Made by a program: the position numbers and the translations under genes. A stretch of 64,000 nt of DNA from Alphaproteobacteria bacterium (GTDB taxonomy: Bacteria > Pseudomonadota > Alphaproteobacteria > Rhodobacterales > Rhodobacteraceae). The notes below the pieces were generated by a model, which saw nothing but the letters and a program-made list of their open reading frames with translations, had not been told where the DNA came from and did not search any database. The DNA lies in the NCBI GenBank assembly GCA_030429495.1, contig JAUIFH010000008.1, positions 1 to 64,000 on the forward strand, given 5' to 3'. How positions within the stretch are numbered: position 1 is the first letter of the stretch; every line of letters starts with the position of its first letter. This document shows, piece after piece, positions 1-64,000 of the stretch.

Positions 1-168
1 CCTTTCGCCAAACTGGAAATGCGAAAATCGAGATCAGAGACGCACCGCGGATTCGCGGCTTTTCCAGGCCGTGTTTGCGGTCTATGGTTTCCAGCCCTCC
101 GCGCAAGCCCCGGAGAACGCGCGACAATACCCAGCGCGTGGCGTAAGTCTCTGAAATCATTGGGTGTT

Positions 169-243
169 TGGCAGCCCGTAGGGGAGTCGAACCCCTCTTT
201 TCAGGTTGAAAACCTGACGTCCTAACCGATAGACGAACGGGCC
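169..243 (-). tRNA. tRNA-Glu (anticodon UUC)
   Basis: Read on the minus strand this stretch folds into a complete cloverleaf. The acceptor arm GGCCCGT pairs with ACGGGCT (first pair G-U), and the T arm contains GGTTCGACTCC. The anticodon stem TCAGG/CCTGA closes the loop TTTTCAA, giving anticodon TTC (glutamate). The CCA end is encoded in the DNA. It lies just downstream of recJ on the same strand, so it may be co-transcribed with the hom-glpX-recJ genes or have its own promoter. Confidence 0.96.
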
Positions 244-323
244 ACGCTTGGCGTGGGCCGGTGTTTAGGCGAGTGCGGGAAGACGCGCAAGAGGATTCTT
301 GCAGAAATTTGCGCGGCGTCCCG

Positions 324-2075
324 TCAGCTTCGCGCAGCATCCTCAAGGCGCAGTTGCGGCCTGGAACGCCCCTGCCAGTGGTTGAGTTCGAGCCGGCCGG
401 CAAGGTGATACCGCATCCCGCCATGTCCCTCCAGAGAAGGGCCCAGGGACGTGTCGAAGGCGCCGAAGGAAATCGCTTCGACCGGTGCGCTCATCCCGTC
501 GGAGAAGGACAGTTTCAGATGCGTCTCGCCAATGCGGCGGACATGGGTGATTGCCATATCCGCGAAGGCGAAACGGGGGGCGGGGGCGGCCTGGCCGAAG
601 GGGCCGGCGCGTTCGATCTGGCCAATCAGTTCGGCCGTCACCGCACCGGGCATGAGCAGCCCGTCAAGACGCAGATCGCGCGGGCCGGCGCGTCCCGCCC
701 CCTGCTTCCCGAGCACGTCGGAGAGCCGTGCCATCGCCTCGTCAAGACGGTCGCGGGCCACCGTCAGTCCCGCCGCCATGCGGTGCCCGCCACCTTTCAG
801 CAGCAATCCCTCCGCGGCAAGCCGCTGGATCGCGGCGCCAAGGTCGACGCCCTCGACCGAACGGCCCGAACCCTTGCCCTCATCGCCGTCGAAACCGATC
901 ACGACGGCGGGGCGGTTCGTGGCCTCTTTCAGGCGTGCCGCGACGATGCCGACGACGCCCGGGTGCCAGCCTTCGCCCGCCGCCCAGGCAAGCGGCGCGT
1001 CGAGCCCGCGCGCCTCGGCCTGGGCGAGCGCCGCGTCGCGCACGCGGTTTTCGATCTCGCGCCGCTCGGTGTTGAGCGCGTCGAGACGCTCCGCCAGCGC
1101 CTGCGCCTCATGCGGGTCATCGGTCGCCAGAAGCCGCGCGCCGAGATCGGCGGCGCCGATACGGCCACCGGCATTCACCCGGGGGCCGAGGAGAAACCCG
1201 AGATGGTAGGGCGTGGGCGCGCGGTCCATCCGCGCGACATCGGCAAGGCAGGTGAGCCCGACGCGTTCGCGCCGCGCCATCACCTTCAGCCCCTGGCGGA
1301 CCAGCGCGCGGTTGACGCCGAGAAGCGGCGCGACATCGGCGACCGTGGCGAGCGCGACAAGGTCGAGCATCGCCATCAGGTCCGGCCCCTTCGCGCCGTC
1401 TTCGCGCATCAGCCGGTTGGCTTCCACGAGCATCAGGAAGACGACCGAGGCAGCGCAGAGATGGCCCAGTTCGCCTGTCTCGTCCTGGCGGTTGGGATTG
1501 ACCACCGCGAGGGCGGGGGGGAGTGTCTCGCCGCCGAGGTGGTGGTCGAGGATGACGACATCCGCACCCTTGGCTGCGGCAACCGGCTCATGGCTCAGCG
1601 TGCCGCAATCGACGCAGAGGATCAGGTCGTGGTCGCGGGCAAGCGCCTCCATCGCCGGAACGTTCGGTCCATAGCCCTCGTCGATCCGGTCGGGGATATA
1701 GAGCGTGGCGGCAAGACCCATCGCGCGGAGCCAGGTGATCAGCAGCGCCGCAGACGAGCCACCATCGACGTCGTAATCGGCGAAAACGGCGATACGCTGG
1801 CGTTCCTTGACGGCCCGCAGGAAGCGGCCAGCGGCAGCCTCCATGTCTTTCAGGGAACGCGGGTCAGGCAGAAGGTCGCGCAATTGCGGTTCCAAGAATC
1901 GCTCCGCCTCTTCCGGCGCAACGCCGCGCGCGATGAGGATCCGCGCCAGCGCCATGGGAAGGCCGGTTTCCTGAACCATCGCCTCGGACAGCCGGTCGGC
2001 CTCGGCCGAGGGGCCGGTCCAGCGGCGCCCGGTGGCGGAGCTTTCAACGCCGAGGAATGCGGGCCGGTCCGTCAC
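324..2075 (-). CDS. recJ: single-stranded-DNA-specific exonuclease RecJ
   Basis: This 583-aa protein is a DHH-family 5'-3' exonuclease acting on single-stranded DNA in RecF-pathway recombination, mismatch repair and base-excision repair in the cytoplasm. The DHH motifs are intact: DYDVDG near residues 100-105, CVDCGT near 155, and LDHHLGG near 176. A DHHA1 part follows with NAGGRIG and, further on, the GGGH signature. Length is normal for RecJ. The start is GTG at 2075, whose bases overlap the TGA stop of glpX (GTGA), indicating translational coupling. Family assignment is secure. Confidence 0.95.
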   Translation of the reverse strand: MTDRPAFLGVESSATGRRWTGPSAEADRLSEAMVQETGLPMALARILIARGVAPEEAERFLEPQLRDLLPDPRSLKDMEAAAGRFLRAVKERQRIAVFADYDVDGGSSAALLITWLRAMGLAATLYIPDRIDEGYGPNVPAMEALARDHDLILCVDCGTLSHEPVAAAKGADVVILDHHLGGETLPPALAVVNPNRQDETGELGHLCAASVVFLMLVEANRLMREDGAKGPDLMAMLDLVALATVADVAPLLGVNRALVRQGLKVMARRERVGLTCLADVARMDRAPTPYHLGFLLGPRVNAGGRIGAADLGARLLATDDPHEAQALAERLDALNTERREIENRVRDAALAQAEARGLDAPLAWAAGEGWHPGVVGIVAARLKEATNRPAVVIGFDGDEGKGSGRSVEGVDLGAAIQRLAAEGLLLKGGGHRMAAGLTVARDRLDEAMARLSDVLGKQGAGRAGPRDLRLDGLLMPGAVTAELIGQIERAGPFGQAAPAPRFAFADMAITHVRRIGETHLKLSFSDGMSAPVEAISFGAFDTSLGPSLEGHGGMRYHLAGRLELNHWQGRSRPQLRLEDAARS

Positions 2076-3037
2076 TTCACCGGGTTGCGGTAGATCATCC
2101 GGCGGACGGACCCCGTCTTCGACCGCATCAGGATCGTCTCGGTCTCGATGAAGGTCGGCTGACGGTTCACGCCACGCACGATGGAGCCGTTGGTGACGCC
2201 GGTCGCGGCGAAGATCACGTCGGCCTGCACCATCTCGTCGCGCGAATAGATGCGGTTGAAGTCGTTGATCCCGGCCTTGGATGCGCGGCCGCGCTCATCG
2301 TCGTTGCGGAACAGCAGCCGGCCCCACATCTGCCCGCCCATGCATTTGAGCGCGGAGGCAGCCAGCACACCCTCGGGCGCGCCGCCGGAACCCATATACA
2401 TGTCGATCCCGGTCAGCTCGGCTTCGGCGCAGTGGATGACACCTGCTACGTCGCCATCCGTGATCAGCCGGATCGCCGCGCCGGTGGCGCGAACCTCGGC
2501 CACCATCTCCTCGTGCCGGGGCCGTTCGAGGATGCAAACGGTGATATCCGTGGGCTTGCACTTCTTGGCCTTCGAAAGCGCCACGACGCGCTCGGTCGGG
2601 CTCATCTCGAGGCTGATGACGTCCTTCGGCAGACCCGGCCCGATGGCGAGCTTGTCCATGTAGACATCGGGCGCGTGGAGGAGTGTGCCGCGCGGGGCCA
2701 TGGCGATCACGGTCAGCGCGTTCGGCATGTCCTTGGCGGTGAGCGTCGTCCCTTCCAGCGGGTCGAGCGCGATATCCACCTCGGGCCCGTTCCCGCTGCC
2801 GACCTCTTCGCCGATGTAGAGCATCGGCGCTTCGTCCCGCTCACCCTCGCCGATCACGACGGTGCCCTTGATGTCGAGGAGGTTAAGCTGGTCGCGCATG
2901 GCGTTTACGGCGGCCTGGTCGGCGGCCTTCTCGTCGCCGCGCCCGATCAGGCGGGCGGACGCATGGGCCGCCGCTTCGGAAACACGGGCGAGGCCCAGCG
3001 AAAGCATGCGGTCGTGGAATTGCTGGGCGTCGGCCAT
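2072..3037 (-). CDS. glpX: class II fructose-1,6-bisphosphatase GlpX
   Basis: This 321-aa protein hydrolyses fructose 1,6-bisphosphate to fructose 6-phosphate in gluconeogenesis. It contains the GlpX signatures IGEGERDEAPML near residues 62-73 and DPLEGTT near 92-98, which form the Mg2+ and phosphate site. I chose ATG at 3037 because a GGGAG ribosome site precedes it and the length matches the family. An upstream in-frame start would add 11 unlikely residues. The stop overlaps the recJ start, and hom lies upstream on the same strand, so the three probably form an operon. Confidence 0.95.
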   Translation of the reverse strand: MADAQQFHDRMLSLGLARVSEAAAHASARLIGRGDEKAADQAAVNAMRDQLNLLDIKGTVVIGEGERDEAPMLYIGEEVGSGNGPEVDIALDPLEGTTLTAKDMPNALTVIAMAPRGTLLHAPDVYMDKLAIGPGLPKDVISLEMSPTERVVALSKAKKCKPTDITVCILERPRHEEMVAEVRATGAAIRLITDGDVAGVIHCAEAELTGIDMYMGSGGAPEGVLAASALKCMGGQMWGRLLFRNDDERGRASKAGINDFNRIYSRDEMVQADVIFAATGVTNGSIVRGVNRQPTFIETETILMRSKTGSVRRMIYRNPVK

Positions 3038-3153
3038 GATCTGCTCCCGTCGGTGTCTGTTTTTCCGCATCTAGCCGGTTGCGGGTGGCGGGAGCAAGGG
3101 CGAAGGGCCCTGTTTCTGCGCGCTTTCGCGGCCGGATGGCGCGGGCTGCCGGG

Positions 3154-4440
3154 TCAGACGGTCTCGATCCGGATGGCGACGGCGTCACCCACCACCACGT
3201 TGGTCGCGGGCAGCCGGCCGAGCGCGTGGTCGACGGCATCCCGCGTCGTCTTGTGAGTCACGATCAGGACCGGCGCGCTGGTATCTGCATGGCCATACTG
3301 CCGCATCCGGTCGATGGAGATGCCCTCCTCACCCAGAACGGTCGCCACCTTGGCCAGTGCGCCCGGCTTGTCCGAGAGTTCCATGCGCAGGTAGTAGGGC
3401 GCCGGCGCGGTGGCCTTCGCGGGGACCGGCGTTGCCAGCGATGCGGCCGGCTGGCCGAAGGTCGAAATGCGGCTGCCGCGTGCGATCTCCACGATATCGG
3501 CCATCACGGCCGATGCGGTGGGGCCGGCCCCGGCCCCGGCGCCACGCAGCACGATCTGGCCCACGCTGTCGCCTTCGAGGACAACCATGTTGGTTCCGCC
3601 CTGCAACTGGCCAAGCGGGCTGTCGGCCGGGACGAGACAGGGCGACATACGCTGTTCCAGCCCCCGGCCGGTCATCTGCGCCACACCGAGAAGCTTGATC
3701 CGGTATCCCATGTCGTCCGCGCGGCGGATATCGTCGATCGACACCCGGCCTATCCCTTCCAGTTCGACGGCGTCGAAGGACACCTTGGTGCCGAAGGCGA
3801 TGGCGGCAAGAAGGCTCAGCTTGTGGCCGGCGTCGATGCCACCGACGTCGAGATTGGGGTCGGCCTCAAGATAGCCAAGCTGCCGGGCTTCCTCGAAGAC
3901 CTCGGCATAGGGCAGGCCGGCATTCTCCATCCGGGTAAGGATGTAGTTGCACGTCCCGTTCATCACGCCCATGACACGGCGTATTTCGTTGCCCGCAAGC
4001 CCTTCCGTCAACGCCTTGACGACCGGGATGCCGCCGGCGACCGCGGCCTCGAACCGGATCACATGGCCATGCTCCTCAGCCTCTGCCGCAAGGCTGTGAC
4101 CATGATGCGCCAGCAGCGCCTTGTTGGCGGTCACGACATCCTTTCCGGCCGCGATCGCGGCGCGGGTGGAGGCGAGCGCCGCCCCATCCGATCCGCCCAT
4201 CAGTTCGACGAAGATGTCGACGTCGTCGCGGGTCGCCAAGGCGACCGGATCGTCTTCCCACGCATAGGCGGACAGGTCGGCGTCGCGGTTCTTCGTGCGC
4301 GACCTGGCGGAGACGGCCGAGATCGTGATCTCGCGCCCCGTCCGCTGCTTCAGAAGCCCGGCGTGGCGCTGGACGATCTGGACGGTGCCGATGCCCACCG
4401 TGCCGAGGCCGGCAATGCCGAGACGCAGGGGATTGGACAT
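3154..4440 (-). CDS. hom: homoserine dehydrogenase
   Basis: This 428-aa enzyme reduces aspartate semialdehyde to homoserine with NAD(P)H, the branch point toward threonine and methionine. The Rossmann motif GIAGLGTVGIG lies at residues 8-18. The dehydrogenase core includes MNGTCNYILT and the conserved LEADPNLDVGGIDAGHK segment. A C-terminal ACT domain (YLRMELSDKPGALA) suggests threonine feedback control. ATG at 4440 is preceded by GGAG at good spacing. It is the first of the hom-glpX-recJ series. Confidence 0.95.
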   Translation of the reverse strand: MSNPLRLGIAGLGTVGIGTVQIVQRHAGLLKQRTGREITISAVSARSRTKNRDADLSAYAWEDDPVALATRDDVDIFVELMGGSDGAALASTRAAIAAGKDVVTANKALLAHHGHSLAAEAEEHGHVIRFEAAVAGGIPVVKALTEGLAGNEIRRVMGVMNGTCNYILTRMENAGLPYAEVFEEARQLGYLEADPNLDVGGIDAGHKLSLLAAIAFGTKVSFDAVELEGIGRVSIDDIRRADDMGYRIKLLGVAQMTGRGLEQRMSPCLVPADSPLGQLQGGTNMVVLEGDSVGQIVLRGAGAGAGPTASAVMADIVEIARGSRISTFGQPAASLATPVPAKATAPAPYYLRMELSDKPGALAKVATVLGEEGISIDRMRQYGHADTSAPVLIVTHKTTRDAVDHALGRLPATNVVVGDAVAIRIETV

Positions 4441-4557
4441 GGAGGTCTCCGTCGAAAAGGGGTGCCGGCCGTGGCCGAACGCAGCGGTGTTAGCCTGTCG
4501 CGCGGACGCTTGCAACGCATGGGAGGGGACGGTGCGGATACACGGTGCCGGCGACCG

Positions 4558-4812
4558 CTAGAATTCCGCTGCCGACAGGGCGGCGGCCCTTGCCCGAAGC
4601 CGCGCGGCGCGGGCCTGCACGGCAAGGGTCGGGTCCGTCGTCGCGGTATCGGTGTTGGTCAGAATCTGCGCCATCGGCAGCAGGAGCGGCCAGTCCGCCT
4701 GCTGCGCCGCTGTGTTGCCGTCGCGGTCACGGAAGGGAACCTTCGCGCAGCCCGAGACAGTCGCGACAAGCAGCAGGACCGCCAAGGGCAGGGCAGGGGG
4801 CGCGGGGCGCAT
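4558..4812 (-). CDS. small lipoprotein, unknown function
   Basis: This 84-aa protein has an N-terminal hydrophobic signal ending in a lipobox (VATVSGC), so it should be lipidated on cysteine and membrane anchored. The mature part is polar then alanine/arginine rich, with no recognisable domain. ATG at 4812 has a GGAG site; a TTG six codons earlier is less likely. It is divergent from the TetR gene at 4923 and upstream of hom on the same strand. I recognise no function. Confidence 0.7.
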   Translation of the reverse strand: MRPAPPALPLAVLLLVATVSGCAKVPFRDRDGNTAAQQADWPLLLPMAQILTNTDTATTDPTLAVQARAARLRARAAALSAAEF

Positions 4813-4894
4813 TTCTCGGGTCTCCAGCAAGCACCGCGATCCTAGTCCGTCCCGCCCGGCGAAGGCAAGATGCCGGGATGCATGGCTATTGTAT

Positions 4895-4908
4895 TGAACG
4901 CACGTTCA
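4895..4908. promoter_or_regulatory. palindromic operator, probably for the adjacent TetR repressor
   Basis: TGAACGCACGTTCA is a perfect dyad (TGAACG, 2-nt spacer, CGTTCA). It ends 14 nt before the ATG of the TetR-family gene. TetR proteins commonly bind such dyads and repress themselves. The lipoprotein gene on the other side starts at 4812, so the site could control both directions. Binding is inferred from position and symmetry. Confidence 0.6.
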
Positions 4909-4922
4909 GATACTCTGGCCGC

Positions 4923-5510
4923 ATGGCTCGAAAAACCGGTTCGCATTCGGAGATCACAGGCCCACGCATCCGCGCTGCAGCGCTGAAGCTGTTCGCGCGC
5001 CATGGCTTTGCGGCGGTCTCGGTTCGCCAGATCGCTGCCGAGGTGGGCGTGCAGGCGGGGGCGCTGTACCTCTACACGCCAGACAAGGAAACACTGCTTT
5101 TCGACCTCTTGAAAGCGCATATGGACGAGCTGATCGCGGCTTGGGACGCCGAGCCATGTCCGGAGAAGACGCTCGCGCAGCTCGAATGCTTCGTGCGTTT
5201 CCACATCAGGTTCAACCTGGAACGGCCCGATGCGGTCTTCCTGTCCTACATGGAACTCCGCAACCTCGGACCGGAGAACTTCGCGGCGATCGAGGCGCTC
5301 AGGCGCGACTACGAAACCCGGCTGGAGACGATCCTGCGCGCCGGACAGGCGGACGGGGTGCTCTCTGCGCCTGACACCAAGATTGCGACGCTTGCGATCA
5401 TCGCCATGCTGACCGGGGTCAACACCTGGTATCGCGAAGGCGGGCGACTGTCGCGCGAGGCGGTCGGCGACATCTACTGGGACATGGTCCGCAAAGCTGT
5501 CGCCGCCTGA
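4923..5510 (+). CDS. TetR/AcrR family transcriptional regulator
   Basis: This 195-aa repressor has an N-terminal TetR helix-turn-helix (ITGPRIRAAALKLFARHGF, then VSVRQIAAEVGVQAGALYLY) over roughly residues 10-60. An all-helical ligand/dimer domain follows. I chose ATG at 4923, the start closest to the HTH. No good Shine-Dalgarno is present, so translation may be near-leaderless from a promoter overlapping the dyad at 4895-4908. The ligand and regulon are unknown. Confidence 0.88.
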   Translation: MARKTGSHSEITGPRIRAAALKLFARHGFAAVSVRQIAAEVGVQAGALYLYTPDKETLLFDLLKAHMDELIAAWDAEPCPEKTLAQLECFVRFHIRFNLERPDAVFLSYMELRNLGPENFAAIEALRRDYETRLETILRAGQADGVLSAPDTKIATLAIIAMLTGVNTWYREGGRLSREAVGDIYWDMVRKAVAA

Positions 5511-5518
5511 TCCGCGCC

Positions 5519-6430
5519 TCAATGCGCTGGGCGGATGAAGGTCCCGTTGCGCAGATCGCTGATGGCCTGAAGGATTTCGGCCTTCGTGTTCATCACGATC
5601 GGGCCGTGCCAGGCGACCGGCTCCTCCAGCGGCGCGCCGGAGATGAGCAGGAAGCGAATGCCTTCGTCGCCCGCCTGAACCGTCACTTCGTCGCCGGTCC
5701 CGAAACGGATGAGCGTCCGGTCGCCTGAAAGGTCGCGAACGTTGACCTCCTCGCCCATGACCTGCTTTTCAAGCAGAACGCCTTGCGGTCGGCTCGCATC
5801 GGCGAACCGGCCCGACCCTGCGAAGACATAGGCGAAGGCGCGGCGGTAGGTGTCGACCTTGAATGTCTTCTTCACGCCCGGCGGAACCGAGATGTCGAGA
5901 TATTGCGGGTCGGCGGCGATCCCGTCGACCGGTCCCTGCCGGCCCCAGAACGAGCCGACCACGACCCGCACGGCGGTGCCATCGTCATCGACGATCTCGG
6001 GAATGTCGGCCGCCTTCACGTCCTGATAGCGCGGCGCGGTCATCTTCAGATGCCCCGGCAGGTTGGCCCAGAGCTGAAAACCATGCATCTGCCCCTTGGC
6101 ATTCCCGAGCGGCATTTCCTGATGCATGATCCCCGACCCGGCGGTCATCCACTGCACGTCACCGGCGCCGAGGCGTCCGGAATTGCCCAGCGAGTCGCCA
6201 TGTTCGACTGTTCCGGCCAGCACGTAGGTGATGGTCTCGATGCCGCGATGGGGATGCCACGGGAACCCGCGCAAATAGTCCTCGGGGCGCTCGTTGCGGA
6301 AATCGTCAAAAAGCAGGAAGGGGTCAAGCTCGGTCGGGTCCTGGAACCCGAAGGCGCGGTGCAGCCGCACGCCGGCTCCTTCGAGCGTTGGCCGGGCTTC
6401 GCGGGATTCGATGACGGGACGGATCGACAT
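5519..6430 (-). CDS. pirin family protein
   Basis: This 303-aa bicupin of the pirin family carries metal-binding motifs HPHRGIETITY, HGDSLGN and IMHQEMP in the N-terminal cupin, and a C-terminal pirin domain. Family members are iron-binding proteins, some with quercetinase activity, but the bacterial role is usually unknown. ATG at 6430 follows AGGAGG. It is convergent with the TetR gene, separated by only 8 nt. Confidence 0.9.
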   Translation of the reverse strand: MSIRPVIESREARPTLEGAGVRLHRAFGFQDPTELDPFLLFDDFRNERPEDYLRGFPWHPHRGIETITYVLAGTVEHGDSLGNSGRLGAGDVQWMTAGSGIMHQEMPLGNAKGQMHGFQLWANLPGHLKMTAPRYQDVKAADIPEIVDDDGTAVRVVVGSFWGRQGPVDGIAADPQYLDISVPPGVKKTFKVDTYRRAFAYVFAGSGRFADASRPQGVLLEKQVMGEEVNVRDLSGDRTLIRFGTGDEVTVQAGDEGIRFLLISGAPLEEPVAWHGPIVMNTKAEILQAISDLRNGTFIRPAH

Positions 6431-6561
6431 TGCGGTTCCTCCTAATTCATCGGCGTAATATAGGAGCGGAACTGCTGCCATGCATGGGAAATGGCGGTCC
6501 GATGCCAACAGGCCCTGTGCCTGCTCGCACAGAAGCCGCGATGGGAATGGAAGGAAACAGG

Positions 6562-7044
6562 ATGAACGGTACCGACGACGAGGTTCTGGCCAGCATCACC
6601 CCATCCCCGGCGCGCCGGATCTTCGCTGTTGGCGTGATGGGGACGCTGGGGGTCCTGCTGATCCTTCTGGCGTTCCTACGCCCGCCGGCGTCATTCCCGC
6701 TTCAGTTGATGCTGATCGTGTTCGGGATGGTCGCGCTGGCCGGTTGCACTGCGATGCTGCGGGCGACGTCGCGTGGCCTTGTCCTCTCGCGGGATGCGCT
6801 TCGCGACAGCGAGGGGAGGACCCTCGCGGCGCTGGCCGACATCCGCAAGGTCGAGCGGGGCGTCTTCGCCTTCAAGCCGTCGAACGGCTTCGTGCTGATC
6901 CTGAGACGCCCACAGCCCCGCGCCTGGGCGCCAGGGCTGTGGTGGAGATTGGGAAGCCGCGTCGGCGTGGGCGGCGTCATTTCGGGTGCGGAAGGCCGTC
7001 AGATGGCCGATCTCATCTCAACCCAACTCGCCCGCGCCGAATAG
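6562..7044 (+). CDS. two-TM membrane protein, unknown
   Basis: This 160-aa protein has two hydrophobic helices (about residues 18-38 and 45-63: VGVMGTLGVLLILLAFL and LQLMLIVFGMVALAG). A soluble C-terminal half follows with alternating beta-like segments (GLVLSRDALRD, IRKVERGVFAF, FVLILRRPQ), reminiscent of PH-like membrane-associated domains. ATG at 6562 follows AAGGA. It is convergent with the pilin operon, whose last gene ends 2 nt away. No function is recognised. Confidence 0.75.
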   Translation: MNGTDDEVLASITPSPARRIFAVGVMGTLGVLLILLAFLRPPASFPLQLMLIVFGMVALAGCTAMLRATSRGLVLSRDALRDSEGRTLAALADIRKVERGVFAFKPSNGFVLILRRPQPRAWAPGLWWRLGSRVGVGGVISGAEGRQMADLISTQLARAE

Positions 7045-7046
7045 GC

Positions 7047-7715
7047 TCAGGTGCCGCCGATCGGATCTTCGGTGTCGTCGGTCGTGGTGGGCGAGCCATC
7101 GTCATGGTCGTTATCCGACATGTCGATATCTGCGTCATAGGTGCAGGCCGGCTCGGTCCCGTCGTGCAGATTGAAGCGCACGCAGGATGCGAAGCGCGGG
7201 CGCGTCGCGATGAAAGTCGTGTACCAGTGCGCATTGAGACCGATGCTGAAGATCGGTTCATAGGCCATGTTGGTTTCGACGACGATGACCGAGTCGGAGG
7301 CCGGCATCACGGGAATCTTGGACGTCTTCGCCTGAATGCCCGATGTCGTTTCGCCGGGCGTCGAGCCACTGGCATAGGACCACGCAACCTCGAACCGGTT
7401 GTCGTCGTCATCCCAGATGACGCTGGTCGCGCGGACCCAGGTCGGCCGGCGCGAGAAGGTGAGGTAGTCGAAGAGCGTATTCAGGCCTTCGACATAATTT
7501 CCGTCGATCTCGCCCTCGCGCGAGATCATGTCGGCGATCGTGTAGGCGGCCTTGAGGTTCACGTTCTTCTGGCGGAACGCGTCGAAGAACTGGAACGAAG
7601 CGATGTACCACCAGATCAGGAAAACGCTGGCGAGAACGCCTTCCGTCGGGACCGAGCCGCTCGTATCGGTCAGGAAATCGTGGCGGCGGAGTTTCAGGCG
7701 CGTGTAGAGCGACAT
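7047..7715 (-). CDS. TadE/TadG-like minor pilus-assembly protein
   Basis: This 222-aa protein has a short basic N-terminus, then one hydrophobic segment around residues 28-46 (VLASVFLIWWYIASF), the layout of TadE-type pseudopilins of Flp/Tad pili. The exported part ends in an acidic, threonine-rich tail. It is the last gene of a three-gene operon with the two genes upstream (gap 1 nt). Assignment rests on the TM topology and neighbours; the sequence is divergent. Confidence 0.7.
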   Translation of the reverse strand: MSLYTRLKLRRHDFLTDTSGSVPTEGVLASVFLIWWYIASFQFFDAFRQKNVNLKAAYTIADMISREGEIDGNYVEGLNTLFDYLTFSRRPTWVRATSVIWDDDDNRFEVAWSYASGSTPGETTSGIQAKTSKIPVMPASDSVIVVETNMAYEPIFSIGLNAHWYTTFIATRPRFASCVRFNLHDGTEPACTYDADIDMSDNDHDDGSPTTTDDTEDPIGGT

Positions 7716-7716
7716 G

Positions 7717-8274
7717 TCAGCTCCCCAGATCAGGTTCGTTCACGAAGGCGGTGGCCGAGACAAGCGCGTAAGCCCCGGTATTGTCCTTCGGCAGTTGGAA
7801 GCCGAGACCGCTTGTCGGGAAGATCGGGTCGAACTTCGCGCAAGCGCGGATCAGCATCATTTCGTCGCCCACACCGTCGTCGAAGGTCGTGACAGGCTGG
7901 ATCGTCTCGGCGCGGTCGACGCAGATCGGCCCGGCGGAAAGCGGCTCCCATGTCGTCGTGCTGACGGGGCGCAGTTCGACCAGAAGGACGTTCAGGCAAT
8001 CCGGGATCACGCCGGCGCGGTTGCACACCTGGCGTTTGAACTCGGCATGGGTCGGGTTCACCCAGTTGCCAAGGCGCAGGTCGCGGACCGACATGTCGAG
8101 CGCACGCTCAAGCATGACATGGCGCAGCATCAGCGTTCCCATCTCAAGCGCGGACATGATCAGCAGCATGAAGAAGGGCAGGAAGATCACGAACGGAATG
8201 GTCGCGGTCGCGCCGTCCTCTTCCCGCGCCTTTCGCCTGAGCCAGGCGCCAATGGATTGTCCAAACTTTGCCAT
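7717..8274 (-). CDS. TadE-family pilus-assembly protein
   Basis: This 185-aa protein has a basic N-terminus and the TadE feature EEDGATATIPFVIFLPFF around residues 17-34, a single TM helix with a glutamate in the processing region (SALEMGTLMLRH). TadE-like pseudopilins are cleaved by TadV and help assemble Flp pili. It starts where the upstream vWA gene stops (single-base overlap) and is followed 1 nt later by a second TadE-like gene. Confidence 0.82.
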   Translation of the reverse strand: MAKFGQSIGAWLRRKAREEDGATATIPFVIFLPFFMLLIMSALEMGTLMLRHVMLERALDMSVRDLRLGNWVNPTHAEFKRQVCNRAGVIPDCLNVLLVELRPVSTTTWEPLSAGPICVDRAETIQPVTTFDDGVGDEMMLIRACAKFDPIFPTSGLGFQLPKDNTGAYALVSATAFVNEPDLGS

Positions 8275-10004
8275 CAGTGCGTCAGCCGCAATTTGTTGAT
8301 CGAGTTGACGATGCCGGAGAACGCCTCGTTGATGTCGAGACCTTCGACGGCGTAGTAGCCAGCGTTCGCACAGGCGCTCAGAAGCTGCTGACCCTGGCGC
8401 GGAGCCTCGAAGGCGATCGTGTAGATCAGGGCCTGCGTCTCACTTTGCGCCTTGAAGGCATCGCACATGTCGAGCGTGAGATTATCCTTCGGGCTGTAGA
8501 TATAGCTGTTCGCAATCGGACTCGACACGCTGTCCGAGCGCCACTGGTTGCGGAGCCAGGAACTGCCATGCGCCTTGTAGATGATGTAGTCGGCAAACCA
8601 GTCGATCGACATCGTGGCCCAGACTTCCGGCCAGTCCATCTGCCGCGCCCGCGGGGCGGAGCCGCTTGACGTCGTGTAGCCGATATCGCCCCACTTGTCG
8701 CCATAGGGCTCGTTGCGCCAGCTGTTGGTTTTGAAGATGTAGTACTTGCCGCGGTTCGGATCCCAGAGCGAATACTGATCGCGGTCAAAATCGTCGAGGC
8801 CGTCGTTCGGATCGTCGGTATAGGCCGTGTTCCGCCACAGAAGGCTCGGGCCGAAATCGTATTCACCGCCATCCTGCGGGCCGCTGCGCAGCCGGTATTC
8901 GGTCGTGTTCGCGCCATCCGTCATCAGGACGATGATCTTCAGCGCTTCGGGATCGTTGTAGGCATAGGGCCGGTCGCCGAACGAGGCCGGGATCATGCCG
9001 TCAAGGATCATGCCATCGACGACGCCCTGCATCGACGGGTCCAGAAGGGCCACACCCCACTTCATGCCGATGTCGATCGACGTGTTGCCGGCCGCAGTCA
9101 GGTTGTCGATGTAGTTCTTCAGCGCAACACGATCGCCGGAGAAAGGCATGATCTCACGATCGGAGTTCTCCGCGCAGTTGGTCAGGTAAGGCGGGCTCAC
9201 CTTATAGAACGGGTCGAAATGGCCATTACGCTGATAGATGCGCGCGGAGGGGCCGGTTCCGAACGAAACAGAGGTAGTCGTGAAATCGCCGAGCGAGGAT
9301 TCAAACTCGATGCAGTTCGACGTGGTCTGTTCGTTGGTGACGTTGAAATAGCCGATCAGATCGTCGCTGAGCGAGACCTGGGTCGCATAGGGGATGATCG
9401 AGATCGAAACCTTGTCGGTTTCGGCGGTATCGAAGATCTGGTCGACAAAGCTCTTGGCTGCCGGCTTCAGGTTGACCAGACGCGAGTTGCTGTTCATCGA
9501 ACCCGACACGTCGAGGATGAGCGAGATTTCGACCTGGCCGATGCTTTCTTCGGCGGTGGACGCGGCAGGGGTCGTCAGCGTCTCGACGCCGACGAGTTCC
9601 ATGAACCACGTGTCCATCGACTCCGAAACATGAATTTCGACCTTGCGGGATTCGCCGAACACGCCCTCAGTAACGATGATGTCTTCGTCCGCCGGCGGCT
9701 TGAGGCCGGATTTGCGGAAGTAGTCCTTGACCACTTCTTTCGGCGGGAGCGTCTGCTGAAGGTCGGCCGCGGCGAGCGCGGCGCGGTCGATCGTGTTCTG
9801 AAGCAGCGTGCGACGTTCCTCGAACCGCATCAGATCGAGTGCCACGCCGGTCAGCAGCAGCATGATCACGAAGGCGAACAGGCCGAAGATGACCAGGGAA
9901 CCGTCTTCTTCGCGACGGAAACGGTGGAGCGCGGAACGAAAGGATCCGATCCCGGCTGAAGCCGAAGCATCGCTATTGACACTCATGCGAGCGAAATTAA
10001 ACAT
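8274..10004 (-). CDS. TadG-like pilus-assembly protein with von Willebrand A domain
   Basis: This 576-aa protein begins with the TadE/G-type N-terminus (REEDGSLVIFGLFAF, TM helix about residues 37-57). It carries a vWA domain whose MIDAS motif reads LDVSGSMNSNS near residue 160, with later MTDGANTTE. TadG proteins anchor Flp pili in the envelope. ATG at 10004 is used (site GAAGGGA); a GTG just before it is possible. It is first in the three-gene minus-strand operon. Its 5' region is long and contains dyads. Confidence 0.85.
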   Translation of the reverse strand: MFNFARMSVNSDASASAGIGSFRSALHRFRREEDGSLVIFGLFAFVIMLLLTGVALDLMRFEERRTLLQNTIDRAALAAADLQQTLPPKEVVKDYFRKSGLKPPADEDIIVTEGVFGESRKVEIHVSESMDTWFMELVGVETLTTPAASTAEESIGQVEISLILDVSGSMNSNSRLVNLKPAAKSFVDQIFDTAETDKVSISIIPYATQVSLSDDLIGYFNVTNEQTTSNCIEFESSLGDFTTTSVSFGTGPSARIYQRNGHFDPFYKVSPPYLTNCAENSDREIMPFSGDRVALKNYIDNLTAAGNTSIDIGMKWGVALLDPSMQGVVDGMILDGMIPASFGDRPYAYNDPEALKIIVLMTDGANTTEYRLRSGPQDGGEYDFGPSLLWRNTAYTDDPNDGLDDFDRDQYSLWDPNRGKYYIFKTNSWRNEPYGDKWGDIGYTTSSGSAPRARQMDWPEVWATMSIDWFADYIIYKAHGSSWLRNQWRSDSVSSPIANSYIYSPKDNLTLDMCDAFKAQSETQALIYTIAFEAPRQGQQLLSACANAGYYAVEGLDINEAFSGIVNSINKLRLTH

Positions 10005-10426
10005 CACTCATCCCTTCCCAGGCAGCATTCCGTCACGGAATCGCAGTATATCCCGCACACACCGTAGACGTTGTCGTTGAACCTTACGGCAAAACTGGGG
10101 CCTGACTTATGGCAAAAATGCGGCAAAAGCGCCTTGAGGGGGTTTATTGGCGGCTGTCAGTGGCTGATGCGCGTTCTGGTGGCGGATCGTCGCGCTAAAT
10201 AGGACAATCCGGTATCAGTTGCAACGTACCTTCCCTTAGGGAATCGGTGCGCGCATGATCAACCGCCGGTTCTTCCCGCCGTTCTGTCCTGGCGGCGTTC
10301 CGGGTTGCCTTTCGGTGGACCTCTGGTAAGCACAACAAAGGTGCGGACGGAATGTATTCCCGATCAGGGCCGCCGTACCGAGCGGCCCGGCCGAAACCCG
10401 GCCGAGAGCCAGTCAGGGAGGTATGA
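10005..10426. other. 420-bp gene-free divergent control region
   Basis: This stretch separates the tad operon (minus) from glutamate dehydrogenase (plus). It contains an odd-length dyad ATTCCGTCACGGAAT at 10027-10041, beside the tadG start. A GC-rich hairpin GGCCGC/GCGGCC lies at about 10369-10388, shortly before the gdh ribosome site AGGGAGGT. I see no convincing ORF or RNA gene. The dyads are candidate operators; the regulators are unknown. Confidence 0.5.
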
Positions 10427-11857
10427 ATGGCCAATCGTGGTGAGCCGAGTTTCCGGCAGTCCGTAGATATGATGTTCAACCGTGCGGTATCGGTCATGGA
10501 CCTGTCGCCCGGCCTGGAAGAAAAAATTCGGGTTTGCAACTCCACCTACACGGTGCGTTTCGGCGTGCGGCTGCGTGGCGGCATCCACACGTTTACGGGG
10601 TATCGGTCGGTCCATTCGGAGCATATGGAACCGGTGAAGGGCGGCATCCGCTTCGCCACCTCTGTCAACCAGGACGAGGTCGAGGCGCTCGCGGCGCTGA
10701 TGACTTACAAATGCGCTCTGGTTGAAACGCCGTTCGGCGGGTCGAAGGGCGGGCTATGCATCGACCCGCGCGCGTGGGAAGAGCATGAGATGGAGCTCAT
10801 CACCCGCCGTTTCGCCTACGAGCTCATCAAGCGCGACCTGATCAATCCGGCCCAGAACGTGCCCGCACCCGACATGGGCACTGGCGAGCGCGAGATGGCG
10901 TGGATCGTCGACCAGTACAAGCGGATGAACACCACCGACATCAACGGTGCTGCCTGCGTCACCGGCAAACCGCTGAACGCCGGGGGAATCGCGGGCCGCG
11001 TCGAGGCGACTGGGCGCGGCGTGCAATATGCCCTGCGCGAGTTCTGCCGCCATCCGAAGGACATGGAGGCGGCGCGCCTTTCCGGCACGCTCGATGGCAA
11101 GCGCGTCGTCGTTCAGGGCCTCGGAAATGTGGGCTATCATGCGGCCCTGTTCCTGTCGATCGAGGATGGCGCGAGGATTACCGGCATCATCGAGCGTGAT
11201 GGCGCGCTGGTAAATCCGAATGGCATGAACGTGCAGGCGGTGCGCGACTGGCTGAGCGAACACAGCGGTGTGAAGGGCTGCCCCGAGGGCACTTATGTCG
11301 AGGACGGCTCGAAAGTTCTGGAGGAGGATTGCGACATCCTCGTTCCGGCCGCGCTTGAGGGCGTCATCAACCTCGACAACGTCAAGAACATCAAGGCGTC
11401 GCTGATCATCGAGGCGGCGAATGGTCCGATCACGGCGGGCGCTGACGAGATCCTGCGCGAAAAGGGCACGATCATCATCCCCGACATGTATGCCAACGCC
11501 GGCGGTGTCACGGTCTCTTACTTCGAATGGGTCAAGAACCTCAGCCACATCCGGTTCGGCCGGATGCAGCGGCGGCAGGAAGAGTCCCGCCACCAGCTTC
11601 TCATCGATGAGCTTGAGCGGCTGTCGGCGGACAAGGGACTCGGCTGGACGCTGTCGCCCGGTTTCAAGGAGCAGTATCTGCGTGGGGCGGGTGAACTTGA
11701 ACTGGTGCGCTCGGGCCTCGACGACACGATGCGCGCGGCCTACCAGTCGATCAGCGAAATCTGGCACAGCCGCAACGACGTGCCCGACATGCGGATGGCG
11801 GCCTATATCGTCGCCATCGATCGCGTCGCAAAAAGCTACCGCTCCAAGGGCCTCTGA
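10427..11857 (+). CDS. gdhA: Glu/Leu/Phe/Val family dehydrogenase (glutamate dehydrogenase)
   Basis: This 476-aa enzyme interconverts glutamate and 2-oxoglutarate plus ammonia. It has the family hallmarks VKGGIRF, the catalytic-lysine segment [18 protein letters not shown], and the NAD(P)-binding turn [11 protein letters not shown] near residue 228. ATG at 10427 follows AGGGAGGT; an overlapping ATG 4 nt earlier opens only a 6-codon frame. A UUCG-capped hairpin terminates the gene. The cofactor preference cannot be told by eye. Confidence 0.92.
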
Positions 11858-11873
11858 TCGGCCCTTGGCACCG

Positions 11874-11916
11874 ACCCGGCGCTGGCGGCGATCTTCGGAT
11901 CGCCAAGGCGCCGGGT
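11874..11916 (+). terminator. two-tier hairpin with UUCG loop after gdh
   Basis: An outer stem ACCCGGCGC/GCGCCGGGT (11874-11882 with 11908-11916) encloses an inner stem GGCGATC/GATCGCC closed by TTCG (11887-11904). It lies 17 nt after the gdh stop. No long T run follows, so termination is plausible but not certain. Confidence 0.6.
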
Positions 11917-11943
11917 GCACGTTGCTTTCACTATAGGACCATC

Positions 11944-12741
11944 ATGACAACGATCGACGACCTGCCGCTTGCCAATCTCGCCGTCAAAACCGATGCCGAC
12001 GGCATCGTAACGGTCACTCTGAACCGCGCCTCGAAGCGCAACGCGCTCGATGCGGCCACGATCGAGGAACTGGTGACGCTGTTCTCCCTTCTCCCGCGCG
12101 CGGGCGCGCGTGCGGTCGTTTTGCGCGCCGAGGGCGAACACTTTTGTGCCGGTCTCGATCTGGTCGAGCATCTGCACGAGGAACGGACCGCGGCGGATTT
12201 TATGCATGTGTGTCTGCGCTGGCACGAGGCGTTCAACAAGATGGAGTATTCCGGCGTGCCGATCATCGCCGCGCTCAAGGGCGCCGTGGTGGGCGGCGGG
12301 CTCGAACTCGCATCTTCCGCGCATGTCCGGGTCGCCGACGCCTCTACCTATTTCGCGCTGCCCGAAGGCCAACGCGGGCTGTTCACGGGCGGTGGCGCAA
12401 CGATCCGGGTGTCCGACCTCGTCGGTAAGGCGCGGATGATCGACATGATGCTGACCGGTCGCATCTACCGGGGCGAGGAAGCGGTTCAGGTCGGCCTCTG
12501 CCAGTATCTGGTGGAGGACAGCGAGGCGAAGGCGCTGGAGCTCGCCCGGGCCGCGGCTCAGAACCCGCCGCTGTCGAACTTCGCCATCTGTTCGGCGATC
12601 AGCCACATGCAGAACATGTCCGCCCTTGATGCAGCCTATGCCGAGGCGGTTGTGGCCGGGGTCGTCAACACGCAGGCCGATGCACGGGGACGGCTTGAGG
12701 CATTCGCAAACAAGACCGCCGCGCGGGTGAAACCGGTCTGA
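11944..12741 (+). CDS. enoyl-CoA hydratase/isomerase (crotonase) family protein
   Basis: This 265-aa protein has the crotonase fold. It includes the first oxyanion-hole segment [11 protein letters not shown] near residues 61-71, the second [11 protein letters not shown] near 116, and [13 protein letters not shown] near 139. Such enzymes act on acyl-CoA thioesters; the exact substrate is not evident. It lies after the gdh terminator and 64 nt before an EamA transporter on the same strand. Confidence 0.88.
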
Positions 12742-12805
12742 CCCGACCTTTCGGCTTGCGCTTTCCGATGCCTTCGGCCTTTCTCGGCGTATCGAAAGGA
12801 CGCCG

Positions 12806-13729
12806 ATGAACCCACTGCACGGCATCATGCTGAAACTCGCCTCGGTCGCGGTCTTCATGACCATGGCGAGCCTGATCAAGGCGGCATCCGATACCGTTCC
12901 GCCGGGCGAGGCGGTTTTCTTCCGCTCCGCCTTCGCGGTCCCTGTGATCCTTGTCTGGCTGATCGTGACGCGCGGGGTGCGCGCCGGTCTGGCCACGAAG
13001 AACCCGCTTGGCCATTTCTGGCGCGGGCTGATGGGCACCTGCGCGATGGGTTGCGGTTTCGCGGGGCTGGGCCTTCTGCCTTTGCCCGAGGTCACGGCGC
13101 TTGGTTATGCCTCGCCGCTGCTGACGGTCGTCTTCGCCGCGATGTTCCTGGGCGAGACGGTGCGCCTCTTCCGCATCCTTTCGGTTACGCTGGGCCTTGC
13201 CGGCGTCCTCATCATCCTGTCGCCGCGCCTGACCGCCGTGTCGGGCGGTGCGATCGACCATGCCGAGGCGCTGGGCGCGGTCGTTGTCCTTGCCGGGGCG
13301 GTCTTCTCCGCGCTGGCGCAGGTCTTCGTCCGCAAGCTGGTGAATGAGGAGCGGACATCCGCGATCGTCTTCTACTTCTCGGTCAATTCCGCGCTTCTGT
13401 CGCTGATCTCGCTCCCGTTCGGCTGGGTTCTGCCCGATGCGGCGACGGCGGTGATGCTGATCGGCGCCGGCCTGTTGGGCGGGGTCGGCCAGATCCTTCT
13501 GACGTCTTCCTACCGGCATGCCGATGCCTCGGTCATCGCTCCGTTCGAATACGCCTCCATGCTGCTTGCGCTTGCCGTCGGCTACTTCGTCTTCGACGAG
13601 GTGCCGACGGTTGTCGTTCTCAGCGGCGCGGCGCTTGTCGTTGCTGCCGGTATCCTGATCATCTGGCGCGAGAGCCGTCTCGGCCTTGAACGCGACCGCC
13701 AGCGCAAGGCGATGACGCCTCAGGGTTGA
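12806..13729 (+). CDS. DMT superfamily (EamA) permease
   Basis: This 307-aa integral inner-membrane protein has about ten hydrophobic helices arranged as two EamA repeats, with typical signatures FFRSAFAVPVILVWL and FLGETVRLF. The family exports or imports small metabolites; this one's substrate is unknown. The ATG at 12806 is preceded by AAAGGA. A second EamA permease lies at 61903-62811. Confidence 0.88.
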   Translation: MNPLHGIMLKLASVAVFMTMASLIKAASDTVPPGEAVFFRSAFAVPVILVWLIVTRGVRAGLATKNPLGHFWRGLMGTCAMGCGFAGLGLLPLPEVTALGYASPLLTVVFAAMFLGETVRLFRILSVTLGLAGVLIILSPRLTAVSGGAIDHAEALGAVVVLAGAVFSALAQVFVRKLVNEERTSAIVFYFSVNSALLSLISLPFGWVLPDAATAVMLIGAGLLGGVGQILLTSSYRHADASVIAPFEYASMLLALAVGYFVFDEVPTVVVLSGAALVVAAGILIIWRESRLGLERDRQRKAMTPQG

Positions 13730-13772
13730 TCCGGTCCGGAAGCGGAGCGATGCTGCAGCAGGAGGTGACCCG

Positions 13773-14246
13773 ATGCGCCGACTCATCCTCATGATCGCTG
13801 TTCTAGCGGGTCTTGCCGGTCCTGCCGTCGCGCAATGCGCGATGCATGGTGGTGGGCAAGAGGCCAAGGCCGCGCTCGCTGCGGCCGTGAACCGTTTCCG
13901 CGAAAGTCAGGGTCTGCGGGCGCTGGCGGTTTCCGGTCCGCTGGAACGGGCGGCAACCGGTCATGCCTGCGCGATGGTCGCGCGCAATCAGTTCACCCAT
14001 GCCGGCGGCGGCGGCCTGAAGGCGCGGATCCGGCGGGAGGGCTGCCGGGCGAGGTTCGTCGGCGAGACGATTGCGATGGGCTATTCAGGGGCCGATGCCA
14101 CGCTCCGGCAATGGATCGACTCGCCGCCGCACAGGCGGATTCTTCTGTCCCGGCAGGCGGGCGCTATGGGGATCGGCGTTGCCGCGCCGCGCAAGGGGCA
14201 GGGTGGCGGGCCGCGCTGGGTGCTGGATGTCGCGGATGGCTGTTGA
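13773..14246 (+). CDS. CAP-domain (SCP-like) secreted protein
   Basis: This 157-aa protein has a signal peptide (residues 1-20, LAGLAGPAVA|QC) and then a CAP domain with the helix AAVNRFRESQGL, HACAMVARNQFTH, GETIAMGY, and WIDSPPHRRILL. Bacterial CAP proteins are exported and of mostly unknown function. The start follows CAGGAGG. It is convergent with dtd, 3 nt apart. Confidence 0.88.
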   Translation: MRRLILMIAVLAGLAGPAVAQCAMHGGGQEAKAALAAAVNRFRESQGLRALAVSGPLERAATGHACAMVARNQFTHAGGGGLKARIRREGCRARFVGETIAMGYSGADATLRQWIDSPPHRRILLSRQAGAMGIGVAAPRKGQGGGPRWVLDVADGC

Positions 14247-14249
14247 GGG

Positions 14250-14687
14250 TCAGGCTTCCAGCCAGATCGTCACCGGCCCCTGATTGACGAGGCTCACATC
14301 CATGTCCGCGCCGAATTCTCCGTTCGCGACGACGATTCCCTGCACCCTCAGCCGGTCGGCGAAATACCGGTAGAGCCGTTCGCCCTCATCAGGCGGCGCG
14401 GCAGAGGAAAAGCCGGGCCGGTTGCCGCGCGACGTGTCGGCTGCAAGCGTGAACTGGCTCACGACCAGCGCCGCGCCACCGGTGTCGAGCAGCGAGCGGT
14501 TCATCTTGCCCGCTTCGTCCTTGAATATCCTGAGCTTCGCGATCTTGGCGGCGAGTTGATCGGCTGCTGCCTCGGTATCGCCCTGCATGGCGCAGACGAG
14601 GATCATGAGGCCGGGGCCGATCTCGCCGACCACACTCCCGGCTACCGTCACGCGCGCTTCGCTGACGCGCTGGACAAGCGCGCGCAT
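14250..14687 (-). CDS. dtd: D-aminoacyl-tRNA deacylase
   Basis: This 145-aa enzyme removes D-amino acids (and glycine from tRNA-Ala) from mischarged tRNA. It begins [14 protein letters not shown], contains the SQFT motif ([11 protein letters not shown]), and ends with the Gly-cisPro motif NQGPVTIW. The start ATG overlaps the stop of the upstream sugar kinase by one base (TGATG), showing translational coupling. Confidence 0.96.
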
Positions 14688-15610
14688 CAGGCGATCTCCG
14701 CTTCCCAGGGCGGGTTCGCCCCGGCCCGGGATACGGTGACGGCCGCCGCCGCGCAGCCCAGCCGCGCGGCATCCTCCAGAACCGCCTCGGGCAGGTCGGC
14801 AAGCACGCCCTTGTCAAGCGCTCCGGCGCGATGAAGCGCGGCAAGGACACCCGCGTTGAACGTGTCGCCGGCGCCGACCGTGTCGACGACGGCGACCTTG
14901 CGCGCGGGCGCAAAGACATGGTGGCCGCGGGTGAAGGCATGGGCGCCCTCCGCCCCCTCGGTGACGAAAACCGCGCGCGCACCACGGGAAAGGATGGCCC
15001 CGGCGAGGTCGGCGATCGCGCCCGGCCCTTCAAGCCAGCGCAGATCCTCGTCCGACAGCTTCACGACATCCGCGGCCGCGATCATCCGTCCTATCCGTGC
15101 GCGGTAGGCATGTTCATCGGTGATGAAGCCGGGGCGGATGTTCGGATCGATCATCGTGACGCGCTGCTTCGCCTCGCGCAGCATCAACGCCTCGTACGCC
15201 GCTCCGCAGGGATCGCCGACAAGGCTGATGCCGCCGAAGAAAAGCGCCGTGACCGAAGCGGGCAGCGGCGGCAGGTCGTCGGGCGACAGCATCCGGCCTG
15301 CCGTCATCTCGTCATAGAAGGCGTAGCTGGCCTGACCGTTCGTCAGCGTCACGAAGGCCAGCGTCGTCGGGCGGGCGGATCGGATCGCGAGGGCGCTGTC
15401 GACCTTCGACGCATCAAGCGCCTCCGTCAGAAGCCGCCCGAATAAATCGGTCGAGAGACCGGAGAAAAAGCCGGACGGCGCGCCGAGCCGGCCGAGCGCG
15501 ATTGCCGTGTTGAAGACGGCACCGCCAGGATAGGGCGCAAAGGCGGCTTCGCCGCCGGCAGTCGTGCGCGGTAGCATGTCAATCAGCGCCTCGCCGCAGC
15601 TCAGGATCAT
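14687..15610 (-). CDS. PfkB-family carbohydrate kinase (fructokinase-like)
   Basis: This 307-aa ribokinase-fold protein begins [13 protein letters not shown] and carries the first PfkB signature region with [17 protein letters not shown]. The C-terminal signature [16 protein letters not shown] (catalytic Asp and the anion hole) lies near residues 245-260. The N-terminus and layout resemble fructokinases, but the sugar cannot be fixed from sequence. It is coupled to dtd downstream. A hairpin lies 22 nt upstream of its ATG. Confidence 0.88.
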
Positions 15611-15631
15611 GATGCGTCCTTTCCCCTCGGG

Positions 15632-15656
15632 ACCTCCGCTCTCCCTTAGCGGAGGT
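15632..15656. other. 9-bp-stem hairpin upstream of the sugar kinase
   Basis: ACCTCCGCT and AGCGGAGGT form a perfect stem around a 7-nt loop, just 5' of the kinase gene. No T run follows on either strand, so it is not a standard terminator. It may be a 5' UTR structure or an operator. Confidence 0.4.
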
Positions 15657-15734
15657 GTCGGGCGGCATCAATCATCGCGTCCCGGGGATGCGCGGCAGCG
15701 CGGCATTTCCGGCACCACTGACGTGCGGAATGCG

Positions 15735-16688
15735 TCAGCTTTCGCCCGCCATGAGTGCTGCGACAATCGTCCGAACCACCGGCCGCGCCTCGTCCAGCGT
15801 CATTCCGGGCCACAGGCGCGGGTCGTACAGGATTCGCAGCAGCAGCTCATCCTGCCGCGTCAGCAGAGCGAACTCCTCGTTGTCGTTGAAGATCGAGGGG
15901 CGGGCATGGGGATGGTCAGCGACGAGGCCAAGGCTCTGCGCCAGCTCTTCGTGGATGCAGGCAAGCCGCAGCCGGTCCGGCAGCTCGCCGCGGATCACCG
16001 TCACCGCACCGGAATAGATCGCGCTTTTCCCGGGAGAGAATGAAAACACGGTGCAATAGGTGTCCGGCCGCATCTCGGTGACGGAGCGCAGTGCCGCGCC
16101 GGATATTTGCGGCGCGACGGCGGTAAGGACCGGCCCGGCCGCCGCGCGCTCATCCGCGTTCAGGATGAAGACGGTGTGATTGGCACGCCATGCCGTCATG
16201 CGGATCGGCAGGCCGGTCAGCGACGAAAGCCGCGCAAGGTAAGAGTTGACGTCGGCGCGGTCCTTGCTGCGCTGCGCGGCGGGAACCGAGGCGCCGAATT
16301 CGACCGCGACGCGGACCGGCCTTTGCCAGCGGTGCAGGCGGTTCTCGCTCGCTTCGGCAACCAGCCGGCCGCCGCGTTCGGTGAATTCGTCGAAGAATGC
16401 GATGCGAAGGAAATTCTCGACAACGTCCGAGGGGCCGAAGGGCGTATCCTCGCCGCCGCCATCGGCACGCAGCAGGTCCTGCGCGAGGTAGTTCGCCTCG
16501 ACCCGGGCGTAGTAAAGGCGCTCCGCCTCGCTTTCGGGCGACGGTGCCACGATCTCGGGCTCGGGCGGCGCGATGTCGCCGGGCGGGCGCGGGGTCGTGA
16601 CCGGCGCCACGCCGGTTGTCTCGCAGGCCGAAAGCGCGATCAGGAGGGCGGGAAGAAGGTAGCGGAGGCCGAGAGCGCGGAGTGGCAT
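15735..16688 (-). CDS. DUF2927 lipoprotein
   Basis: This 317-aa protein has a lipoprotein signal (LPALLIALSAC near residues 13-23), a proline-rich linker, then a DUF2927-like domain including RVAVEFGASVP, CTVFSFSPGKSAI and IHEELAQSLGLVADHPHARPSIFND. The HEELAQSLG helix resembles a metallopeptidase zinc motif (HExxx), but I do not see a full third-ligand pattern. The family is common in Rhodobacterales and uncharacterised. Confidence 0.8.
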   Translation of the reverse strand: MPLRALGLRYLLPALLIALSACETTGVAPVTTPRPPGDIAPPEPEIVAPSPESEAERLYYARVEANYLAQDLLRADGGGEDTPFGPSDVVENFLRIAFFDEFTERGGRLVAEASENRLHRWQRPVRVAVEFGASVPAAQRSKDRADVNSYLARLSSLTGLPIRMTAWRANHTVFILNADERAAAGPVLTAVAPQISGAALRSVTEMRPDTYCTVFSFSPGKSAIYSGAVTVIRGELPDRLRLACIHEELAQSLGLVADHPHARPSIFNDNEEFALLTRQDELLLRILYDPRLWPGMTLDEARPVVRTIVAALMAGES

Positions 16689-16900
16689 GGCGTCATGCAG
16701 CCATTCGGGTGCGGAATGTAGGAAAAACGCCCGGTCGGGGCGAAAGCCACCCGGTCACGACCAGACCAACGTCATCATTTGCCCACCTCATGGCCGAAGA
16801 GTGGCACGGCGGATGTGGCGCGCCAAGCCCCCGCCGCGCCCGGCGGGCCGGTTCCCGGCGGATTTTCGCATTCGTCCGCGCCTGGGCGCGCGCGGCGCAC

Positions 16901-18253
16901 TCATTTTGTGGTCCTGGGTCCCTTCCGGGGCCCGCCCTTGCCGTCGCGCGGGCGCCCGGGGCGGTCACCGCCAGTGCTGCGGCCGCCGGCTTTGCCCGCG
17001 CCGCGCGCTTCGCCGGAAAAACCGCCCTTCCCGGTCCGAGGCTTGCCGCCAGCGGGACCGCGTGCATCGTCGCGTGGCCGCCTGTCGGGCTTCGCGCCGG
17101 CTTCTCTCGGCTTCCCGCGCGCCGGACGGGCGTCGTCATGCCCGCCGGGCCGGCGTTTCGGCGCGCCGTTGCGGTCGTCCGTCGCCGGGCCATCCCTGCG
17201 CGCGCGCTGCGGCTTCGCGTCATCCCTGTCGCGTGGGCTGGAAGTCCGGTTTTCGCCGTCACGCTTTTTCCACGCCGGTGCGCCTTCGCGCGGGCGGAAA
17301 TCCTTGTCGGGCCGCCCCCGGTCACTGCCCGGTGCGGCACGTGGGCGGCGCGGACGCTCCTCGCCCTCGGTCGTGCGCGGCTTGAAATCCTTGCCGCCGC
17401 GACCGCCAGGCTTCGGCGCCCCGGCACGGTGCGGACTGTCCGGCCCACGGGGCGCACGCGGCTTGCGTGGCGCTGCGGGCCGTTTCGTTCCGCGCGCGCC
17501 TTCGTCCCGCGTCTCTTCGCCCGCAAGGCCCCCAAGCTGTTCGCGCATCACGCGGGCCTTAACCTCGACGACATCGCCCGGCTTCATCTGGTTCAGGCGG
17601 AACGGGCCATAGCTGACGCGGATCAGGCGGTTCACGGTCAACCCGACTTCGGACATGGCGCGGCGGATCTCCCGGTTCCGGCCCTCGCGGATACCCACGG
17701 TGAGCCAGGCATTCGCGCCCTGCTGCTTGTCGAGCGTGATTTCCATCGGCTGGAAGTCCTCGCCGTCGATCGTCACGCCGCGCCGAAGCGGGTCGAAGGT
17801 GGCGTCGTTCGGCCGGCCGTTCACCCGGACCCGGTACTTGCGCAGCCAGCCTGTCGTCGGCAGCTCCAGCTTGCGTTTCAACTCGCCATCGTTGGTCAGC
17901 AGCAAAAGCCCCTCGGAGGTCAGGTCGAGCCGCCCGACGCTCATCACCCGCGGCATCCCTTCGGGCATCGTGTCGAACACGGTCTGCCGTCCCTTGTCGT
18001 CCTTCGCCGATGTCACCAGACCGACCGGCTTGAAGTAGAGCCAGAGCCGCGCCGGCTGCGGCGCGTCGATCGGCTTGCCGTCGAGCGTGACCTTGTCCGA
18101 CGGCGTCACGTCTAGCGCGGGGCTCGCGGCAATCTTGCCGTTCACGGCGACCCGGCCCGCGAGGATCATCTTCTCCGCGTCGCGTCGCGAGGCGATGCCG
18201 GCACGGGCCATCACCTTGGCGATGCGTTCACCTTTCGTCTTGTCGTCGCTCAT
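16901..18253 (-). CDS. rluB: 23S rRNA pseudouridine synthase (RluB/RsuA family) with long disordered tail
   Basis: This 450-aa protein has an S4 RNA-binding domain (IAKVMARAGIASRRDAEKMI, about residues 10-60). A RsuA/RluB-type synthase domain follows, with catalytic Asp in SVGRLDLTSEGLL near residue 110 and later IREGRNREIRRAM. It converts a uridine of 23S rRNA (U2605 in E. coli for RluB) to pseudouridine. From about residue 245 to the end, some 200 residues are almost only R, G, P, K, D and A. This basic, low-complexity tail probably binds RNA non-specifically. Confidence 0.9.
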   Translation of the reverse strand: MSDDKTKGERIAKVMARAGIASRRDAEKMILAGRVAVNGKIAASPALDVTPSDKVTLDGKPIDAPQPARLWLYFKPVGLVTSAKDDKGRQTVFDTMPEGMPRVMSVGRLDLTSEGLLLLTNDGELKRKLELPTTGWLRKYRVRVNGRPNDATFDPLRRGVTIDGEDFQPMEITLDKQQGANAWLTVGIREGRNREIRRAMSEVGLTVNRLIRVSYGPFRLNQMKPGDVVEVKARVMREQLGGLAGEETRDEGARGTKRPAAPRKPRAPRGPDSPHRAGAPKPGGRGGKDFKPRTTEGEERPRRPRAAPGSDRGRPDKDFRPREGAPAWKKRDGENRTSSPRDRDDAKPQRARRDGPATDDRNGAPKRRPGGHDDARPARGKPREAGAKPDRRPRDDARGPAGGKPRTGKGGFSGEARGAGKAGGRSTGGDRPGRPRDGKGGPRKGPRTTK

Positions 18254-18352
18254 GGGCCGGCCCTCGGCTATCGTTTGAAGCGCCCCCTCTATACCCGTTC
18301 GCGTGCGGGGGGAAGCGCTTGCGTGGAAGGCCGGGGCAGGGCATCAGGAGGG

Positions 18353-18808
18353 ATGGGCGAATTCCGCAGCCATATGGATACGGCGCTGGATGAAGCGTGC
18401 GCCGCGGCCCGGCGCGGCGAGGTGCCGGTCGGTGCCGTCGTCGTGTCGCCGGACGGGCGCGTCGTGGCGCAAGCCGGGAACCGCACGCGGGAGATGAACG
18501 ATCCCACCGCCCATGCCGAGATCCTCGCCTTGCGTGCGGCCTGCGCGGCGGCCGGGTCCGAACGTCTGATCGGGCATGACCTTTATGTCACCCTCGAACC
18601 CTGTCCGATGTGCGCCGCAGCAATTGCCGCCGCGCGGATCGAGCGGCTTTACTACGGGGCGGACGATCCCAAGTCCGGCGGCGTGGCGCACGGCGCGCGG
18701 GTTTTTTCCCATCCGCAATGTCATCACGTCCCCGACGTCTACGACGGAATCGGCGCCGAAGCTGCGGCGGCCCTGCTCCGCGACTTCTTCGCGGAGCGGC
18801 GCGACTAG
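18353..18808 (+). CDS. tadA: tRNA-specific adenosine deaminase TadA
   Basis: This 151-aa cytidine-deaminase-fold enzyme makes inosine-34 in tRNA-Arg(ACG). The catalytic zinc site is present as HAEILAL and PCPMCAAAI, and RGEVPVGAVVV is typical. I take ATG at 18353; the next ATG (18374) would remove seven residues and is the alternative, because the AGGAGG at 18346 sits very close to the first ATG. It is divergent from rluB. Confidence 0.93.
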   Translation: MGEFRSHMDTALDEACAAARRGEVPVGAVVVSPDGRVVAQAGNRTREMNDPTAHAEILALRAACAAAGSERLIGHDLYVTLEPCPMCAAAIAAARIERLYYGADDPKSGGVAHGARVFSHPQCHHVPDVYDGIGAEAAAALLRDFFAERRD

Positions 18809-18951
18809 ACCGGACCGCGTGAGGACGACGATTGTTGCGCCCAGAACACGCACAATCCGGTCTGGCAGGCCGGTACAATGTCGCGCTTTGTATCTGTGTG
18901 AATCGGTGTATCTTGCCGCCGTCCTGAACCCGAATTGAAAGGAGGCGTAGG

Positions 18952-19056
18952 ATGAACATCTTTGATCTTGCGACGCTCCGTACCGGTGGGGACGTAATGG
19001 CGATGGTTGTTTCTTCCCGCCGCTGGACCTGCCCGGGCTATCAACGCACCGCGTAA
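18952..19056 (+). CDS. 34-aa small protein or leader peptide
   Basis: ATG at 18952 follows an excellent ribosome site (AAAGGAGG, spacing 7) and opens a frame of 34 codons ending in TAA. The peptide starts MNIFDLATLRTGGDV and contains RRWTCPGYQR near the end. I recognise no domain. It lies 116 nt before a DUF1127 gene on the same strand and could be a leader or an independent small protein. Evidence is the ribosome site and position only. Confidence 0.45.
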   Translation: MNIFDLATLRTGGDVMAMVVSSRRWTCPGYQRTA

Positions 19057-19172
19057 GGTTCTGAAACCAGACGGTATTCACCGTCTTATTACTCCAAACC
19101 CGTAGCAGGATACCGGACCGCCACGTTCAGCGCGGGCCGCACTGTCCGATCCCTAAATCCTTCAGAGGAGCC

Positions 19173-19433
19173 ATGGTGCCGTCCGGCATCCGGCTGAGTG
19201 ATACAATGAACGCACAATTGATACCCGTCTGCCCCGACGACCGGCCCCATATCCGGGCCGTTGAGACGCTCGTCGCCCGCTACGGCCTTGTCAGCATTGC
19301 ATTGGCCGTCGCGAACATCGCGCTGCGCCGCAAGCAAACGGCGCGCCGGTTCGACACCGACCTGCCGGACCGGCTGCGGCGTGACATCGGCCTGCCGCCG
19401 CTGGCACCCAGCCGGCGGCACTGGGAGCTGTGA
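19173..19433 (+). CDS. DUF1127-like small protein
   Basis: This 86-aa protein ends in a DUF1127/YjiS-like segment (LPDRLRRDIGLPP) after a hydrophobic stretch (LVSIALAVANIALRR). Small DUF1127 proteins of alphaproteobacteria are linked to stress-induced sRNA loci and RNA turnover. ATG at 19173 is chosen because AGAGGAG precedes it; ATG at 19206 is the alternative. A second DUF1127 protein is encoded at 29570-29776. Confidence 0.7.
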   Translation: MVPSGIRLSDTMNAQLIPVCPDDRPHIRAVETLVARYGLVSIALAVANIALRRKQTARRFDTDLPDRLRRDIGLPPLAPSRRHWEL

Positions 19434-19463
19434 CGGCCGGGTGGCCGGCCGGCGGCGGAGGCG

Positions 19464-20156
19464 TCAGATCGTGATCGGGCTCATCACTTCGGGCTCGATC
19501 ACGGTCACGCCCGGCAACCCCGCCTTCAGTTCGTCCGCCGACTGCTCAAGCAGTGGGAAAGTCTTGTAGTGGCAGGGAATTACGGTCTTGAAGTCGAAGT
19601 ATTTCTTCGCGGCATAGGCCGCCATCTTCATGTCCATCGTGAAGTATCCACCGGCGCAGAGGATGCCGATGTCGGGGGTGTGGTATTCGCCCATCCAGCC
19701 CATGTCGGCCATGATCGTCGTGTCGCCTGAAACATAGATTGTATGACCCTCGCCGGAGATCATGTAGCCGGCCTCGTGCCCGGCGTAGACGGGGCCGTGC
19801 GCGCCTTCCATCGAGGAGGAGTGCTGCGCCGGAACCATCGTGACGCTGGCCCCGCCCATGTCGACCGTGCCGCCCTTGTTGAATCCGATCCCGGCGATGC
19901 CCTCATGCGCCTCCCAGTAGGAGATGAGGTCATAGATGCCCGCGACCGGGATCTTCGCCGCCTTCGCGATGGAAAGCGTGTCGCCGGTATGGTCGCCATG
20001 GCCATGCGTGACAAGGATATGCGTGGCCCCCTTCAGCGCCGCGTCACGGCGGTCCGCCGGGAACGACGGATTGCCGGTAAGCCAGGGGTCGAGCAGGATC
20101 ACCGCCTTCTCGATTTCGATGCGGAAGCCGGAATGGCCGAGCCAGGTGATCTTCAT
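19464..20156 (-). CDS. UPF0173 metal-dependent hydrolase (metallo-beta-lactamase fold)
   Basis: This 230-aa protein begins KITWLGHSGFRIEI, has the metal motif THGHGDHTGD near residues 52-61, and a later VSGDTTIMADM. These identify the UPF0173 branch of the metallo-beta-lactamase superfamily; substrates are unknown. ATG at 20156 follows GGAGG. It is divergent from gatC. Confidence 0.9.
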   Translation of the reverse strand: MKITWLGHSGFRIEIEKAVILLDPWLTGNPSFPADRRDAALKGATHILVTHGHGDHTGDTLSIAKAAKIPVAGIYDLISYWEAHEGIAGIGFNKGGTVDMGGASVTMVPAQHSSSMEGAHGPVYAGHEAGYMISGEGHTIYVSGDTTIMADMGWMGEYHTPDIGILCAGGYFTMDMKMAAYAAKKYFDFKTVIPCHYKTFPLLEQSADELKAGLPGVTVIEPEVMSPITI

Positions 20157-20240
20157 GCAGTCCTCCATCTGTTGGCGCCCTTGCGGGCCGGGCGTGGCGC
20201 GGGTAAACCCTGCCCCGATCCAAGGACGGAGTGAAGCCCC

Positions 20241-20528
20241 ATGTCCATCGACACCGATACCGCGCGCAAGGTTGCGCATCTGGCGCGCATCGCCGTGAAG
20301 GAAGAGGATCTTCCGGCGCTGGCAGGCGAGCTTTCTGCTGTGCTGGCCTTCATGGAACAGCTCAACGAAGTCGATGTCGAGGGCGTGGAGCCGATGACGA
20401 GCGTGACGCCGATGCGGCTCAAGCGGCGCGAGGATGTGGTGACGGATGGCGGTATTCAGCAGCGGATATTGAAGAACGCGCCCGATGCGCGCGAGGGGTT
20501 CTTTGCAGTGCCGAAGGTGGTGGAATGA
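20241..20528 (+). CDS. gatC: aspartyl/glutamyl-tRNA(Asn/Gln) amidotransferase subunit C
   Basis: This 95-aa subunit clamps GatA and GatB together in the complex that amidates Glu-tRNA(Gln) and Asp-tRNA(Asn). Typical features are [25 protein letters not shown] and the C-terminal FFAVPKVVE. Its stop overlaps the gatA start (ATGA). gatB is not in this window. Confidence 0.96.
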
Positions 20529-22012
20529 GCGGGCTGAACGAACTGACGATCGCTGCCGCGCGCGATGCGCTGCGCACGGGCGAAACCACCTCGGCGGACC
20601 TGACCGAGGCCTGCCTTGCCGCCATCGAAGGCGCCGGCGCGCTCAACGCCTTCGTCCACAAGACGCCCGAGATCGCGCGCGAGCGCGCGGCCGCGGCGGA
20701 CAAACGGCTGAAGGCGGGCGATGCGCCCGCGATGTGCGGCATCCCGGTCGGGATCAAGGACCTGTTCTGCACCAAGGGCGTGCCCTCGCAGGCGGCGTCG
20801 AACATCCTGAAGGGTTTCAAGCCGGAATACGAATCCACCGTCAGCCAGCAACTGGCCGATGCGGGCGCCGTCATGTTGGGCAAGCTAAACATGGACGAGT
20901 TTGCCATGGGCTCGTCGAACGAAACCTCATGCTACGGCAATGCGGTCAATCCCTGGCGGCGCGGCAACGAAGATGCGGCGCTGACGCCGGGCGGGTCTTC
21001 GGGCGGGTCGGCATCAGCCGTGGCCGCCGACCTCTGCCTTGCCGCGACCGGCACCGACACCGGCGGCTCGATCCGCCAGCCCGCCGCTTTCGTGGGCATC
21101 ACCGGGATCAAGCCGACCTATGGGCGTTGCTCGCGCTGGGGGATCGTCGCCTTCGCCTCGTCCCTCGATCAGGCGGGGCCGATGACCAAGGACGTGCGCG
21201 ACGCGGCGATCATGCTGCAGGCCATGTGCGGGCATGACCCGAAAGATTCGACCTCGGCCGACATCCCGGTGCCGGATTTCGAGGCCGCCCTGACCGGCGA
21301 CATCCGCGGCAAGAAGATCGGCATCCCGCGCGAATACCGCATGGACGGGATGCCGGACGAGATCGAGAAGCTCTGGGCCGATGGGACCGCGATGCTGAAG
21401 GACGCCGGGGCCGAAATCGTCGACATATCTCTGCCGCACACCAAATACGCGCTGCCCGCCTACTACGTCGTCGCCCCGGCCGAGGCGTCCAGTAACCTCG
21501 CGCGCTATGACGGGGTGCGCTATGGCCACCGCGCCAAGCTCGCGCAGGGTGACGGCATCACCGAGATGTACGAAAAGACCCGCGCCGAGGGCTTTGGCCA
21601 CGAGGTCCAGCGTCGGGTGATGATCGGGACCTATGTGCTGTCGGCAGGCTTCTACGACGCCTATTACAACCGCGCCCGCAAGGTCCGCGCGCTGATCAAG
21701 CGCGATTTCGAGACCGTCTTCGCGGACGGGGTCGACGCGATCCTGACGCCCGCTACGCCCTCCGCCGCCTTCGGCCTGGGCGAGATGGCCGATGCCGATC
21801 CGATCGCGATGTATCTCAACGACGTCTTCACCGTCACCGTGAACCTCGCCGGCCTTCCGGGCATCGCGGTTCCGACCGGTCTTGACCGGCAGGGCCTGCC
21901 GCTTGGCTTGCAATTGATCGGCCGCCCGTGGGAGGAAGGCGATCTGCTGAATCACGCCTATGTGCTGGAGCGCGCTGCGGGTTTTGTTTCCAAACCCGCG
22001 AAATGGTGGTAA
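20525..22012 (+). CDS. gatA: aspartyl/glutamyl-tRNA(Asn/Gln) amidotransferase subunit A
   Basis: This 495-aa amidase-signature enzyme releases ammonia from glutamine for tRNA-dependent amidation. The Ser-cisSer-Lys catalytic set is visible: lysine in [10 protein letters not shown] near residue 77, [13 protein letters not shown] near 158, and [13 protein letters not shown] with the nucleophile serine near 178. Length is standard. It is translationally coupled to gatC. Confidence 0.97.
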
Positions 22013-22042
22013 TTGGCCCGGTCAAAACGGGGTCAGGGGTTC

Positions 22043-22792
22043 ATGATGCGTAACCTTGTGCTTTGCCTGTCGCTTGTGTCGGTCGCAGCCTGCGTGCCGT
22101 CAGAGCCGAACGACCGTATCGGCGGCGTCGGATTTGAAAACTACGCCGATTACCAGCGCCGCCGGGCACAGGAAGCGCAGGCGCGCAACTACGCCCCGGC
22201 GGGCCAGACCGTGCAGGGCCCGGTTCAGAACGCCGCCGTGCCCTTCCCGTCAGGCACCGCCCCCACTGGAACCGGCACACCCACCGCCGCCGAACTGGCC
22301 CGGGCCGGAGTATCCGGTGCGGCCGCCCTCGCGCAGCCGGCCCCTACGCCTGTGCCGGCGGCCCCGGGCGCTGTCGCTTCGGCCGCGCCGCAGGCGTCCA
22401 ATACCGGTATCTCGGACGAGCAGGATTTCCAGGCCGTGTCCTCACGCGAGTCGATCGAATCCGACAAGCAGCGGATTGCCCAGAACCGTGCGCAATACGT
22501 GCAGATCCAGCCGTCGCAATTGCCGGAGCGGACGGGCGGCGTCACCTCCGCGCGGTTGATCGAATACGCCCTGAAAGCGCCGAACCGGCGCGGCGAGTCG
22601 ATCTACAAGCGGTCCTCCGCGACGCTGTCCAACCACGAACGCGCCTGCGCGCGCTATGACACCCCCGAGGACGCACAGGATGCGTTCCTCAAGTCCGGCG
22701 GGCCGTCGCGCGATCCCAAGAACCTTGACCCGGACGGTGACGGCTTCGCCTGTCACTGGGATCCGACGCCGTTCCAGAAGGCGCGCGGCTAG
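22043..22792 (+). CDS. lipoprotein with C-terminal excalibur calcium-binding domain
   Basis: This 249-aa protein has a lipobox (VSVAAC, cysteine near residue 16) and a long Ala/Pro-rich middle region. The C-terminal excalibur motif has ERACARY and the calcium loop DPDGDGFAC. Excalibur domains are extracellular and often linked to cell-wall proteins. I use ATG at 22043 (site AGGGG); a TTG ten codons earlier would spoil the signal peptide. It is followed 3 nt later by a peptidoglycan amidase gene, which supports an envelope role. Confidence 0.82.
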   Translation: MMRNLVLCLSLVSVAACVPSEPNDRIGGVGFENYADYQRRRAQEAQARNYAPAGQTVQGPVQNAAVPFPSGTAPTGTGTPTAAELARAGVSGAAALAQPAPTPVPAAPGAVASAAPQASNTGISDEQDFQAVSSRESIESDKQRIAQNRAQYVQIQPSQLPERTGGVTSARLIEYALKAPNRRGESIYKRSSATLSNHERACARYDTPEDAQDAFLKSGGPSRDPKNLDPDGDGFACHWDPTPFQKARG

Positions 22793-22795
22793 GGC

Positions 22796-23467
22796 GTGGC
22801 GGGCGCGCCTCCGTCACCCAATTTCGGTCCCCGCAAGGATGGCGCGTGCGCCGACCTGATCGTTATTCACTACACGGCAATGCCGAGTTGCGCGGAGGCG
22901 CGCGCGCGCCTCTGTGATCCCGAAGCCGAGGTTTCGGCGCATTATCTCATCGCAGAAACCGGGACGGTCGAAGCCCTCGTATCCGAGGAGATGCGCGCCT
23001 GGCATGCCGGGGCAGGGGGCTGGGGCGGCGTTTCGGATGTCAATTCCCGTTCGATCGGGATCGAGCTTGCAAATACTGGCGATGCACCCTTTCCCGAACC
23101 GCAGATGACTGCGCTTGAGCACCTTCTGGCGGATATCATGGGGCGCCATACCATTCCGCCCGAGCGGGTGATCGGCCATTCCGACATGGCGCCCGAGCGG
23201 AAGCGCGATCCCGGTCCGCGCTTCGACTGGCGCCGGCTGGCCCGCGCGGGGCTGTCCGTCTGGCCGGAACCCGGCGATGCGCAGTCGGACTTCGCGGCCT
23301 CGGCCCGCGCTTTTGGCTATCCCGATGCCGCGCCGGACCTGCTTCTCGTGGCGTTCCGGCTGCGCTTTCGCCCCGGCGCTGTCGGCCCGGAAGACACGCT
23401 GGACCGGGCGCTTGCCGCCGATCTGGCGCGGCGCTTTCCAGTTGACGGCGGCGCGGCCTCCTCCTAA
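22796..23467 (+). CDS. N-acetylmuramoyl-L-alanine amidase (AmiD-like)
   Basis: This 223-aa amidase_2-fold enzyme cleaves between MurNAc and L-Ala of peptidoglycan. The zinc and catalytic residues are visible in VIHYTAM (about residue 24) and VIGHSDMAPERKRDPG (about 122-137), with NSRSIGIELANTG between. The start is GTG at 22796. There is no signal peptide, so it may act in the cytoplasm on recycled muropeptides like AmpD, or be exported otherwise. Confidence 0.88.
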   Translation: MAGAPPSPNFGPRKDGACADLIVIHYTAMPSCAEARARLCDPEAEVSAHYLIAETGTVEALVSEEMRAWHAGAGGWGGVSDVNSRSIGIELANTGDAPFPEPQMTALEHLLADIMGRHTIPPERVIGHSDMAPERKRDPGPRFDWRRLARAGLSVWPEPGDAQSDFAASARAFGYPDAAPDLLLVAFRLRFRPGAVGPEDTLDRALAADLARRFPVDGGAASS

Positions 23468-23475
23468 CTCACGAC

Positions 23476-23877
23476 TGCGCGGATGGCCGGGTGATCGCGG
23501 GCGCCTTTCGGGGCGCGCGAGGAAAGTCCGGACTCCATGAAGCAACGGTGCCGGGTAACGCCCGGCCGGGGAGACCCGAGGGAAAGCGCCACAGAGAATA
23601 TACCGCTGCCGCTTCGGCGGCAGTAAGGGTGAAACGGTGGGGTAAGAGCCCACCGCGGGACTGGCAACAGGACCGGCACGGCAAGCCCCACCGGGAGCAA
23701 TGCCAAATAGGGGCCTCGCGCGGGGCAAGTCCGCAAGGATACTGACCGCAGGGACGCTTCAACCCGAGAGGCCCGGGTTGGCAGCTTGATCCCGCCGGTA
23801 ACGGCGGGACGAGAGGAATGATCATCCAAGGGGCCTCGGTCCCGGGACAGAATCCGGCTTACAGGCCCTCCGCGCGC
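23476..23877 (+). ncRNA. rnpB: RNase P RNA (bacterial class A)
   Basis: The catalytic RNA of RNase P matures tRNA 5' ends. The universally conserved 5' core GAGGAAAGTCCGGACTCC begins near 23518, with later AGGGTGAAACGG, and the 3' core ACAGAATCCGGCTTACAGG ends near 23864. The 5' GCGCGGA (23477-23483) pairs with TCCGCGC (23869-23875) as helix P1, which sets the ends to within a few bases. It sits between the amidase and glycosyltransferase genes. Confidence 0.96.
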
Positions 23878-23905
23878 TTCACTTCAATGCCCCGCTGCAA
23901 TTTCG

Positions 23906-23921
23906 TTAACATTTCCTTAAC
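23906..23921. promoter_or_regulatory. CtrA-type binding site (TTAA-N7-TTAAC)
   Basis: TTAACATTTCCTTAAC matches the full CtrA consensus TTAA-N7-TTAAC. It lies 29 nt after rnpB and about 98 nt before the glycosyltransferase ATG. In Rhodobacterales CtrA controls motility and gene-transfer-agent related genes. That CtrA binds here is inferred. Confidence 0.6.
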
Positions 23922-24018
23922 GGCGCGTTATTGTGTCCGTGTCGGCACCACAACAGGCGAAAAACCGGTGCCGAAACGGGCAGAGCAGGCGCGAAGCGCG
24001 CAGCAGGATACTGAGAAA

Positions 24019-24999
24019 ATGGGCCGCGCAAGAAAGGTCATCGTGACATGTATGCGCAACGAGGCGCTGTTCGTGGTCGAATGGCTTGCGCATCACGTCG
24101 CCTGCGGGTTCGACCGCATCGTTGTCTTCACCAACGATTGCGATGACGGGACGGATCTGCTGCTCGACGCATTGGCGGCAGGTGGCGCCCCGGTCGAGCG
24201 GCACGACAATCCTGGCCCATATTCGGCGGGGAGTATCCAGAAACAGGCCCTGTATCGGTCCTATCGCTTGCCCGTGGTCGCCACGTCCCGCTGGGTCTTG
24301 CATATCGACGCGGACGAATATCTCAACGTGACCTGCGGCCGGCGCAGGATCGACGATCTGCTTGCGCAGTTTCCTGATGCGGACGGCATCGCGCTCATGT
24401 GGCGGCATTTCGGAGACGGCGGCGTGGAGCGATGGGAGGGCGGCAGCGTGCTGCGGCAGTTCACCCGGTGCGAGGCGGATCTGCCGGACCCCGCGCTCGG
24501 GCAACTCGCTGGTTTCAAGACCATATTCCGGCCGCGCAAGTTCCGTGGGATTAGCGTGCACAATCCGAAACGGCCCCGGCGGGGACGTCCGGTTTCCATC
24601 GTGAACACCGCCGGAGAGGAAATGCCGCTTGACTCTGTCCTGAACCGGCGCGGCTCTGGCTATACGGTTCCGGCAGAGCTTTGCACTTGGGAGAATGCAT
24701 GCCTGCATCATCACCATGTGAAGTCCGAGGATCTGCACAGGATGAAGCACGCCCGCGGTGACGCGAATGGCCGCAAGAACACCAAGCGGGAGATCGGCAG
24801 CGAATTCTACCACCAGACCAACCGAAACGACATTCGGAACATGGCTCTGGCCCGTTTTTCACGCCGGGTCGAACCGATCGCGGCGCGCTACCGGGCAATG
24901 CCGGGGGTCGCAGAAATCGAGGCGCGGGCTATGGCATTGTTTCGCGCGCGCTGGCAGGATGATCTGGTGCCGAGTGTTTCTGAGAGCGTCAGCGTTTAG
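24019..24999 (+). CDS. glycosyltransferase family 2-like protein (Glyco_tranf_2_4 type)
   Basis: This 326-aa protein starts RKVIVTCMRNEALFVVEWL and has HHVACGFDRIVVFTNDCDDG, then the metal motif HIDADEYLN near residue 97 (DxD type). This is the pattern of the GT2/GT92-like family acting on cell-surface polysaccharides. I take ATG at 24019 as the start nearest the domain; the ribosome site is weak. There is no membrane helix. A CtrA box upstream suggests cell-cycle or gene-transfer-agent linked expression. Confidence 0.8.
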   Translation: MGRARKVIVTCMRNEALFVVEWLAHHVACGFDRIVVFTNDCDDGTDLLLDALAAGGAPVERHDNPGPYSAGSIQKQALYRSYRLPVVATSRWVLHIDADEYLNVTCGRRRIDDLLAQFPDADGIALMWRHFGDGGVERWEGGSVLRQFTRCEADLPDPALGQLAGFKTIFRPRKFRGISVHNPKRPRRGRPVSIVNTAGEEMPLDSVLNRRGSGYTVPAELCTWENACLHHHHVKSEDLHRMKHARGDANGRKNTKREIGSEFYHQTNRNDIRNMALARFSRRVEPIAARYRAMPGVAEIEARAMALFRARWQDDLVPSVSESVSV

Positions 25000-25068
25000 G
25001 CTGGCAACGCAGGCTCGGGCTCGGATGCGCAACGGATTTTCATCAGCCTCGTTCCAAGGAGTACTGCC

Positions 25069-25761
25069 ATGAGTTTCGTAAAAACGCTCGCCACCCTCGC
25101 CGTCGGTTTTGCAGCGGCGCGTGGGGTTGACCGCTACCGCAAGGCGGGCGGCATGGATGGTGTGAAGGAAGCATTCAAGAAAGCCGGTGAGCCGGGCGGC
25201 GCGGTCGATCAGTGGGGCCAGCAGGCGGAGAAGCTCGGGCTTCCGGGTGGCGCCAAGGCGGTGCGGCAGGTCTATGAACAGTTCGGTGGTGCATCTGAGG
25301 CGGCCGAGGCGGGCCTTGGCAACCTGATCGGGTCGATGACCAGCGCCGCCGCCGCCGGAGGCAAGGCGATGGGTGATATGATGGAGGCGATGACCGGGGC
25401 CACGCCGGCCTCTCCGATCGCCGAGGAAAACGCCAGGCTGATGATCCGCGCGATGATCCAGGCCGCCAAGGCGGATGGCGAGATCGACGCCGAGGAGCGG
25501 GCGAAGATCCTTGACCATCTCGGCGACGCCAGCGACGAGGAGATCGCTTTTGTCGAGGCGGAACTGAACCGCCCGCTGGATGTGATGGGGCTGGCCGAGG
25601 CCGCTGGCGCCACGATGCGCGAGCAGATCTATTCCACCTCGCTGATGGCGATCCGCGTCGACAGCCCGGCAGAGCAGGCCTACCTTGACCAGCTCGCCTC
25701 GGCGCTCGGGCTCGACGATGCGGCGCGGGCACGGTTGCACAGCGCGATGGGTCGCGCCTGA
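25069..25761 (+). CDS. DUF533/TerB-like protein
   Basis: This 230-aa protein has an N-terminal Ala/Gly-rich region with a short hydrophobic segment. The helical C-terminal domain reads MIRAMIQAAKADGEIDAEERAKI and ends with SALGLDDAARARL. The KADGEID acidic pattern is the TerB/DUF533 signature, thought to bind metal. The start follows CAAGGAG. The role is unknown. Confidence 0.8.
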   Translation: MSFVKTLATLAVGFAAARGVDRYRKAGGMDGVKEAFKKAGEPGGAVDQWGQQAEKLGLPGGAKAVRQVYEQFGGASEAAEAGLGNLIGSMTSAAAAGGKAMGDMMEAMTGATPASPIAEENARLMIRAMIQAAKADGEIDAEERAKILDHLGDASDEEIAFVEAELNRPLDVMGLAEAAGATMREQIYSTSLMAIRVDSPAEQAYLDQLASALGLDDAARARLHSAMGRA

Positions 25762-25881
25762 GCCGCGCATTTTCGGTGCCGAGCGACCGGAATACCGGTT
25801 GACTCCGCACCGGGCGCGGGTAAAAGGCGGGCTTCAAGGATTTCGCGGGCGGCCACGCCGCCCGGATAATGGAGAACGACA

Positions 25882-26049
25882 ATGGCGAAGCCGACGACGA
25901 TCAAGATCCGTCTGAACTCGACGGCGGGCACCGGGCACTTCTATGTGACCAAGAAGAACGCCCGCACCATGACCGAAAAAATGGTCGTGCGGAAGTACGA
26001 CCCGGTCAAGCGCGAGCATGTCGAATACAAGGAAGGCAAGATCAAGTAA
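25882..26049 (+). CDS. rpmG: 50S ribosomal protein L33
   Basis: This 55-aa protein starts [20 protein letters not shown] and ends [13 protein letters not shown]. It matches bacterial L33 of the zinc-free type (no cysteines) over its full length. GGAGA precedes the ATG, and a strong intrinsic terminator follows at 26074. Confidence 0.97.
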
Positions 26050-26073
26050 GATCGGCCGATCCCGAGGGGCAGG

Positions 26074-26104
26074 GGGCCGCGCGGTTGCGCGGCCCTTTCT
26101 TTTT
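26074..26104 (+). terminator. intrinsic terminator after rpmG
   Basis: GGGCCGCGC/GCGCGGCCC stem (9 bp) with loop GGTT is followed by TTTCTTTTT. This is a textbook rho-independent terminator 24 nt after the rpmG stop. Confidence 0.93.
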
Positions 26105-26128
26105 CGCGGCTTTGGCTCTGTGCGCTCG

Positions 26129-27034
26129 TCAGGCCGTGGTGCGCAAGCGGTTCACCAGCAGGTCGTCGCGCAGGATTTCCTCCTTGCGTGCCGACAGTTC
26201 CTCGACATCCCAGGTGGCGCTCAGATACCGGCCGCCGGCCCAGTCCGCTTTACCGGAGCAGAGCCAGACAACGAAACTGGCGGCCAGATCCGGCTCGTCG
26301 ACAAGATAGCTGTGCATGTTCGGAGGCATGTTCAGCCCAAGTTCGGTCGCGACACCGCCCGGATGGATGGCGAAACACTTGATCCCGTCCTCGCCGTGAT
26401 CGCTCTGGACGAATTCGCACAGGCGATTGACCGCATGTTTCGCGGTTTGATAGTCCGACGCGCCGGGCATCACAAACTGCGCGCCGATGGATGAAAGCAG
26501 GACGAGATGGCCGCTGCTCCGCCCCTCGTCGACGGCCCGTTTCGCACTGTCGATGAGATGGGGGAGCGTGAAGCGGATCACATTGTAGGCGCCTTTCACG
26601 TTCACTTCCCAGTTCCACCACCAGTTTGCGGGGTCGCTCTCGCCGATCTTCACCCAGGGGCCGAGATAGCCGGCATTCGCATCGACGGCGTCGATGCCGC
26701 CGAACCTCGCCGCGCAATCATCCACTGCGGCGGCAACCTGCTCTGCGCTGGTGACATCGCAGACGGCAACGGCGCATTGCGTTTCTGGGTTGGCCTGCGC
26801 CACGAGGGCCTGCGTTTCCTTCAGCGCATCCTCCGACCGCGCGGTCAGATAGAGCGCCCGGGCGCCGGCTTCGGCGAAGGCCGCGGCGGTTGCCTGACCG
26901 ATCCCGCGGGACGCACCGGCAATGAACACGACCTTGTTCTGCGCGCTGCCCCTCAGCGTCGTTCTCGGGTCGATCGCGCCGTAGCGGGCGTGGCGTGCGG
27001 TGAATTCGGGAAACTGGGTTTGAATGGACGACAT
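26129..27034 (-). CDS. SDR family oxidoreductase
   Basis: This 301-aa short-chain dehydrogenase has the NAD(P) motif VFIAGASRGIGQATA near residues 32-46, VDANAGYLG near 117, and the catalytic YxxxK as YQTAKHAVN near 188. The substrate is unknown. It is divergent from an AraC-type activator at 27200, which probably regulates it. Confidence 0.88.
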   Translation of the reverse strand: MSSIQTQFPEFTARHARYGAIDPRTTLRGSAQNKVVFIAGASRGIGQATAAAFAEAGARALYLTARSEDALKETQALVAQANPETQCAVAVCDVTSAEQVAAAVDDCAARFGGIDAVDANAGYLGPWVKIGESDPANWWWNWEVNVKGAYNVIRFTLPHLIDSAKRAVDEGRSSGHLVLLSSIGAQFVMPGASDYQTAKHAVNRLCEFVQSDHGEDGIKCFAIHPGGVATELGLNMPPNMHSYLVDEPDLAASFVVWLCSGKADWAGGRYLSATWDVEELSARKEEILRDDLLVNRLRTTA

Positions 27035-27199
27035 CGAATGCTCTCCGTTCCTTGCGATGTTGATGGCAACACAAATAGGCGGGCGGACGGGTTCGCGCCT
27101 GCCGCATTCTCCGCAATTCCTGCCGCATTCTCCAGATGATCAGATTATTGGCTGCCGGGAAGAGAGGAGTATGATATCGCTTCTTCGTCAGGAGGGCAC

Positions 27200-28078
27200 A
27201 TGGACATCTCGCACCTTATCAATCTTTCGATGAATTATACGCTTGATAACAAGTGTTATTTGCCATGCCTGTCCGTTCTGCGGCGGGACGCGCCGAGCAA
27301 GATCGAGGCTATGGTGTATGAGCCGGTGATCTGTCTGATTCTTCAGGGAAGCAAAGTCACATCCATCGGGGATCAGGCAGTGGAACTGCGCTCCGGCGAC
27401 GCATTGCTGGTCAGTCACGATCTGCCCGTCGTCTCCCGGATCACCCGGGCCAGCGTTGAACATCCCTACCTCGCCCTGATCCTGTCGCTTGACCTTCGGC
27501 TGGTTCGCGGCCTCTACGATCAGGTCGGCGATGCGGTTGTGATCGAGGGGGACATTCCCGCCCGGTCACTTTCACCGGGGGCGGCGGAGCCGGGCTGGCT
27601 GTCGCCGCTGGTCCGGTATCTTGAACTGATGGACTCCCCCCTCGATGCCGAGGTTCTCGGCCCGTCGATCCTGCGGGAAGTCCATTATCGGCTCCTGCTG
27701 TCTCCGATTGGCAGGATGTTGCGAAATCTCCTTGTCGCGGACAGCCATGCCAGCCGGATCGCCAAGGCCATCCGTCAGGTAAGAGGGGGCTTCCGCTCAC
27801 CGCTCAGCATTGCCGATCTGGCGAAGACCGCGGGGATGAGTGCGTCGTCCTTTCACGAGCATTTCAAGGCGGTCACCGGCACGACGCCTTTGCAGTACCA
27901 GAAGGATCTGCGCCTGATCGAGGCGCGCGCGCTCTTGGCGGGCCGGGCGCATACGGTCACACAGGCCGCCTTCGCCGTAGGGTACGAAAGCCCGACCCAT
28001 TTCAGCCGCGACTACAGCCGGAAATTCGGAATCCCGCCGAGCAGGGATCTGCGTGAGGCACCGACGGCCGCGGCCTGA
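27200..28078 (+). CDS. AraC family transcriptional regulator
   Basis: This 292-aa protein has an N-terminal AraC_N cupin-like domain (ICLILQGSKVTSIGDQAVELRSGDALLV) and a C-terminal double HTH (SIADLAKTAGMSASSFHEHFK and VTQAAFAVGYESPTHFSRDY). The start follows CAGGAGG. It is divergent from the SDR gene with a 165-bp shared control region, a classic activator-target layout. Confidence 0.9.
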   Translation: MDISHLINLSMNYTLDNKCYLPCLSVLRRDAPSKIEAMVYEPVICLILQGSKVTSIGDQAVELRSGDALLVSHDLPVVSRITRASVEHPYLALILSLDLRLVRGLYDQVGDAVVIEGDIPARSLSPGAAEPGWLSPLVRYLELMDSPLDAEVLGPSILREVHYRLLLSPIGRMLRNLLVADSHASRIAKAIRQVRGGFRSPLSIADLAKTAGMSASSFHEHFKAVTGTTPLQYQKDLRLIEARALLAGRAHTVTQAAFAVGYESPTHFSRDYSRKFGIPPSRDLREAPTAAA

Positions 28079-28105
28079 CCCGGAGCGGCGCGCAAGTAAT
28101 TTCGT

Positions 28106-28585
28106 TCAGGTTTCGTCAGGCCGGTAGGGGTTGCCGGCCGGATTGCCGGCATGATCGGTCCAGCGGCGCGTATCCGTTGCCCGATCGAAATGCAGGATGC
28201 GGTCATCATCGGGATAGGTGATGGTGTCGCCCGGGCTTCGCGTTCCAATCACCATGTAGCGCGCCTCGTCCCGTCCGGCATTCTCCAGGCAATGGCCAAG
28301 CGGGTCGCCGGCGCGGAAAGTCGCCGTATCGCCCGGGCGCATCGGTGTGATGGTGTCCCCCTCATGCAGCAGGACCTCGCCCGAAAGCATATAGACCATC
28401 TCGTCCTCGCCGGCGTGCCAGTGCTTTACGGACGACCGTGATCCCGGCGGCAGGATCTCGATGAAGGCGCCGAACTGGGTAAGCCCGCCTGTGTCCGAGA
28501 GGAGAAGGGCGGAGTAGGGGCCGCAGGGATTTCCGGCGCCATCCGAGGTGTCGGTCCTGATCTGGTCGGGGCGGAATAAGGGCAT
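28106..28585 (-). CDS. cupin-domain protein
   Basis: This 159-aa single-cupin protein has metal-binding motifs around SSVKHWHAGEDEMVYMLSGE (residues about 60-79) and a second motif near GHCLENAGRDEARYM. It is convergent with the AraC gene. The function is unknown. ATG at 28585 follows GGAGG. Confidence 0.82.
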   Translation of the reverse strand: MPLFRPDQIRTDTSDGAGNPCGPYSALLLSDTGGLTQFGAFIEILPPGSRSSVKHWHAGEDEMVYMLSGEVLLHEGDTITPMRPGDTATFRAGDPLGHCLENAGRDEARYMVIGTRSPGDTITYPDDDRILHFDRATDTRRWTDHAGNPAGNPYRPDET

Positions 28586-28622
28586 GGGAACCTCCGTTCG
28601 CGATGCTCCCATCCCCGGTACC

Positions 28623-28653
28623 AAAAGAAAAGGGCCGGGAAATCCCCGGCCCT
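28623..28653 (-). terminator. intrinsic terminator of the Bax-inhibitor gene
   Basis: On the minus strand a GGGCCGGG/CCCGGCCC stem is followed by TTTTCTTTT. It lies 24 nt after the stop of the gene at 28677-29456. Confidence 0.88.
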
Positions 28654-28676
28654 TCTTTCGTCGCGTTTCGCTCAGG

Positions 28677-29456
28677 TCACTCGCGGTTGCCGAGGAACTG
28701 CAGCAGGAACATGAACATGTTGATGAAGTCGAGATAGAGGTTCAGCGCCCCCATGATCGCCGACTTGCCAAGCCACTCGCTGTCGCCGTGCTGGGCATGG
28801 GCGAGGTAGGTGTTCTTGATGTTCTGCGTGTCGTAGGCGGTCAGGCCCGCGAAGATCAGAATGCCGATCGCCGAGATTGCGAACATGACCGCCGGCGAGC
28901 CGAGGAAGATGTTCACGATCGAGGCCACGAGGAGCCCGATCACACCCATGATGAGGAACGACCCCCAGCCCGAGATGTCCTTTTTCGTCGTGTAGCCCCA
29001 GAGCGATAGCCCGGCGAAGGCGACGGCGGTCACGAGGAAGGTCTGCACGATCGAATAGCCGGTGAAGACGAGGAAGATCGAGCTGATAGAGACGCCCATC
29101 GTCACGGCGAAGGCGTAAAACACGAGTTGTGCCGCGGCCGCCGACATGCGGCTGATGACCGCGCCGAAGGCGAAGACGAAGGCGAGCGGCGCGAACATCA
29201 CCACCCATTTGAGCGGCGAGAGGTAGAGCGCCGCACCAAAGCTTGTCAGGTACTTGTCGGCGCCGACTTGTGCCGCGGCGAGCGACGGATCGGTCGTGGT
29301 CGCCAGTCCCGCGATCGCCCAGGCGGCGGCGGCAGTCAGCACCATGCCGATGGACATAAGTCCATAGACCTTGTTCATATGGGCGCGCAGGCCCTCGTCG
29401 ATCGCAAGGGTCCGGGCCCCTGCGTGGCCGGCGCGGACCGTGTCAAATTCTGCCAT
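28677..29456 (-). CDS. Bax inhibitor-1/YccA family membrane protein
   Basis: This 259-aa protein has seven hydrophobic helices after a soluble N-terminus. It has the BI-1 core features MNKVYGLMSIGMVLTAAAA and the late ALNLYLDFINMFMFLL near the C-terminus. Bacterial members (YccA, YbhL) interact with FtsH or act as pH-sensitive calcium leaks. ATG at 29456 follows GGAGG. Confidence 0.9.
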   Translation of the reverse strand: MAEFDTVRAGHAGARTLAIDEGLRAHMNKVYGLMSIGMVLTAAAAWAIAGLATTTDPSLAAAQVGADKYLTSFGAALYLSPLKWVVMFAPLAFVFAFGAVISRMSAAAAQLVFYAFAVTMGVSISSIFLVFTGYSIVQTFLVTAVAFAGLSLWGYTTKKDISGWGSFLIMGVIGLLVASIVNIFLGSPAVMFAISAIGILIFAGLTAYDTQNIKNTYLAHAQHGDSEWLGKSAIMGALNLYLDFINMFMFLLQFLGNRE

Positions 29457-29569
29457 CAAAGCCTCCACATGCGTTTCCTGCGGCGGCGGCACCACGGCCG
29501 CCCCCTTCATTGGAAATATCGGGAAGGTGGCCTTGGAATTCAAGCTTTTCCGGCGCGAATCCTGCGCCT

Positions 29570-29776
29570 TTACTTTCGCCAGTTCGCAGGGGCGTCCCAT
29601 ACCGGGCGTTCCGCCTCTGCAAGGGCTTCGCCCGATGTGATGCCGATATCGGCGAGAAGATGATCGTTCAGCTCTGCGAGCGCCAGGCGCTGGCGCCGCA
29701 ACGTCCTCGCCTGCTTGAGCCGGGCAAGGAGGCCCAGGGGGCGGCAGGGGCGGGTATGAATGATGACATGGTCCAT
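29570..29776 (-). CDS. DUF1127 family small protein
   Basis: This 68-aa protein carries the DUF1127 core LAELNDHLLADIGITSGEAL preceded by a basic helix (LARLKQARTLRRQRL). Such proteins are small RNA-associated factors in Rhodobacterales. The start at 29776 follows AAAGGA. It is divergent from the LysR gene at 29899. Confidence 0.86.
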   Translation of the reverse strand: MDHVIIHTRPCRPLGLLARLKQARTLRRQRLALAELNDHLLADIGITSGEALAEAERPVWDAPANWRK

Positions 29777-29898
29777 CAGTTTTCCTTTCAAATCGTGATG
29801 TCTTTGTGCGGAAGTATCAGGAGGCTTGATTTATATGGCGCGACGTGATGAATTATGGAAATGAATGATTGAATGATAAATCATCACGGATTGTGAAT

Positions 29899-30819
29899 AT
29901 GCCGAGAAATCTGGACCTGACGGCCCTTCGTGCGCTGGTTGCGGTGGCCGATTCCGGCGGGGTTACTCGGGCGGCGGGGCTTTTGAATCTCACCCAATCC
30001 GCCGTCTCCATGCAGATCAAGCGGCTGGAGGAGGGCCTCGGGACGACGTTCTTCACCCGCGCGCAGCGCAAGCTGACGCTGACCCCGGAAGGAGAGCAAC
30101 TGCTGCACTATGCGCGACGGATGCTGGAACTGAATGACGAGGCGTTGTCACGCATGACGGACACCGCGTTCGATTGCGAAATCCGCCTTGGCGTGCCTCA
30201 TGACATCGTCTACCCGGCCATTCCCGCCGTGCTGAAGCGGTTGAGCGCGGTATTCCCCTGTGCCCGCGTGAACCTCGTCTCCTGCTTCACGCCGCGCCTG
30301 AAGGAAGAATTCGCGCGCGGGGAATACGACCTTATCCTGACGACAGAAGAGATGCCGGGCGATGGCGGTGTGGTTCTGGATGAGCGCGAGCTGGTCTGGA
30401 TCGGCGCGCGCGGAGGCATGGCGGCGCAGCAGCGCCCGCTGCGGCTCGGCTTCGAAGACAGCTGCAAGTTCCGCCCCGTCGCGCTTGCTGCGCTGGACCG
30501 CGCCGGCATCGCCTGGGAGATGGGGTTCTCCGGGCGTTCGAACGATACCGTTCAGGCCATGATCGCCGCCGATCTCGCGGTTTCGGCGCGAATGCGCGGG
30601 CTGTTGCCCGAAGGCACGGAAGAGGTGGGCCGCTCTGCCGGGTTGCCCGCCCTGGGCGCCATGCGGATATGCCTTTACGATGCGGGCGTGCAGAAGGGCG
30701 AGGTGACGGACCGCCTCAAGTCGGAGATCGCGGCCGCCTATTCGGCGCCGGCGATCCGCACCACGACCTTGCCGGTCGATTTCCGCGCCCTGAGCGTTTC
30801 CAACGCCTCGCCGGCCTGA
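29899..30819 (+). CDS. LysR family transcriptional regulator
   Basis: This 306-aa regulator has the LysR HTH (LTALRALVAVADSGGVTRAA, LNLTQSAVSMQIKRLE) in the first 60 residues and a periplasmic-binding-like effector domain. ATG at 29899 gives a typical N-terminus; an ATG ten codons earlier is less likely. The last 82 bp overlap the 3' end of the convergent quinone oxidoreductase gene, which is unusual. Confidence 0.88.
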   Translation: MPRNLDLTALRALVAVADSGGVTRAAGLLNLTQSAVSMQIKRLEEGLGTTFFTRAQRKLTLTPEGEQLLHYARRMLELNDEALSRMTDTAFDCEIRLGVPHDIVYPAIPAVLKRLSAVFPCARVNLVSCFTPRLKEEFARGEYDLILTTEEMPGDGGVVLDERELVWIGARGGMAAQQRPLRLGFEDSCKFRPVALAALDRAGIAWEMGFSGRSNDTVQAMIAADLAVSARMRGLLPEGTEEVGRSAGLPALGAMRICLYDAGVQKGEVTDRLKSEIAAAYSAPAIRTTTLPVDFRALSVSNASPA

Positions 30820-31709
30820 GCCAGCGGAAACCTGTGCGAGATGTGCGGGCGCAGGCCGCCTTCGCCGTACCAGTCGAGCAGGGTCGCGAGGCTTTCGGTA
30901 AGCACCTCTGGCCGGAAACCGAGATATGCGCCCCAGTGCAGCCCGAGGACCGAGATATTCTTGACGAGGAGGTGGTTGGCGGGGATCTGCGGCACCGTTC
31001 CGCTGGCAAAGCCGATGACGACAATGCGCCCGTCCGGCTTGGTTGCCCGGAATGCCGCGGTGAACTGGTCGCCGCCGACCGGGTCATAGACCACATCTGC
31101 CCCGCCGAGCGCCTTCACGGCGTCGCGCAGGTCTTCGGTCTCGCTGTCGATCAGGTGGTCTGCGCCGGCGGATTGGGCCGCGGTCAGCTTGTTCGCCCCC
31201 CGCGCGCAGGCGATGACGCGGGCGCCCATGCGCTTGCCGATCTCCACCGCCGTCAGCCCGACGCCGCCCGCCGCGCCGAGGACCAGCAGCGTTTCTCCCG
31301 CCTGCAGCCGCGCGCGGTGGTCAAGCGCCACATGGCTGGTGCCATAGGCGATCTGGAAGGCCGCGGCATCATCGAACGGCATCGTATCGGGCAGCGCGAC
31401 GCAACGCGCTGCGGGAAAGCAGCCATATTCGGCAAGCCCGCCGGAATTCGCGTATACCGCGACGCGGGTGCCGGGGGCAGGGCCGTGCGTGCCCGGGCCA
31501 AGTGCGTCAATCCAGCCAGCCGGTTCCATCCCGAGCGCGAAGGGTGGGTTCGGGCGTTCCTGATACTTGCCCTCAATCATCAGGAGATCGGCGAAGTTCA
31601 GGCCGCAGGCGGCAATCCTGACCCGGACCTCGCCCGGCCCTGGTTCCGGAACGGCCCGCTCGCGCAGTGCCGGCACCTCTCCGTACCCATCGATTCCATA
31701 TGAATGCAT
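30738..31709 (-). CDS. NADPH:quinone oxidoreductase family protein (zinc-free MDR)
   Basis: This 323-aa medium-chain dehydrogenase has CGLNFADLLMIEGKYQ near residue 34 and the nucleotide-binding motif VLGAAGGVGLTAVEIGK near 143. It lacks structural zinc cysteines. QOR-type enzymes reduce quinones or enones. ATG at 31709 follows AAGGG. Its stop lies inside the LysR gene on the other strand. Confidence 0.88.
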   Translation of the reverse strand: MHSYGIDGYGEVPALRERAVPEPGPGEVRVRIAACGLNFADLLMIEGKYQERPNPPFALGMEPAGWIDALGPGTHGPAPGTRVAVYANSGGLAEYGCFPAARCVALPDTMPFDDAAAFQIAYGTSHVALDHRARLQAGETLLVLGAAGGVGLTAVEIGKRMGARVIACARGANKLTAAQSAGADHLIDSETEDLRDAVKALGGADVVYDPVGGDQFTAAFRATKPDGRIVVIGFASGTVPQIPANHLLVKNISVLGLHWGAYLGFRPEVLTESLATLLDWYGEGGLRPHISHRFPLAQAGEALETLRARKSTGKVVVRIAGAE

Positions 31710-31991
31710 CTTGCCCTTCTCTTCACCGAGGGTTGCTCGCGGCAACGCTATCGTGGCGCATGGGTGGATACCAGAGGCCGCATCGTTGCGTTTTGGAAAG
31801 CAATTGCTGCCGGAGATTCGCAAAATGCAATGCAAAATGGGAATTAACCTAAAGGCGATCTACTTTTCCACAGAATGCGTTTAGGATGACGGCGACCGCG
31901 GGGCGCGAAATCGTCCACGAGCCTCGCGCGTTTATGCGAAAGCGGCGGCGTAAAAATTTTTTCTGTGGATATTGGTCCCGTATTGGTAGTT

Positions 31992-32007
31992 TGGCACAAA
32001 AATTGCT
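31992..32007 (+). promoter_or_regulatory. sigma-54 (-24/-12) promoter
   Basis: TGGCAC-AAAAA-TTGCT matches the RpoN consensus TGGCAC-N5-TTGCW with exact spacing. It is preceded by T (TTGGCAC). It lies 33 nt before the start of the XRE regulator, in a 330-bp gap from 31710. That gap also has an inverted pair TCCACAGA/TCTGTGGA (31867 and 31962), possibly an activator site. Confidence 0.7.
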
Positions 32008-32039
32008 TGTTACTTGATGGCGATAGTATGGAGAACGAT

Positions 32040-32402
32040 ATGAAACACCCTGTGGATGTCCATGTTGGCAAGCGTGTCCGGCATCGGCGCTGGATGGTCG
32101 GCATGACCCAGCAGCAGCTTGCGGACAAGGTCGGCATCAAATTCCAGCAGATTCAGAAATACGAAACCGGGATGAACCGCATTTCCGCCTCACGGCTCTG
32201 GGACATTTCGGACGCGCTCGGCGTGCCGATCAGCTTCTTCTTCGAAGGGCTCGATACGCGGTCGCAGATCGTCGAGGAAATTGATGGCGATATCCTCGCG
32301 GACAAGGAAGCGCTGATGCTGGTCCGTTCCTACTACGCCATCCCGGAGGCGCAGCGCCGCCGGCTCTTCGACCTGGCCAAGGTTCTTTCCGACGCGGCCT
32401 GA
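32040..32402 (+). CDS. XRE family transcriptional regulator
   Basis: This 120-aa protein has a Cro/CI HTH (VGKRVRHRRWMVGMTQQQLA, then GIKFQQIQKYETGMNRIS, residues about 9-60). A short helical C-terminal part follows, with RSYYAIPEAQRRRLFDLAK. This architecture is widespread in alphaproteobacteria. ATG at 32040 has GGAG 6 nt upstream; the ATG at 32028 is an alternative. The gene has a candidate sigma-54 promoter, suggesting control by an RpoN-dependent activator. Confidence 0.88.
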   Translation: MKHPVDVHVGKRVRHRRWMVGMTQQQLADKVGIKFQQIQKYETGMNRISASRLWDISDALGVPISFFFEGLDTRSQIVEEIDGDILADKEALMLVRSYYAIPEAQRRRLFDLAKVLSDAA

Positions 32403-32462
32403 CGTCGCTTGACCGGAAGGGGCGCCGGGACTACCGCTTTCGTCGCAGAGAGCGAGGTCCAT

Positions 32463-33263
32463 ATGCGCCCCATTCCGGAAAGCGAGCGCGACGCGCTTAT
32501 CGAGACCGCCCATGCGCTGGCTGATGCAGCCCGCAAGGCGACTCTCGAACATTTCCGTTCCGACGGACTTTCAGCCGAAAACAAGGTGCCGGCCGCGTTC
32601 GACCCGGTCACTGTCGCCGATCGCGCCGCCGAACAGCGGATGCGTGAGATTCTGGGCGAGTGCCGCCCCGATGACGCAATCCTCGGCGAGGAGTACGGCG
32701 CGAAGCCGGGAACCACGGGTCTGACATGGGTGCTTGATCCGATCGACGGCACCCGGGGCTACCTGTCGGGGACGCCGACCTGGGGGGTGCTGATCTCCGT
32801 CGCAGATGCGAACGGGCCTGTCTTTGGCCTCATCGACCAGCCCTATATCGGCGAACGCTTTGCCGGCGGTTTCGGCGTGGCGGAAGCGACCGGTCCCGCC
32901 GGGCGGCGGGCGCTGAAAGCGCGGGGGCCGCGCCCGCTTGCTGAGGCGATCCTGTTCACGACCTTCCCCGAAGTGGGATCGGCGGAGGAGGGCGCAGCCT
33001 TCCGCCGCCTGGCCGGGAAAGCGCGGCTTACCCGTTACGGGATGGATTGCTACGCCTATGCGCTGGTGGCGGCGGGGCAGATCGACCTCGTGGTCGAGGC
33101 CGGGCTGCAAGCCTATGACATTCAGGCCCCGATCGCCGTGATCGAGGCCGCGGGCGGGATCGTGACGGACTGGAGCGGCAATCCGGTCCATGAGGGCGGG
33201 CGGGTGATCGCCGCAGCCAACCACGACATTCATGCGGCCGCGATGGCGGTCCTGAAAGACTGA
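32463..33263 (+). CDS. hisN: inositol-monophosphatase family protein, probable histidinol-phosphatase
   Basis: This 266-aa Mg2+-dependent phosphatase carries GEEYG near residue 77, the signature LDPIDGTRGYLSG near 95-107, and AYDIQAPIAVIEAAGG near 219. In Rhodobacterales this subfamily is assigned as HisN, the penultimate step of histidine synthesis. An inositol or other sugar-phosphate substrate cannot be excluded. The start follows GAGG. Confidence 0.82.
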   Translation: MRPIPESERDALIETAHALADAARKATLEHFRSDGLSAENKVPAAFDPVTVADRAAEQRMREILGECRPDDAILGEEYGAKPGTTGLTWVLDPIDGTRGYLSGTPTWGVLISVADANGPVFGLIDQPYIGERFAGGFGVAEATGPAGRRALKARGPRPLAEAILFTTFPEVGSAEEGAAFRRLAGKARLTRYGMDCYAYALVAAGQIDLVVEAGLQAYDIQAPIAVIEAAGGIVTDWSGNPVHEGGRVIAAANHDIHAAAMAVLKD

Positions 33264-33415
33264 CGCCACTCTTCGGATATTCCTGAAAGAGCTTTCGCGT
33301 GATCCGCATGGTGTTTGCGCGCCCGCTTCCCTAGGCTGATTGGGCCGGGCCGAGTCCTTCCCCCTTCTGTCGTCCGGCGTTCCCGATCCGCCGAAGGGGA
33401 GGCAGGAGGGAACCC

Positions 33416-34756
33416 ATGTCCGAATTTCTGATCCGAAACGCCACGTCCGTGGTCACGATGAACCAGACGCGGGACGAGGTCTCGGACGGCGATGTCCTGA
33501 TCCGGGATGGCGTGATCTTGGCCGTGGGGCGGGGCCTTGCAACCGCAACCGGGACGGTGGTCGAGGCGGGCGGCTGCGTGGTGACGCCGGGGCTCGTCAA
33601 CACGCACCACCACCTTTACCAGACGCTGACGCGCGCGGTCCCGGGCGGTCAGGACGCACTGCTTTTCGGCTGGCTGAAGACGCTCTATCCGATCTGGGCA
33701 CGCTTCGGACCCGAGGAGATGCGGGTATCCGCACTTGTCGGTCTGGCGGAACTGGCGCTGTCGGGATGCACGCTCAGCTCCGACCACCTCTACCTCTATC
33801 CCAACGGTGCGCGGCTCGAGGACACGATCGACGCGGCGCGCGAGATCGGGCTTCGCTTTCACCCGACGCGGGGCGCGATGTCGATCGGCGAAAGCGCGGG
33901 CGGGTTGCCGCCCGATACGCTCGTCGAGAACGAAGCCGCCATCCTGAGGGACATGGAACGGGTTGTGGACGCTTTCCACGACCGGGCCGAGGGTGCGATG
34001 GTGCGGGTGGGGCTGGCGCCCTGCTCACCCTTCTCGGTAAGTCGCGACCTGATGCGCGAGGCAGCGGTTCTGGCGCGGGACAAGGGCGTGATGCTCCACA
34101 CCCATCTTGCCGAGAACGACGAGGATATCGCCTATTCTCTGGCGCAGTTCGGATGCCGGCCGGGCCAGTATGCCGAGGATCTGGGCTGGACCGGCGACGA
34201 TGTCTGGCACGCCCATTGCGTGAAGCTGAACGGGGCAGAGATCGATCTCTTCGCCCGTTCTCGCACCGGCGTCGCGCATTGTCCCTGTTCGAACTGCCGC
34301 CTCGGTTCCGGCATCGCGCCGGTCCGGGCCATGCGCGATGCGGGCGCCAAGGTCGCGCTTGGCGTCGACGGCTCCGCATCGAATGACGCGGGTAACCTCG
34401 TCGCCGAGGCGCGCCAGATGCTCCTGCTTCAGCGGGTCGCGAACGGAGCCGACGCGATGGCAGCACGCGAGGCGCTGGAGATCGCGACTCTGGGCGGCGC
34501 ACGGGTTCTCGGGCGCGGCGATTGCGGGTCGCTCGAACCCGGCAAACGCGCCGATATCGCGATCTGGGACGTGTCGGGGATCGAGGCGGCGGGGTCCTGG
34601 GATCCGGTTGCGGCGCTCGTGCTCTGCGGTCCGACCCGGGTCCGCGATCTTTTTGTCGAAGGACGGCAGGTGGTATGCGGCGGGCAGGTCGCGACGATCG
34701 ACCTGCCGCGTGTGATCGAGGATCAGAACCGGCTGGCCCGCAGGTTGATGGGGTAG
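33416..34756 (+). CDS. 8-oxoguanine deaminase-like amidohydrolase
   Basis: This 446-aa zinc amidohydrolase has the metal motif NTHHHLYQTLTRA near residue 61, the distinctive SSDHLYLYPNG near 120, HTHLAENDEDIAYS near 228, and VDGSASNDAGN near 320. These features are those of 8-oxoguanine deaminase and hydroxy-triazine hydrolase relatives. It was ancestrally convergent with guaD (guanine deaminase), whose displaced end lies 115 bp downstream. The start follows GGAGG. Confidence 0.85.
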   Translation: MSEFLIRNATSVVTMNQTRDEVSDGDVLIRDGVILAVGRGLATATGTVVEAGGCVVTPGLVNTHHHLYQTLTRAVPGGQDALLFGWLKTLYPIWARFGPEEMRVSALVGLAELALSGCTLSSDHLYLYPNGARLEDTIDAAREIGLRFHPTRGAMSIGESAGGLPPDTLVENEAAILRDMERVVDAFHDRAEGAMVRVGLAPCSPFSVSRDLMREAAVLARDKGVMLHTHLAENDEDIAYSLAQFGCRPGQYAEDLGWTGDDVWHAHCVKLNGAEIDLFARSRTGVAHCPCSNCRLGSGIAPVRAMRDAGAKVALGVDGSASNDAGNLVAEARQMLLLQRVANGADAMAAREALEIATLGGARVLGRGDCGSLEPGKRADIAIWDVSGIEAAGSWDPVAALVLCGPTRVRDLFVEGRQVVCGGQVATIDLPRVIEDQNRLARRLMG

Positions 34757-34824
34757 GGGGCTGTCTGCCCCCTCTTGCCGCTTGCGCGGCAATTCACCCC
34801 CGAAAGTATTTTCGAGACAGAAAG
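34756..34824. repeat. dispersed double-hairpin intergenic repeat, copy 1
   Basis: This 69-bp unit starts at the final base of the 8-oxoguanine deaminase stop codon. It holds a G5/C5 hairpin (GGGGGC..GCCCCC) and a TTGCCGC/GCGGCAA hairpin, then TTCACCCCCGAAAGTA. A near-identical copy lies at 57531-57598, with differences in loops. I recall this type as common downstream of Rhodobacterales genes; it probably aids termination. Confidence 0.75.
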
Positions 34825-34871
34825 GGGGCCTGCGTTGTTCGTTTTCTGCGCCGGAACGCGCGGCGCGCAAA

Positions 34872-34935
34872 TCAGATCGCGCGGCCGCCGATCCAGACAG
34901 CTTTCACCGCACGGTCATCGCCCATCATGATGGTC
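34872..34935 (-). pseudogene. guaD: displaced native 3' end of guanine deaminase (guaD)
   Basis: On the minus strand this reads, in the frame of guaD, TIMMGDDRAVKAVWIGGRAI and stop. The intact guaD at 50332-51654 has TIMMGDD at the matching place. The fragment is therefore the original C-terminal coding end, cut off by insertion of the 15.5-kb element. It has no start and is not expressed as a protein. Confidence 0.88.
34918..34935. repeat. left attachment core (18-bp direct repeat)
   Basis: TCGCCCATCATGATGGTC is identical to 50420-50437. It encodes part of the guaD C-terminus (minus-strand TIMMGD). With one mismatch the match extends 4 bp further left. Integration by the element's tyrosine integrase explains it. 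Confidence 0.88.
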
Positions 34936-34985
34936 ACAAAATGTTTCATGGTCTCATATGGCCTTTAAAATAAGGGTTTTCGGTG

Positions 34986-35018
34986 TGGGAGCAATCGGCG
35001 TGGGAGCGGTATGGGAGC
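34986..35018. promoter_or_regulatory. integrase arm-type site candidates, left
   Basis: Three direct copies of TGGGAGC begin at 34986, 35001 and 35012, 50-80 bp inside the left core. The same heptamer recurs at the right end, as expected of arm-type sites bound by the integrase N-terminal domain. Confidence 0.6.
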
Positions 35019-35406
35019 AATTCCAAAGGAAAGGCCCGCAGCGCGAGCTGCGGGCCTGGAGCAACACGGACAGAGGACCATCGAGCAAGGGAAGCGGCTC
35101 CTCGGAAATCTGCCGTGGCGGAGCGACTGCCGGTTACTCCGCCTTCCCTGACATCATAACCCATGAGGGTCCGTAGCGCAAAGAAGGGACCCTAGCGACC
35201 CGGCGGCTGACCGACCCCTGGGGGCGTTTGGTGGCAGGGTCCGGCCCGTGTTATCCTTCAGCCAGAAGCATCCATAGAGTGGCCCACCCGATGAGGGGTG
35301 GCCCGCCAACCTAGTCCTCCATGACCAAGGTGGCCCAGCCAATACCGGCACGGATGCGGTCGACAGCCCGAGAGGGCGCGTCGGCAAACAAAAAGGGAAG
35401 AAGGCA
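35019..35406. other. gene-free left end of the element
   Basis: This holds an 11-bp stem with GCGA loop (35032-35057, AGGCCCGCAGC/GCTGCGGGCCT) that on the minus strand is followed by TTTCCTTT, so it may stop leftward transcription. An AGGGTCC/GGACCCT hairpin lies at 35166-35193, and a candidate promoter at 35228-35257. Three spaced copies of GTGGCCC (about 35279, 35298, 35330) precede the first gene. I see no ORF with support. Confidence 0.5.
35228..35257 (+). promoter_or_regulatory. candidate promoter of the left element operon
   Basis: TTGGTG, 18-bp spacer, TATCCT. The -35 part lies in the 15-mer GGGCGTTTGGTGGCA (35222-35236), which also occurs at 39750-39764 ahead of the second gene block, again 18 bp before a -10-like hexamer. 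The shared layout argues for a common regulator or sigma factor. Confidence 0.5.
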
Positions 35407-35745
35407 ATGGCCTATTTTCAAGACGACCTACGCGCGATCTGTGCCGCGCTGCCGGAGAGCCTAAAGTTCTCCGCCGACAACACGTTCAACGACGTGCTGA
35501 TGCGCTTTGCCGAGCAACGCCCTGATTATTGGACGCAGCCGGTGTCGCACGAGGAAGCTGCCGCCTTCCTCGGCAAGACGCCGAACGCGCTGGCGATGAT
35601 GCGCAAGCGCGGGGAAGGTCCCGGCGGCTGGACGAAGGCCGCTGGCGGCTACATCTACCCGTCGCGCCTGCACCTCGCCAACTGGGTGGCCGAGCAGATC
35701 GAGCTGGCGAAGCTCGAACCCTCTCAGCGGAGGCTCGCGGCGTGA
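35407..35745 (+). CDS. excisionase/AlpA-like DNA-binding protein
   Basis: This 112-aa protein has a helix-turn-helix-like segment (HEEAAAFLGKTPNALAMMRK, about residues 48-67) and YIYPSRLHLANWV, matching the excisionase/MerR-like fold in which a wing follows the HTH. Such genes in satellites activate excision or transcription. It is the first rightward gene; its stop overlaps the GTG of the next gene. The call is by pattern, not strong homology. Confidence 0.6.
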   Translation: MAYFQDDLRAICAALPESLKFSADNTFNDVLMRFAEQRPDYWTQPVSHEEAAAFLGKTPNALAMMRKRGEGPGGWTKAAGGYIYPSRLHLANWVAEQIELAKLEPSQRRLAA

Positions 35746-36152
35746 ACCAGGTCGACACACCCACCCCCGCCACCGCGCTCCTGCGCTCCCTGGCCGACAC
35801 CGTTGCCAGGATCGCCGAGATGCAGGCCGACGAGGATCGCTTCCGCGCCCGCCAATGGGGCGTCGGCATCCTGGCACCCATGCGCAATCACCGCTTCCGC
35901 GCCGCCGTGCGCGTGAAGAAGGCGACTAGGGCCGCGCTGTTCCATCGCATCATTCAGGCGTGCGAGGCAGGCCAGCTGGCCGAGATCGAGCGCATCGCGA
36001 CCGCCTACCAGGCGTTGCGCGACGACCTGGCACTCGATCCTGGCGACCGCAAGTCGGAGCGCCAGCGTGACATTGGTCGCCGCCGCGACGCCGCCGAGCA
36101 GCTGGTGCTGTCGGCGGTCGAGGGCGAGCTGCGCCACCGTCGCCTGATCTGA
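35742..36152 (+). CDS. unknown element protein, 136 aa
   Basis: GTG at 35742 overlaps the TGA of the upstream gene, with GGAGG before it. The protein is helical and basic in the middle (RFRAAVRVKKATRAAL) with an ERQRDIGRRRDAAEQ segment near the end. I recognise no domain. Its place between the AlpA-like gene and the primase-helicase suggests a replication or regulatory accessory. Confidence 0.65.
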   Translation: MNQVDTPTPATALLRSLADTVARIAEMQADEDRFRARQWGVGILAPMRNHRFRAAVRVKKATRAALFHRIIQACEAGQLAEIERIATAYQALRDDLALDPGDRKSERQRDIGRRRDAAEQLVLSAVEGELRHRRLI

Positions 36153-36214
36153 CCTTCCTGGGCCGCGCCCAAGCGCGGCCCTCCACACCTATCGAGCACG
36201 AAGGACTGCCGACC

Positions 36215-38752
36215 GTGAAACCGAACCCGAAGACCCCGAACGAACACCCTGGCGGCGAGGTGCTGAACCTGCCGCTGCTTCTCCCCGACGAGTACGCCAA
36301 GGCGACGGACATCCGCCTGCGGCTCCTGGAGCAGGGCTACCGCCCGCTGCCGACCGCCGAGAAGGTCGCGTTTCAGAAAGGCTGGCCGACGATGCCGGTC
36401 ACCCCTGACATCGTACGATCCTGGCCGATGATGGCCCCTGGGCTGAAGCCCGCCGTCACGACCGCGATCCAGCTGGAGGGCACGATGCTCGCCATCGACG
36501 TCGACGTGAGCGACCAGGAGGTGGCCGACGAGGTGGAGGACCTGCTGTACGACGAGCTGGGCCAGGAGCGGTTTAAGGACGCGCCCTATCGGCACAGCCA
36601 GGGTGCGAAGTTCATGATCCTCCTGCGCACCGACGAGCCGTACAAGATGTGGAAGACGTCGAAGTACCTGGATGCCGACGGCCAGGATCACATGGTCGAG
36701 GCCTACGGCGGCGGGAGCACCCGTTACTTCAGCTGTTTCTCCGTCCATACCTTTGGCGGCACCATTCCCGGCGACGGGCCTGGCAAGGCTCGCTACGAGG
36801 TCCTGAAGAAGTACGTCTGGGCTGACGGCCCGACGCCGCTCGACACGCGACCGGAGGACCTGCCCCTGGTAACCGTCGAAGAGGTCGACCGGCTGTTGAT
36901 GCGGATCGGCGACCGCTTCGAGGAGCTGGAGCGCGCCGGGCACCACGGCTGGCAGCGCGTCAAGAGCACGCGCCAGGGGGCGTTCGAGGGTGGGGTAGCA
37001 TACGACCTCACCGAGGAGATGACGTTCGAGACAAAGTCAGGGGTGCTGACCTATTACGAGGCCCTAGCGTACGCGATGGACGAGCGCGATGCGCGGTGTT
37101 CCAGCTCGTTCCTGGACGGCGAGAGCCGCAACACCGGCAAATGCCGAATGGCCGTCGTCGGCTCGGTCGCTGACGATGACCTGGCGCTGTCCGTCTTCGA
37201 CCACGAGACCTGGGTTATGCACTACCCGGCGACCTGGGCACCGCGCAGCACCGAAGAGCGGCAAGAGCTTGCAACCTCCCTGGGACGGAGGCTCAGGGAG
37301 CTGGACCTGAGCGATTACGAGGAAGAGGAGCCGGTCAGCGACGAGTTCCGCGCCGAGGTCGAGCACCTGATGGACAACTACGTCTTCTGCGAGAAGAGCA
37401 ACGCCTACCACCGCTTCGGCGGCGATCCGTTCTCGCGCATCCTGGGCGCGGCGATCAAGCAGACCTACGACCTGCGGCTGGAGTACCGGCACAAGGCAGG
37501 CAACGGCCAGACCTACGACAAGGTGACCACGGCGGGCGCGGTGTTCATGGCGCAGGAAGGCAAGATGAAGGCCTGGTTCCCGGAATACGATCCGCGCCAG
37601 GAACCTGGCACCCTGTTCTTCAGCGACTTCACCGGACATGTCGTCATGAACGCCTGGAACGGCCTCCCTGACCTCGGCGAGGCAGACCCGCACTGGGTCG
37701 ACCTGATCGAGAACCGCTTCCTGCCGCACCTGATCCCCAGCGACCGCGAGCGCGACTTCGTACTCGACTGGCTGGCGACGAAATACGCGCGGCCCTGGGA
37801 GCGCATGTCGGCGATCCTGTTCCTGGCGGAGAACGTCAGCGGTACGGGTCGCGGCACGCTCTTTGAAATCCTGGACGGGGTCTTCGGCACGAACGCCCAG
37901 CTGCTGAGCGAGCATCAGCTCTTCAACGACCAGTTCAACGCCTGGGCCGTCAGCAACGTGCTGATCCTCTGCAACGAGCTGGGGAAGTCGAGCCGCTGGC
38001 AAAGCAAGGAAGAGACCTACGGCAGGCTGAAGGAGCTGGTCGACCCGACGAACACGCAGGTCTCGGTGCGGCACATGGGCGTCGCTTCGGCGAAGGCGCT
38101 TACCTTCACCTCGTTCATCATGGCGACGAACCGGGGCGACGGCCTGCGGCTCGACTACGAGGACCGGCGCACAGCTGTCATCACGAACGGCGGCAAGCTG
38201 ACTGGCGCGGAGGCCTGGGCCGACGAGCTGATGGACGAGAAGCGCGACCACGGCGTCAAGAAGCTGGCGGCGGCGATGGCCGCGATCCTCCGCGACCGGG
38301 ACATCAAGACGGCTGCGAGCGAGCTGGCGACGCCGCCGAAGTTCTCCGGCTGGCACACGATGATCGAGAAGGCCTCGGGGTCGATTGACCGCGTGCTTCG
38401 GGAGATCGGCGAGACTTACCAGGGCCGGGCGACCATCTGGACCAAGAAGGCCTTCAAGGACCTTGTGTGGGATCAGGCAAAGGACGAGCTGCCCAGGGGC
38501 GCGAACAAGACGACGGTCATGCAGGAGATCGAGAAGCTGGTCGGCGAGAAGGCCGAGCAGCTCGGGCTGTACCTGTTGAAGGCCAAAGTGAAGGTCGGGA
38601 TCGGCACAATCGAGATCGTCACGAACCTCGGCGGGGCAGAAAATCTTCCCTCGGCGGTCGAAGATCGCGAGGCGATCCTGGTCGAAGGCGGCGCGTTGAC
38701 GAAAATGCACGCGCTGGCAGCGGCCTTGGGCGGGCGCGGAGAGACCTCATGA
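36215..38752 (+). CDS. bifunctional primase-helicase (AEP-like N-terminus, DUF5906-type helicase)
   Basis: This 845-aa protein has an N-terminal prim-pol-like part (LAIDVDVSD, acidic metal site near residue 94; AKFMILLRTDEP near 131). A central-to-C-terminal DUF5906-like SF3 helicase follows, with P-loop SGTGRGTLFEIL near 542 and NVLILCNELG as Walker B-like near 585. It should start replication of the element. The P-loop reads GTGRGT where GTGKGT is expected, an Arg for the key Lys. The stop overlaps the next ATG (ATGA). Confidence 0.82.
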   Translation: MKPNPKTPNEHPGGEVLNLPLLLPDEYAKATDIRLRLLEQGYRPLPTAEKVAFQKGWPTMPVTPDIVRSWPMMAPGLKPAVTTAIQLEGTMLAIDVDVSDQEVADEVEDLLYDELGQERFKDAPYRHSQGAKFMILLRTDEPYKMWKTSKYLDADGQDHMVEAYGGGSTRYFSCFSVHTFGGTIPGDGPGKARYEVLKKYVWADGPTPLDTRPEDLPLVTVEEVDRLLMRIGDRFEELERAGHHGWQRVKSTRQGAFEGGVAYDLTEEMTFETKSGVLTYYEALAYAMDERDARCSSSFLDGESRNTGKCRMAVVGSVADDDLALSVFDHETWVMHYPATWAPRSTEERQELATSLGRRLRELDLSDYEEEEPVSDEFRAEVEHLMDNYVFCEKSNAYHRFGGDPFSRILGAAIKQTYDLRLEYRHKAGNGQTYDKVTTAGAVFMAQEGKMKAWFPEYDPRQEPGTLFFSDFTGHVVMNAWNGLPDLGEADPHWVDLIENRFLPHLIPSDRERDFVLDWLATKYARPWERMSAILFLAENVSGTGRGTLFEILDGVFGTNAQLLSEHQLFNDQFNAWAVSNVLILCNELGKSSRWQSKEETYGRLKELVDPTNTQVSVRHMGVASAKALTFTSFIMATNRGDGLRLDYEDRRTAVITNGGKLTGAEAWADELMDEKRDHGVKKLAAAMAAILRDRDIKTAASELATPPKFSGWHTMIEKASGSIDRVLREIGETYQGRATIWTKKAFKDLVWDQAKDELPRGANKTTVMQEIEKLVGEKAEQLGLYLLKAKVKVGIGTIEIVTNLGGAENLPSAVEDREAILVEGGALTKMHALAAALGGRGETS

Positions 38753-39165
38753 CGCGCCATTTTCTGCCCCGTGGACGGATAGTTTTCCATAAAATAAAGG
38801 CCTCTGACCGGGGCAGGTTTTTTAGTGAGACAACGTCAGATTTTTTAGTGTGTGAAATATTCAAAAAGAAGAATACATGCCACACACTAAAAAATTCTGG
38901 AGGAGGCGAAGAAAATTTCTGCCCCGTGTTCTGGACGCGCCCGCACGCCGTCCTGGAAGACGCCCGAGCGCCGCGAAATCACGGTGGGCGCGGTTTGGCT
39001 GCGCATGGATCAGCAGGGTGCGAGGTAGCGAGGAGTGGGGTGCTCGAATACCTCATTTCTCGACAGGGCGTTAGCCACTGCCCTGGCACCCGAGGCGTCC
39101 CCGATCAGTCACATGGAATACCCCAAGAAAACGGTCTGAAACATGGCCGCGTCGGTGCCGCATGA
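38749..39165 (+). CDS. possible 138-aa protein spanning the candidate origin
   Basis: The frame opens with ATGA overlapping the primase-helicase stop and closes with its TGA overlapping the ATG at 39162, so it is coupled at both ends. The product begins MTRHFLPRGRIVFHKIK and has a Phe/Lys-rich stretch (CEIFKKKNTCH) encoded by the AT-rich repeats. No domain is recognised. The repeats could equally be non-coding origin DNA, so existence is uncertain. Confidence 0.4.
   Translation: MTRHFLPRGRIVFHKIKASDRGRFFSETTSDFLVCEIFKKKNTCHTLKNSGGGEENFCPVFWTRPHAVLEDARAPRNHGGRGLAAHGSAGCEVARSGVLEYLISRQGVSHCPGTRGVPDQSHGIPQENGLKHGRVGAA
38760..38928. other. candidate replication origin (AT-rich repeat cluster)
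   Basis: This AT-rich island follows the primase-helicase gene. It has a perfect 15-bp inverted repeat (ATTTTTTAGTGTGTG at 38840-38854 and its complement at 38881-38895, 26-nt loop). A further TTTTTTAGTG copy begins at 38818, and a 13-bp direct repeat TTTCTGCCCCGTG lies at 38761 and 38916, with an inverted partial CGGGGCAG at 38809. Repeats plus an AT-rich stretch beside a primase-helicase is the P4-like origin layout. Confidence 0.6.
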
Positions 39166-39602
39166 GCGGCGAGCGCGGCCCCTACCTGCCCAAGGTCCCG
39201 GAGACCTACGCCCCGCTCACCGCCGATGAGCTTGCATCGTACGAGCGCAGCCCGGCGCACTTCCTGCGCGAGGGCAGGCGGCAGTCCTGGATGCTCCAGC
39301 TGGCCGAGAACCACGGCCTGGTGCCGATCCTGGGCAGCAAGCCTGCGCTGATCCGCCTGGTGACGCTGCTGATGCCTGAAGACTTCTGGCCGGGCTTCAC
39401 CTTCACCGGGCGCTACGTCGACCGCCAAGACGACCGCGACCTGGCGCTCCGCCTCCTGGGCAGTGAGACGCGCAAGGTCGAGGTCAGGATCGGCGGCTTC
39501 ATCGCCACGCTCCAGGTGAAGGCCTCCACCCGCGTCCAGGCGCTCGACCACCTGGAGAGCCTGGGGATCGAGCCGACGAGGCCCGATTGGCGGCACCGTT
39601 GA
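39162..39602 (+). CDS. unknown element protein, 146 aa
   Basis: ATG at 39162 overlaps the preceding stop. The protein starts MSGERGPYLPKVPETYAPLT, has HFLREGRRQSWMLQLAENHG and an alternating beta-like C-terminal part (KVEVRIGGFIATLQVKAST). No family is recognised. It ends the first block; a 218-bp intergenic follows with a TCTCGCC/GGCGAGA hairpin and inverted TGGGAGC-like motifs. Confidence 0.65.
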   Translation: MSGERGPYLPKVPETYAPLTADELASYERSPAHFLREGRRQSWMLQLAENHGLVPILGSKPALIRLVTLLMPEDFWPGFTFTGRYVDRQDDRDLALRLLGSETRKVEVRIGGFIATLQVKASTRVQALDHLESLGIEPTRPDWRHR

Positions 39603-39755
39603 GCCGTTCTGCTCCCGCCTGTGCTCCCATTCTCGCCATGCGCTGACGGCGAGAAACGCTGGAGTACCCTAACCATCTGGCAAGGCGTCGGAAAAAATTC
39701 CCACGCTGACCCGATCTGACCCAGTCAGTCATCATCATGCAGGATGCTCGGGCGT

Positions 39756-39785
39756 TTGGTGGCACCCCCTGGTGAGGGGTAAAAT
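39756..39785 (+). promoter_or_regulatory. candidate promoter of the terminase block
   Basis: TTGGTG, 18-bp spacer, TAAAAT. The -35 part lies in GGGCGTTTGGTGGCA (39750-39764), identical to 35222-35236. It is 35 nt upstream of the gene at 39821. Confidence 0.55.
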
Positions 39786-39820
39786 GTGATGGACACAACG
39801 CTACCCCGAGGATGCGAACT

Positions 39821-40087
39821 ATGACCACGACGACCACAGAGACCGACCGGAAGCCCCGGCGCTCGTTCGCGGGCGAGAACAACCCGAGCGCCGTCTACAC
39901 GGCTGCCCAGGTCGCCCAGGCGAAGCTGGAGCTGATCGAGGCCGAGTGCGACGTCGTGCTCGCCCCTGGTGAGCTGGATCGCATTGCGGCGCTCACTGGC
40001 ATCCGCCGCGACAGCCTCGTGCGCATCGCCCAGGGCACCGCCTGGGCGCACGTCCAACCCGCTACCCGCAAAGGAGACAACGAATGA
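39821..40087 (+). CDS. unknown element protein, 88 aa (HTH-like)
   Basis: ATG at 39821 has GAGG 8 nt upstream. The C-terminal half GELDRIAALTGIRRDSLVRI resembles a helix-turn-helix, so it may be a DNA-binding regulator or packaging-linked protein. Its stop overlaps the next ATG (ATGA). It is first in the terminase block. Confidence 0.6.
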   Translation: MTTTTTETDRKPRRSFAGENNPSAVYTAAQVAQAKLELIEAECDVVLAPGELDRIAALTGIRRDSLVRIAQGTAWAHVQPATRKGDNE

Positions 40088-40407
40088 CCCAGAGACTTCC
40101 CAACCCCGATCTTGTCCGTCGGCTTCTCGACCTGGACGGCGACGACATCGTCTGGCGGCTGACGCGCCGCAAGGCCACCGTCCCCGCGCTCTTCGAGCAG
40201 AAGACCGACGTCGTGCTGATCGGCTGGCTGGCCGCCCATGCCGATGACGTGCGCCACGTCCTGGCGACGGGCGAGTGGCCGCAGCAAGCCTTCGAGCGCT
40301 CCGAGTTCCATGTGCGGCGTGAGCAGCACCAGATGCAGTTCATCCGCATGGACCGCGAGACGGCCCGCGCCGAACAGCTCGCCGCCCAGGAGCTGGAGGT
40401 CGCCTGA
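40084..40407 (+). CDS. unknown element protein, 107 aa
   Basis: This small acidic-basic protein (DDIVWRLTRRKATVPALFEQ, HVRREQHQMQFIRMDRE) has no recognised domain. It is coupled to the upstream gene by ATGA and lies one base before the putative small terminase. Confidence 0.6.
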   Translation: MTQRLPNPDLVRRLLDLDGDDIVWRLTRRKATVPALFEQKTDVVLIGWLAAHADDVRHVLATGEWPQQAFERSEFHVRREQHQMQFIRMDRETARAEQLAAQELEVA

Positions 40408-40408
40408 C

Positions 40409-40984
40409 ATGCCGAAGCAGCCCGCCAACCACCACGCCAAGCTCAAGGCGACCCGCGCTCTGATCCACGAGGCCGACCCTGTCGCCTTCGCGATCAACGC
40501 CATGATGGGCCTGCCTGCGCCGAAGCGTGACATGGCGGGCCGGATCATCGGCGAAGAGCCTGCGCTCGACCACGAGAAGCGCGTCAACATCGCCCTGGCG
40601 CTCGCCAGGAAGATCATGCCCGACCTGGCCGCGCAGCAGATCGACCTGACCAGCGGCGGCGGCGAGATCGGCTTCAAGATCATCCTGGGCGACGGCGTGC
40701 TACCGCCTGCATCGGTCGACGACGCCCAGGTGATCGAGCACGAGGCCAGCAGACAGATTGAGGGTGATGCCGGTGTCAGCGCCCCTCAGATCGCGGACCA
40801 GGAGGGTGTATCCTTTCCGCCCGACGAGGACCTGGTCCGCGATCCCGAACCTGTCAGCAATCCTGCACGCACGCCCGCTGAACCCCAGCGCAGCAAGGCC
40901 GCAGCACCCGTTCGCGAAACACCCGACCTTCCGCCTGGCAGCCCGCCCAATGCACGCCGCCGTGTGCGCAGGAGAACAACATGA
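40409..40984 (+). CDS. possible terminase small subunit
   Basis: This 191-aa protein sits directly before TerL and overlaps it (stop within ATGA). The N-terminal part is helical (HHAKLKATRALIHEADPVAF, KRVNIALALARKIMPDL) and the C-terminal third is Pro/Ala/Arg rich and ends RRRVRRRTT, a basic tail suitable for DNA binding. Position and shape suggest TerS; sequence similarity is not evident. A GGAGG site precedes the ATG. Confidence 0.45.
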   Translation: MPKQPANHHAKLKATRALIHEADPVAFAINAMMGLPAPKRDMAGRIIGEEPALDHEKRVNIALALARKIMPDLAAQQIDLTSGGGEIGFKIILGDGVLPPASVDDAQVIEHEASRQIEGDAGVSAPQIADQEGVSFPPDEDLVRDPEPVSNPARTPAEPQRSKAAAPVRETPDLPPGSPPNARRRVRRRTT

Positions 40985-42417
40985 CCGACGCCTTCACGCT
41001 CAACTACACGCCGCGCCCGTGCTTCGCCGAGGCGCACCGGCTCATCTCGCTGAAGTCCACCCGAGAGCTGCACATCGGCGCGTCCCGCCGCCTGGGCAAG
41101 ACCGTCCTGGCCTCTGCCGTGGCCGCGATCCGTGCAGTCTCGCGCACGAGCGACGTGGCCATCATCGCCCCGAGCCTCACCCAGGCGCTCAACATCGGCT
41201 GGCAGAACGTGCTGGACCGCGTGCGCCATGTGCCGGGCGTCGACCCGAAGAAGGGCGAGGCCTGCATCTATGTCCCCGCCGCCGACGGCGGCATGAGCAC
41301 GATCCGCTTCTTCGCGGGCACCGACGACGGGTCGGCCTCCGGCGTGCGTGGCTACGGCTTCGACCTGGTGATCGTCGACGAGGTCGCGCAGGTCGGAGCT
41401 GACACATTCTACAACGCCATCATGCCGACGCTCACCGGGCGCACCGACGCGCAGCTGATCACCATCGGGACTTTTCGCGGCGTAGACCTGATGTACCAGC
41501 TGCACGAGGACGCCGACCCCGCCGCCGGTGTCCACAGCATCATCCTGCCCGCGTCGACCAGCGGCGTGCATGACCCCGCCGAGCTGGCCCAGATCGCGAA
41601 GAAGATGGGCGGCTGGAACAGCCCCGGCTTCCAGCGCGAATACGAGGCCAACCGCTACGTCACAGACGACTTGGCCTTCATAGACCAGGCCTTTGTCCGC
41701 GAAGCGCAAGCCCGCACGCTCCCCGAGCACACCCGCCGGGAGTACCGCGACGCCTATCCGACCATCGTCAGCTGCGATCCCGCGCCGACATCAGACCGCA
41801 CCGTCATCGTCGTACGATGTGGCCCCGCCGTCCTGGACCATGTCACGCTGCAGGGGCCGACCGTCAATGAGGTCGCCTACAAGCTCCTGGCCGTGTGCAG
41901 GGAATATGATGCCGACGCGCTCTTCATCGACCGTGGGGCGGGCGGGCAGGGACCGGCGATCATCGACATCTGTACCAACCTGGGCCTGTTGGTCCACGGC
42001 GTCGACTTCGGCGGTAGGGCCAGCGATCCCGAGGCCTTCGCCAACGTCCGCGCCGAGATCATCAACCGCGTGAAGGACTGGGTCGAGCGGCCCGACGCGA
42101 TCCTACCGCCGGGCGAAGACATCCTCCGCGAGATGTCTGTCGTACGATACGAGGTGAACGCCTCCAACCGGCTGCAGATCGAAGGCAAGAAGTCGATCCG
42201 CAAACGCCTGAAGATGTCGACCGACTTCCTGGACGCCTTGGCCGCTGGCTTCGCCGCGAGCGTCACGCCGCGCAGCTTCTACGACCGCGACGACCGCGTG
42301 ATGGTCAAGCCGCGCTCGCCGTCGGGCGACCGATACCAGTCTGACTTCGACGGCCTGCGCAACCGCCGCCAGGCCAGTGTGGTCCTGAACGAGGAGTATG
42401 AACCCCATGCCGACTGA
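40981..42417 (+). CDS. phage terminase large subunit (TerL)
   Basis: This 478-aa packaging ATPase-nuclease has the TerL P-loop SRRLGKTVLAS at residues 35-45 and Walker B with catalytic Glu DLVIVDEVAQ at 128-137. The motif III-like TIGTF lies at 161-165. RNase H-like nuclease aspartates lie in VSCDPAPTSD (D266), FIDRGAGGQG (D317) and TDFLDALAAGF near 418. It is complete. No portal gene follows. It should cut and pump DNA into proheads made by a helper phage. Confidence 0.9.
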   Translation: MTDAFTLNYTPRPCFAEAHRLISLKSTRELHIGASRRLGKTVLASAVAAIRAVSRTSDVAIIAPSLTQALNIGWQNVLDRVRHVPGVDPKKGEACIYVPAADGGMSTIRFFAGTDDGSASGVRGYGFDLVIVDEVAQVGADTFYNAIMPTLTGRTDAQLITIGTFRGVDLMYQLHEDADPAAGVHSIILPASTSGVHDPAELAQIAKKMGGWNSPGFQREYEANRYVTDDLAFIDQAFVREAQARTLPEHTRREYRDAYPTIVSCDPAPTSDRTVIVVRCGPAVLDHVTLQGPTVNEVAYKLLAVCREYDADALFIDRGAGGQGPAIIDICTNLGLLVHGVDFGGRASDPEAFANVRAEIINRVKDWVERPDAILPPGEDILREMSVVRYEVNASNRLQIEGKKSIRKRLKMSTDFLDALAAGFAASVTPRSFYDRDDRVMVKPRSPSGDRYQSDFDGLRNRRQASVVLNEEYEPHAD

Positions 42418-42613
42418 TCATCGTACGACGATACTCGACCACCTGGCCGACCTGAACCGCAGCCACGACCCGGCGCGGATGACGGAAACGCGCTCGCCTG
42501 ATGGCAGCCGGTATTCCCGGCGAAGCTCCAGGCGCGACCCGACAGAGGCCGACTTCGAAGCCGCCCAGGACGCCGAGGCCGAGACCTTCTACCGCCAGCG
42601 CTACGGCGACTGA
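42407..42613 (+). CDS. unknown element protein, 68 aa
   Basis: ATG at 42407 has GAGGAG 10 nt upstream and overlaps the TerL end by 11 bp. The peptide is very polar (SRYSRRSSRRDPTEADFEAA) and probably disordered. No family recognised. Confidence 0.55.
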   Translation: MPTDHRTTILDHLADLNRSHDPARMTETRSPDGSRYSRRSSRRDPTEADFEAAQDAEAETFYRQRYGD

Positions 42614-42641
42614 CCCCAACCCTGAACCGTGAGGAAACGAC

Positions 42642-42977
42642 ATGACGAGCAAATACGACTTCAAACCCTTCAAGCCGACCGGAAAGACGCTGGCCGACCA
42701 ACCGAAGCTGACCACCGAGCAGGAGAAAGACGCTCGGGCGGCGAACATGTATGGCAAGACCACCAGCGACCAGAAGAACACGAACGGGCCGCAGGAGCGC
42801 ATCAGCGGCATCGAGCGAGCCAACCGCGACGCAGCGAAACGTGCCGAGGCGCGGAAGTGGAACGAGCAGATAGCGGCCAGTTCACCTGAACACACGCGCC
42901 TGGACCGCATGTATCCGACCACCCCGAAGCGCAACGCCGCCCCGGACCAAGCAGGGTGGCGCACTACCCAAGAATGA
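42642..42977 (+). CDS. unknown element protein, 111 aa
   Basis: ATG at 42642 follows GTGAGGAAA. The protein is Lys/Asn/Gln rich and probably extended (MTSKYDFKPFKPTGKTLADQ, RANRDAAKRAEARKWNEQ). It has no recognised domain. A scaffold-like or packaging accessory role is only a guess from position. Confidence 0.6.
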   Translation: MTSKYDFKPFKPTGKTLADQPKLTTEQEKDARAANMYGKTTSDQKNTNGPQERISGIERANRDAAKRAEARKWNEQIAASSPEHTRLDRMYPTTPKRNAAPDQAGWRTTQE

Positions 42978-43109
42978 CCGCAACAGCGCCCTCCGAAGAC
43001 GCCCAACTGCCAGGGGGCAATCGCACCTGGCGACGTGGCAGATCGAGGGCAAAGCCAGCGGGCGGAGACGTGCAAGCCGCCCGCTGGCCCAACAACCAGG
43101 AGAAGACCG

Positions 43110-43499
43110 ATGACCATGACCGCACACAACCACCCGCCGCCCGACGTCGTGGACTCTGCTCTCGATTTCGTCTCCGCCGCGCTGGAGCGCGAAGAGCGGA
43201 AGCTGCCCGACGCCGGGTGGCACGTCCTGATGGCGCTGAAGGCGTTCTCCGCCGTTGCCCTGGACGTGCTTCCCCGCGACGCCGACGGTCCCGTCGGTGA
43301 GGCCCTGGCGCGGCTCCGGCAGCTGCTGAGCGTGCCGATGCACCAGCAGGACCACAACGCCCTGGACGACGCCAGGCAGGCGCTCCACGCCGCCCTGGTG
43401 CGGCAGCGCGCCATCGCCCTGGCCGACGCCAGCGTCAGCCGGGGAGGCCAGGCACGCTGGGACGCCATGATCGACCGCCTCAACAGCAGGAGCGCCTGA
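43110..43499 (+). CDS. unknown element protein, 129 aa
   Basis: ATG at 43110 has AGGAGA 7 nt upstream. The protein is helical and acidic, with VVDSALDFVSAALEREERKL and DDARQALHAALVRQRAIAL. No family is recognised. It ends 1 nt before the next gene. Confidence 0.6.
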   Translation: MTMTAHNHPPPDVVDSALDFVSAALEREERKLPDAGWHVLMALKAFSAVALDVLPRDADGPVGEALARLRQLLSVPMHQQDHNALDDARQALHAALVRQRAIALADASVSRGGQARWDAMIDRLNSRSA

Positions 43500-43500
43500 A

Positions 43501-43788
43501 ATGAAGGTCCCCGCATACGGAGGCACGCGCCGCGAGCGCGAAGCCATCACCCCCGCCCGTCAGGAGTGGTTCGCGGACGATCCCAGGAGCTTCGTCGCCA
43601 GCGGCCAGCCCTCGTTCCGCGAGCAGCACGCTGACTCCGCCCGCGTCGGCAGCGCGATCAGGTCGCGGACGCCGCGCAAGGCGAAGCCGAAGCGGCTTGG
43701 CTTCGACAACCTCTGGATCACGAACCCCTTGGGGATGAATAGCTTCATCAAGGGGTTCACAGGGGTATCCAAAATCACTGAGGGCTAG
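43501..43788 (+). CDS. unknown element protein, 95 aa
   Basis: This short protein starts MKVPAYGGTRREREAITPAR and is basic in the middle (RTPRKAKPKRLGF). Its last codons carry a 10-bp inverted repeat (43722-43758). It is the last gene of the terminase block before the base composition drops at the SIR2 gene. No family recognised. Confidence 0.55.
   Translation: MKVPAYGGTRREREAITPARQEWFADDPRSFVASGQPSFREQHADSARVGSAIRSRTPRKAKPKRLGFDNLWITNPLGMNSFIKGFTGVSKITEG
43722..43758. other. hairpin at the end of the terminase block
   Basis: GAACCCCTTG (43722-43731) and CAAGGGGTTC (43749-43758) form a perfect 10-bp stem, with an inner ATGAA/TTCAT pair. There is no T run, but it sits at the junction to the SIR2 cargo and may block read-through. 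Confidence 0.5.
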
Positions 43789-43804
43789 CTTCGATGAATT
43801 GCAC

Positions 43805-43834
43805 TTGCTACTCTTTGTGAGCAAAGCCTACAAT
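43805..43834 (+). promoter_or_regulatory. candidate sigma-70 promoter of the SIR2 gene
   Basis: TTGCTA, 18-bp spacer, TACAAT. The predicted start is only a few bases before the ATG at 43844, matching the lack of a Shine-Dalgarno (near-leaderless mRNA). A dyad CTTTGTGAGCAAAG (43813-43826) lies between the boxes and could be an operator. Confidence 0.5.
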
Positions 43835-43843
43835 TCATTTAAC

Positions 43844-46800
43844 ATGAAGTTTTTCTCGGACGGCCCATCCATTCCCGATGTTCTACTGGAGCGCTGTGAC
43901 GCCGGTAGGGTCGTTTTTCTGTGCGGCGCTGGAGTTTCCTTCAACTCCGGAATGCCTACCTTCCTTGGCCTAACAGAGCATGTAATTGAATTCTTTGATC
44001 CACCGAGTGATTCACAGATCATGGCTGCATTTTTGCCTTGGCTTGAGAAAGACTCTGCGGCCAATGTCCCGTTGGATCAAATCTTCAACCTATTGCACCA
44101 AGAATACGGGCGCGAAGAGGTCAATGCGCTAGTAACAGAGCGGTTGTTGACACCTCCAAAGTCGAAAACAATTGGCCACGAACATAGTTTAATTCGAAGA
44201 ATATCGTCCAACCAGAATGGTGTTCCGCAAATCGTGACAACCAACTTCGATCACTTGTTCGAACACGGTAGTGGATCGGCTGATATTCCCATTCACATTC
44301 CTCCGGCCTTTCCCGATCTTGTTTTCGGATCGCCAGTTGATGGGATAACCTATTTGCATGGGCGACTTGTGTCGCCTGATTCATCCGACCACCCATACGT
44401 GCTCAGTAGTGCTGACTTCGGTCGAGCCTATCTTTCCGAAGCATGGGCCACAAAATTCATTAGTGGCCTCCTTGAGAGATACACGGTCGTTCTCGTCGGC
44501 TACCAAGCAGAAGACCCTCCGGTGAAGTACTTGCTGCAAGGTCTAAATCATGACGGACAGTTCGATAGGACGCGACTATACGCATTTGACCGAGGGCTTT
44601 CTGAGGACATTGAAGCGAAATGGCGGGACCGGGGTGTCTCGGCAATAGCGTATCGGGATCACGAACACCTTTGGAAAACAATGGAAGCTTGGGCAGATCG
44701 TGCCGATGATCCCAGGGCTTGGCGGTCGAAGATCGTCCATTCGGCTGGTGGTGATCCAAAGTCGATGTCTGCACACGAACGAGGGCAGGTTGCTCACGTG
44801 CTACGTTCAGTCCAGGGCGCGAGGCTATTCGCTGATGCCGATCCGTTGCCGCATCCGGAGTGGGTTTGTGTTCTTGATGCGTTTTCCCGAAATGCAAAGA
44901 AAAGCAAAGACTACGGTGACAATGTGGAGGTATTTGAGCCGTCTCTGGTTTACGGCTTGGATGACGACGTTGGACCTGTCAGTGATGAGGATTTCCGGAG
45001 GGGTATCAGAAATGATAATTTGATCGAATGGAGGCATGGCGACGATAACCCGCCGGAGTTTCATCGACTTGGTGGTCGCCAAGTTGAGGGCCGAGAAGCC
45101 CTGCCTGTAAGGTTATGGCACCTCATCAGATGGATTGGGAAGTCAATCAGCAGCCCTACCGTTGCTTGGTGGGCAGTTCGCCAGTTTGGACTACACCCAC
45201 GTTTAATTGACCATATCGACTGGCACCTAGGGCAAAACGCGAAGCTCGATGACAAATGCCGTGACGTCTGGAACCTAATATTGGAGTTCCATCGCGACCC
45301 ACGGAACCGTCAGTGGGATGGTAACTGGTTTGATCTAAAGAGGCGACTAGCCGCCGAAGGGTGGACGCCGAGTGTCCTCCGAGAGTTCCGCCGATTGACG
45401 CAACCGAAGTTGGTAATCAAACGACCTTTCGGCCTACACGAGAATAAGCCGCCAGTGTCCGACTGGCCCGAGCTGCGGTACGAGGAGATTGGTCAATTCT
45501 CTGTCGAGTTTCTGGATCGCCACAATGAACAGCTTGGCGTACAAGATGGAGACCTGCCTGCTGTTTTTAGAATCCTGGAAGATCAACTAATTTCTGCTTC
45601 CGGAATGCTTTCCGATATAGGAGTTTCGTATTTTGAAACTCCCACTTGTTATCCCGGGCGCGAATCTGATGGAGGGGAGCAGCACCATAATTCTGCTGGT
45701 GAGCCGTTTATTCAGTTCACCCAGCTATTTGATAATCTCACCAAAGTAAATTCGTCTCTGGCAAAGGCTCATGCAACGAATTGGGATCATAATGACGAAT
45801 ATTTCTTCCGAAAATTGAAACTCTATGCGCTGGCAAAGCCCGACTTGTTCTCTCCGGATGAGGCAGCTTCTATCCTCGCGTCGCTTAGCCAAGAAGTTTT
45901 CTGGGACATCAATGTCGTTCGAGAGTTACTGTTCGCGATTGTTGATCGTTGGGCAGAGTTTTCAGACCCAAGTAAGGAAGCCCTCGGCAATCGTATCCTT
46001 GCCGGTCCAGATCAAGCGGACCACTGGCCGATTGAAGACTACCCAGGTCATCGAGACCGTTTCGTTGCAAGATATGGGAGATACTTGCAGCTCAACGGTT
46101 GTGCCTTGCCGGAAGAAGTTGCCGCCGAGCTTGATAAGGTTATTGCCAGGGTTCCTGATTGGACGGATCAGCGTGCCACTTCGACCGTTACAGATCGAGG
46201 CGTGCATGGCGGAACTGTTCAAGTGGATGACACCCCCGATGAGATTGCTGAAGTTCCTGACAGTGAAGTCATAGAGCGTGCTCGAAATGCCTCCCGACGC
46301 GAGTTCGCGAGCTTGATTGAGCGAAGACCTTTCCAGGGGCTGGTCACGGCAAGCCCAAGGAAAGCATTAGCAGCCGTTTCGATTGCTACAAGGAAGGGCG
46401 AATTTCCAGAGTTTGCTTGGGAGGCGCTGATCGAGAGCTTTCCAGATGATGTCCCGCCGAGGCTCTATCGCCTTTTTCTAGAAAGGTTGGCGCGACTACC
46501 TGAGGATGCGATTCGAAAGCTAAATCACGCACTTGGTCGTTGGTTAGAGAGGAATTTACGCGCCTGCCTTGAGTTCGATGAGGGCCTTGGTTGGAAAGTA
46601 TTCGACCACATACTTGATGGCCTCCTAAGTGGAGGTCCCGAAACCGTCGAAAGCGGAATTGGCCAGATGTTTCAAGGTGGGGAGGTGATCCAGAGATCGC
46701 GGCGAACCTACGAACACGCGATAAACGGACCAATAGGAATGTGCGCTGAAGCGCTTTTGAAGGCAGTGCCGGGAGACAAGCAGAAGGCACATTCTTTGAT

Positions 46801-47662
46801 ACCGGCGAACATCAAGAGCCGGATAGAAAGATTGTTTGCGGCCAAGGGAGAAGGAGCAGACCACGCAGTCTCAACGTTTTTTAGTAGATTGAATTGGGCC
46901 ATGCACGTCGATCCGGATTGGACTACCGAACGCCTCCTGCCAATGCTTGCGTTTGAACACCCGGCAGCAGAGCCTGCTTGGAACGGATTTCTTTATAGTA
47001 GGAACAATCCGTCGAAAGATGTCGCCAAGGCCATCAAACCTCTATTGCTTGAAGTTTTCCCTTGGATAGAGCAATTTGAATGGGGTCGGACCAGCGTAGA
47101 ACGCGTGGCCAGTTGGATCGCTTGGCTGTACATCTTCCGCGCCGGAGAGGAAGACGGACTGAACAGTCGGGAGATGCGCGGCGCTTTGCGTGCAATGAGC
47201 GATGGCGCAAGAAATCAGCTAATCTTCTGGCTTGGAAAGGTTGGAGCGAGCCCTGACAACGACGACGGTTGGAAACGGCTGGTCATTCCATTCATCAACG
47301 AAGTTTGGCCCCGAGAGAGAGTCTACAGGACTAACGCGTCTGTAACTCGTTGGATCGGCTTGCTCGACGATACGATGGACGATTTCCCATCGGTTTTGGA
47401 GGCCGTCAAAAAGTTTCTTGTTCCGATAGAAAGCGATGGCATTCCTCTTTATCGCTTCACGCGGGATGTCGATGGGGAAGAACCCATTACTACGAAGTTT
47501 CCCAAAGAAACACTTGATCTGTTGGATGCAATTACTCCGACGAAACTATCGCGCCCGCCATATGAGTTGCCGAAGATTTTGGCTTTGATCGAGGAGTCCG
47601 CTCCGGAACTCACCAACAAATCCAAGTACCTTCGATTGATAGATTTGGTGGAACGAACATAG
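43844..47662 (+). CDS. SIR2-domain protein, probable anti-phage defence effector
   Basis: This 1272-aa protein begins with a SIR2-like NAD-binding domain (about residues 1-235): FLCGAGVSFNSGMPTF at 25-40, VTTNFDHLFE at 131-140, YLHGRL with the catalytic-type His at 170-175, and VLVGYQAEDPPVKYLL at 216-231. The remaining ~1000 residues are helical with no motif I can name; the size and layout resemble long defence-associated sirtuins and SIR2-DUF4020-type proteins. Such proteins degrade NAD+ on phage infection. The gene is clearly AT-richer than its neighbours, so it is recent cargo. ATG at 43844 is chosen; a TTG 15 codons earlier is unlikely. Confidence 0.82.
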   Translation: MKFFSDGPSIPDVLLERCDAGRVVFLCGAGVSFNSGMPTFLGLTEHVIEFFDPPSDSQIMAAFLPWLEKDSAANVPLDQIFNLLHQEYGREEVNALVTERLLTPPKSKTIGHEHSLIRRISSNQNGVPQIVTTNFDHLFEHGSGSADIPIHIPPAFPDLVFGSPVDGITYLHGRLVSPDSSDHPYVLSSADFGRAYLSEAWATKFISGLLERYTVVLVGYQAEDPPVKYLLQGLNHDGQFDRTRLYAFDRGLSEDIEAKWRDRGVSAIAYRDHEHLWKTMEAWADRADDPRAWRSKIVHSAGGDPKSMSAHERGQVAHVLRSVQGARLFADADPLPHPEWVCVLDAFSRNAKKSKDYGDNVEVFEPSLVYGLDDDVGPVSDEDFRRGIRNDNLIEWRHGDDNPPEFHRLGGRQVEGREALPVRLWHLIRWIGKSISSPTVAWWAVRQFGLHPRLIDHIDWHLGQNAKLDDKCRDVWNLILEFHRDPRNRQWDGNWFDLKRRLAAEGWTPSVLREFRRLTQPKLVIKRPFGLHENKPPVSDWPELRYEEIGQFSVEFLDRHNEQLGVQDGDLPAVFRILEDQLISASGMLSDIGVSYFETPTCYPGRESDGGEQHHNSAGEPFIQFTQLFDNLTKVNSSLAKAHATNWDHNDEYFFRKLKLYALAKPDLFSPDEAASILASLSQEVFWDINVVRELLFAIVDRWAEFSDPSKEALGNRILAGPDQADHWPIEDYPGHRDRFVARYGRYLQLNGCALPEEVAAELDKVIARVPDWTDQRATSTVTDRGVHGGTVQVDDTPDEIAEVPDSEVIERARNASRREFASLIERRPFQGLVTASPRKALAAVSIATRKGEFPEFAWEALIESFPDDVPPRLYRLFLERLARLPEDAIRKLNHALGRWLERNLRACLEFDEGLGWKVFDHILDGLLSGGPETVESGIGQMFQGGEVIQRSRRTYEHAINGPIGMCAEALLKAVPGDKQKAHSLIPANIKSRIERLFAAKGEGADHAVSTFFSRLNWAMHVDPDWTTERLLPMLAFEHPAAEPAWNGFLYSRNNPSKDVAKAIKPLLLEVFPWIEQFEWGRTSVERVASWIAWLYIFRAGEEDGLNSREMRGALRAMSDGARNQLIFWLGKVGASPDNDDGWKRLVIPFINEVWPRERVYRTNASVTRWIGLLDDTMDDFPSVLEAVKKFLVPIESDGIPLYRFTRDVDGEEPITTKFPKETLDLLDAITPTKLSRPPYELPKILALIEESAPELTNKSKYLRLIDLVERT

Positions 47663-47694
47663 CGGGGCCAAATGCCCCTAGCCTCCTAGTCCGC

Positions 47695-48366
47695 CTAGTC
47701 GAATTTCAGATGCCAGGACCCAAGGTTGGTCTCGTGCCAGGTTCCATCGCTGTGCTCGGCAGGCTTGGTGCGCCCGGTGAAGGTCACCTGGGGGATTGGG
47801 CCGTCGGGACGAAGGTGCTGGAAGGGATCGACGCCACCGGGCTTATACGCCGTCTTGGGCATCGGGACTGGCTCAGGCGTAGGCTCCGGCGCGGGCATCG
47901 GCTGTGGCTTTGGTGCCAGCTGTTTCAGCACCTCTTCGACGCGCCGCCGCTCTTCCAACTGCAGCGAGACGGCCTCCAGGTCGGCCAGCTCAGAGAGCAA
48001 CGCCTGCCGTCGGTTCCTCGCGTTGTCCCGGGGCGTCACGACCCGGAGATTGCTGGGCCGATTGTCGGAGGGGTCGTGGTTCACATGGTCGATATGGAAC
48101 TTTCGCGGTGGCCACTTCCCGAGCGTGACCGCGACGATGAAGCGGTGGGAGTAGCTGGGCTTGTCGCCGTGCTGGAACCAAAGGTACTCGCGGTCATCCC
48201 GGTTCGCCTTCCCGATGGGTCTGTCCCCCTCCACCGTCCCAGCGAGGTACTCGAACGACGTGGCGCGGATAACATCTTCCAGGCTTGGGTAGGGTATTTC
48301 GTGCGGCAGCTCGGTCGCGTAGTCGCCCGCCAGCACGGACTTGACGTATTCCACATCCTTCATCAT
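47695..48366 (-). CDS. HNH endonuclease
   Basis: This 223-aa protein carries an HNH motif HIDHVNHDPSDNRPSNLRVV (about residues 89-108), the HNH_3 type common in phages. A Pro-rich linker (PQPMPAPEPTPEPVPMPK) and a C-terminal tail follow. It may be a homing, restriction-like or packaging nuclease. GAGGAGG lies 9 nt before ATG 48366. It is convergent with the SIR2 gene and lies downstream of the integrase on the same strand. Confidence 0.8.
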   Translation of the reverse strand: MMKDVEYVKSVLAGDYATELPHEIPYPSLEDVIRATSFEYLAGTVEGDRPIGKANRDDREYLWFQHGDKPSYSHRFIVAVTLGKWPPRKFHIDHVNHDPSDNRPSNLRVVTPRDNARNRRQALLSELADLEAVSLQLEERRRVEEVLKQLAPKPQPMPAPEPTPEPVPMPKTAYKPGGVDPFQHLRPDGPIPQVTFTGRTKPAEHSDGTWHETNLGSWHLKFD

Positions 48367-48463
48367 CGGCACCTGCCTCCTCACCGAGGATGGTAGAACC
48401 GAGGGAGAGTATAGGCAACGCCGCCCGAAGGCCGCGCTGCATCATCGTATGCCTGAAGGTCAG

Positions 48464-49753
48464 TCAGATCAGGTCGTCGCCCTTTGCGTTAACTCGGTCC
48501 AGCTTCTCCTCCTCCGACGCGCTGTCGCGGACGTAGTGGCGGATCAGGGTCGCGACGTCCTTGTTGCCGATCATGAAGCCGATCTCGGTCGTCGTGAGCT
48601 TCTGCTCGATGTGGTACTGCGTCACCCGGCTTGCCTTCAGGTCGTGGATCGTCAGCCTCGGGTCGATCTTGGCTTTCTCCAGGGCCAGCTTGTGGACGTC
48701 GCGCAGCGTCGTCGTCGAGAAGGTGCCGAAGACCAGGTCGCCGTCGCCTGCCTTCTCCTCGGCCTCGCGCCGCGCCTTGACGCGCTCCAGGATCGGCAGC
48801 GCGGCCTCGGGCAGCTTCATCGTGTGACCGCCCTTCTTGCGTTCGTCGCGCGTCCAGTCGCGGGTCTCCCAGTCGATGTCGCCCCAGGTCGCCTGGTACC
48901 AGTCCTGCTTCCTGGCGGCGCAAAGGTACGTCAGGCGGAGGAAGTCGCACTTGTCCTCTACCGCCTCCCTGGGACGGCCTGTGTCCGCGCCCTCGGCCAG
49001 CTCGATCTCGCGCAGCGCGTCGAAGTAGCGTGGGCGCTGCTCGGCGGTCAGTACCGGCTTCTCCTCGCCGTTCTTCCGCTCGTCGGTCAGGAAGAACCCG
49101 TCGGCCAGCTCCATCCCCTTGAAGACGTCGGCATTGACCGTCGGCTGGGTGCGCTTCGCGTACTTGAGCACGGTCGGCAGCAGCGACCGCGCCTTGAGCG
49201 CTGTCGTCGGGCCGAAGTTGTCGCGGATGTAGGCCATCAGCTTCTCGCCGTCGGTCGTGGTCAGTTTCGATAGCGGCCTGTTGCCCCAGACCTTTTCGGC
49301 CCGGTCGATGGCGTCCTGCAGCGCCCCCTCTGTGCCCTTTCCCTTGCCGCGATTGATGTAGGGCTTGTTCGCGGCGCGGTGCGCCAGGTACGCCTCGCCC
49401 GCCTCGCGGATCGTAGTCTTCGCCTGGGTCGTCGATAGGCCGGTGGACTTGCCTCCGTCGATGACCGTGCGCGCCTCTGCCCGCAGCTGGGGTAGGGAGG
49501 CACCAGCGGCCAGCCAGGCCTTCAGCTTGTGCAGCGACTGTTTCGTGGTCTTGCCGTTCTCCAGGCGGTACTGGACCCAGATCGCGCCGTCGCCCGAGGG
49601 CGCGACGCGCACACCCAGGCGACCGCCGCCGGGGCCGTCGCCCGAGAACCCGCCGTCCCAAATGAAGTACGGCTTCTCTTCGCCCTTCAGCTTCGCCAGG
49701 TCCTCCTTGGTGCTGAACCGGCGTACGCCTCTTTCGTCAACTGTGATCGCCAT
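48464..49753 (-). CDS. int: tyrosine integrase (P4-like)
   Basis: This 429-aa tyrosine recombinase has an N-terminal arm-binding region of the P4 type (DUF4102-like, GRLGVRVAPSGDGAIWVQYR), a core-binding domain and a catalytic domain. Catalytic box I Arg is in CAARKQDW (R281), the His in IHDLK (H370), and the nucleophile Tyr in LIRHYVR (Y407). The second Arg of HxxR is Lys (K373), and the late His/Trp position appears as Asn (N397). It catalyses integration and excision at guaD. AAGGAGG precedes the ATG. Confidence 0.9.
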   Translation of the reverse strand: MAITVDERGVRRFSTKEDLAKLKGEEKPYFIWDGGFSGDGPGGGRLGVRVAPSGDGAIWVQYRLENGKTTKQSLHKLKAWLAAGASLPQLRAEARTVIDGGKSTGLSTTQAKTTIREAGEAYLAHRAANKPYINRGKGKGTEGALQDAIDRAEKVWGNRPLSKLTTTDGEKLMAYIRDNFGPTTALKARSLLPTVLKYAKRTQPTVNADVFKGMELADGFFLTDERKNGEEKPVLTAEQRPRYFDALREIELAEGADTGRPREAVEDKCDFLRLTYLCAARKQDWYQATWGDIDWETRDWTRDERKKGGHTMKLPEAALPILERVKARREAEEKAGDGDLVFGTFSTTTLRDVHKLALEKAKIDPRLTIHDLKASRVTQYHIEQKLTTTEIGFMIGNKDVATLIRHYVRDSASEEEKLDRVNAKGDDLI

Positions 49754-49754
49754 C

Positions 49755-50114
49755 TCAGTTGCCCTCCTTCGCGCGCATCGCCGCGATCCGCGCTGCACGT
49801 TCCTGGAAATGGTCGCCGCCGCCGCCCAGCATGTTGCTGCTTTCCGCGAAGCGGACGAACCGAGGGCGCTCGATGGAGGTCGGCAGGCAAGCCGCCGTCG
49901 GCCAGGACAGCGGACCAGCCGGAGCGGGGAGCGCCGGTGCGACCGTCACGGCAGCGACGCTGGTCGCCAGGAAGGTGCGGCGGTCCATCTCGGTCGGCTC
50001 GCTGGTCAGCCGGTCGGCGGGGCCGGTGTCGCCGCGCCCCAGGGACTGGAGTGCCTTCAGGATGTCGCGCTTGTCCTTGCGCGCCTGCTGTCGGGAATAA
50101 CTCTGATCGGTCAT
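49755..50114 (-). CDS. small protein with internal Tat-like motif, next to the integrase
   Basis: This 119-aa frame is preceded by AAGGAGA and ends 1 nt before the integrase ATG, so it is co-expressed and holds the integrase ribosome site. It starts MTDQSYSRQQARKDKRDILK and contains MDRRTFLATSVAAVTVAPA, a twin-arginine-like signal, from about residue 43. Either an internal start makes a Tat-exported peptide, or the likeness is accidental. An excision-control role is possible from position. Confidence 0.6.
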   Translation of the reverse strand: MTDQSYSRQQARKDKRDILKALQSLGRGDTGPADRLTSEPTEMDRRTFLATSVAAVTVAPALPAPAGPLSWPTAACLPTSIERPRFVRFAESSNMLGGGGDHFQERAARIAAMRAKEGN

Positions 50115-50259
50115 GGTCGTTCTCCTTTGCGGCTCAGCGCCGCCGCATCTGGCCATTTGGCCGAACCACCTTTGGAGAAGGTTGGTGGATGCGGGATCGT
50201 CCCCGCATCGCTCTGGATGCACCGCCTATGTACAGGAAGGCGTCTTGCCTGGCAATTCA

Positions 50260-50293
50260 TGGGAGCGTCTATGGGAGCAAAACCCTGCTCCCA
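50260..50293. promoter_or_regulatory. integrase arm-type site candidates, right
   Basis: TGGGAGC occurs at 50260 and 50272 and inverted (GCTCCCA) at 50287, 120-160 bp inside the right core. Palindromes CTGACAAGTCAG (50295-50306) and ATGGTCACTCGACCAT (50309-50324) follow, candidate excisionase or regulator sites. GATGCGGG/CCCGCATC at 50188-50209 forms another hairpin. Confidence 0.6.
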
Positions 50294-50331
50294 TCTGACA
50301 AGTCAGCAATGGTCACTCGACCATGAAAACA

Positions 50332-51654
50332 TCAACGTACGATGTTATTTTCTATATTTTGCAGAGACTTGACCTTCATTGACCGGCCAGCGACATAGAC
50401 GTCGACGATGCTTCTGTCGTCGCCCATCATGATGGTCGGAAAGAGCGCCTCCCAGATATCGCCGGCGCGCGTGGAGCGCTGCGATATTGCAGGGGTCGAG
50501 GCAAGGTCGATGATCGCGAGGTCGGCCTCCAGCCCGGGGGAGAGGTTGCCGATCTGCCCGTCGGCGCGGAGCGCCCGGGCCGCGCCGGCGGTTGCCAGCC
50601 ACCAGAGTTCCGCCGGGTGCAGTGCGCGGCCGCGCAATTGCGCGACCTCGTAGGCGGCGGCCATCGTGCGCAGCATGGAGAAGGAGGAGCCGCCACCCGT
50701 GTCGGTGGCCAGCCCGATCCTGTGGCCGGCCGAGGACAGCCCGTCCATGTCGAACAGTCCCGAGCCGATGAACGTGTTCGATGTCGGGCAGTGAATAAGG
50801 CTCGCGTCGACCTCGCGCAGCCGGTCGATCTCGCGCGGTTCGAGATAGATCGCGTGGCCGAAGAGCGCACCGGCACCGAGGAGTCCGTGCGCCTCGTAGG
50901 TATCCAGATAGTCGCGCGCCGTCGGGAAGAGCGATCTGACCCAGGCGACCTCGTCGGTCTGTTCCGACAGGTGGGTCTGCATGAGGCAATCGGGATGTTC
51001 CCGCCAGAGCGCGCCGATCGCCTCAAGCTGTTCCGGCGTCGAGGTGGGCGAGAAACGCGGGGTGACGACATAGGACAGGCGGTCGACCCCGTGCCATTCC
51101 CGCAGGAGCCGCTTGCTGTCGTCGTAGGCCGACCGGGCGGTGTCGGTCAGCCCGTCGGGCGCATTGCGGTCCATGCAGGTCTTGCCGGCATAGCTGCGCA
51201 GCCCGCGCCGGTGCGCCTCGGAGAAGAACGCGTCGACGCTTTCGGGGTGGATCGTGCAGTAGGAACAGACGCTCGTCGTGCCGTTGGCGAGCGTCAGCTC
51301 GAAATACCGCGACGCGATTTCCTTCGCATAGGCAAGATCGGAAAATTTCATCTCCTCGGGGAAGGTGTAGGTGTTCAGCCAGTCGATCAGGCGCTTGCCC
51401 CAGCTCGCGATCATCGCAGTTTGCGGATAGTGGGCATGGGCGTCGACGAAGCCCGCCGAGATCAGCGCGTCGCCGTAATCCGTCACCCGGGCATGCGGAT
51501 GCGCCCGGCGGAGATCGTCGGCCTCGCCCACGGCTGCGATCCGGCCGGCATCGATCAGCACGCCGCCGCGCGCGGAATGCCGGGCAGTGCCAAGCCCTTC
51601 GGTCATCGGATTGCCGGTGAATCGGAGCGTCTGCCCGATCAGGAGGTCCGCCAT
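50332..51654 (-). CDS. guaD: guanine deaminase with element-encoded C-terminus
   Basis: This 440-aa zinc amidohydrolase converts guanine to xanthine. Metal and active-site motifs are DAHAHYPQTA near residue 69, QTHLSEQTDE near 225, GHAIYLEP near 262 and DTGGGSSFSM near 315. Its last 27 codons (after MMGDD) lie inside the mobile element and read SIVDVYVAGRSM then an Asn/Ile-rich tail. The native tail, left at 34872, reads AVKAVWIGGRAI. The frame is kept and the protein is 14 residues longer. Start ATG 51654 follows AAGGA. Confidence 0.9.
   Translation of the reverse strand: MADLLIGQTLRFTGNPMTEGLGTARHSARGGVLIDAGRIAAVGEADDLRRAHPHARVTDYGDALISAGFVDAHAHYPQTAMIASWGKRLIDWLNTYTFPEEMKFSDLAYAKEIASRYFELTLANGTTSVCSYCTIHPESVDAFFSEAHRRGLRSYAGKTCMDRNAPDGLTDTARSAYDDSKRLLREWHGVDRLSYVVTPRFSPTSTPEQLEAIGALWREHPDCLMQTHLSEQTDEVAWVRSLFPTARDYLDTYEAHGLLGAGALFGHAIYLEPREIDRLREVDASLIHCPTSNTFIGSGLFDMDGLSSAGHRIGLATDTGGGSSFSMLRTMAAAYEVAQLRGRALHPAELWWLATAGAARALRADGQIGNLSPGLEADLAIIDLASTPAISQRSTRAGDIWEALFPTIMMGDDRSIVDVYVAGRSMKVKSLQNIENNIVR
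50420..50437. repeat. right attachment core (18-bp direct repeat)
   Basis: This is identical to 34918-34935. It lies within the guaD coding sequence and marks the point where chromosomal guaD passes into element DNA. Confidence 0.88.
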
Positions 51655-51783
51655 GCGCCATTCCTTCATGTTCCAGTTGCCGGCGCAGTCTAAGCCCATG
51701 CCGGGCGCGGGGGAATCCGCCCTTTGCCCCTGTTTCTTTGAAACTCCTTCCGATAATGTCGTGGTAATCGCGCGGGGGGCAGA

Positions 51784-53166
51784 ATGGCGGAAACCGAGGA
51801 AGAAGTCGTCGAGCGGGACGAGGACGAATACAGCCTGGACCCCCGTGTCGTCGACGCGATCCTCGAAGCCGTCGAAGTCGGTGATGCCGCCGCGATAGAC
51901 GAGTTGATGGAGCCGCTGCACGCGGCCGATATCGCCGACCTTTTCGAACAGATCGGTACGAACGACCGCGCCGAGTTGATCCGCCTCTGGTCGCGCGGGA
52001 TCGACGGCGAGATCCTGTCGGAACTTGACGAGTCGATCCGCGAAGAGGTGATCGAACTCCTGCCGCACGAAGTGCTGACCGAAGCCGTGCGCGAGCTCGA
52101 TTCCGACGATGTCGTCGACCTGATCGAGGATCTGGAGGAGCCGCAGCAGGAACGCATCCTGGGCGCGCTTGAAGAAAGTGACCGCGCCGCCGTCGAGCAA
52201 TCGCTGACCTTCCCGGAATATTCCGCCGGCCGCCTGATGCAGCGCGAGGTGGTAACCGCGCCCGAACACTGGAACGTCGGTGAGGCGATTGATTTCCTAA
52301 GGAACGCCGATGAGCTTCCGGATCAGTTCTACCATGTGATCCTGGTCGATCCGCGATGGCATCCGACCGGCTACGTCACGCTGGGCAAGCTCCTGTCGTC
52401 GAAGCGTGCCGTGAAGCTCACCGATATCGTCGAGGACAGTTTCCGCACCATCGACGTCATGGAAGAGGAAGGCGACGTTGCCTATGCCTTCAACCAGTAT
52501 CACCTGATCTCGGCCCCGGTGGTGGACGAGGACGACCGGCTTGTCGGTGTCATCACCATCGACGACGCGATGGCCGTTCTCGACGAGGAGCACGAAGAGG
52601 ACATCCTGCGCCTTGCCGGTGTCGGCGAGGGTTCGCTTTCCGACAGCGTCGTCGAAACGACGAAGCAGCGTTTGCCGTGGCTTGCCGTGAACCTCGTCAC
52701 GGCGATCCTCGCCTCGGTCGTCATCGCCCAGTTCGAAGGGGTGATCGCGCAGATCGTGGCGCTGGCCGTGTTGATGCCCATTGTGGCCTCGATGGGCGGT
52801 AATGCCGGGACGCAGGCGCTGACCGTCGCTGTGCGCGCCATCGCGACCCGCGACCTGACCGGATCGAACGTCTGGCGGGTGGTCCGGCGGGAAGCAGCGG
52901 TCGGGCTGTTCAACGGTGTGATCTTTGCCATCGTGATGGGGGCGGTCGGCTGGCTCTGGTTCGGCTCGACGATGATCGGCGTGGTGCTGGCTGCCGCGAT
53001 GGTCGTGAATCTGGTCGTTGCCGGGCTTGCCGGGATTCTTGTGCCGGTGACCTTGGAGAAGGCGGGCGTCGATCCGGCGCTGGCCTCGGGCGCCTTCGTG
53101 ACCACGGTGACCGATGTCGTGGGGTTCTTTGCCTTCCTCGGGCTGGCGGCGGTGGTGCTTTTGTGA
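51784..53166 (+). CDS. mgtE: magnesium transporter MgtE
   Basis: This 460-aa channel has an acidic N domain (AAIDELMEPLHAADIADLFE), two CBS domains (about residues 150-270; QYHLISAPVVDEDDRLVGV), a plug helix and five C-terminal membrane helices including MPIVASMGGNAGTQALT. The N and CBS domains sense cytoplasmic Mg2+ and gate the pore. It is divergent from guaD. Its stop overlaps the GTG of the next gene. Confidence 0.95.
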   Translation: MAETEEEVVERDEDEYSLDPRVVDAILEAVEVGDAAAIDELMEPLHAADIADLFEQIGTNDRAELIRLWSRGIDGEILSELDESIREEVIELLPHEVLTEAVRELDSDDVVDLIEDLEEPQQERILGALEESDRAAVEQSLTFPEYSAGRLMQREVVTAPEHWNVGEAIDFLRNADELPDQFYHVILVDPRWHPTGYVTLGKLLSSKRAVKLTDIVEDSFRTIDVMEEEGDVAYAFNQYHLISAPVVDEDDRLVGVITIDDAMAVLDEEHEEDILRLAGVGEGSLSDSVVETTKQRLPWLAVNLVTAILASVVIAQFEGVIAQIVALAVLMPIVASMGGNAGTQALTVAVRAIATRDLTGSNVWRVVRREAAVGLFNGVIFAIVMGAVGWLWFGSTMIGVVLAAAMVVNLVVAGLAGILVPVTLEKAGVDPALASGAFVTTVTDVVGFFAFLGLAAVVLL

Positions 53167-53717
53167 CAGATGCCAAGATCAAGGCGGCGGCGCGCGCAGA
53201 AGCGTTCGCGCGGCGCAAGGAAGCCTTCGCGGCCCGGCGGCCGGACGCTGCCGACCGGCTGAAGCAGGTGCTGGCCGAATTCAGCGGCTCTGCACTGGCC
53301 GGCTACATGCCGATGCGGACCGAGATTGACTGCCTGCCGGCGATGGCCGCGCATGACGGCGCGGTCGGCGTGCCGGTGATCCTCGGCGCGGGCATGGCGC
53401 TGAAGTTCCGGGAATGGGTCCCCAATGCGCGGATGGTGCCGGGTGAATTCGGTGCGCTGATCCCGGAGAAGGGGGGCTGGATCGAACCCGATGTCCTGAT
53501 CGTGCCGCTGCTCGCCTTCGACCGCCGCGGATACCGGCTGGGCTATGGCGGCGGCTTTTACGACCGCACGCTTGAGGAGTTGCGCGCACGCCGCGCCGTG
53601 ACGGCGATCGGTTTCGCCTTCGCCCTGCAGGAGATGGCCGAAGTTCCGATCGAACCGACGGATCAGAAGCTGGACCTGATCGTGACCGAAGCCGGCGTTT
53701 TCACGCCCGCCGCTTGA
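53163..53717 (+). CDS. 5-formyltetrahydrofolate cyclo-ligase
   Basis: This 184-aa enzyme converts 5-formyl-THF to 5,10-methenyl-THF with ATP. It has the basic N-terminal helix, YMPMRTEID near residue 44, and the signature LGYGGGFYDRTL near 121. The start is GTG at 53163, overlapping the mgtE stop. Its last 17 bp overlap the convergent gene. Confidence 0.93.
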   Translation: MTDAKIKAAARAEAFARRKEAFAARRPDAADRLKQVLAEFSGSALAGYMPMRTEIDCLPAMAAHDGAVGVPVILGAGMALKFREWVPNARMVPGEFGALIPEKGGWIEPDVLIVPLLAFDRRGYRLGYGGGFYDRTLEELRARRAVTAIGFAFALQEMAEVPIEPTDQKLDLIVTEAGVFTPAA

Positions 53718-54351
53718 CCGCACGGGCGCGCCAGCCAAGGCCGAAAAGACCGAGAAGCGCCGCGCCAAGTCCTGCCGCGCTTGCCGGCAGCGGAACCGCC
53801 GCTGGCGTGACCGAGGCCAGTGTCACTTCGTTAAGCTCGAAATGCGCGCAGGGGCTGCTGTCGCAGACCTCCCATCCGTAAACATAGCGCAACTCGACAA
53901 GAAGGCTGTCGAGCCCGAGGAATGCGTCGCCGAGCACGATATTCTGCACCATCAGGTAGACGTCGCTGAGCGCGTAGCTGGCTTCGGCCACCACGCTGCC
54001 GCCGGAAAAGCCGGTGATGAAGATGTTGTCGCGCAGCCTTTCGGGCGTGCGCAGGAAGTCATAGCCAAGCGAGGTCAGCGTCAGGCTTACCGCGTCGAAG
54101 GGCTGGGCCATCGTGAAGCTGAGCGAGGGGGCGAAGAAATAGGCGTCGTCGACATGGGCCACGCCCGGTCCGCCGCCGAGGTCGCCACCGATGGCGGTGA
54201 CCGTCACGCCGTTTTCCACATAGACCCCATCGTCGTCGATATATTCGAGATCGTCGAAGGAAATGGTGGCCGCTTCAGCGGCACCGATCGTCAGGGCCGT
54301 GACCAGCGCGGCAACGCGCGTCGATGTGAATGTTCGGGTAGGGCTGGTCAA
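53701..54351 (-). CDS. exported protein with VPLPA-type C-terminal sorting signal
   Basis: This 216-aa protein has a signal peptide (VAALVTALTIGAAEA), a beta-rich mature domain, and a C-terminal VPLPASAAG motif followed by a TM helix and a basic end (WRARAVKRRA). This is the VPLPA-CTERM/exosortase layout of Rhodobacterales. The start is TTG at 54351, supported by GGAGG 7 nt upstream and a TTGA overlap with the preceding gene. It is probably a surface or matrix protein. Confidence 0.78.
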   Translation of the reverse strand: MTSPTRTFTSTRVAALVTALTIGAAEAATISFDDLEYIDDDGVYVENGVTVTAIGGDLGGGPGVAHVDDAYFFAPSLSFTMAQPFDAVSLTLTSLGYDFLRTPERLRDNIFITGFSGGSVVAEASYALSDVYLMVQNIVLGDAFLGLDSLLVELRYVYGWEVCDSSPCAHFELNEVTLASVTPAAVPLPASAAGLGAALLGLFGLGWRARAVKRRA

Positions 54352-54632
54352 CGTGTTACCTCCGGAGTGACAAGAGCATAGGTATAGGCCTTCAGAAGAT
54401 CGGCATTGATCCGCGCGGCGCGGCTCCGCTGCCGCCACACAAGCGCGGCAATGGCGATCAGTCCGCCGACGACGAGAAGGCAGGGAACCAGCCCGGCCCC
54501 GGTTGCCGCATACGGAAGCGTCACATGCGCCATGCTGCCTATCGTCGCGGTGCCCGCAGCGGCACTGCCGGCCAGGCATAGATAGGCCCCGATCGCCGAA
54601 CGCCCCTTGTTTCCGCAAATGCGAATGTTCAT
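54348..54632 (-). CDS. small membrane protein upstream of the VPLPA protein
   Basis: This 94-aa protein has two hydrophobic segments (AIGAYLCLAGSAAAGTATI and GLVPCLLVVGGLIAIAALVW) and a basic end. It is translationally coupled to the VPLPA gene (TTGA). No family is recognised; a partner role is inferred from the overlap. GTG at 54641 is an alternative start. Confidence 0.65.
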   Translation of the reverse strand: MNIRICGNKGRSAIGAYLCLAGSAAAGTATIGSMAHVTLPYAATGAGLVPCLLVVGGLIAIAALVWRQRSRAARINADLLKAYTYALVTPEVTR

Positions 54633-54823
54633 TGCCTTCACCCAAAACCTTGCACCCTTCCGAAACGATGGCCCCGGACTGCGATTGCGTCAACACGGCC
54701 GTTGGTCCCGGCGGGGCGCAGGCGGATAGCCGCCGACCCTGCCGGTGCCCCGACGAAGCCAGCCAGGCGCAGCGGCGGTGCGACCGGCTTGCGCTTGGCA
54801 CGCGGCACGTCTACGCAAGGCGC

Positions 54824-55636
54824 ATGAAGCTCTTGTTTCTTGGCGATGTTGTCGGACGGTCCGGGCGCGCGGCAGTCACCGCCCGGCTTGCGGCGTTGCG
54901 CGCCGACTGGGCGCTGGATTTCGTGGTGGTCAATGGCGAGAACGCGACTTCGGGCGCGGGCCTGTCCCCCGACCATGCGAAGGCACTGCTGGATGCCGGT
55001 GCCGACTGCATCACCCTTGGTGATCACGCCTTCGACCAGAAGGACATGCTGCGTTTCATCGAGACCGAGCCGCGCATCCTCCGGCCCCTGAACTATGCCA
55101 AGACCGCGCCGGGGAAGGGCGCGCGCGTCTTCTCCGCGCCGGGCGGGCGAAAGGTGCTGGTCGCGCAGGCTCTGGGGCAAGTGTTCATGAAGCGGCCCTT
55201 CGACGACCCCTTTTCCGCCGTCGATGCGGTGCTGAGGGCCCAGCCCCTCGGTGCGGCCGTGCAGGCTGCGATCGTCGAGGTCCACTGCGAAGCGACGAGC
55301 GAGAAGATGGGCATGGGGCATTGGTGCGACGGCCGCGCGAGCCTTGTCGTCGGCACGCACACGCATGTGCCGACCGCTGACGCGATGATCCTGCCCGGTG
55401 GGACCGCATACCAGTCCGATGCAGGCATGTGCGGCGACTACAATTCCGTCATCGGGATGGACAAGCTTGAACCGATGCGCCGTTTCGTGACCGGCATGGG
55501 CAAGGAGCGCTTCACGCCCGCGAACGGCGAGGGGACCCTGTCGGGCATCTATGTCGCAACCGACGATCGCACCGGGCATGCGACCGATGTCCGGATGGTC
55601 CGTGTCGGCGGGCGCCTTTCCCCGGCCGGACCATGA
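54824..55636 (+). CDS. YmdB-family metallophosphoesterase
   Basis: This 270-aa protein has KLLFLGDVVGRSGR at the N-terminus, VVNGENATSG near residue 39, TLGDHAFDQ near 65 and VGTHTHVPTADA near 178. These are the ligands of the di-metal site of the YmdB family, which cleaves 2',3'-cAMP in characterised members. The GDHAFD motif replaces the usual GNHxxD. AAGG lies just before the ATG. Confidence 0.9.
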   Translation: MKLLFLGDVVGRSGRAAVTARLAALRADWALDFVVVNGENATSGAGLSPDHAKALLDAGADCITLGDHAFDQKDMLRFIETEPRILRPLNYAKTAPGKGARVFSAPGGRKVLVAQALGQVFMKRPFDDPFSAVDAVLRAQPLGAAVQAAIVEVHCEATSEKMGMGHWCDGRASLVVGTHTHVPTADAMILPGGTAYQSDAGMCGDYNSVIGMDKLEPMRRFVTGMGKERFTPANGEGTLSGIYVATDDRTGHATDVRMVRVGGRLSPAGP

Positions 55637-55724
55637 CCGCCGCATCCCGGCCGGACCCGGTGAGGCGCTTGCCCCGTCCGGGTGGCAGGGTAATATCAGC
55701 TACCGAGAACCGTGGGACCGCCGA

Positions 55725-57503
55725 ATGATCGATCTCCCCCTGTCGCCTGACGGCGAGGCCATCCTGACTCTGATGATCGTCGCCGGGATGTTCGTGATGT
55801 TCGTGCGCGAGCGCTTCCCGGTCGAGGTGGTGGCGATCGGCGGCGCATCGCTGTGCCTCGCGCTCGGGCTTCTCCCTTACGAGACGGGTCTGAAGGCGCT
55901 GACAAACCCTGCGCCGTGGACCATCACCGCAATGTTCCTCATCATGGGTGCGCTGGTGCGGACGGGCACGCTGGAATGGCTGACCCAGACTGCCGAGGCC
56001 AATGCCGACCACCGGCCGACCGTGACGCTCATCATCCTCTTCGGTTTCGTGGCGCTCGCCTCCGCGTTTCTCAACAACACGCCTGTCGTGGTCGTGATGA
56101 TTCCGGTGATGGTCTCGATCGCACGCAAGCTCAACGTATCGGCGTCCAAGCTACTCATTCCGCTGTCCTACGCCGCGATCCTCGGCGGCACCGTGACGCT
56201 GATCGGCACGTCGACGAACCTCCTTGTCGACGGCGTGGCGCGAAACAGCGGGATGGAGCCGTTCTCGATCTTCGAGATCACACCGCTTGGCGCCATCCAG
56301 GTCTTCGTCGGCATGATCTATATCGCCACGATCGGCCGCCACCTTTTGCCGGACCGGCAGTCGATGGGGGTGATGCTGTCCGACCGGCGCAAGCTGAAGT
56401 TCTTCACCGAGGTCGCTCTGCCGGAGGACTCGAAGCTGATTGGGCAACCGGTGCTAGAGGTGGATCTCTTCAAGCGGTCGGGCGTGCGGGTCATCGACGT
56501 GCTGCGGGGCGACGCGTCACTGCGCCGCGACCTCGCACCTGTCGTGCTCCAGGCCGGCGACCGCGTCGTTCTGCGCACCGAAATGGCCGAGTTGCTTGGC
56601 CTGCAGGAAAGCAAGGAAATCCGCCTCGTCGACAAGCTGTCCTCGGTCCAGACCGAGACGGTCGAGGTGCTTATCTCGCCGGGTTGCCGGATGATCGGCC
56701 GGTCGCTGGGCGAACTCCGCCTGCGGCGGCGCTATGGGGTCTATACGCTGGCCGTGCACCGGCGGAACCAGAATATCGGCCGCCAGCTTGACGACCTTGT
56801 CGTCGTGGTCGGCGACACGCTGCTGCTGGAAGGCGCGCCCGAGGATATCCAGCGCCTCGCCGCAGACATGGACCTCGTTGACGTGGCGAAGCCGACGGTC
56901 AAGGCCTATCGCCGCAGGATGGCGCCGGTGGCCTTCGCCGTCCTCGCGGGGATCGTCATCCTTTCCGGCCTCGGTGTCGCGCCGATCCTGTCGCTCTCGA
57001 TCATCGGCGTCGCGATCGTCCTGCTGACCCGCTGCATTGACGCCGACGAGGCGTTTTCCTTCATCGAGGGCCGGCTTCTCGCGCTCATCTTCTCGATGCT
57101 GGCGGTCGGCGCCGCGCTGGAGCAGTCCGGCGCCGCACGGCTTCTTGTCGGATGGATCAGCCCGCTTCTGACCGATCTTCCGCCACAACTGGTGATCTTC
57201 TCGGTCTACCTCCTCGCCATGGTCCTGACCGAGATCGTCTCGAACAACGCGGTCGGCGTGATCTTCACCCCGGTGGCAATCGAACTGGGCAATTCCCTTG
57301 GCATGGACCCGCGCGGTTTCGTGGTCGCGGTGATGTTCGCAGCCTCCGCGGCCTTCTCGACGCCGATCGGCTACCAGACGAACATGCTGGTCTACGGCCC
57401 CGGCGGATACCGCTTTACCGACTACCTCAAGGTCGGAATTCCGCTGAACCTGACGCTTGCCATCACGGCGAGCCTGATGATCCCGATCCTCTGGCCGCTC
57501 TGA
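55725..57503 (+). CDS. SLC13/DASS-type permease with TrkA-C domains (1)
   Basis: This 592-aa transporter has membrane helices in both halves, with FLNNTPVVVVMIPV near residue 110 and VSNNAVGVIFTP near 505. Two RCK/TrkA-C-like domains occupy the middle (about residues 205-390; VEVLISPGCRMIGRSLGEL). The family moves dicarboxylates, sulfate or similar anions with Na+; the substrate is unknown. It is convergent with a second member. Confidence 0.88.
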   Translation: MIDLPLSPDGEAILTLMIVAGMFVMFVRERFPVEVVAIGGASLCLALGLLPYETGLKALTNPAPWTITAMFLIMGALVRTGTLEWLTQTAEANADHRPTVTLIILFGFVALASAFLNNTPVVVVMIPVMVSIARKLNVSASKLLIPLSYAAILGGTVTLIGTSTNLLVDGVARNSGMEPFSIFEITPLGAIQVFVGMIYIATIGRHLLPDRQSMGVMLSDRRKLKFFTEVALPEDSKLIGQPVLEVDLFKRSGVRVIDVLRGDASLRRDLAPVVLQAGDRVVLRTEMAELLGLQESKEIRLVDKLSSVQTETVEVLISPGCRMIGRSLGELRLRRRYGVYTLAVHRRNQNIGRQLDDLVVVVGDTLLLEGAPEDIQRLAADMDLVDVAKPTVKAYRRRMAPVAFAVLAGIVILSGLGVAPILSLSIIGVAIVLLTRCIDADEAFSFIEGRLLALIFSMLAVGAALEQSGAARLLVGWISPLLTDLPPQLVIFSVYLLAMVLTEIVSNNAVGVIFTPVAIELGNSLGMDPRGFVVAVMFAASAAFSTPIGYQTNMLVYGPGGYRFTDYLKVGIPLNLTLAITASLMIPILWPL

Positions 57504-57530
57504 CTCCGCAGGGCGCACCGCTGCCAGAAA

Positions 57531-57598
57531 GGGGGCAGTCTGCCCCCTCTTGCCGCTCGCGCGGCAATTCACCCCCGAAAGTACTTCCGGACAGAAAG
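57531..57598. repeat. dispersed double-hairpin intergenic repeat, copy 2
   Basis: This 68-bp unit is near-identical to 34756-34824, with GGGGGCA/TGCCCCC and TTGCCGC/GCGGCAA stems and then TTCACCCCCGAAAGTA. It lies between the two convergent permease genes. Differences fall mainly in loops (TCGC versus TTGC). Confidence 0.75.
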
Positions 57599-57639
57599 TA
57601 AAGGACAGGGACCTTCCTGCCCGACCAGCCTGAGTGGGG

Positions 57640-59409
57640 TCAGAGCGGCCAGACCAGCAGGATCATCGGCAGCGCGACGGCGATCACGAGAATCTCGAGC
57701 GGCAGGCCCATGCGCCAGTAGTCGCCGAACCTGTAGCCGCCGGGACCGAGGATCAGCATGTTGTTCTTGTGGCCGATAGGCGTGAGGAAGGCCGAGGAGG
57801 CGGCGACGGCGACGGCCATCAGGAACGGATCGGGCGAGGCGTCGAGCGCGCCTGCCATGGCGATGCCGACAGGGGCAGCCACGATCGCCGTCGCGGTGTT
57901 ATTCAGCACGTCCGAGAGCGTCATCGTCACGACCATCAGGACCAGCAGCGCCACCCAGGCCGGCGCCCCTGCGGTGAGCCCGACGAGACCGCCGGCGATC
58001 AGGTCGGTGCCGCCCGAGGCTTCGAGCGCCGCGCCGAGCGGGATCATCGAGCCGAGGAGGACGATCACCGGCCATTCGATATGGTCGTAGATTTCCGCGA
58101 GCGGAAGGACGCCCGCCGCGACATAGCCGATCACGACAGCGCCGAGTGCCACGGGAAGGTCGACCAGACCGACGCTTGCCGCGAGAACGGCTACGGCGAA
58201 GATCGCGATCGCCGGCCAGGTGCGATCGTGCTTGGTTACCGCCAGGCCGCGTTCGGCGAGTGGCAGGCAGCCGAGCCAGTCGACCACCTCGTCCGTTGTC
58301 TCGCTGGGCGCGAGCAGAAGCAGGATGTCCCCTGCACGGATCTGCGCCTTGCGAAGCGGCCCCCGGATGCGCTGCCCGCGCCGCGAAATCCCCATGAGCA
58401 CTGTCCGATGGCGCCAGATCAGCCCGACCGCCTCGACGGTCTTGCCGCGGATGCGTGAATCCGCCGTCACCACGGCTTCCACCAGCGAGAAGCCGGCCTT
58501 TTCGGCGCTCAGGTAATGCTTGCGCCGGTGGTCGGCGAAGTCGAGCTTCAGCGCGGCACGGAGTTCATCAAGCGGTTCGGCCGCCGCCTCGACAAGGATG
58601 ACGTCGCCGGCTTCGAGGGTGATCGTCCTCGGCGCGCCGTAGCGCCGCTTGTCGTCACGGATATGGGCCATGACCGCGACGTTCACGGCATCCGCTTCGT
58701 CAAGAAGGTCACCCATGGTCGTGCCGATCAGCTTCGATTCGTCCGGCACCACGAGTTCGGCGATATAGGCGGCGGTGTCGCGCGCGGTCGCCGCATCCTC
58801 CCGGTGAGGAATGAGCCGCCAGCCGACAAGCGCCACGAAAGCGAGGCCGGCGAGGGCGACGACGCCGCCGACCGGCGCAAAATCGAACATCGCGAAGCTG
58901 GCACCGAGCGATTCCTCGCGGATGGTCGCGATGATGATGTTGGGCGGCGTTCCGATCAGGGTCGCCATGCCACCAAGGATCGTCGCGAAGGAAAGCGGCA
59001 TGAGCGACAGGCCGGGGCTTCGGCCCGCCTTCCGCGCGGCGGCCACGTCGACCGGCATGAGCAGCGCGAGTGCCGCCACGTTGTTCATGAATGCCGACAG
59101 CACACCGCCGACCGCGCCCATCGTCGCGATATGTGCGCCTAACCCGCGTCCGGCATCGACAAAGGTGCGGGTGATGAGCATCACGGCGCCGGCGCGCGTC
59201 AGCCCGGCCGAGACCACGAGAACGAGGGCGACGACCAGTGTCGCCGGGTGGCCGAAGCCTTCAAACGCCTTGCCGGCGGGAACGACCCCGGCGATGACCG
59301 CCGCGACAAGCGCGGTGAAGGCCACAAGGTCGTAGCGCCAGCGCCCCCAGATCAGCGCGGCGAAGACAAGGCCGAACAGCGTGAAGAGAATGATCTGGTC
59401 CTGGGTCAT
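57640..59409 (-). CDS. SLC13/DASS-type permease with TrkA-C domains (2)
   Basis: This 589-aa transporter has the same layout as the gene at 55725, with MNNVAALALLMPV near residue 105, two TrkA-C domains in the middle, and LNNTATAIVAAPVGIAMA near 503. ATG at 59409 has AGGA 6 nt upstream. The sequence differs clearly from the first, so the two are old paralogues, not a recent duplication. Confidence 0.88.
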   Translation of the reverse strand: MTQDQIILFTLFGLVFAALIWGRWRYDLVAFTALVAAVIAGVVPAGKAFEGFGHPATLVVALVLVVSAGLTRAGAVMLITRTFVDAGRGLGAHIATMGAVGGVLSAFMNNVAALALLMPVDVAAARKAGRSPGLSLMPLSFATILGGMATLIGTPPNIIIATIREESLGASFAMFDFAPVGGVVALAGLAFVALVGWRLIPHREDAATARDTAAYIAELVVPDESKLIGTTMGDLLDEADAVNVAVMAHIRDDKRRYGAPRTITLEAGDVILVEAAAEPLDELRAALKLDFADHRRKHYLSAEKAGFSLVEAVVTADSRIRGKTVEAVGLIWRHRTVLMGISRRGQRIRGPLRKAQIRAGDILLLLAPSETTDEVVDWLGCLPLAERGLAVTKHDRTWPAIAIFAVAVLAASVGLVDLPVALGAVVIGYVAAGVLPLAEIYDHIEWPVIVLLGSMIPLGAALEASGGTDLIAGGLVGLTAGAPAWVALLVLMVVTMTLSDVLNNTATAIVAAPVGIAMAGALDASPDPFLMAVAVAASSAFLTPIGHKNNMLILGPGGYRFGDYWRMGLPLEILVIAVALPMILLVWPL

Positions 59410-59533
59410 GTCGCATCCTGACTGTCCAGCCCAGTGAAGCCGGCAGGGCGCCGCGATGCAAGCGGTGGGCTTGCGGGCGGGCGGGGCGCTGACATATAGA
59501 GGCGCGAAACCCGAAATACCGACGGAGAAGGTC

Positions 59534-60274
59534 ATGGCCGGCCATTCGAAATGGGCCAATATCCAGCACCGCAAGGGGCGGCAGGATGCGGCACGTTCCA
59601 AACTGTTCTCGAAGCTCGCGAAGGAAATCACCGTCGCGGCGAAAATGGGCGATCCCGACCCGGAGAAGAACCCGCGCCTGCGACTGGCCGTGAAGGCGGC
59701 GAAGGCGGTGTCCTGCCCGAAGGACGTGATCGAGCGCGCGATCAAGAAATCGCTCGGCGGGGACGCCGACGACTACATCGAGATCCGCTATGAGGGCTAC
59801 GGGCCGAACGGGATCGCGATCATCGTCGAGGCGATGACCGACAACCTCAACCGCACCGCGTCGAACGTCCGCTCCACCTTCACCAAGTTCGGCGGCAATC
59901 TCGGCACGACGGGATCGGTCAGCTTCATGTTCGACCGGGTGGGCGAGATCATGTATCCGGCCACGGCAGGAGACGCCGACACCGTGATGCTGGCGGCGAT
60001 CGAGGCTGGCGCGGAAGACGTGGAGTCGGACGAGGACGGTCACTGGATCTATTGCGCCGACAGCGACCTTTCGGCGGTATCCGACGCGCTTGAGGCGTCG
60101 CTTGGCGAATCCGACGAAGCCAAGCTTGTCTGGCGGCCACAGAACCGCACCGACGTCGATCTTGAAACCGCGCAGAAACTGATGCGCCTGATCGACACGC
60201 TTGAGGATGACGACGACGTCCAGAACGTGACCGCGAATTTCGACATTCCCGAAGAGGTCGCGGCCCAGCTCTGA
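59534..60274 (+). CDS. yebC: YebC/PmpR family regulator/translation factor
   Basis: This 246-aa protein begins [19 protein letters not shown], the YebC hallmark, and keeps the standard length. Members were called transcription regulators and are now also linked to translation of proline-rich stretches. It follows a GGAGAAG site and is convergent with the LysR gene, 1 nt apart. Confidence 0.96.
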
Positions 60275-60275
60275 T

Positions 60276-61157
60276 TCAGGCGGGCCGCAGGTCGCGGGAC
60301 GCCTGTTTGCGGATCGCCGCTGTCAGCGCGGCAAGCGCCGGCCCGGTCATCCGGCTGACCTGCCAGAACAGCGCGATGTCGAGCGGCGCGCCCGGCGCCA
60401 GCGCGACGAGACGTCCGTTCGCGATGTCGTCGCGGACGAGGTGTTCGGGATTCATGCCCCATCCGAGGCCGAGCTTCGCCGCCTCGACGAACCCCTGGCT
60501 TGACGCAATGTGATGCGCGGGAAGCGCGACGCGCCGGCCGGCGATGCCGTGCGCCCAGTTCGCTTGCAAACGGTCCTTCTGGTTGAAAACCAGGGCGGGC
60601 GCGCGGCCGAACGCCTCCGCGCTCGGACCGTCGGAGAAGCGGTGGCGGACAAAATCCGGGCTGGCCGTCGCGATGTAGCGAAGCCGGCCAAGGGCGTGGC
60701 TGTCGCAGCCGGCGACAGGTGGGCCGTGGGCTGTGACCGCTGCCTGAACGTCGCCGCGCCGCAACCAGTCGGCAGAATGATCCTGATCGTCGATCACGAG
60801 GTCGTAGAGCAGGTCCGGAACTGAGGCGAGGGCCGGCAGTACCCAGGTCGCGAGGCTGTCGGCATTCACCGCGATGCGGACGGTCGGCGTCTCGGCCGCG
60901 TCCCCGCTGCCGAGATCGGTCAGAAGCGCCTGTTCCAGAAGGCGGATATCCTCGGCGTGGCGCGCGAGGCGTGCGCCGGCGGCAGTCGGGGTGGCGGGCT
61001 GGGTCCGGACAACCAGCACTGTCCCCAGCCTTTCCTCGATCGCCTTCAACCGTTGCGAGACGGCCGAGGGGGTGACGTGCAGCGCCGCGGCGGCGGCCTC
61101 GAAAGAGCCGGTGCGCAGGATCGCGGCAAGCGCCTCGAGCTGGGATGGATCAATCAT
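60276..61157 (-). CDS. argP: LysR family regulator, ArgP-like
   Basis: This 293-aa regulator has the LysR HTH (LEALAAILRTGSFEAAAAAL, TPSAVSQRLKAIEERLG). The divergent neighbour is a LysE/ArgO-type exporter, the classic ArgP-argO arrangement in which ArgP activates export of lysine or arginine. A TAATGTT/AACATTA dyad lies between them. Start ATG 61157. Confidence 0.88.
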   Translation of the reverse strand: MIDPSQLEALAAILRTGSFEAAAAALHVTPSAVSQRLKAIEERLGTVLVVRTQPATPTAAGARLARHAEDIRLLEQALLTDLGSGDAAETPTVRIAVNADSLATWVLPALASVPDLLYDLVIDDQDHSADWLRRGDVQAAVTAHGPPVAGCDSHALGRLRYIATASPDFVRHRFSDGPSAEAFGRAPALVFNQKDRLQANWAHGIAGRRVALPAHHIASSQGFVEAAKLGLGWGMNPEHLVRDDIANGRLVALAPGAPLDIALFWQVSRMTGPALAALTAAIRKQASRDLRPA

Positions 61158-61166
61158 TATTATTGC

Positions 61167-61188
61167 TAATGTTGATGCAGAAACATTA
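61167..61188. promoter_or_regulatory. dyad in the argP-argO control region
   Basis: TAATGTT, 8-nt spacer, AACATTA: a perfect inverted repeat with the T-N11-A look of LysR sites. It sits 9 nt from the argP start and about 54 nt from the exporter start. Confidence 0.6.
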
Positions 61189-61242
61189 ATTCGACTTACC
61201 GCATGCCGGGCGCTAGTCAAGCGCGAAGCCTTGGGGGATGCG

Positions 61243-61848
61243 ATGATATCGGCCGGAATTGCGGGATTTCAGATTTCACTCGGCCTGATCCTGGCGATCG
61301 GGGCGCAGAACGCTTTCGTGTTGCGGCAGGGCCTTCGCCGCGAGGCGGTGCTTGCCTGCGTTCTGTTCTGCGCGGTCTCGGACGCGATCCTCATCGGCGC
61401 GGGCGTCGCCGGTTTTGCGGCGGCAAGTGCGAAGGCGCCATGGCTCGCGCCGGTTCTGCGCTGGGGCGGTGTCGCCTTCCTGTCCGTCTATGCCCTTCGT
61501 GCGGCGCTGTCCGCGCTGCGGGGCGGCGGATCGCTCGATCCGCGGAGCGCGCCGGGACCGGGCGACCGGGCACGACTTCTCGCCGTTCTCGCCGCGATCA
61601 CCTGGCTCAATCCGCATGTCTATCTGGATACTGTCGTTCTGATCGGCTCGGTCTCGGCCCAGTATCCCGGGCGGGAGGTCGCGTTTGGCGCGGGCGCGGT
61701 GATGGCCTCGTTCTGTTTTTTCTTCGCGTTGGGCTACGGCGCGCGACTGCTCGCGCCGCTCTTCGCGCGGCCAGCGGCATGGCGCTGGCTCGACGGCGGT
61801 GTCGCGGTCGTCATGGCATGGATCGCGGCCAGTCTGGCCTTCGGCTGA
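61243..61848 (+). CDS. argO: LysE/ArgO family amino-acid exporter
   Basis: This 201-aa membrane protein has six hydrophobic helices and the family signature LAIGAQNAFVLRQGL near residues 17-31 and ITWLNPHVYLDTVVLIG near 120. It exports lysine or arginine. GGGGGA lies before ATG 61243; an ATG at 61238 opens only a stop. Confidence 0.9.
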   Translation: MISAGIAGFQISLGLILAIGAQNAFVLRQGLRREAVLACVLFCAVSDAILIGAGVAGFAAASAKAPWLAPVLRWGGVAFLSVYALRAALSALRGGGSLDPRSAPGPGDRARLLAVLAAITWLNPHVYLDTVVLIGSVSAQYPGREVAFGAGAVMASFCFFFALGYGARLLAPLFARPAAWRWLDGGVAVVMAWIAASLAFG

Positions 61849-61902
61849 ATCCCGACCGCCTTTAGCTTGCACCCGGCGCGCCGATCGGATCATGTCGGGC
61901 GC

Positions 61903-62811
61903 ATGAGTCCCGCCGATCCGCCCTCTCGCCCGCTCGCGGGTATCCTCTGGATGCTTGCGACCGGCCTTTGCTTCGTCGTCGTGACGGGCACGGTGCGCCA
62001 TCTCGGCACCGGGCTTCCGGCGGTTCAGGCGGCCTTCATCCGCTTTCTCTACGGCATCATCTTCCTAGCCCCGACGCTGATACCGGCGCTGCGGCGCGGG
62101 CTGGACGCGCAGGTCTGGCGGCTCGGCCTCGCCCGCGGGGGGCTACATGTGGTGGCCGTCACCCTGTGGTTCTTCGCGATGGCCCGCATCCCGGTGGCCG
62201 AGGTCACGGCAATCGGCTACCTGAACCCGATCGTGGTGACGGTGGGGGCCGCGCTGTTTCTTGGCGAACGGCTTGCTGCGCGGCGCATGATCGCAATCGG
62301 TGTGGCAATCCTTGGCGCGCTGGTTGTGCTTCGGCCCGGGTTGAGGGAGATCGCACCGGGCCATTTCGCTCAGCTTGGCGCGGCGGTGTCGTTCGGGCTG
62401 TCCTACATTCTCGCCAAGCGGCTGTCGGCGATGGCGTCGCCCGGGACGGTCGTGGCACTTCTCTCGCTGATGGTCACGATTGGGCTTGCGCCTTTCGCAT
62501 TGGCGGTGTGGGTGACACCCGGCTGGGATCAGCTTGGCTGGCTTGCGCTTGTCGCGGCTTTCGCGACGATCGGCCATTACACCATGGCGCGCGCCTTTGC
62601 GGCCGCGCCGCTGACGGTGACGCAGCCGGTGACGTTCCTGCAACTGGTCTGGGCGACACTTCTCGGCTGGGCAGTATTCGGCGAGGCGGTTGATCCCTAC
62701 GTCCTCGCCGGAGGCGGGATCATTATCGCGGCGATCAGCTACATGACCTGGCGCGAGGCGCAGATCGCGCGGCGTGCGGTAACTCCGCCACCGGTCGCGG
62801 CAAAGTTCTGA
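61903..62811 (+). CDS. DMT superfamily (EamA) permease
   Basis: This 302-aa protein has about ten membrane helices in two EamA repeats, with PVAEVTAIGYLNPIVVTVGA near residue 98 and FLGERLAARR. The substrate is unknown. It follows argO on the same strand by 54 nt. Confidence 0.88.
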   Translation: MSPADPPSRPLAGILWMLATGLCFVVVTGTVRHLGTGLPAVQAAFIRFLYGIIFLAPTLIPALRRGLDAQVWRLGLARGGLHVVAVTLWFFAMARIPVAEVTAIGYLNPIVVTVGAALFLGERLAARRMIAIGVAILGALVVLRPGLREIAPGHFAQLGAAVSFGLSYILAKRLSAMASPGTVVALLSLMVTIGLAPFALAVWVTPGWDQLGWLALVAAFATIGHYTMARAFAAAPLTVTQPVTFLQLVWATLLGWAVFGEAVDPYVLAGGGIIIAAISYMTWREAQIARRAVTPPPVAAKF

Positions 62812-62820
62812 CGGTCGGGG

Positions 62821-63495
62821 TCAGGGCAAGTCGACCTCACGCGCCCAGTCCCGCCTAAGCCGGTCGGCCCGCCCCTTGAAATGCGCCCCCGTTGGCACGC
62901 AGTTGTCGATCCGGTCCACGCGGAAGTGCCTGAACGCCTGCCGCAGGTGGCACCATGCCGCCAGCACCAGCGCATCGGTGTAGTAGATAAGCGCCAGGGG
63001 GCGGACCTCGCGCCGCGTCCGCTCTTCCTTCAGATCGCGGTAGTCGAGGAGCAGTTCCGCCTCATCGCGGATTGCCTGCCGGATCAGGCCGGGATCGGCG
63101 GCCGCCGGCGGTACCCGGTTCCAGCCCGAGACATGGAGCGGGACCGTATGGCGCAGGTCGTCCGGCAGGATCGCGGCGATCTTGCCGGCGGCGCGTCCCG
63201 CCGCCCGCTCAAGCGCGGCATCCCCGGTGCGGCGCAGAAGCGCGAGGCCCACGACGATGGCCTCCACCTCGTCCGCGGCGAACATCAGTGGCGGCAGGTC
63301 GTAACCGGGTCGCATGATATAGCCGATCCCGGCCTCTCCCTCGATCGGTACGCGCATCGCCTGTAACGCGGCGATGTCGCGGTAGATCGTGCGCTTGGTC
63401 ACCTCCAGCCGCTCGGCGATGGCCTGCGCGGTCATCGGCCGGTCCGCGGCACGCAGGGTCTGGATGACTTCGAACAGGCGAGTCGAACGTTCCAT
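62821..63495 (-). CDS. YafY-type regulator (HTH_11 plus WYL domain)
   Basis: This 224-aa regulator has an N-terminal winged helix (LFEVIQTLRAADRPMTAQAI, ERLEVTKRTIYRDIAAL) and a C-terminal WYL domain with LLLDYRDLKEERTRREVRP and LAAWCHLRQAFRHFRVDR. WYL domains bind nucleic acid or nucleotide ligands. It is divergent from the gene at 63580, which it may regulate. Confidence 0.9.
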   Translation of the reverse strand: MERSTRLFEVIQTLRAADRPMTAQAIAERLEVTKRTIYRDIAALQAMRVPIEGEAGIGYIMRPGYDLPPLMFAADEVEAIVVGLALLRRTGDAALERAAGRAAGKIAAILPDDLRHTVPLHVSGWNRVPPAAADPGLIRQAIRDEAELLLDYRDLKEERTRREVRPLALIYYTDALVLAAWCHLRQAFRHFRVDRIDNCVPTGAHFKGRADRLRRDWAREVDLP

Positions 63496-63579
63496 GCCGG
63501 GACCATAGCATGACTGCTGACACTCAGGTGTCAGCAGGGGTTCGCTAGCTTCCGACGGGTTACAGCAACGGAGACGACG

Positions 63580-64000
63580 ATGACCATCCTTCACGACGGA
63601 TTCGATACAAGGCCCATCACGATGCAGCCGATGTGGCAGATCGCGTTCCAGGCGCCAAGCGCGGATGTGGACAGGATATTCGGCGCAATCGTCGAGATCA
63701 CACCACTCACGCACGGCAAGACCGACCGGAACGGATACCGTGCCGCTTCGGGGTGGGAGTACTATCGGCCACGGGAAGGCACGCCGACCGGCGCGGAGGA
63801 CCAGATCCGCCATCGGCCGGGCGTTGAGGAGATGCGGTTCTTCCTGCCGCGCGACACGCGCATTCTGAACGCGGTCGTCGAGGCGATCTACGAAACGCAC
63901 AGCTACTACGAACCCGTGATCACCGTGACCGAGGTCCTCAGGAGCGAGTGCAAGGGTCTTGACGACGGCGGCAACCCGCATCGGTGGTGGAACAAGAAGG
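63580..64000 (+). CDS. partial gene, unknown, cut by the window end
   Basis: An open frame from ATG 63580 (GGAG upstream) runs off the window after 140 codons. It reads MTILHDGFDTRPITMQPMWQ and later RFFLPRDTRILNAVVEAIYE, then SYYEPVITVTEV. The last part recalls CutA/YqfO-like ferredoxin folds, but I cannot assign it. The divergent WYL regulator may control it. Confidence 0.6.
   Translation, partial: MTILHDGFDTRPITMQPMWQIAFQAPSADVDRIFGAIVEITPLTHGKTDRNGYRAASGWEYYRPREGTPTGAEDQIRHRPGVEEMRFFLPRDTRILNAVVEAIYETHSYYEPVITVTEVLRSECKGLDDGGNPHRWWNKK

Follow-up and report, generated by a model that had tools for sequence, protein, structure and literature searches.

The window (the whole stretch of DNA that was analysed, 64,000 nucleotides) raises the question of why guaD should be found with two 3' ends, one attached to the gene and one at a distance from it. 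We consider it very probable that a satellite-like island has integrated in guaD and supplies the gene with a replacement tail.

The two ends of guaD

The gene (50332..51654, minus strand) encodes a guanine deaminase of 440 aa, which matches model TIGR02967 with 497.9 bits (cut-off 375.4) and for which a structure model was built. Sequence comparison within the window shows an exact 18-bp direct repeat at 34918-34935 and 50420-50437, with a spacing of 15,502 bp, and no word longer than 18 bp is shared between 34701-35100 and 50201-50700. Between the copies, within the 3' end of guaD, lies an island of 15.5 kb. One copy (50420..50437, minus strand) is the att core where the two parts of the hybrid guaD meet, while the other (34918..34935, minus strand; TCGCCCATCATGATGGTC on the plus strand) is the displaced core, remote from the body of the gene. 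Close to the 3' end of guaD, the core ATCATGATGGGCGA and its neighbours code for IMMGDD, in agreement with the sequence-only reading, which had placed an 18-bp core inside the coding end of the gene.

Past the junction core, the hybrid gene ends in an element-supplied C-terminus with its stop codon (50332..50419, minus strand), encoding RSIVDVYVAGRSMKVKSLQNIENNIVR. The native end, RAVKAVWIGGRAI, is encoded beyond the other core copy and has its stop codon at 34872-34874. This displaced 3' end (IMMGDDRAVKAVWIGGRAI plus stop, 34872..34931, minus strand) is a native-type tail, and joining the flanks computationally gives a 426-aa GuaD that carries it. The element adds 14 residues over the native tail, the length difference that had been claimed, and this extension is specific to the window element when compared with the tails of the two further islands described below (G173 and G397). 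Long GuaD tails as such are not unusual: counted from R, there are 27 residues in the element tail, 26 in that of relative L019 and 36 in that of relative L032.

The island would have entered the chromosome by a tyrosine integrase recombining its attP with the core near the 3' end of guaD. Such an attP would hold, right after the core, a stretch that replaces the final GuaD beta strand in frame and brings its own stop codon. As it now stands, the hybrid gene keeps a complete GuaD reading frame, and the native end is found, severed from the remaining gene, at the island's opposite end, from which exact excision would bring it back to guaD. Three TGGGAGC repeats, found at each island end by a repeat search (34986..35018, plus strand; 50260..50293, two on the plus strand and one on the minus strand), are candidate integrase arm sites; a total of at least five occurs in 2 of 1000 simulated end pairs, a test made after the repeats had been seen. 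The repeated-word test found no 7-mer repeated at both ends of the G397 island.

Gene content of the island

The 15 island ORFs were scanned against PHROGs and Pfam. An integrase, a primase and a large terminase were found and no capsid, portal or tail family, and nine ORFs gave no match whatever or only a sub-threshold signal-peptide match. Starting from the displaced core, the features considered are a small ORF with no family match (35407..35745, plus strand), a primase-helicase (DUF5906; 36215..38752, plus strand), an ORF overlapping terL (40409..40984, plus strand), the terminase large subunit (40981..42417, plus strand), a SIR2-domain Dsr1-like anti-phage gene of lower GC, carried as cargo (43799..47662, plus strand), and an HNH endonuclease-like gene (47695..48384, minus strand). 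The ORF overlapping terL has no family match in PHROGs or Pfam, is conserved in the G397 island, and by its position is a candidate small terminase subunit. The large terminase has a homologue in the same island (68% identical); its alignment gave no match in viral_contigs and 89 matches in phage records, all below 60% identity, with a best value of 29.1%. With an integrase and replication and packaging genes but without structural genes, the gene content is satellite-like, which makes the earlier label of satellite plausible rather than proven, and packaging would presumably depend on a helper. Like Dsr1 (SIR2) anti-phage systems, the product of 43799-47662 matches Dsr1 models (294.6 bits in PADLOC, 391 bits for NCBIfam NF041818), but it falls far under the curated NCBIfam cut-off of 1400 bits and is therefore regarded as a Dsr1 relative, not a confirmed member.

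The tyrosine recombinase (429 aa; 48464..49753, minus strand; phrog_1) lies at the guaD end of the island and has homologues beside guaD in G173 and G397. It scores 33.6 bits against PF00589 (cut-off 27.1), while the G397 integrase, at 24.1 bits, is under this Pfam cut-off. Residues R281, H370, R376 and Y407, which we take to be the catalytic residues of a tyrosine recombinase, are invariant across the three homologues. Between the integrase and guaD is a small ORF (49755..50114, minus strand; 119 aa from ATG, or 155 aa when counted, as in the ORF list, from the GTG at 50222), a candidate excision factor whose start is conserved across all three guaD islands. No promoter-like or terminator-like pattern was found in 49700-50450; that guaD transcription may read through into the integrase gene is only an idea. 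Integrase searches gave one weak match in genome_contigs (L033, 45% over 53 residues, with no guaD match), one weak match in viral_contigs, and no relatives in phage records or plasmids; neither weak match was confirmed by alignments or with the G397 integrase as query. The integrase counts are lower bounds, since the search of the bacterial family missed the G397 case, which the terminase search alone revealed.

The locus in relatives and at two further occupied sites

In the relatives, the locus is conserved and the site uninterrupted. The 8-oxoguanine deaminase gene directly follows guaD, in convergent orientation and -8 to 960 bp away, in 24 of 29 relatives; its counterpart here (33416..34756, plus strand) has been moved away from guaD by the island. 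Upstream of guaD, an MgtE-type cation transporter gene (51784..53166, plus strand) is in place in 27 of the 29. None of the 29 relatives compared as loci carries the element tail (SIVDVYVAGRSM), and the displaced 34872-type tail is of the native type; the sequence-only reading had named a long tail without an element, or a lack of short-tailed homologues, as grounds for giving it up.

Among 274 genomes with the core pattern, only three seem occupied. Besides the window's, these are G173 and G397, which belong to other genera and each have a different element-supplied tail, a displaced native tail, and a small ORF and tyrosine integrase adjoining guaD. An in-frame substitute 3' end has thus been supplied and the native end displaced at all three occupied sites found. 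Both further element tails have 15 residues, the native length in G173 and two more than native in G397. The G397 island is about 44 kb long, with the core of the element-tail guaD at C11:397454 and the displaced native tail at C11:441613; its integrase is 26% identical to that of the window (tblastn), and the family scan covered part of its protein set. In G173, the integrase directly adjoining guaD is approximately 70% identical to the window's, and contig C53 has the displaced native tail, which is identical to the tail of two congeners. Contigs C27 and C13 of this genome share an overlap of exactly 55 bp whose final base is the last of the core, and C53 begins at the first core base, a pattern that fits reads with both empty and occupied guaD, or a strain mixture. 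A search for the opposite end of this island in G173 did not find it.

Two more genomes with two cores were rejected as occupied sites. In G142 there is an inverted contig end, and in G146 the two copies are one stretch seen twice in a 99-bp overlap of two contigs, which fork 60 nt past the core start, beside a local repeat; no island gene was found there.

Known attachment sites and the origin of the element tails

Phage 21 and e14 are prophages in E. coli icd. The rule by which an integrase's attP replaces a gene end, with the element supplying the substitute, is known and is stated in PMC10111431, which names icd. As with the icd prophages, the site of the tyrosine integrase lies within a housekeeping protein gene and attP gives an in-frame replacement that leaves the gene readable. 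Here, however, it is guaD that is targeted, the block of identity spans 18 to 21 bp rather than the up to ~250 bp given in that paper for icd-like sites, the supplied tail is a divergent look-alike, and the element is a satellite-like island that includes a defence-type gene. The fis and hpt PICIs (PMC10111431) are likewise satellite-type islands in chromosomal protein genes, but they are enterobacterial and use other sites, whereas the present island includes genes for a large terminase and a Dsr1-like protein. No description of guaD as an integration site was found in the literature searched, which bears out the earlier remark that it was unfamiliar. As element-supplied end replacement is a known rule (PMC10111431), only the guaD site and this island family look new.

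At the three occupied sites, element and native tails past the core are identical at 16-20 of 39 nt and at 4-7 of 13 residues. For the window the residue identity is low as well (4/13), and the earlier claim that the element tail mimics the native protein holds for residue pattern, frame and stop. Its first 12 residues fit the native GuaD tail profile to a degree that is reached by 11 of 477,524 background six-frame 12-mers (stretches of G016, G008 and G013 served as background sequence only), so the resemblance is not due to chance; for all element tails, at most 11 match the GuaD end profile as well. It is unlikely that attP resembles guaD past the core merely for DNA recognition by the integrase, without any need of the protein: integrases do require att sequences that match, and there is full identity in the core, but past it the DNA identity is low while all three cases retain an open frame, a stop and the residue pattern. 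For a replacement tail supplied by the island, we lean, with some reserve, towards a broader reading: within this bacterial family, the guaD 3' end may be a dedicated att site used by a group of satellite-like islands that carry defence genes and whose integrases share as little as 26 to 31% identity. The attP tails of these islands, not being near copies of the displaced host tails, would have arisen by evolution on the islands into functional GuaD C-termini, leaving purine salvage intact in many hosts. The guaD case adds a purine-salvage gene to the list of attachment sites and offers a clean test of whether the substitutes that mobile elements evolve for a displaced part of a host gene act at the level of protein and not of DNA; two IMMGDD cores with a displaced tail are a simple signature by which defence islands can be looked for.

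The hybrid tail of the window scores 15.0 bits in a leave-one-out comparison, above only 4 of 63 native tails (8.6 to 36.6). With an earlier 32-tail profile, from which natives were not left out, the window and G173 element tails (13.2 and 14.3) were below all natives (17.1 to 37.7). In AlphaFold2 models, strand 416-421 is kept in the hybrid GuaD and in one native relative, and the hybrid tail terminates in low-confidence residues; the alignments were built from native relatives, so the hybrid model is biased toward the native fold. The earlier statement that integration keeps the host enzyme holds only as an intact reading frame, a profile fit and a predicted fold, from which the enzyme would probably be active. 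These low scores and the low-confidence end could also suit a translated tail that leaves the hybrid enzyme inactive or changed, integration then acting as a switch (regulated gene integrity) of the kind which PMC10111431 describes for other elements. We find this slightly more doubtful than a likeness serving DNA recognition, in view of the frame, stop and native residue pattern preserved by all three element tails despite their divergent DNA, a combination that suggests selection to keep the tail working. That a second guaD copy was duplicated and decayed, leaving the 34872 tail as a pseudogene remnant and the island border as a chance match, is highly improbable: one genome of the family (G023) has two strong GuaD homologues, but the DNA upstream of the displaced core leaves the guaD sequence after four bases, the remnant sits in the conserved guaD/8-oxoguanine deaminase neighbourhood, and the same layout is seen again in G173 and G397.

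The guaD junctions and the native tail

The guaD gene of the window (51654..50332, minus strand; 497.9 bits to the TIGR02967 guanine deaminase model) comes from a 3.83 Mb genome (the window being C3:1-64000), and the best plasmid-borne match to its product (59.8%) is found in Paroceanicella profunda, which suggests a host among the Rhodobacteraceae (Alphaproteobacteria). The sequence-only reading had placed an 18-bp core at the coding end of this gene, and an exact 18-bp repeat is indeed present at 34918-34935 (displaced copy) and 50420-50437 (guaD-side copy), with no longer common word between the two junction stretches compared. Read across its own core, guaD ends in IMMGDD-RSIVDVYVAGRSMKVKSLQNIENNIVR (stop at 50332-50334), and the displaced copy read onward gives IMMGDD-RAVKAVWIGGRAI (stop at 34872-34874). 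On the 5' side of ATCATG, the displaced copy is the same as guaD for four further bases and then diverges. Joining the flanks by script without the island yields a 426-aa protein.

GuaD was sought in 61 genomes taken as relatives, the window's own among them, and was present in 35 at an E value of 1e-100 or better; tails and neighbourhoods were compared in 29 relatives' loci (L004-L032). In all 29, as in the displaced tail, DDR is followed by A and then by two to five variable residues, with G in ninth position. A tail of the 34872 type, which the reading had proposed to look for in relatives, is thus found in every one of them, and the tail now on the window's guaD in none. An 8-oxoguanine deaminase gene lies convergent to guaD, -8 to 960 bp away, in 24 of the 29, and an upstream MgtE transporter gene is kept in 27; within flanks of at most 1.5 kb, the former was not seen in the remaining five and the latter in the remaining two. 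In the window, the 15.5-kb island separates guaD from the 8-oxoguanine deaminase gene. Since the island splits the two deaminase genes, and the relatives' tails and neighbourhood match the displaced side, the displaced tail is the native one and the tail at present on guaD was brought by the island (the element tail).

Occupied sites in two other genera

The family-wide count was made with a codon-degenerate IMMGDD pattern on 394 genomes, 274 of which contain it. More than one copy was present in five genomes (table read by eye), namely the window's own, G173, G397, G142 and G146. The last two were rejected as occupied sites, their second copies being assembly effects; in G142, one contig end (C168:1-260, L103) repeats the 3' end of guaD in inverted orientation, probably through misassembly. 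Occupied sites therefore number 3 among the 274 genomes with the pattern, a count which mutated cores or lost contigs would escape.

Homologues of the window integrase were found in two of the 394 family genomes (E 1e-30 or better), its own and G173. The own genome was the only hit among 22 genus genomes (E 1e-10) and 390 order genomes (E 1e-20), and G173 the only one among 61 genomes around it (E 1e-20), although these searches overlooked the more distant G397 integrase. The G173 integrase is about 70% identical to that of the window and adjoins a guaD end reading RAVKQVFVAGKAMLQ. The body of this guaD is on contig C27, the last 55 bp of which are exactly the first 55 bp of the integrase contig, C13. 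Such an exact overlap is a typical trace of a fork left by short-read assemblers, so both joins, guaD-island and guaD-native, were probably among the reads; mixed strains would, however, look no different. The tail native to G173, RAVRDVWIAGKRALR, lies at a terminus of C53, towards the 8-oxoguanine deaminase gene, and two congeners (G689 and G690) have this tail on that side as well. The G173 core measures 21 bp, and the end of C27 and the start of C53 fall exactly on its two edges. Transposase-like fragments, judged by eye, follow the integrase on C13 (L040). The remainder of this contig resembles ordinary host genes, and the G173 island may thus be short or rearranged.

The window terminase likewise has homologues in two of the 394 genomes (E 1e-20), its own and G397 (68%). 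In G397, guaD (about C11:396239-397516, tblastn match) ends in RAVVAVYVGGALVNI and is followed by a small ORF, an integrase 26% (tblastn) or 31% (alignment) identical to that of the window, and a pair of Dsr1-like genes. Homologues of the terminase and its preceding ORF, of two small ORFs and of the primase lie farther along. The displaced native tail, RAIRATWVRGKKV, is isolated at C11:441613; the core, at 397454, is 44.2 kb away. Model matches in the island (C11, about 400-433 kb; L069, L067) indicate a defence-like stack of Dsr1, Tmn, a GajB-like protein, a DrmD-like helicase and a type IIG-like methylase; an IS66 transposase match also occurs in the cargo. One island protein is weakly similar (E 0.00015) to a head maturation protease family; terminase aside, the ten G397 proteins in that scan matched no further family of head, portal or tail proteins.

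Resemblance of the element tails to native ones

On a profile of 63 distinct native tails, drawn from the loci gathered rather than from all 274 genomes, the element tails score 15.0 (window), 21.8 (G173) and 25.8 bits (G397). Native tails score 8.6 to 36.6 bits when left out one at a time, four of the 63 falling under the window's element tail. Background six-frame positions scoring as high number 11, 9 and 6, respectively, of 477,524, which are upper bounds because true guaD tails sit in the background. With an earlier 32-tail profile, the window and G173 tails scored 13.2 and 14.3 bits (7 and 5 background positions as high of 364,386), both under every native tail (17.1 to 37.7, scored without leave-one-out). 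From the R codon onward, element and native tails share 18/39 (window), 20/39 (G173) and 16/39 (G397) nucleotides, and 4/13, 7/13 and 6/13 residues. Identity is therefore low at both the DNA and the protein level; reading frame, stop codon and residue pattern are what has been retained.

The alignment with the solved E. coli GuaD (6ohb) extends to residue 426, and the end there, GDDRSIYRTYVDGRLV, is similar to the window's element tail. AlphaFold2 predicts a strand at 416-421 in the hybrid GuaD as well as in a native relative, with a mean pLDDT of 43 for the final ten residues of the hybrid. This lends weak support to a native-like end, because both models were built on alignments of native relatives.

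Apparent novelty of the site and content of the island

Islands often reconstitute the genes they enter (PMC12884075); the main text of that source contains neither "guaD" nor "guanine". The sequence-only reading had called guaD unfamiliar as an integration site, and no description of it appeared in the literature searched for the enzyme or its gene in connection with integration, a scope outside which most subscription papers fall; one paper among the hits names guanine deaminase simply as a gene. Gene reconstitution having already been described, the replacement mechanism is known, and the guaD site and its island family look new. The unusual feature is the extent to which the supplied tail diverges from that of the host.

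The window island encodes a DUF5906 primase-helicase, a large terminase, a SIR2 Dsr1-like protein, an HNH protein and the integrase, and no capsid, portal or tail family was found in its 15 ORFs (PHROGs and Pfam scan). This content fits a putative phage satellite. The heptamer TGGGAGC has 11 copies in the window, six of which form two clusters, one about 51 to 83 bp from its core and the other 127 to 160 bp, both on the island side; among 1000 simulated end pairs, 2 reached a 7-mer total of at least 5 with at least 2 per end. We take the clusters as candidate arm sites for the integrase. In all three guaD islands, a small ORF (49755-50114 in the window) separates guaD from the integrase; its start, Y[ST]RQQAR.[DE]KR.I, is conserved and the remainder divergent. 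The ORF of the window includes a twin-arginine-like stretch (Pfam TAT_signal match under the cut-off), and we suggest that it is a putative excision factor. The Dsr1-like SIR2 gene (43799-47662) has a GC content distinctly below its surroundings, and in G397 a Dsr1-like pair comes after the integrase.
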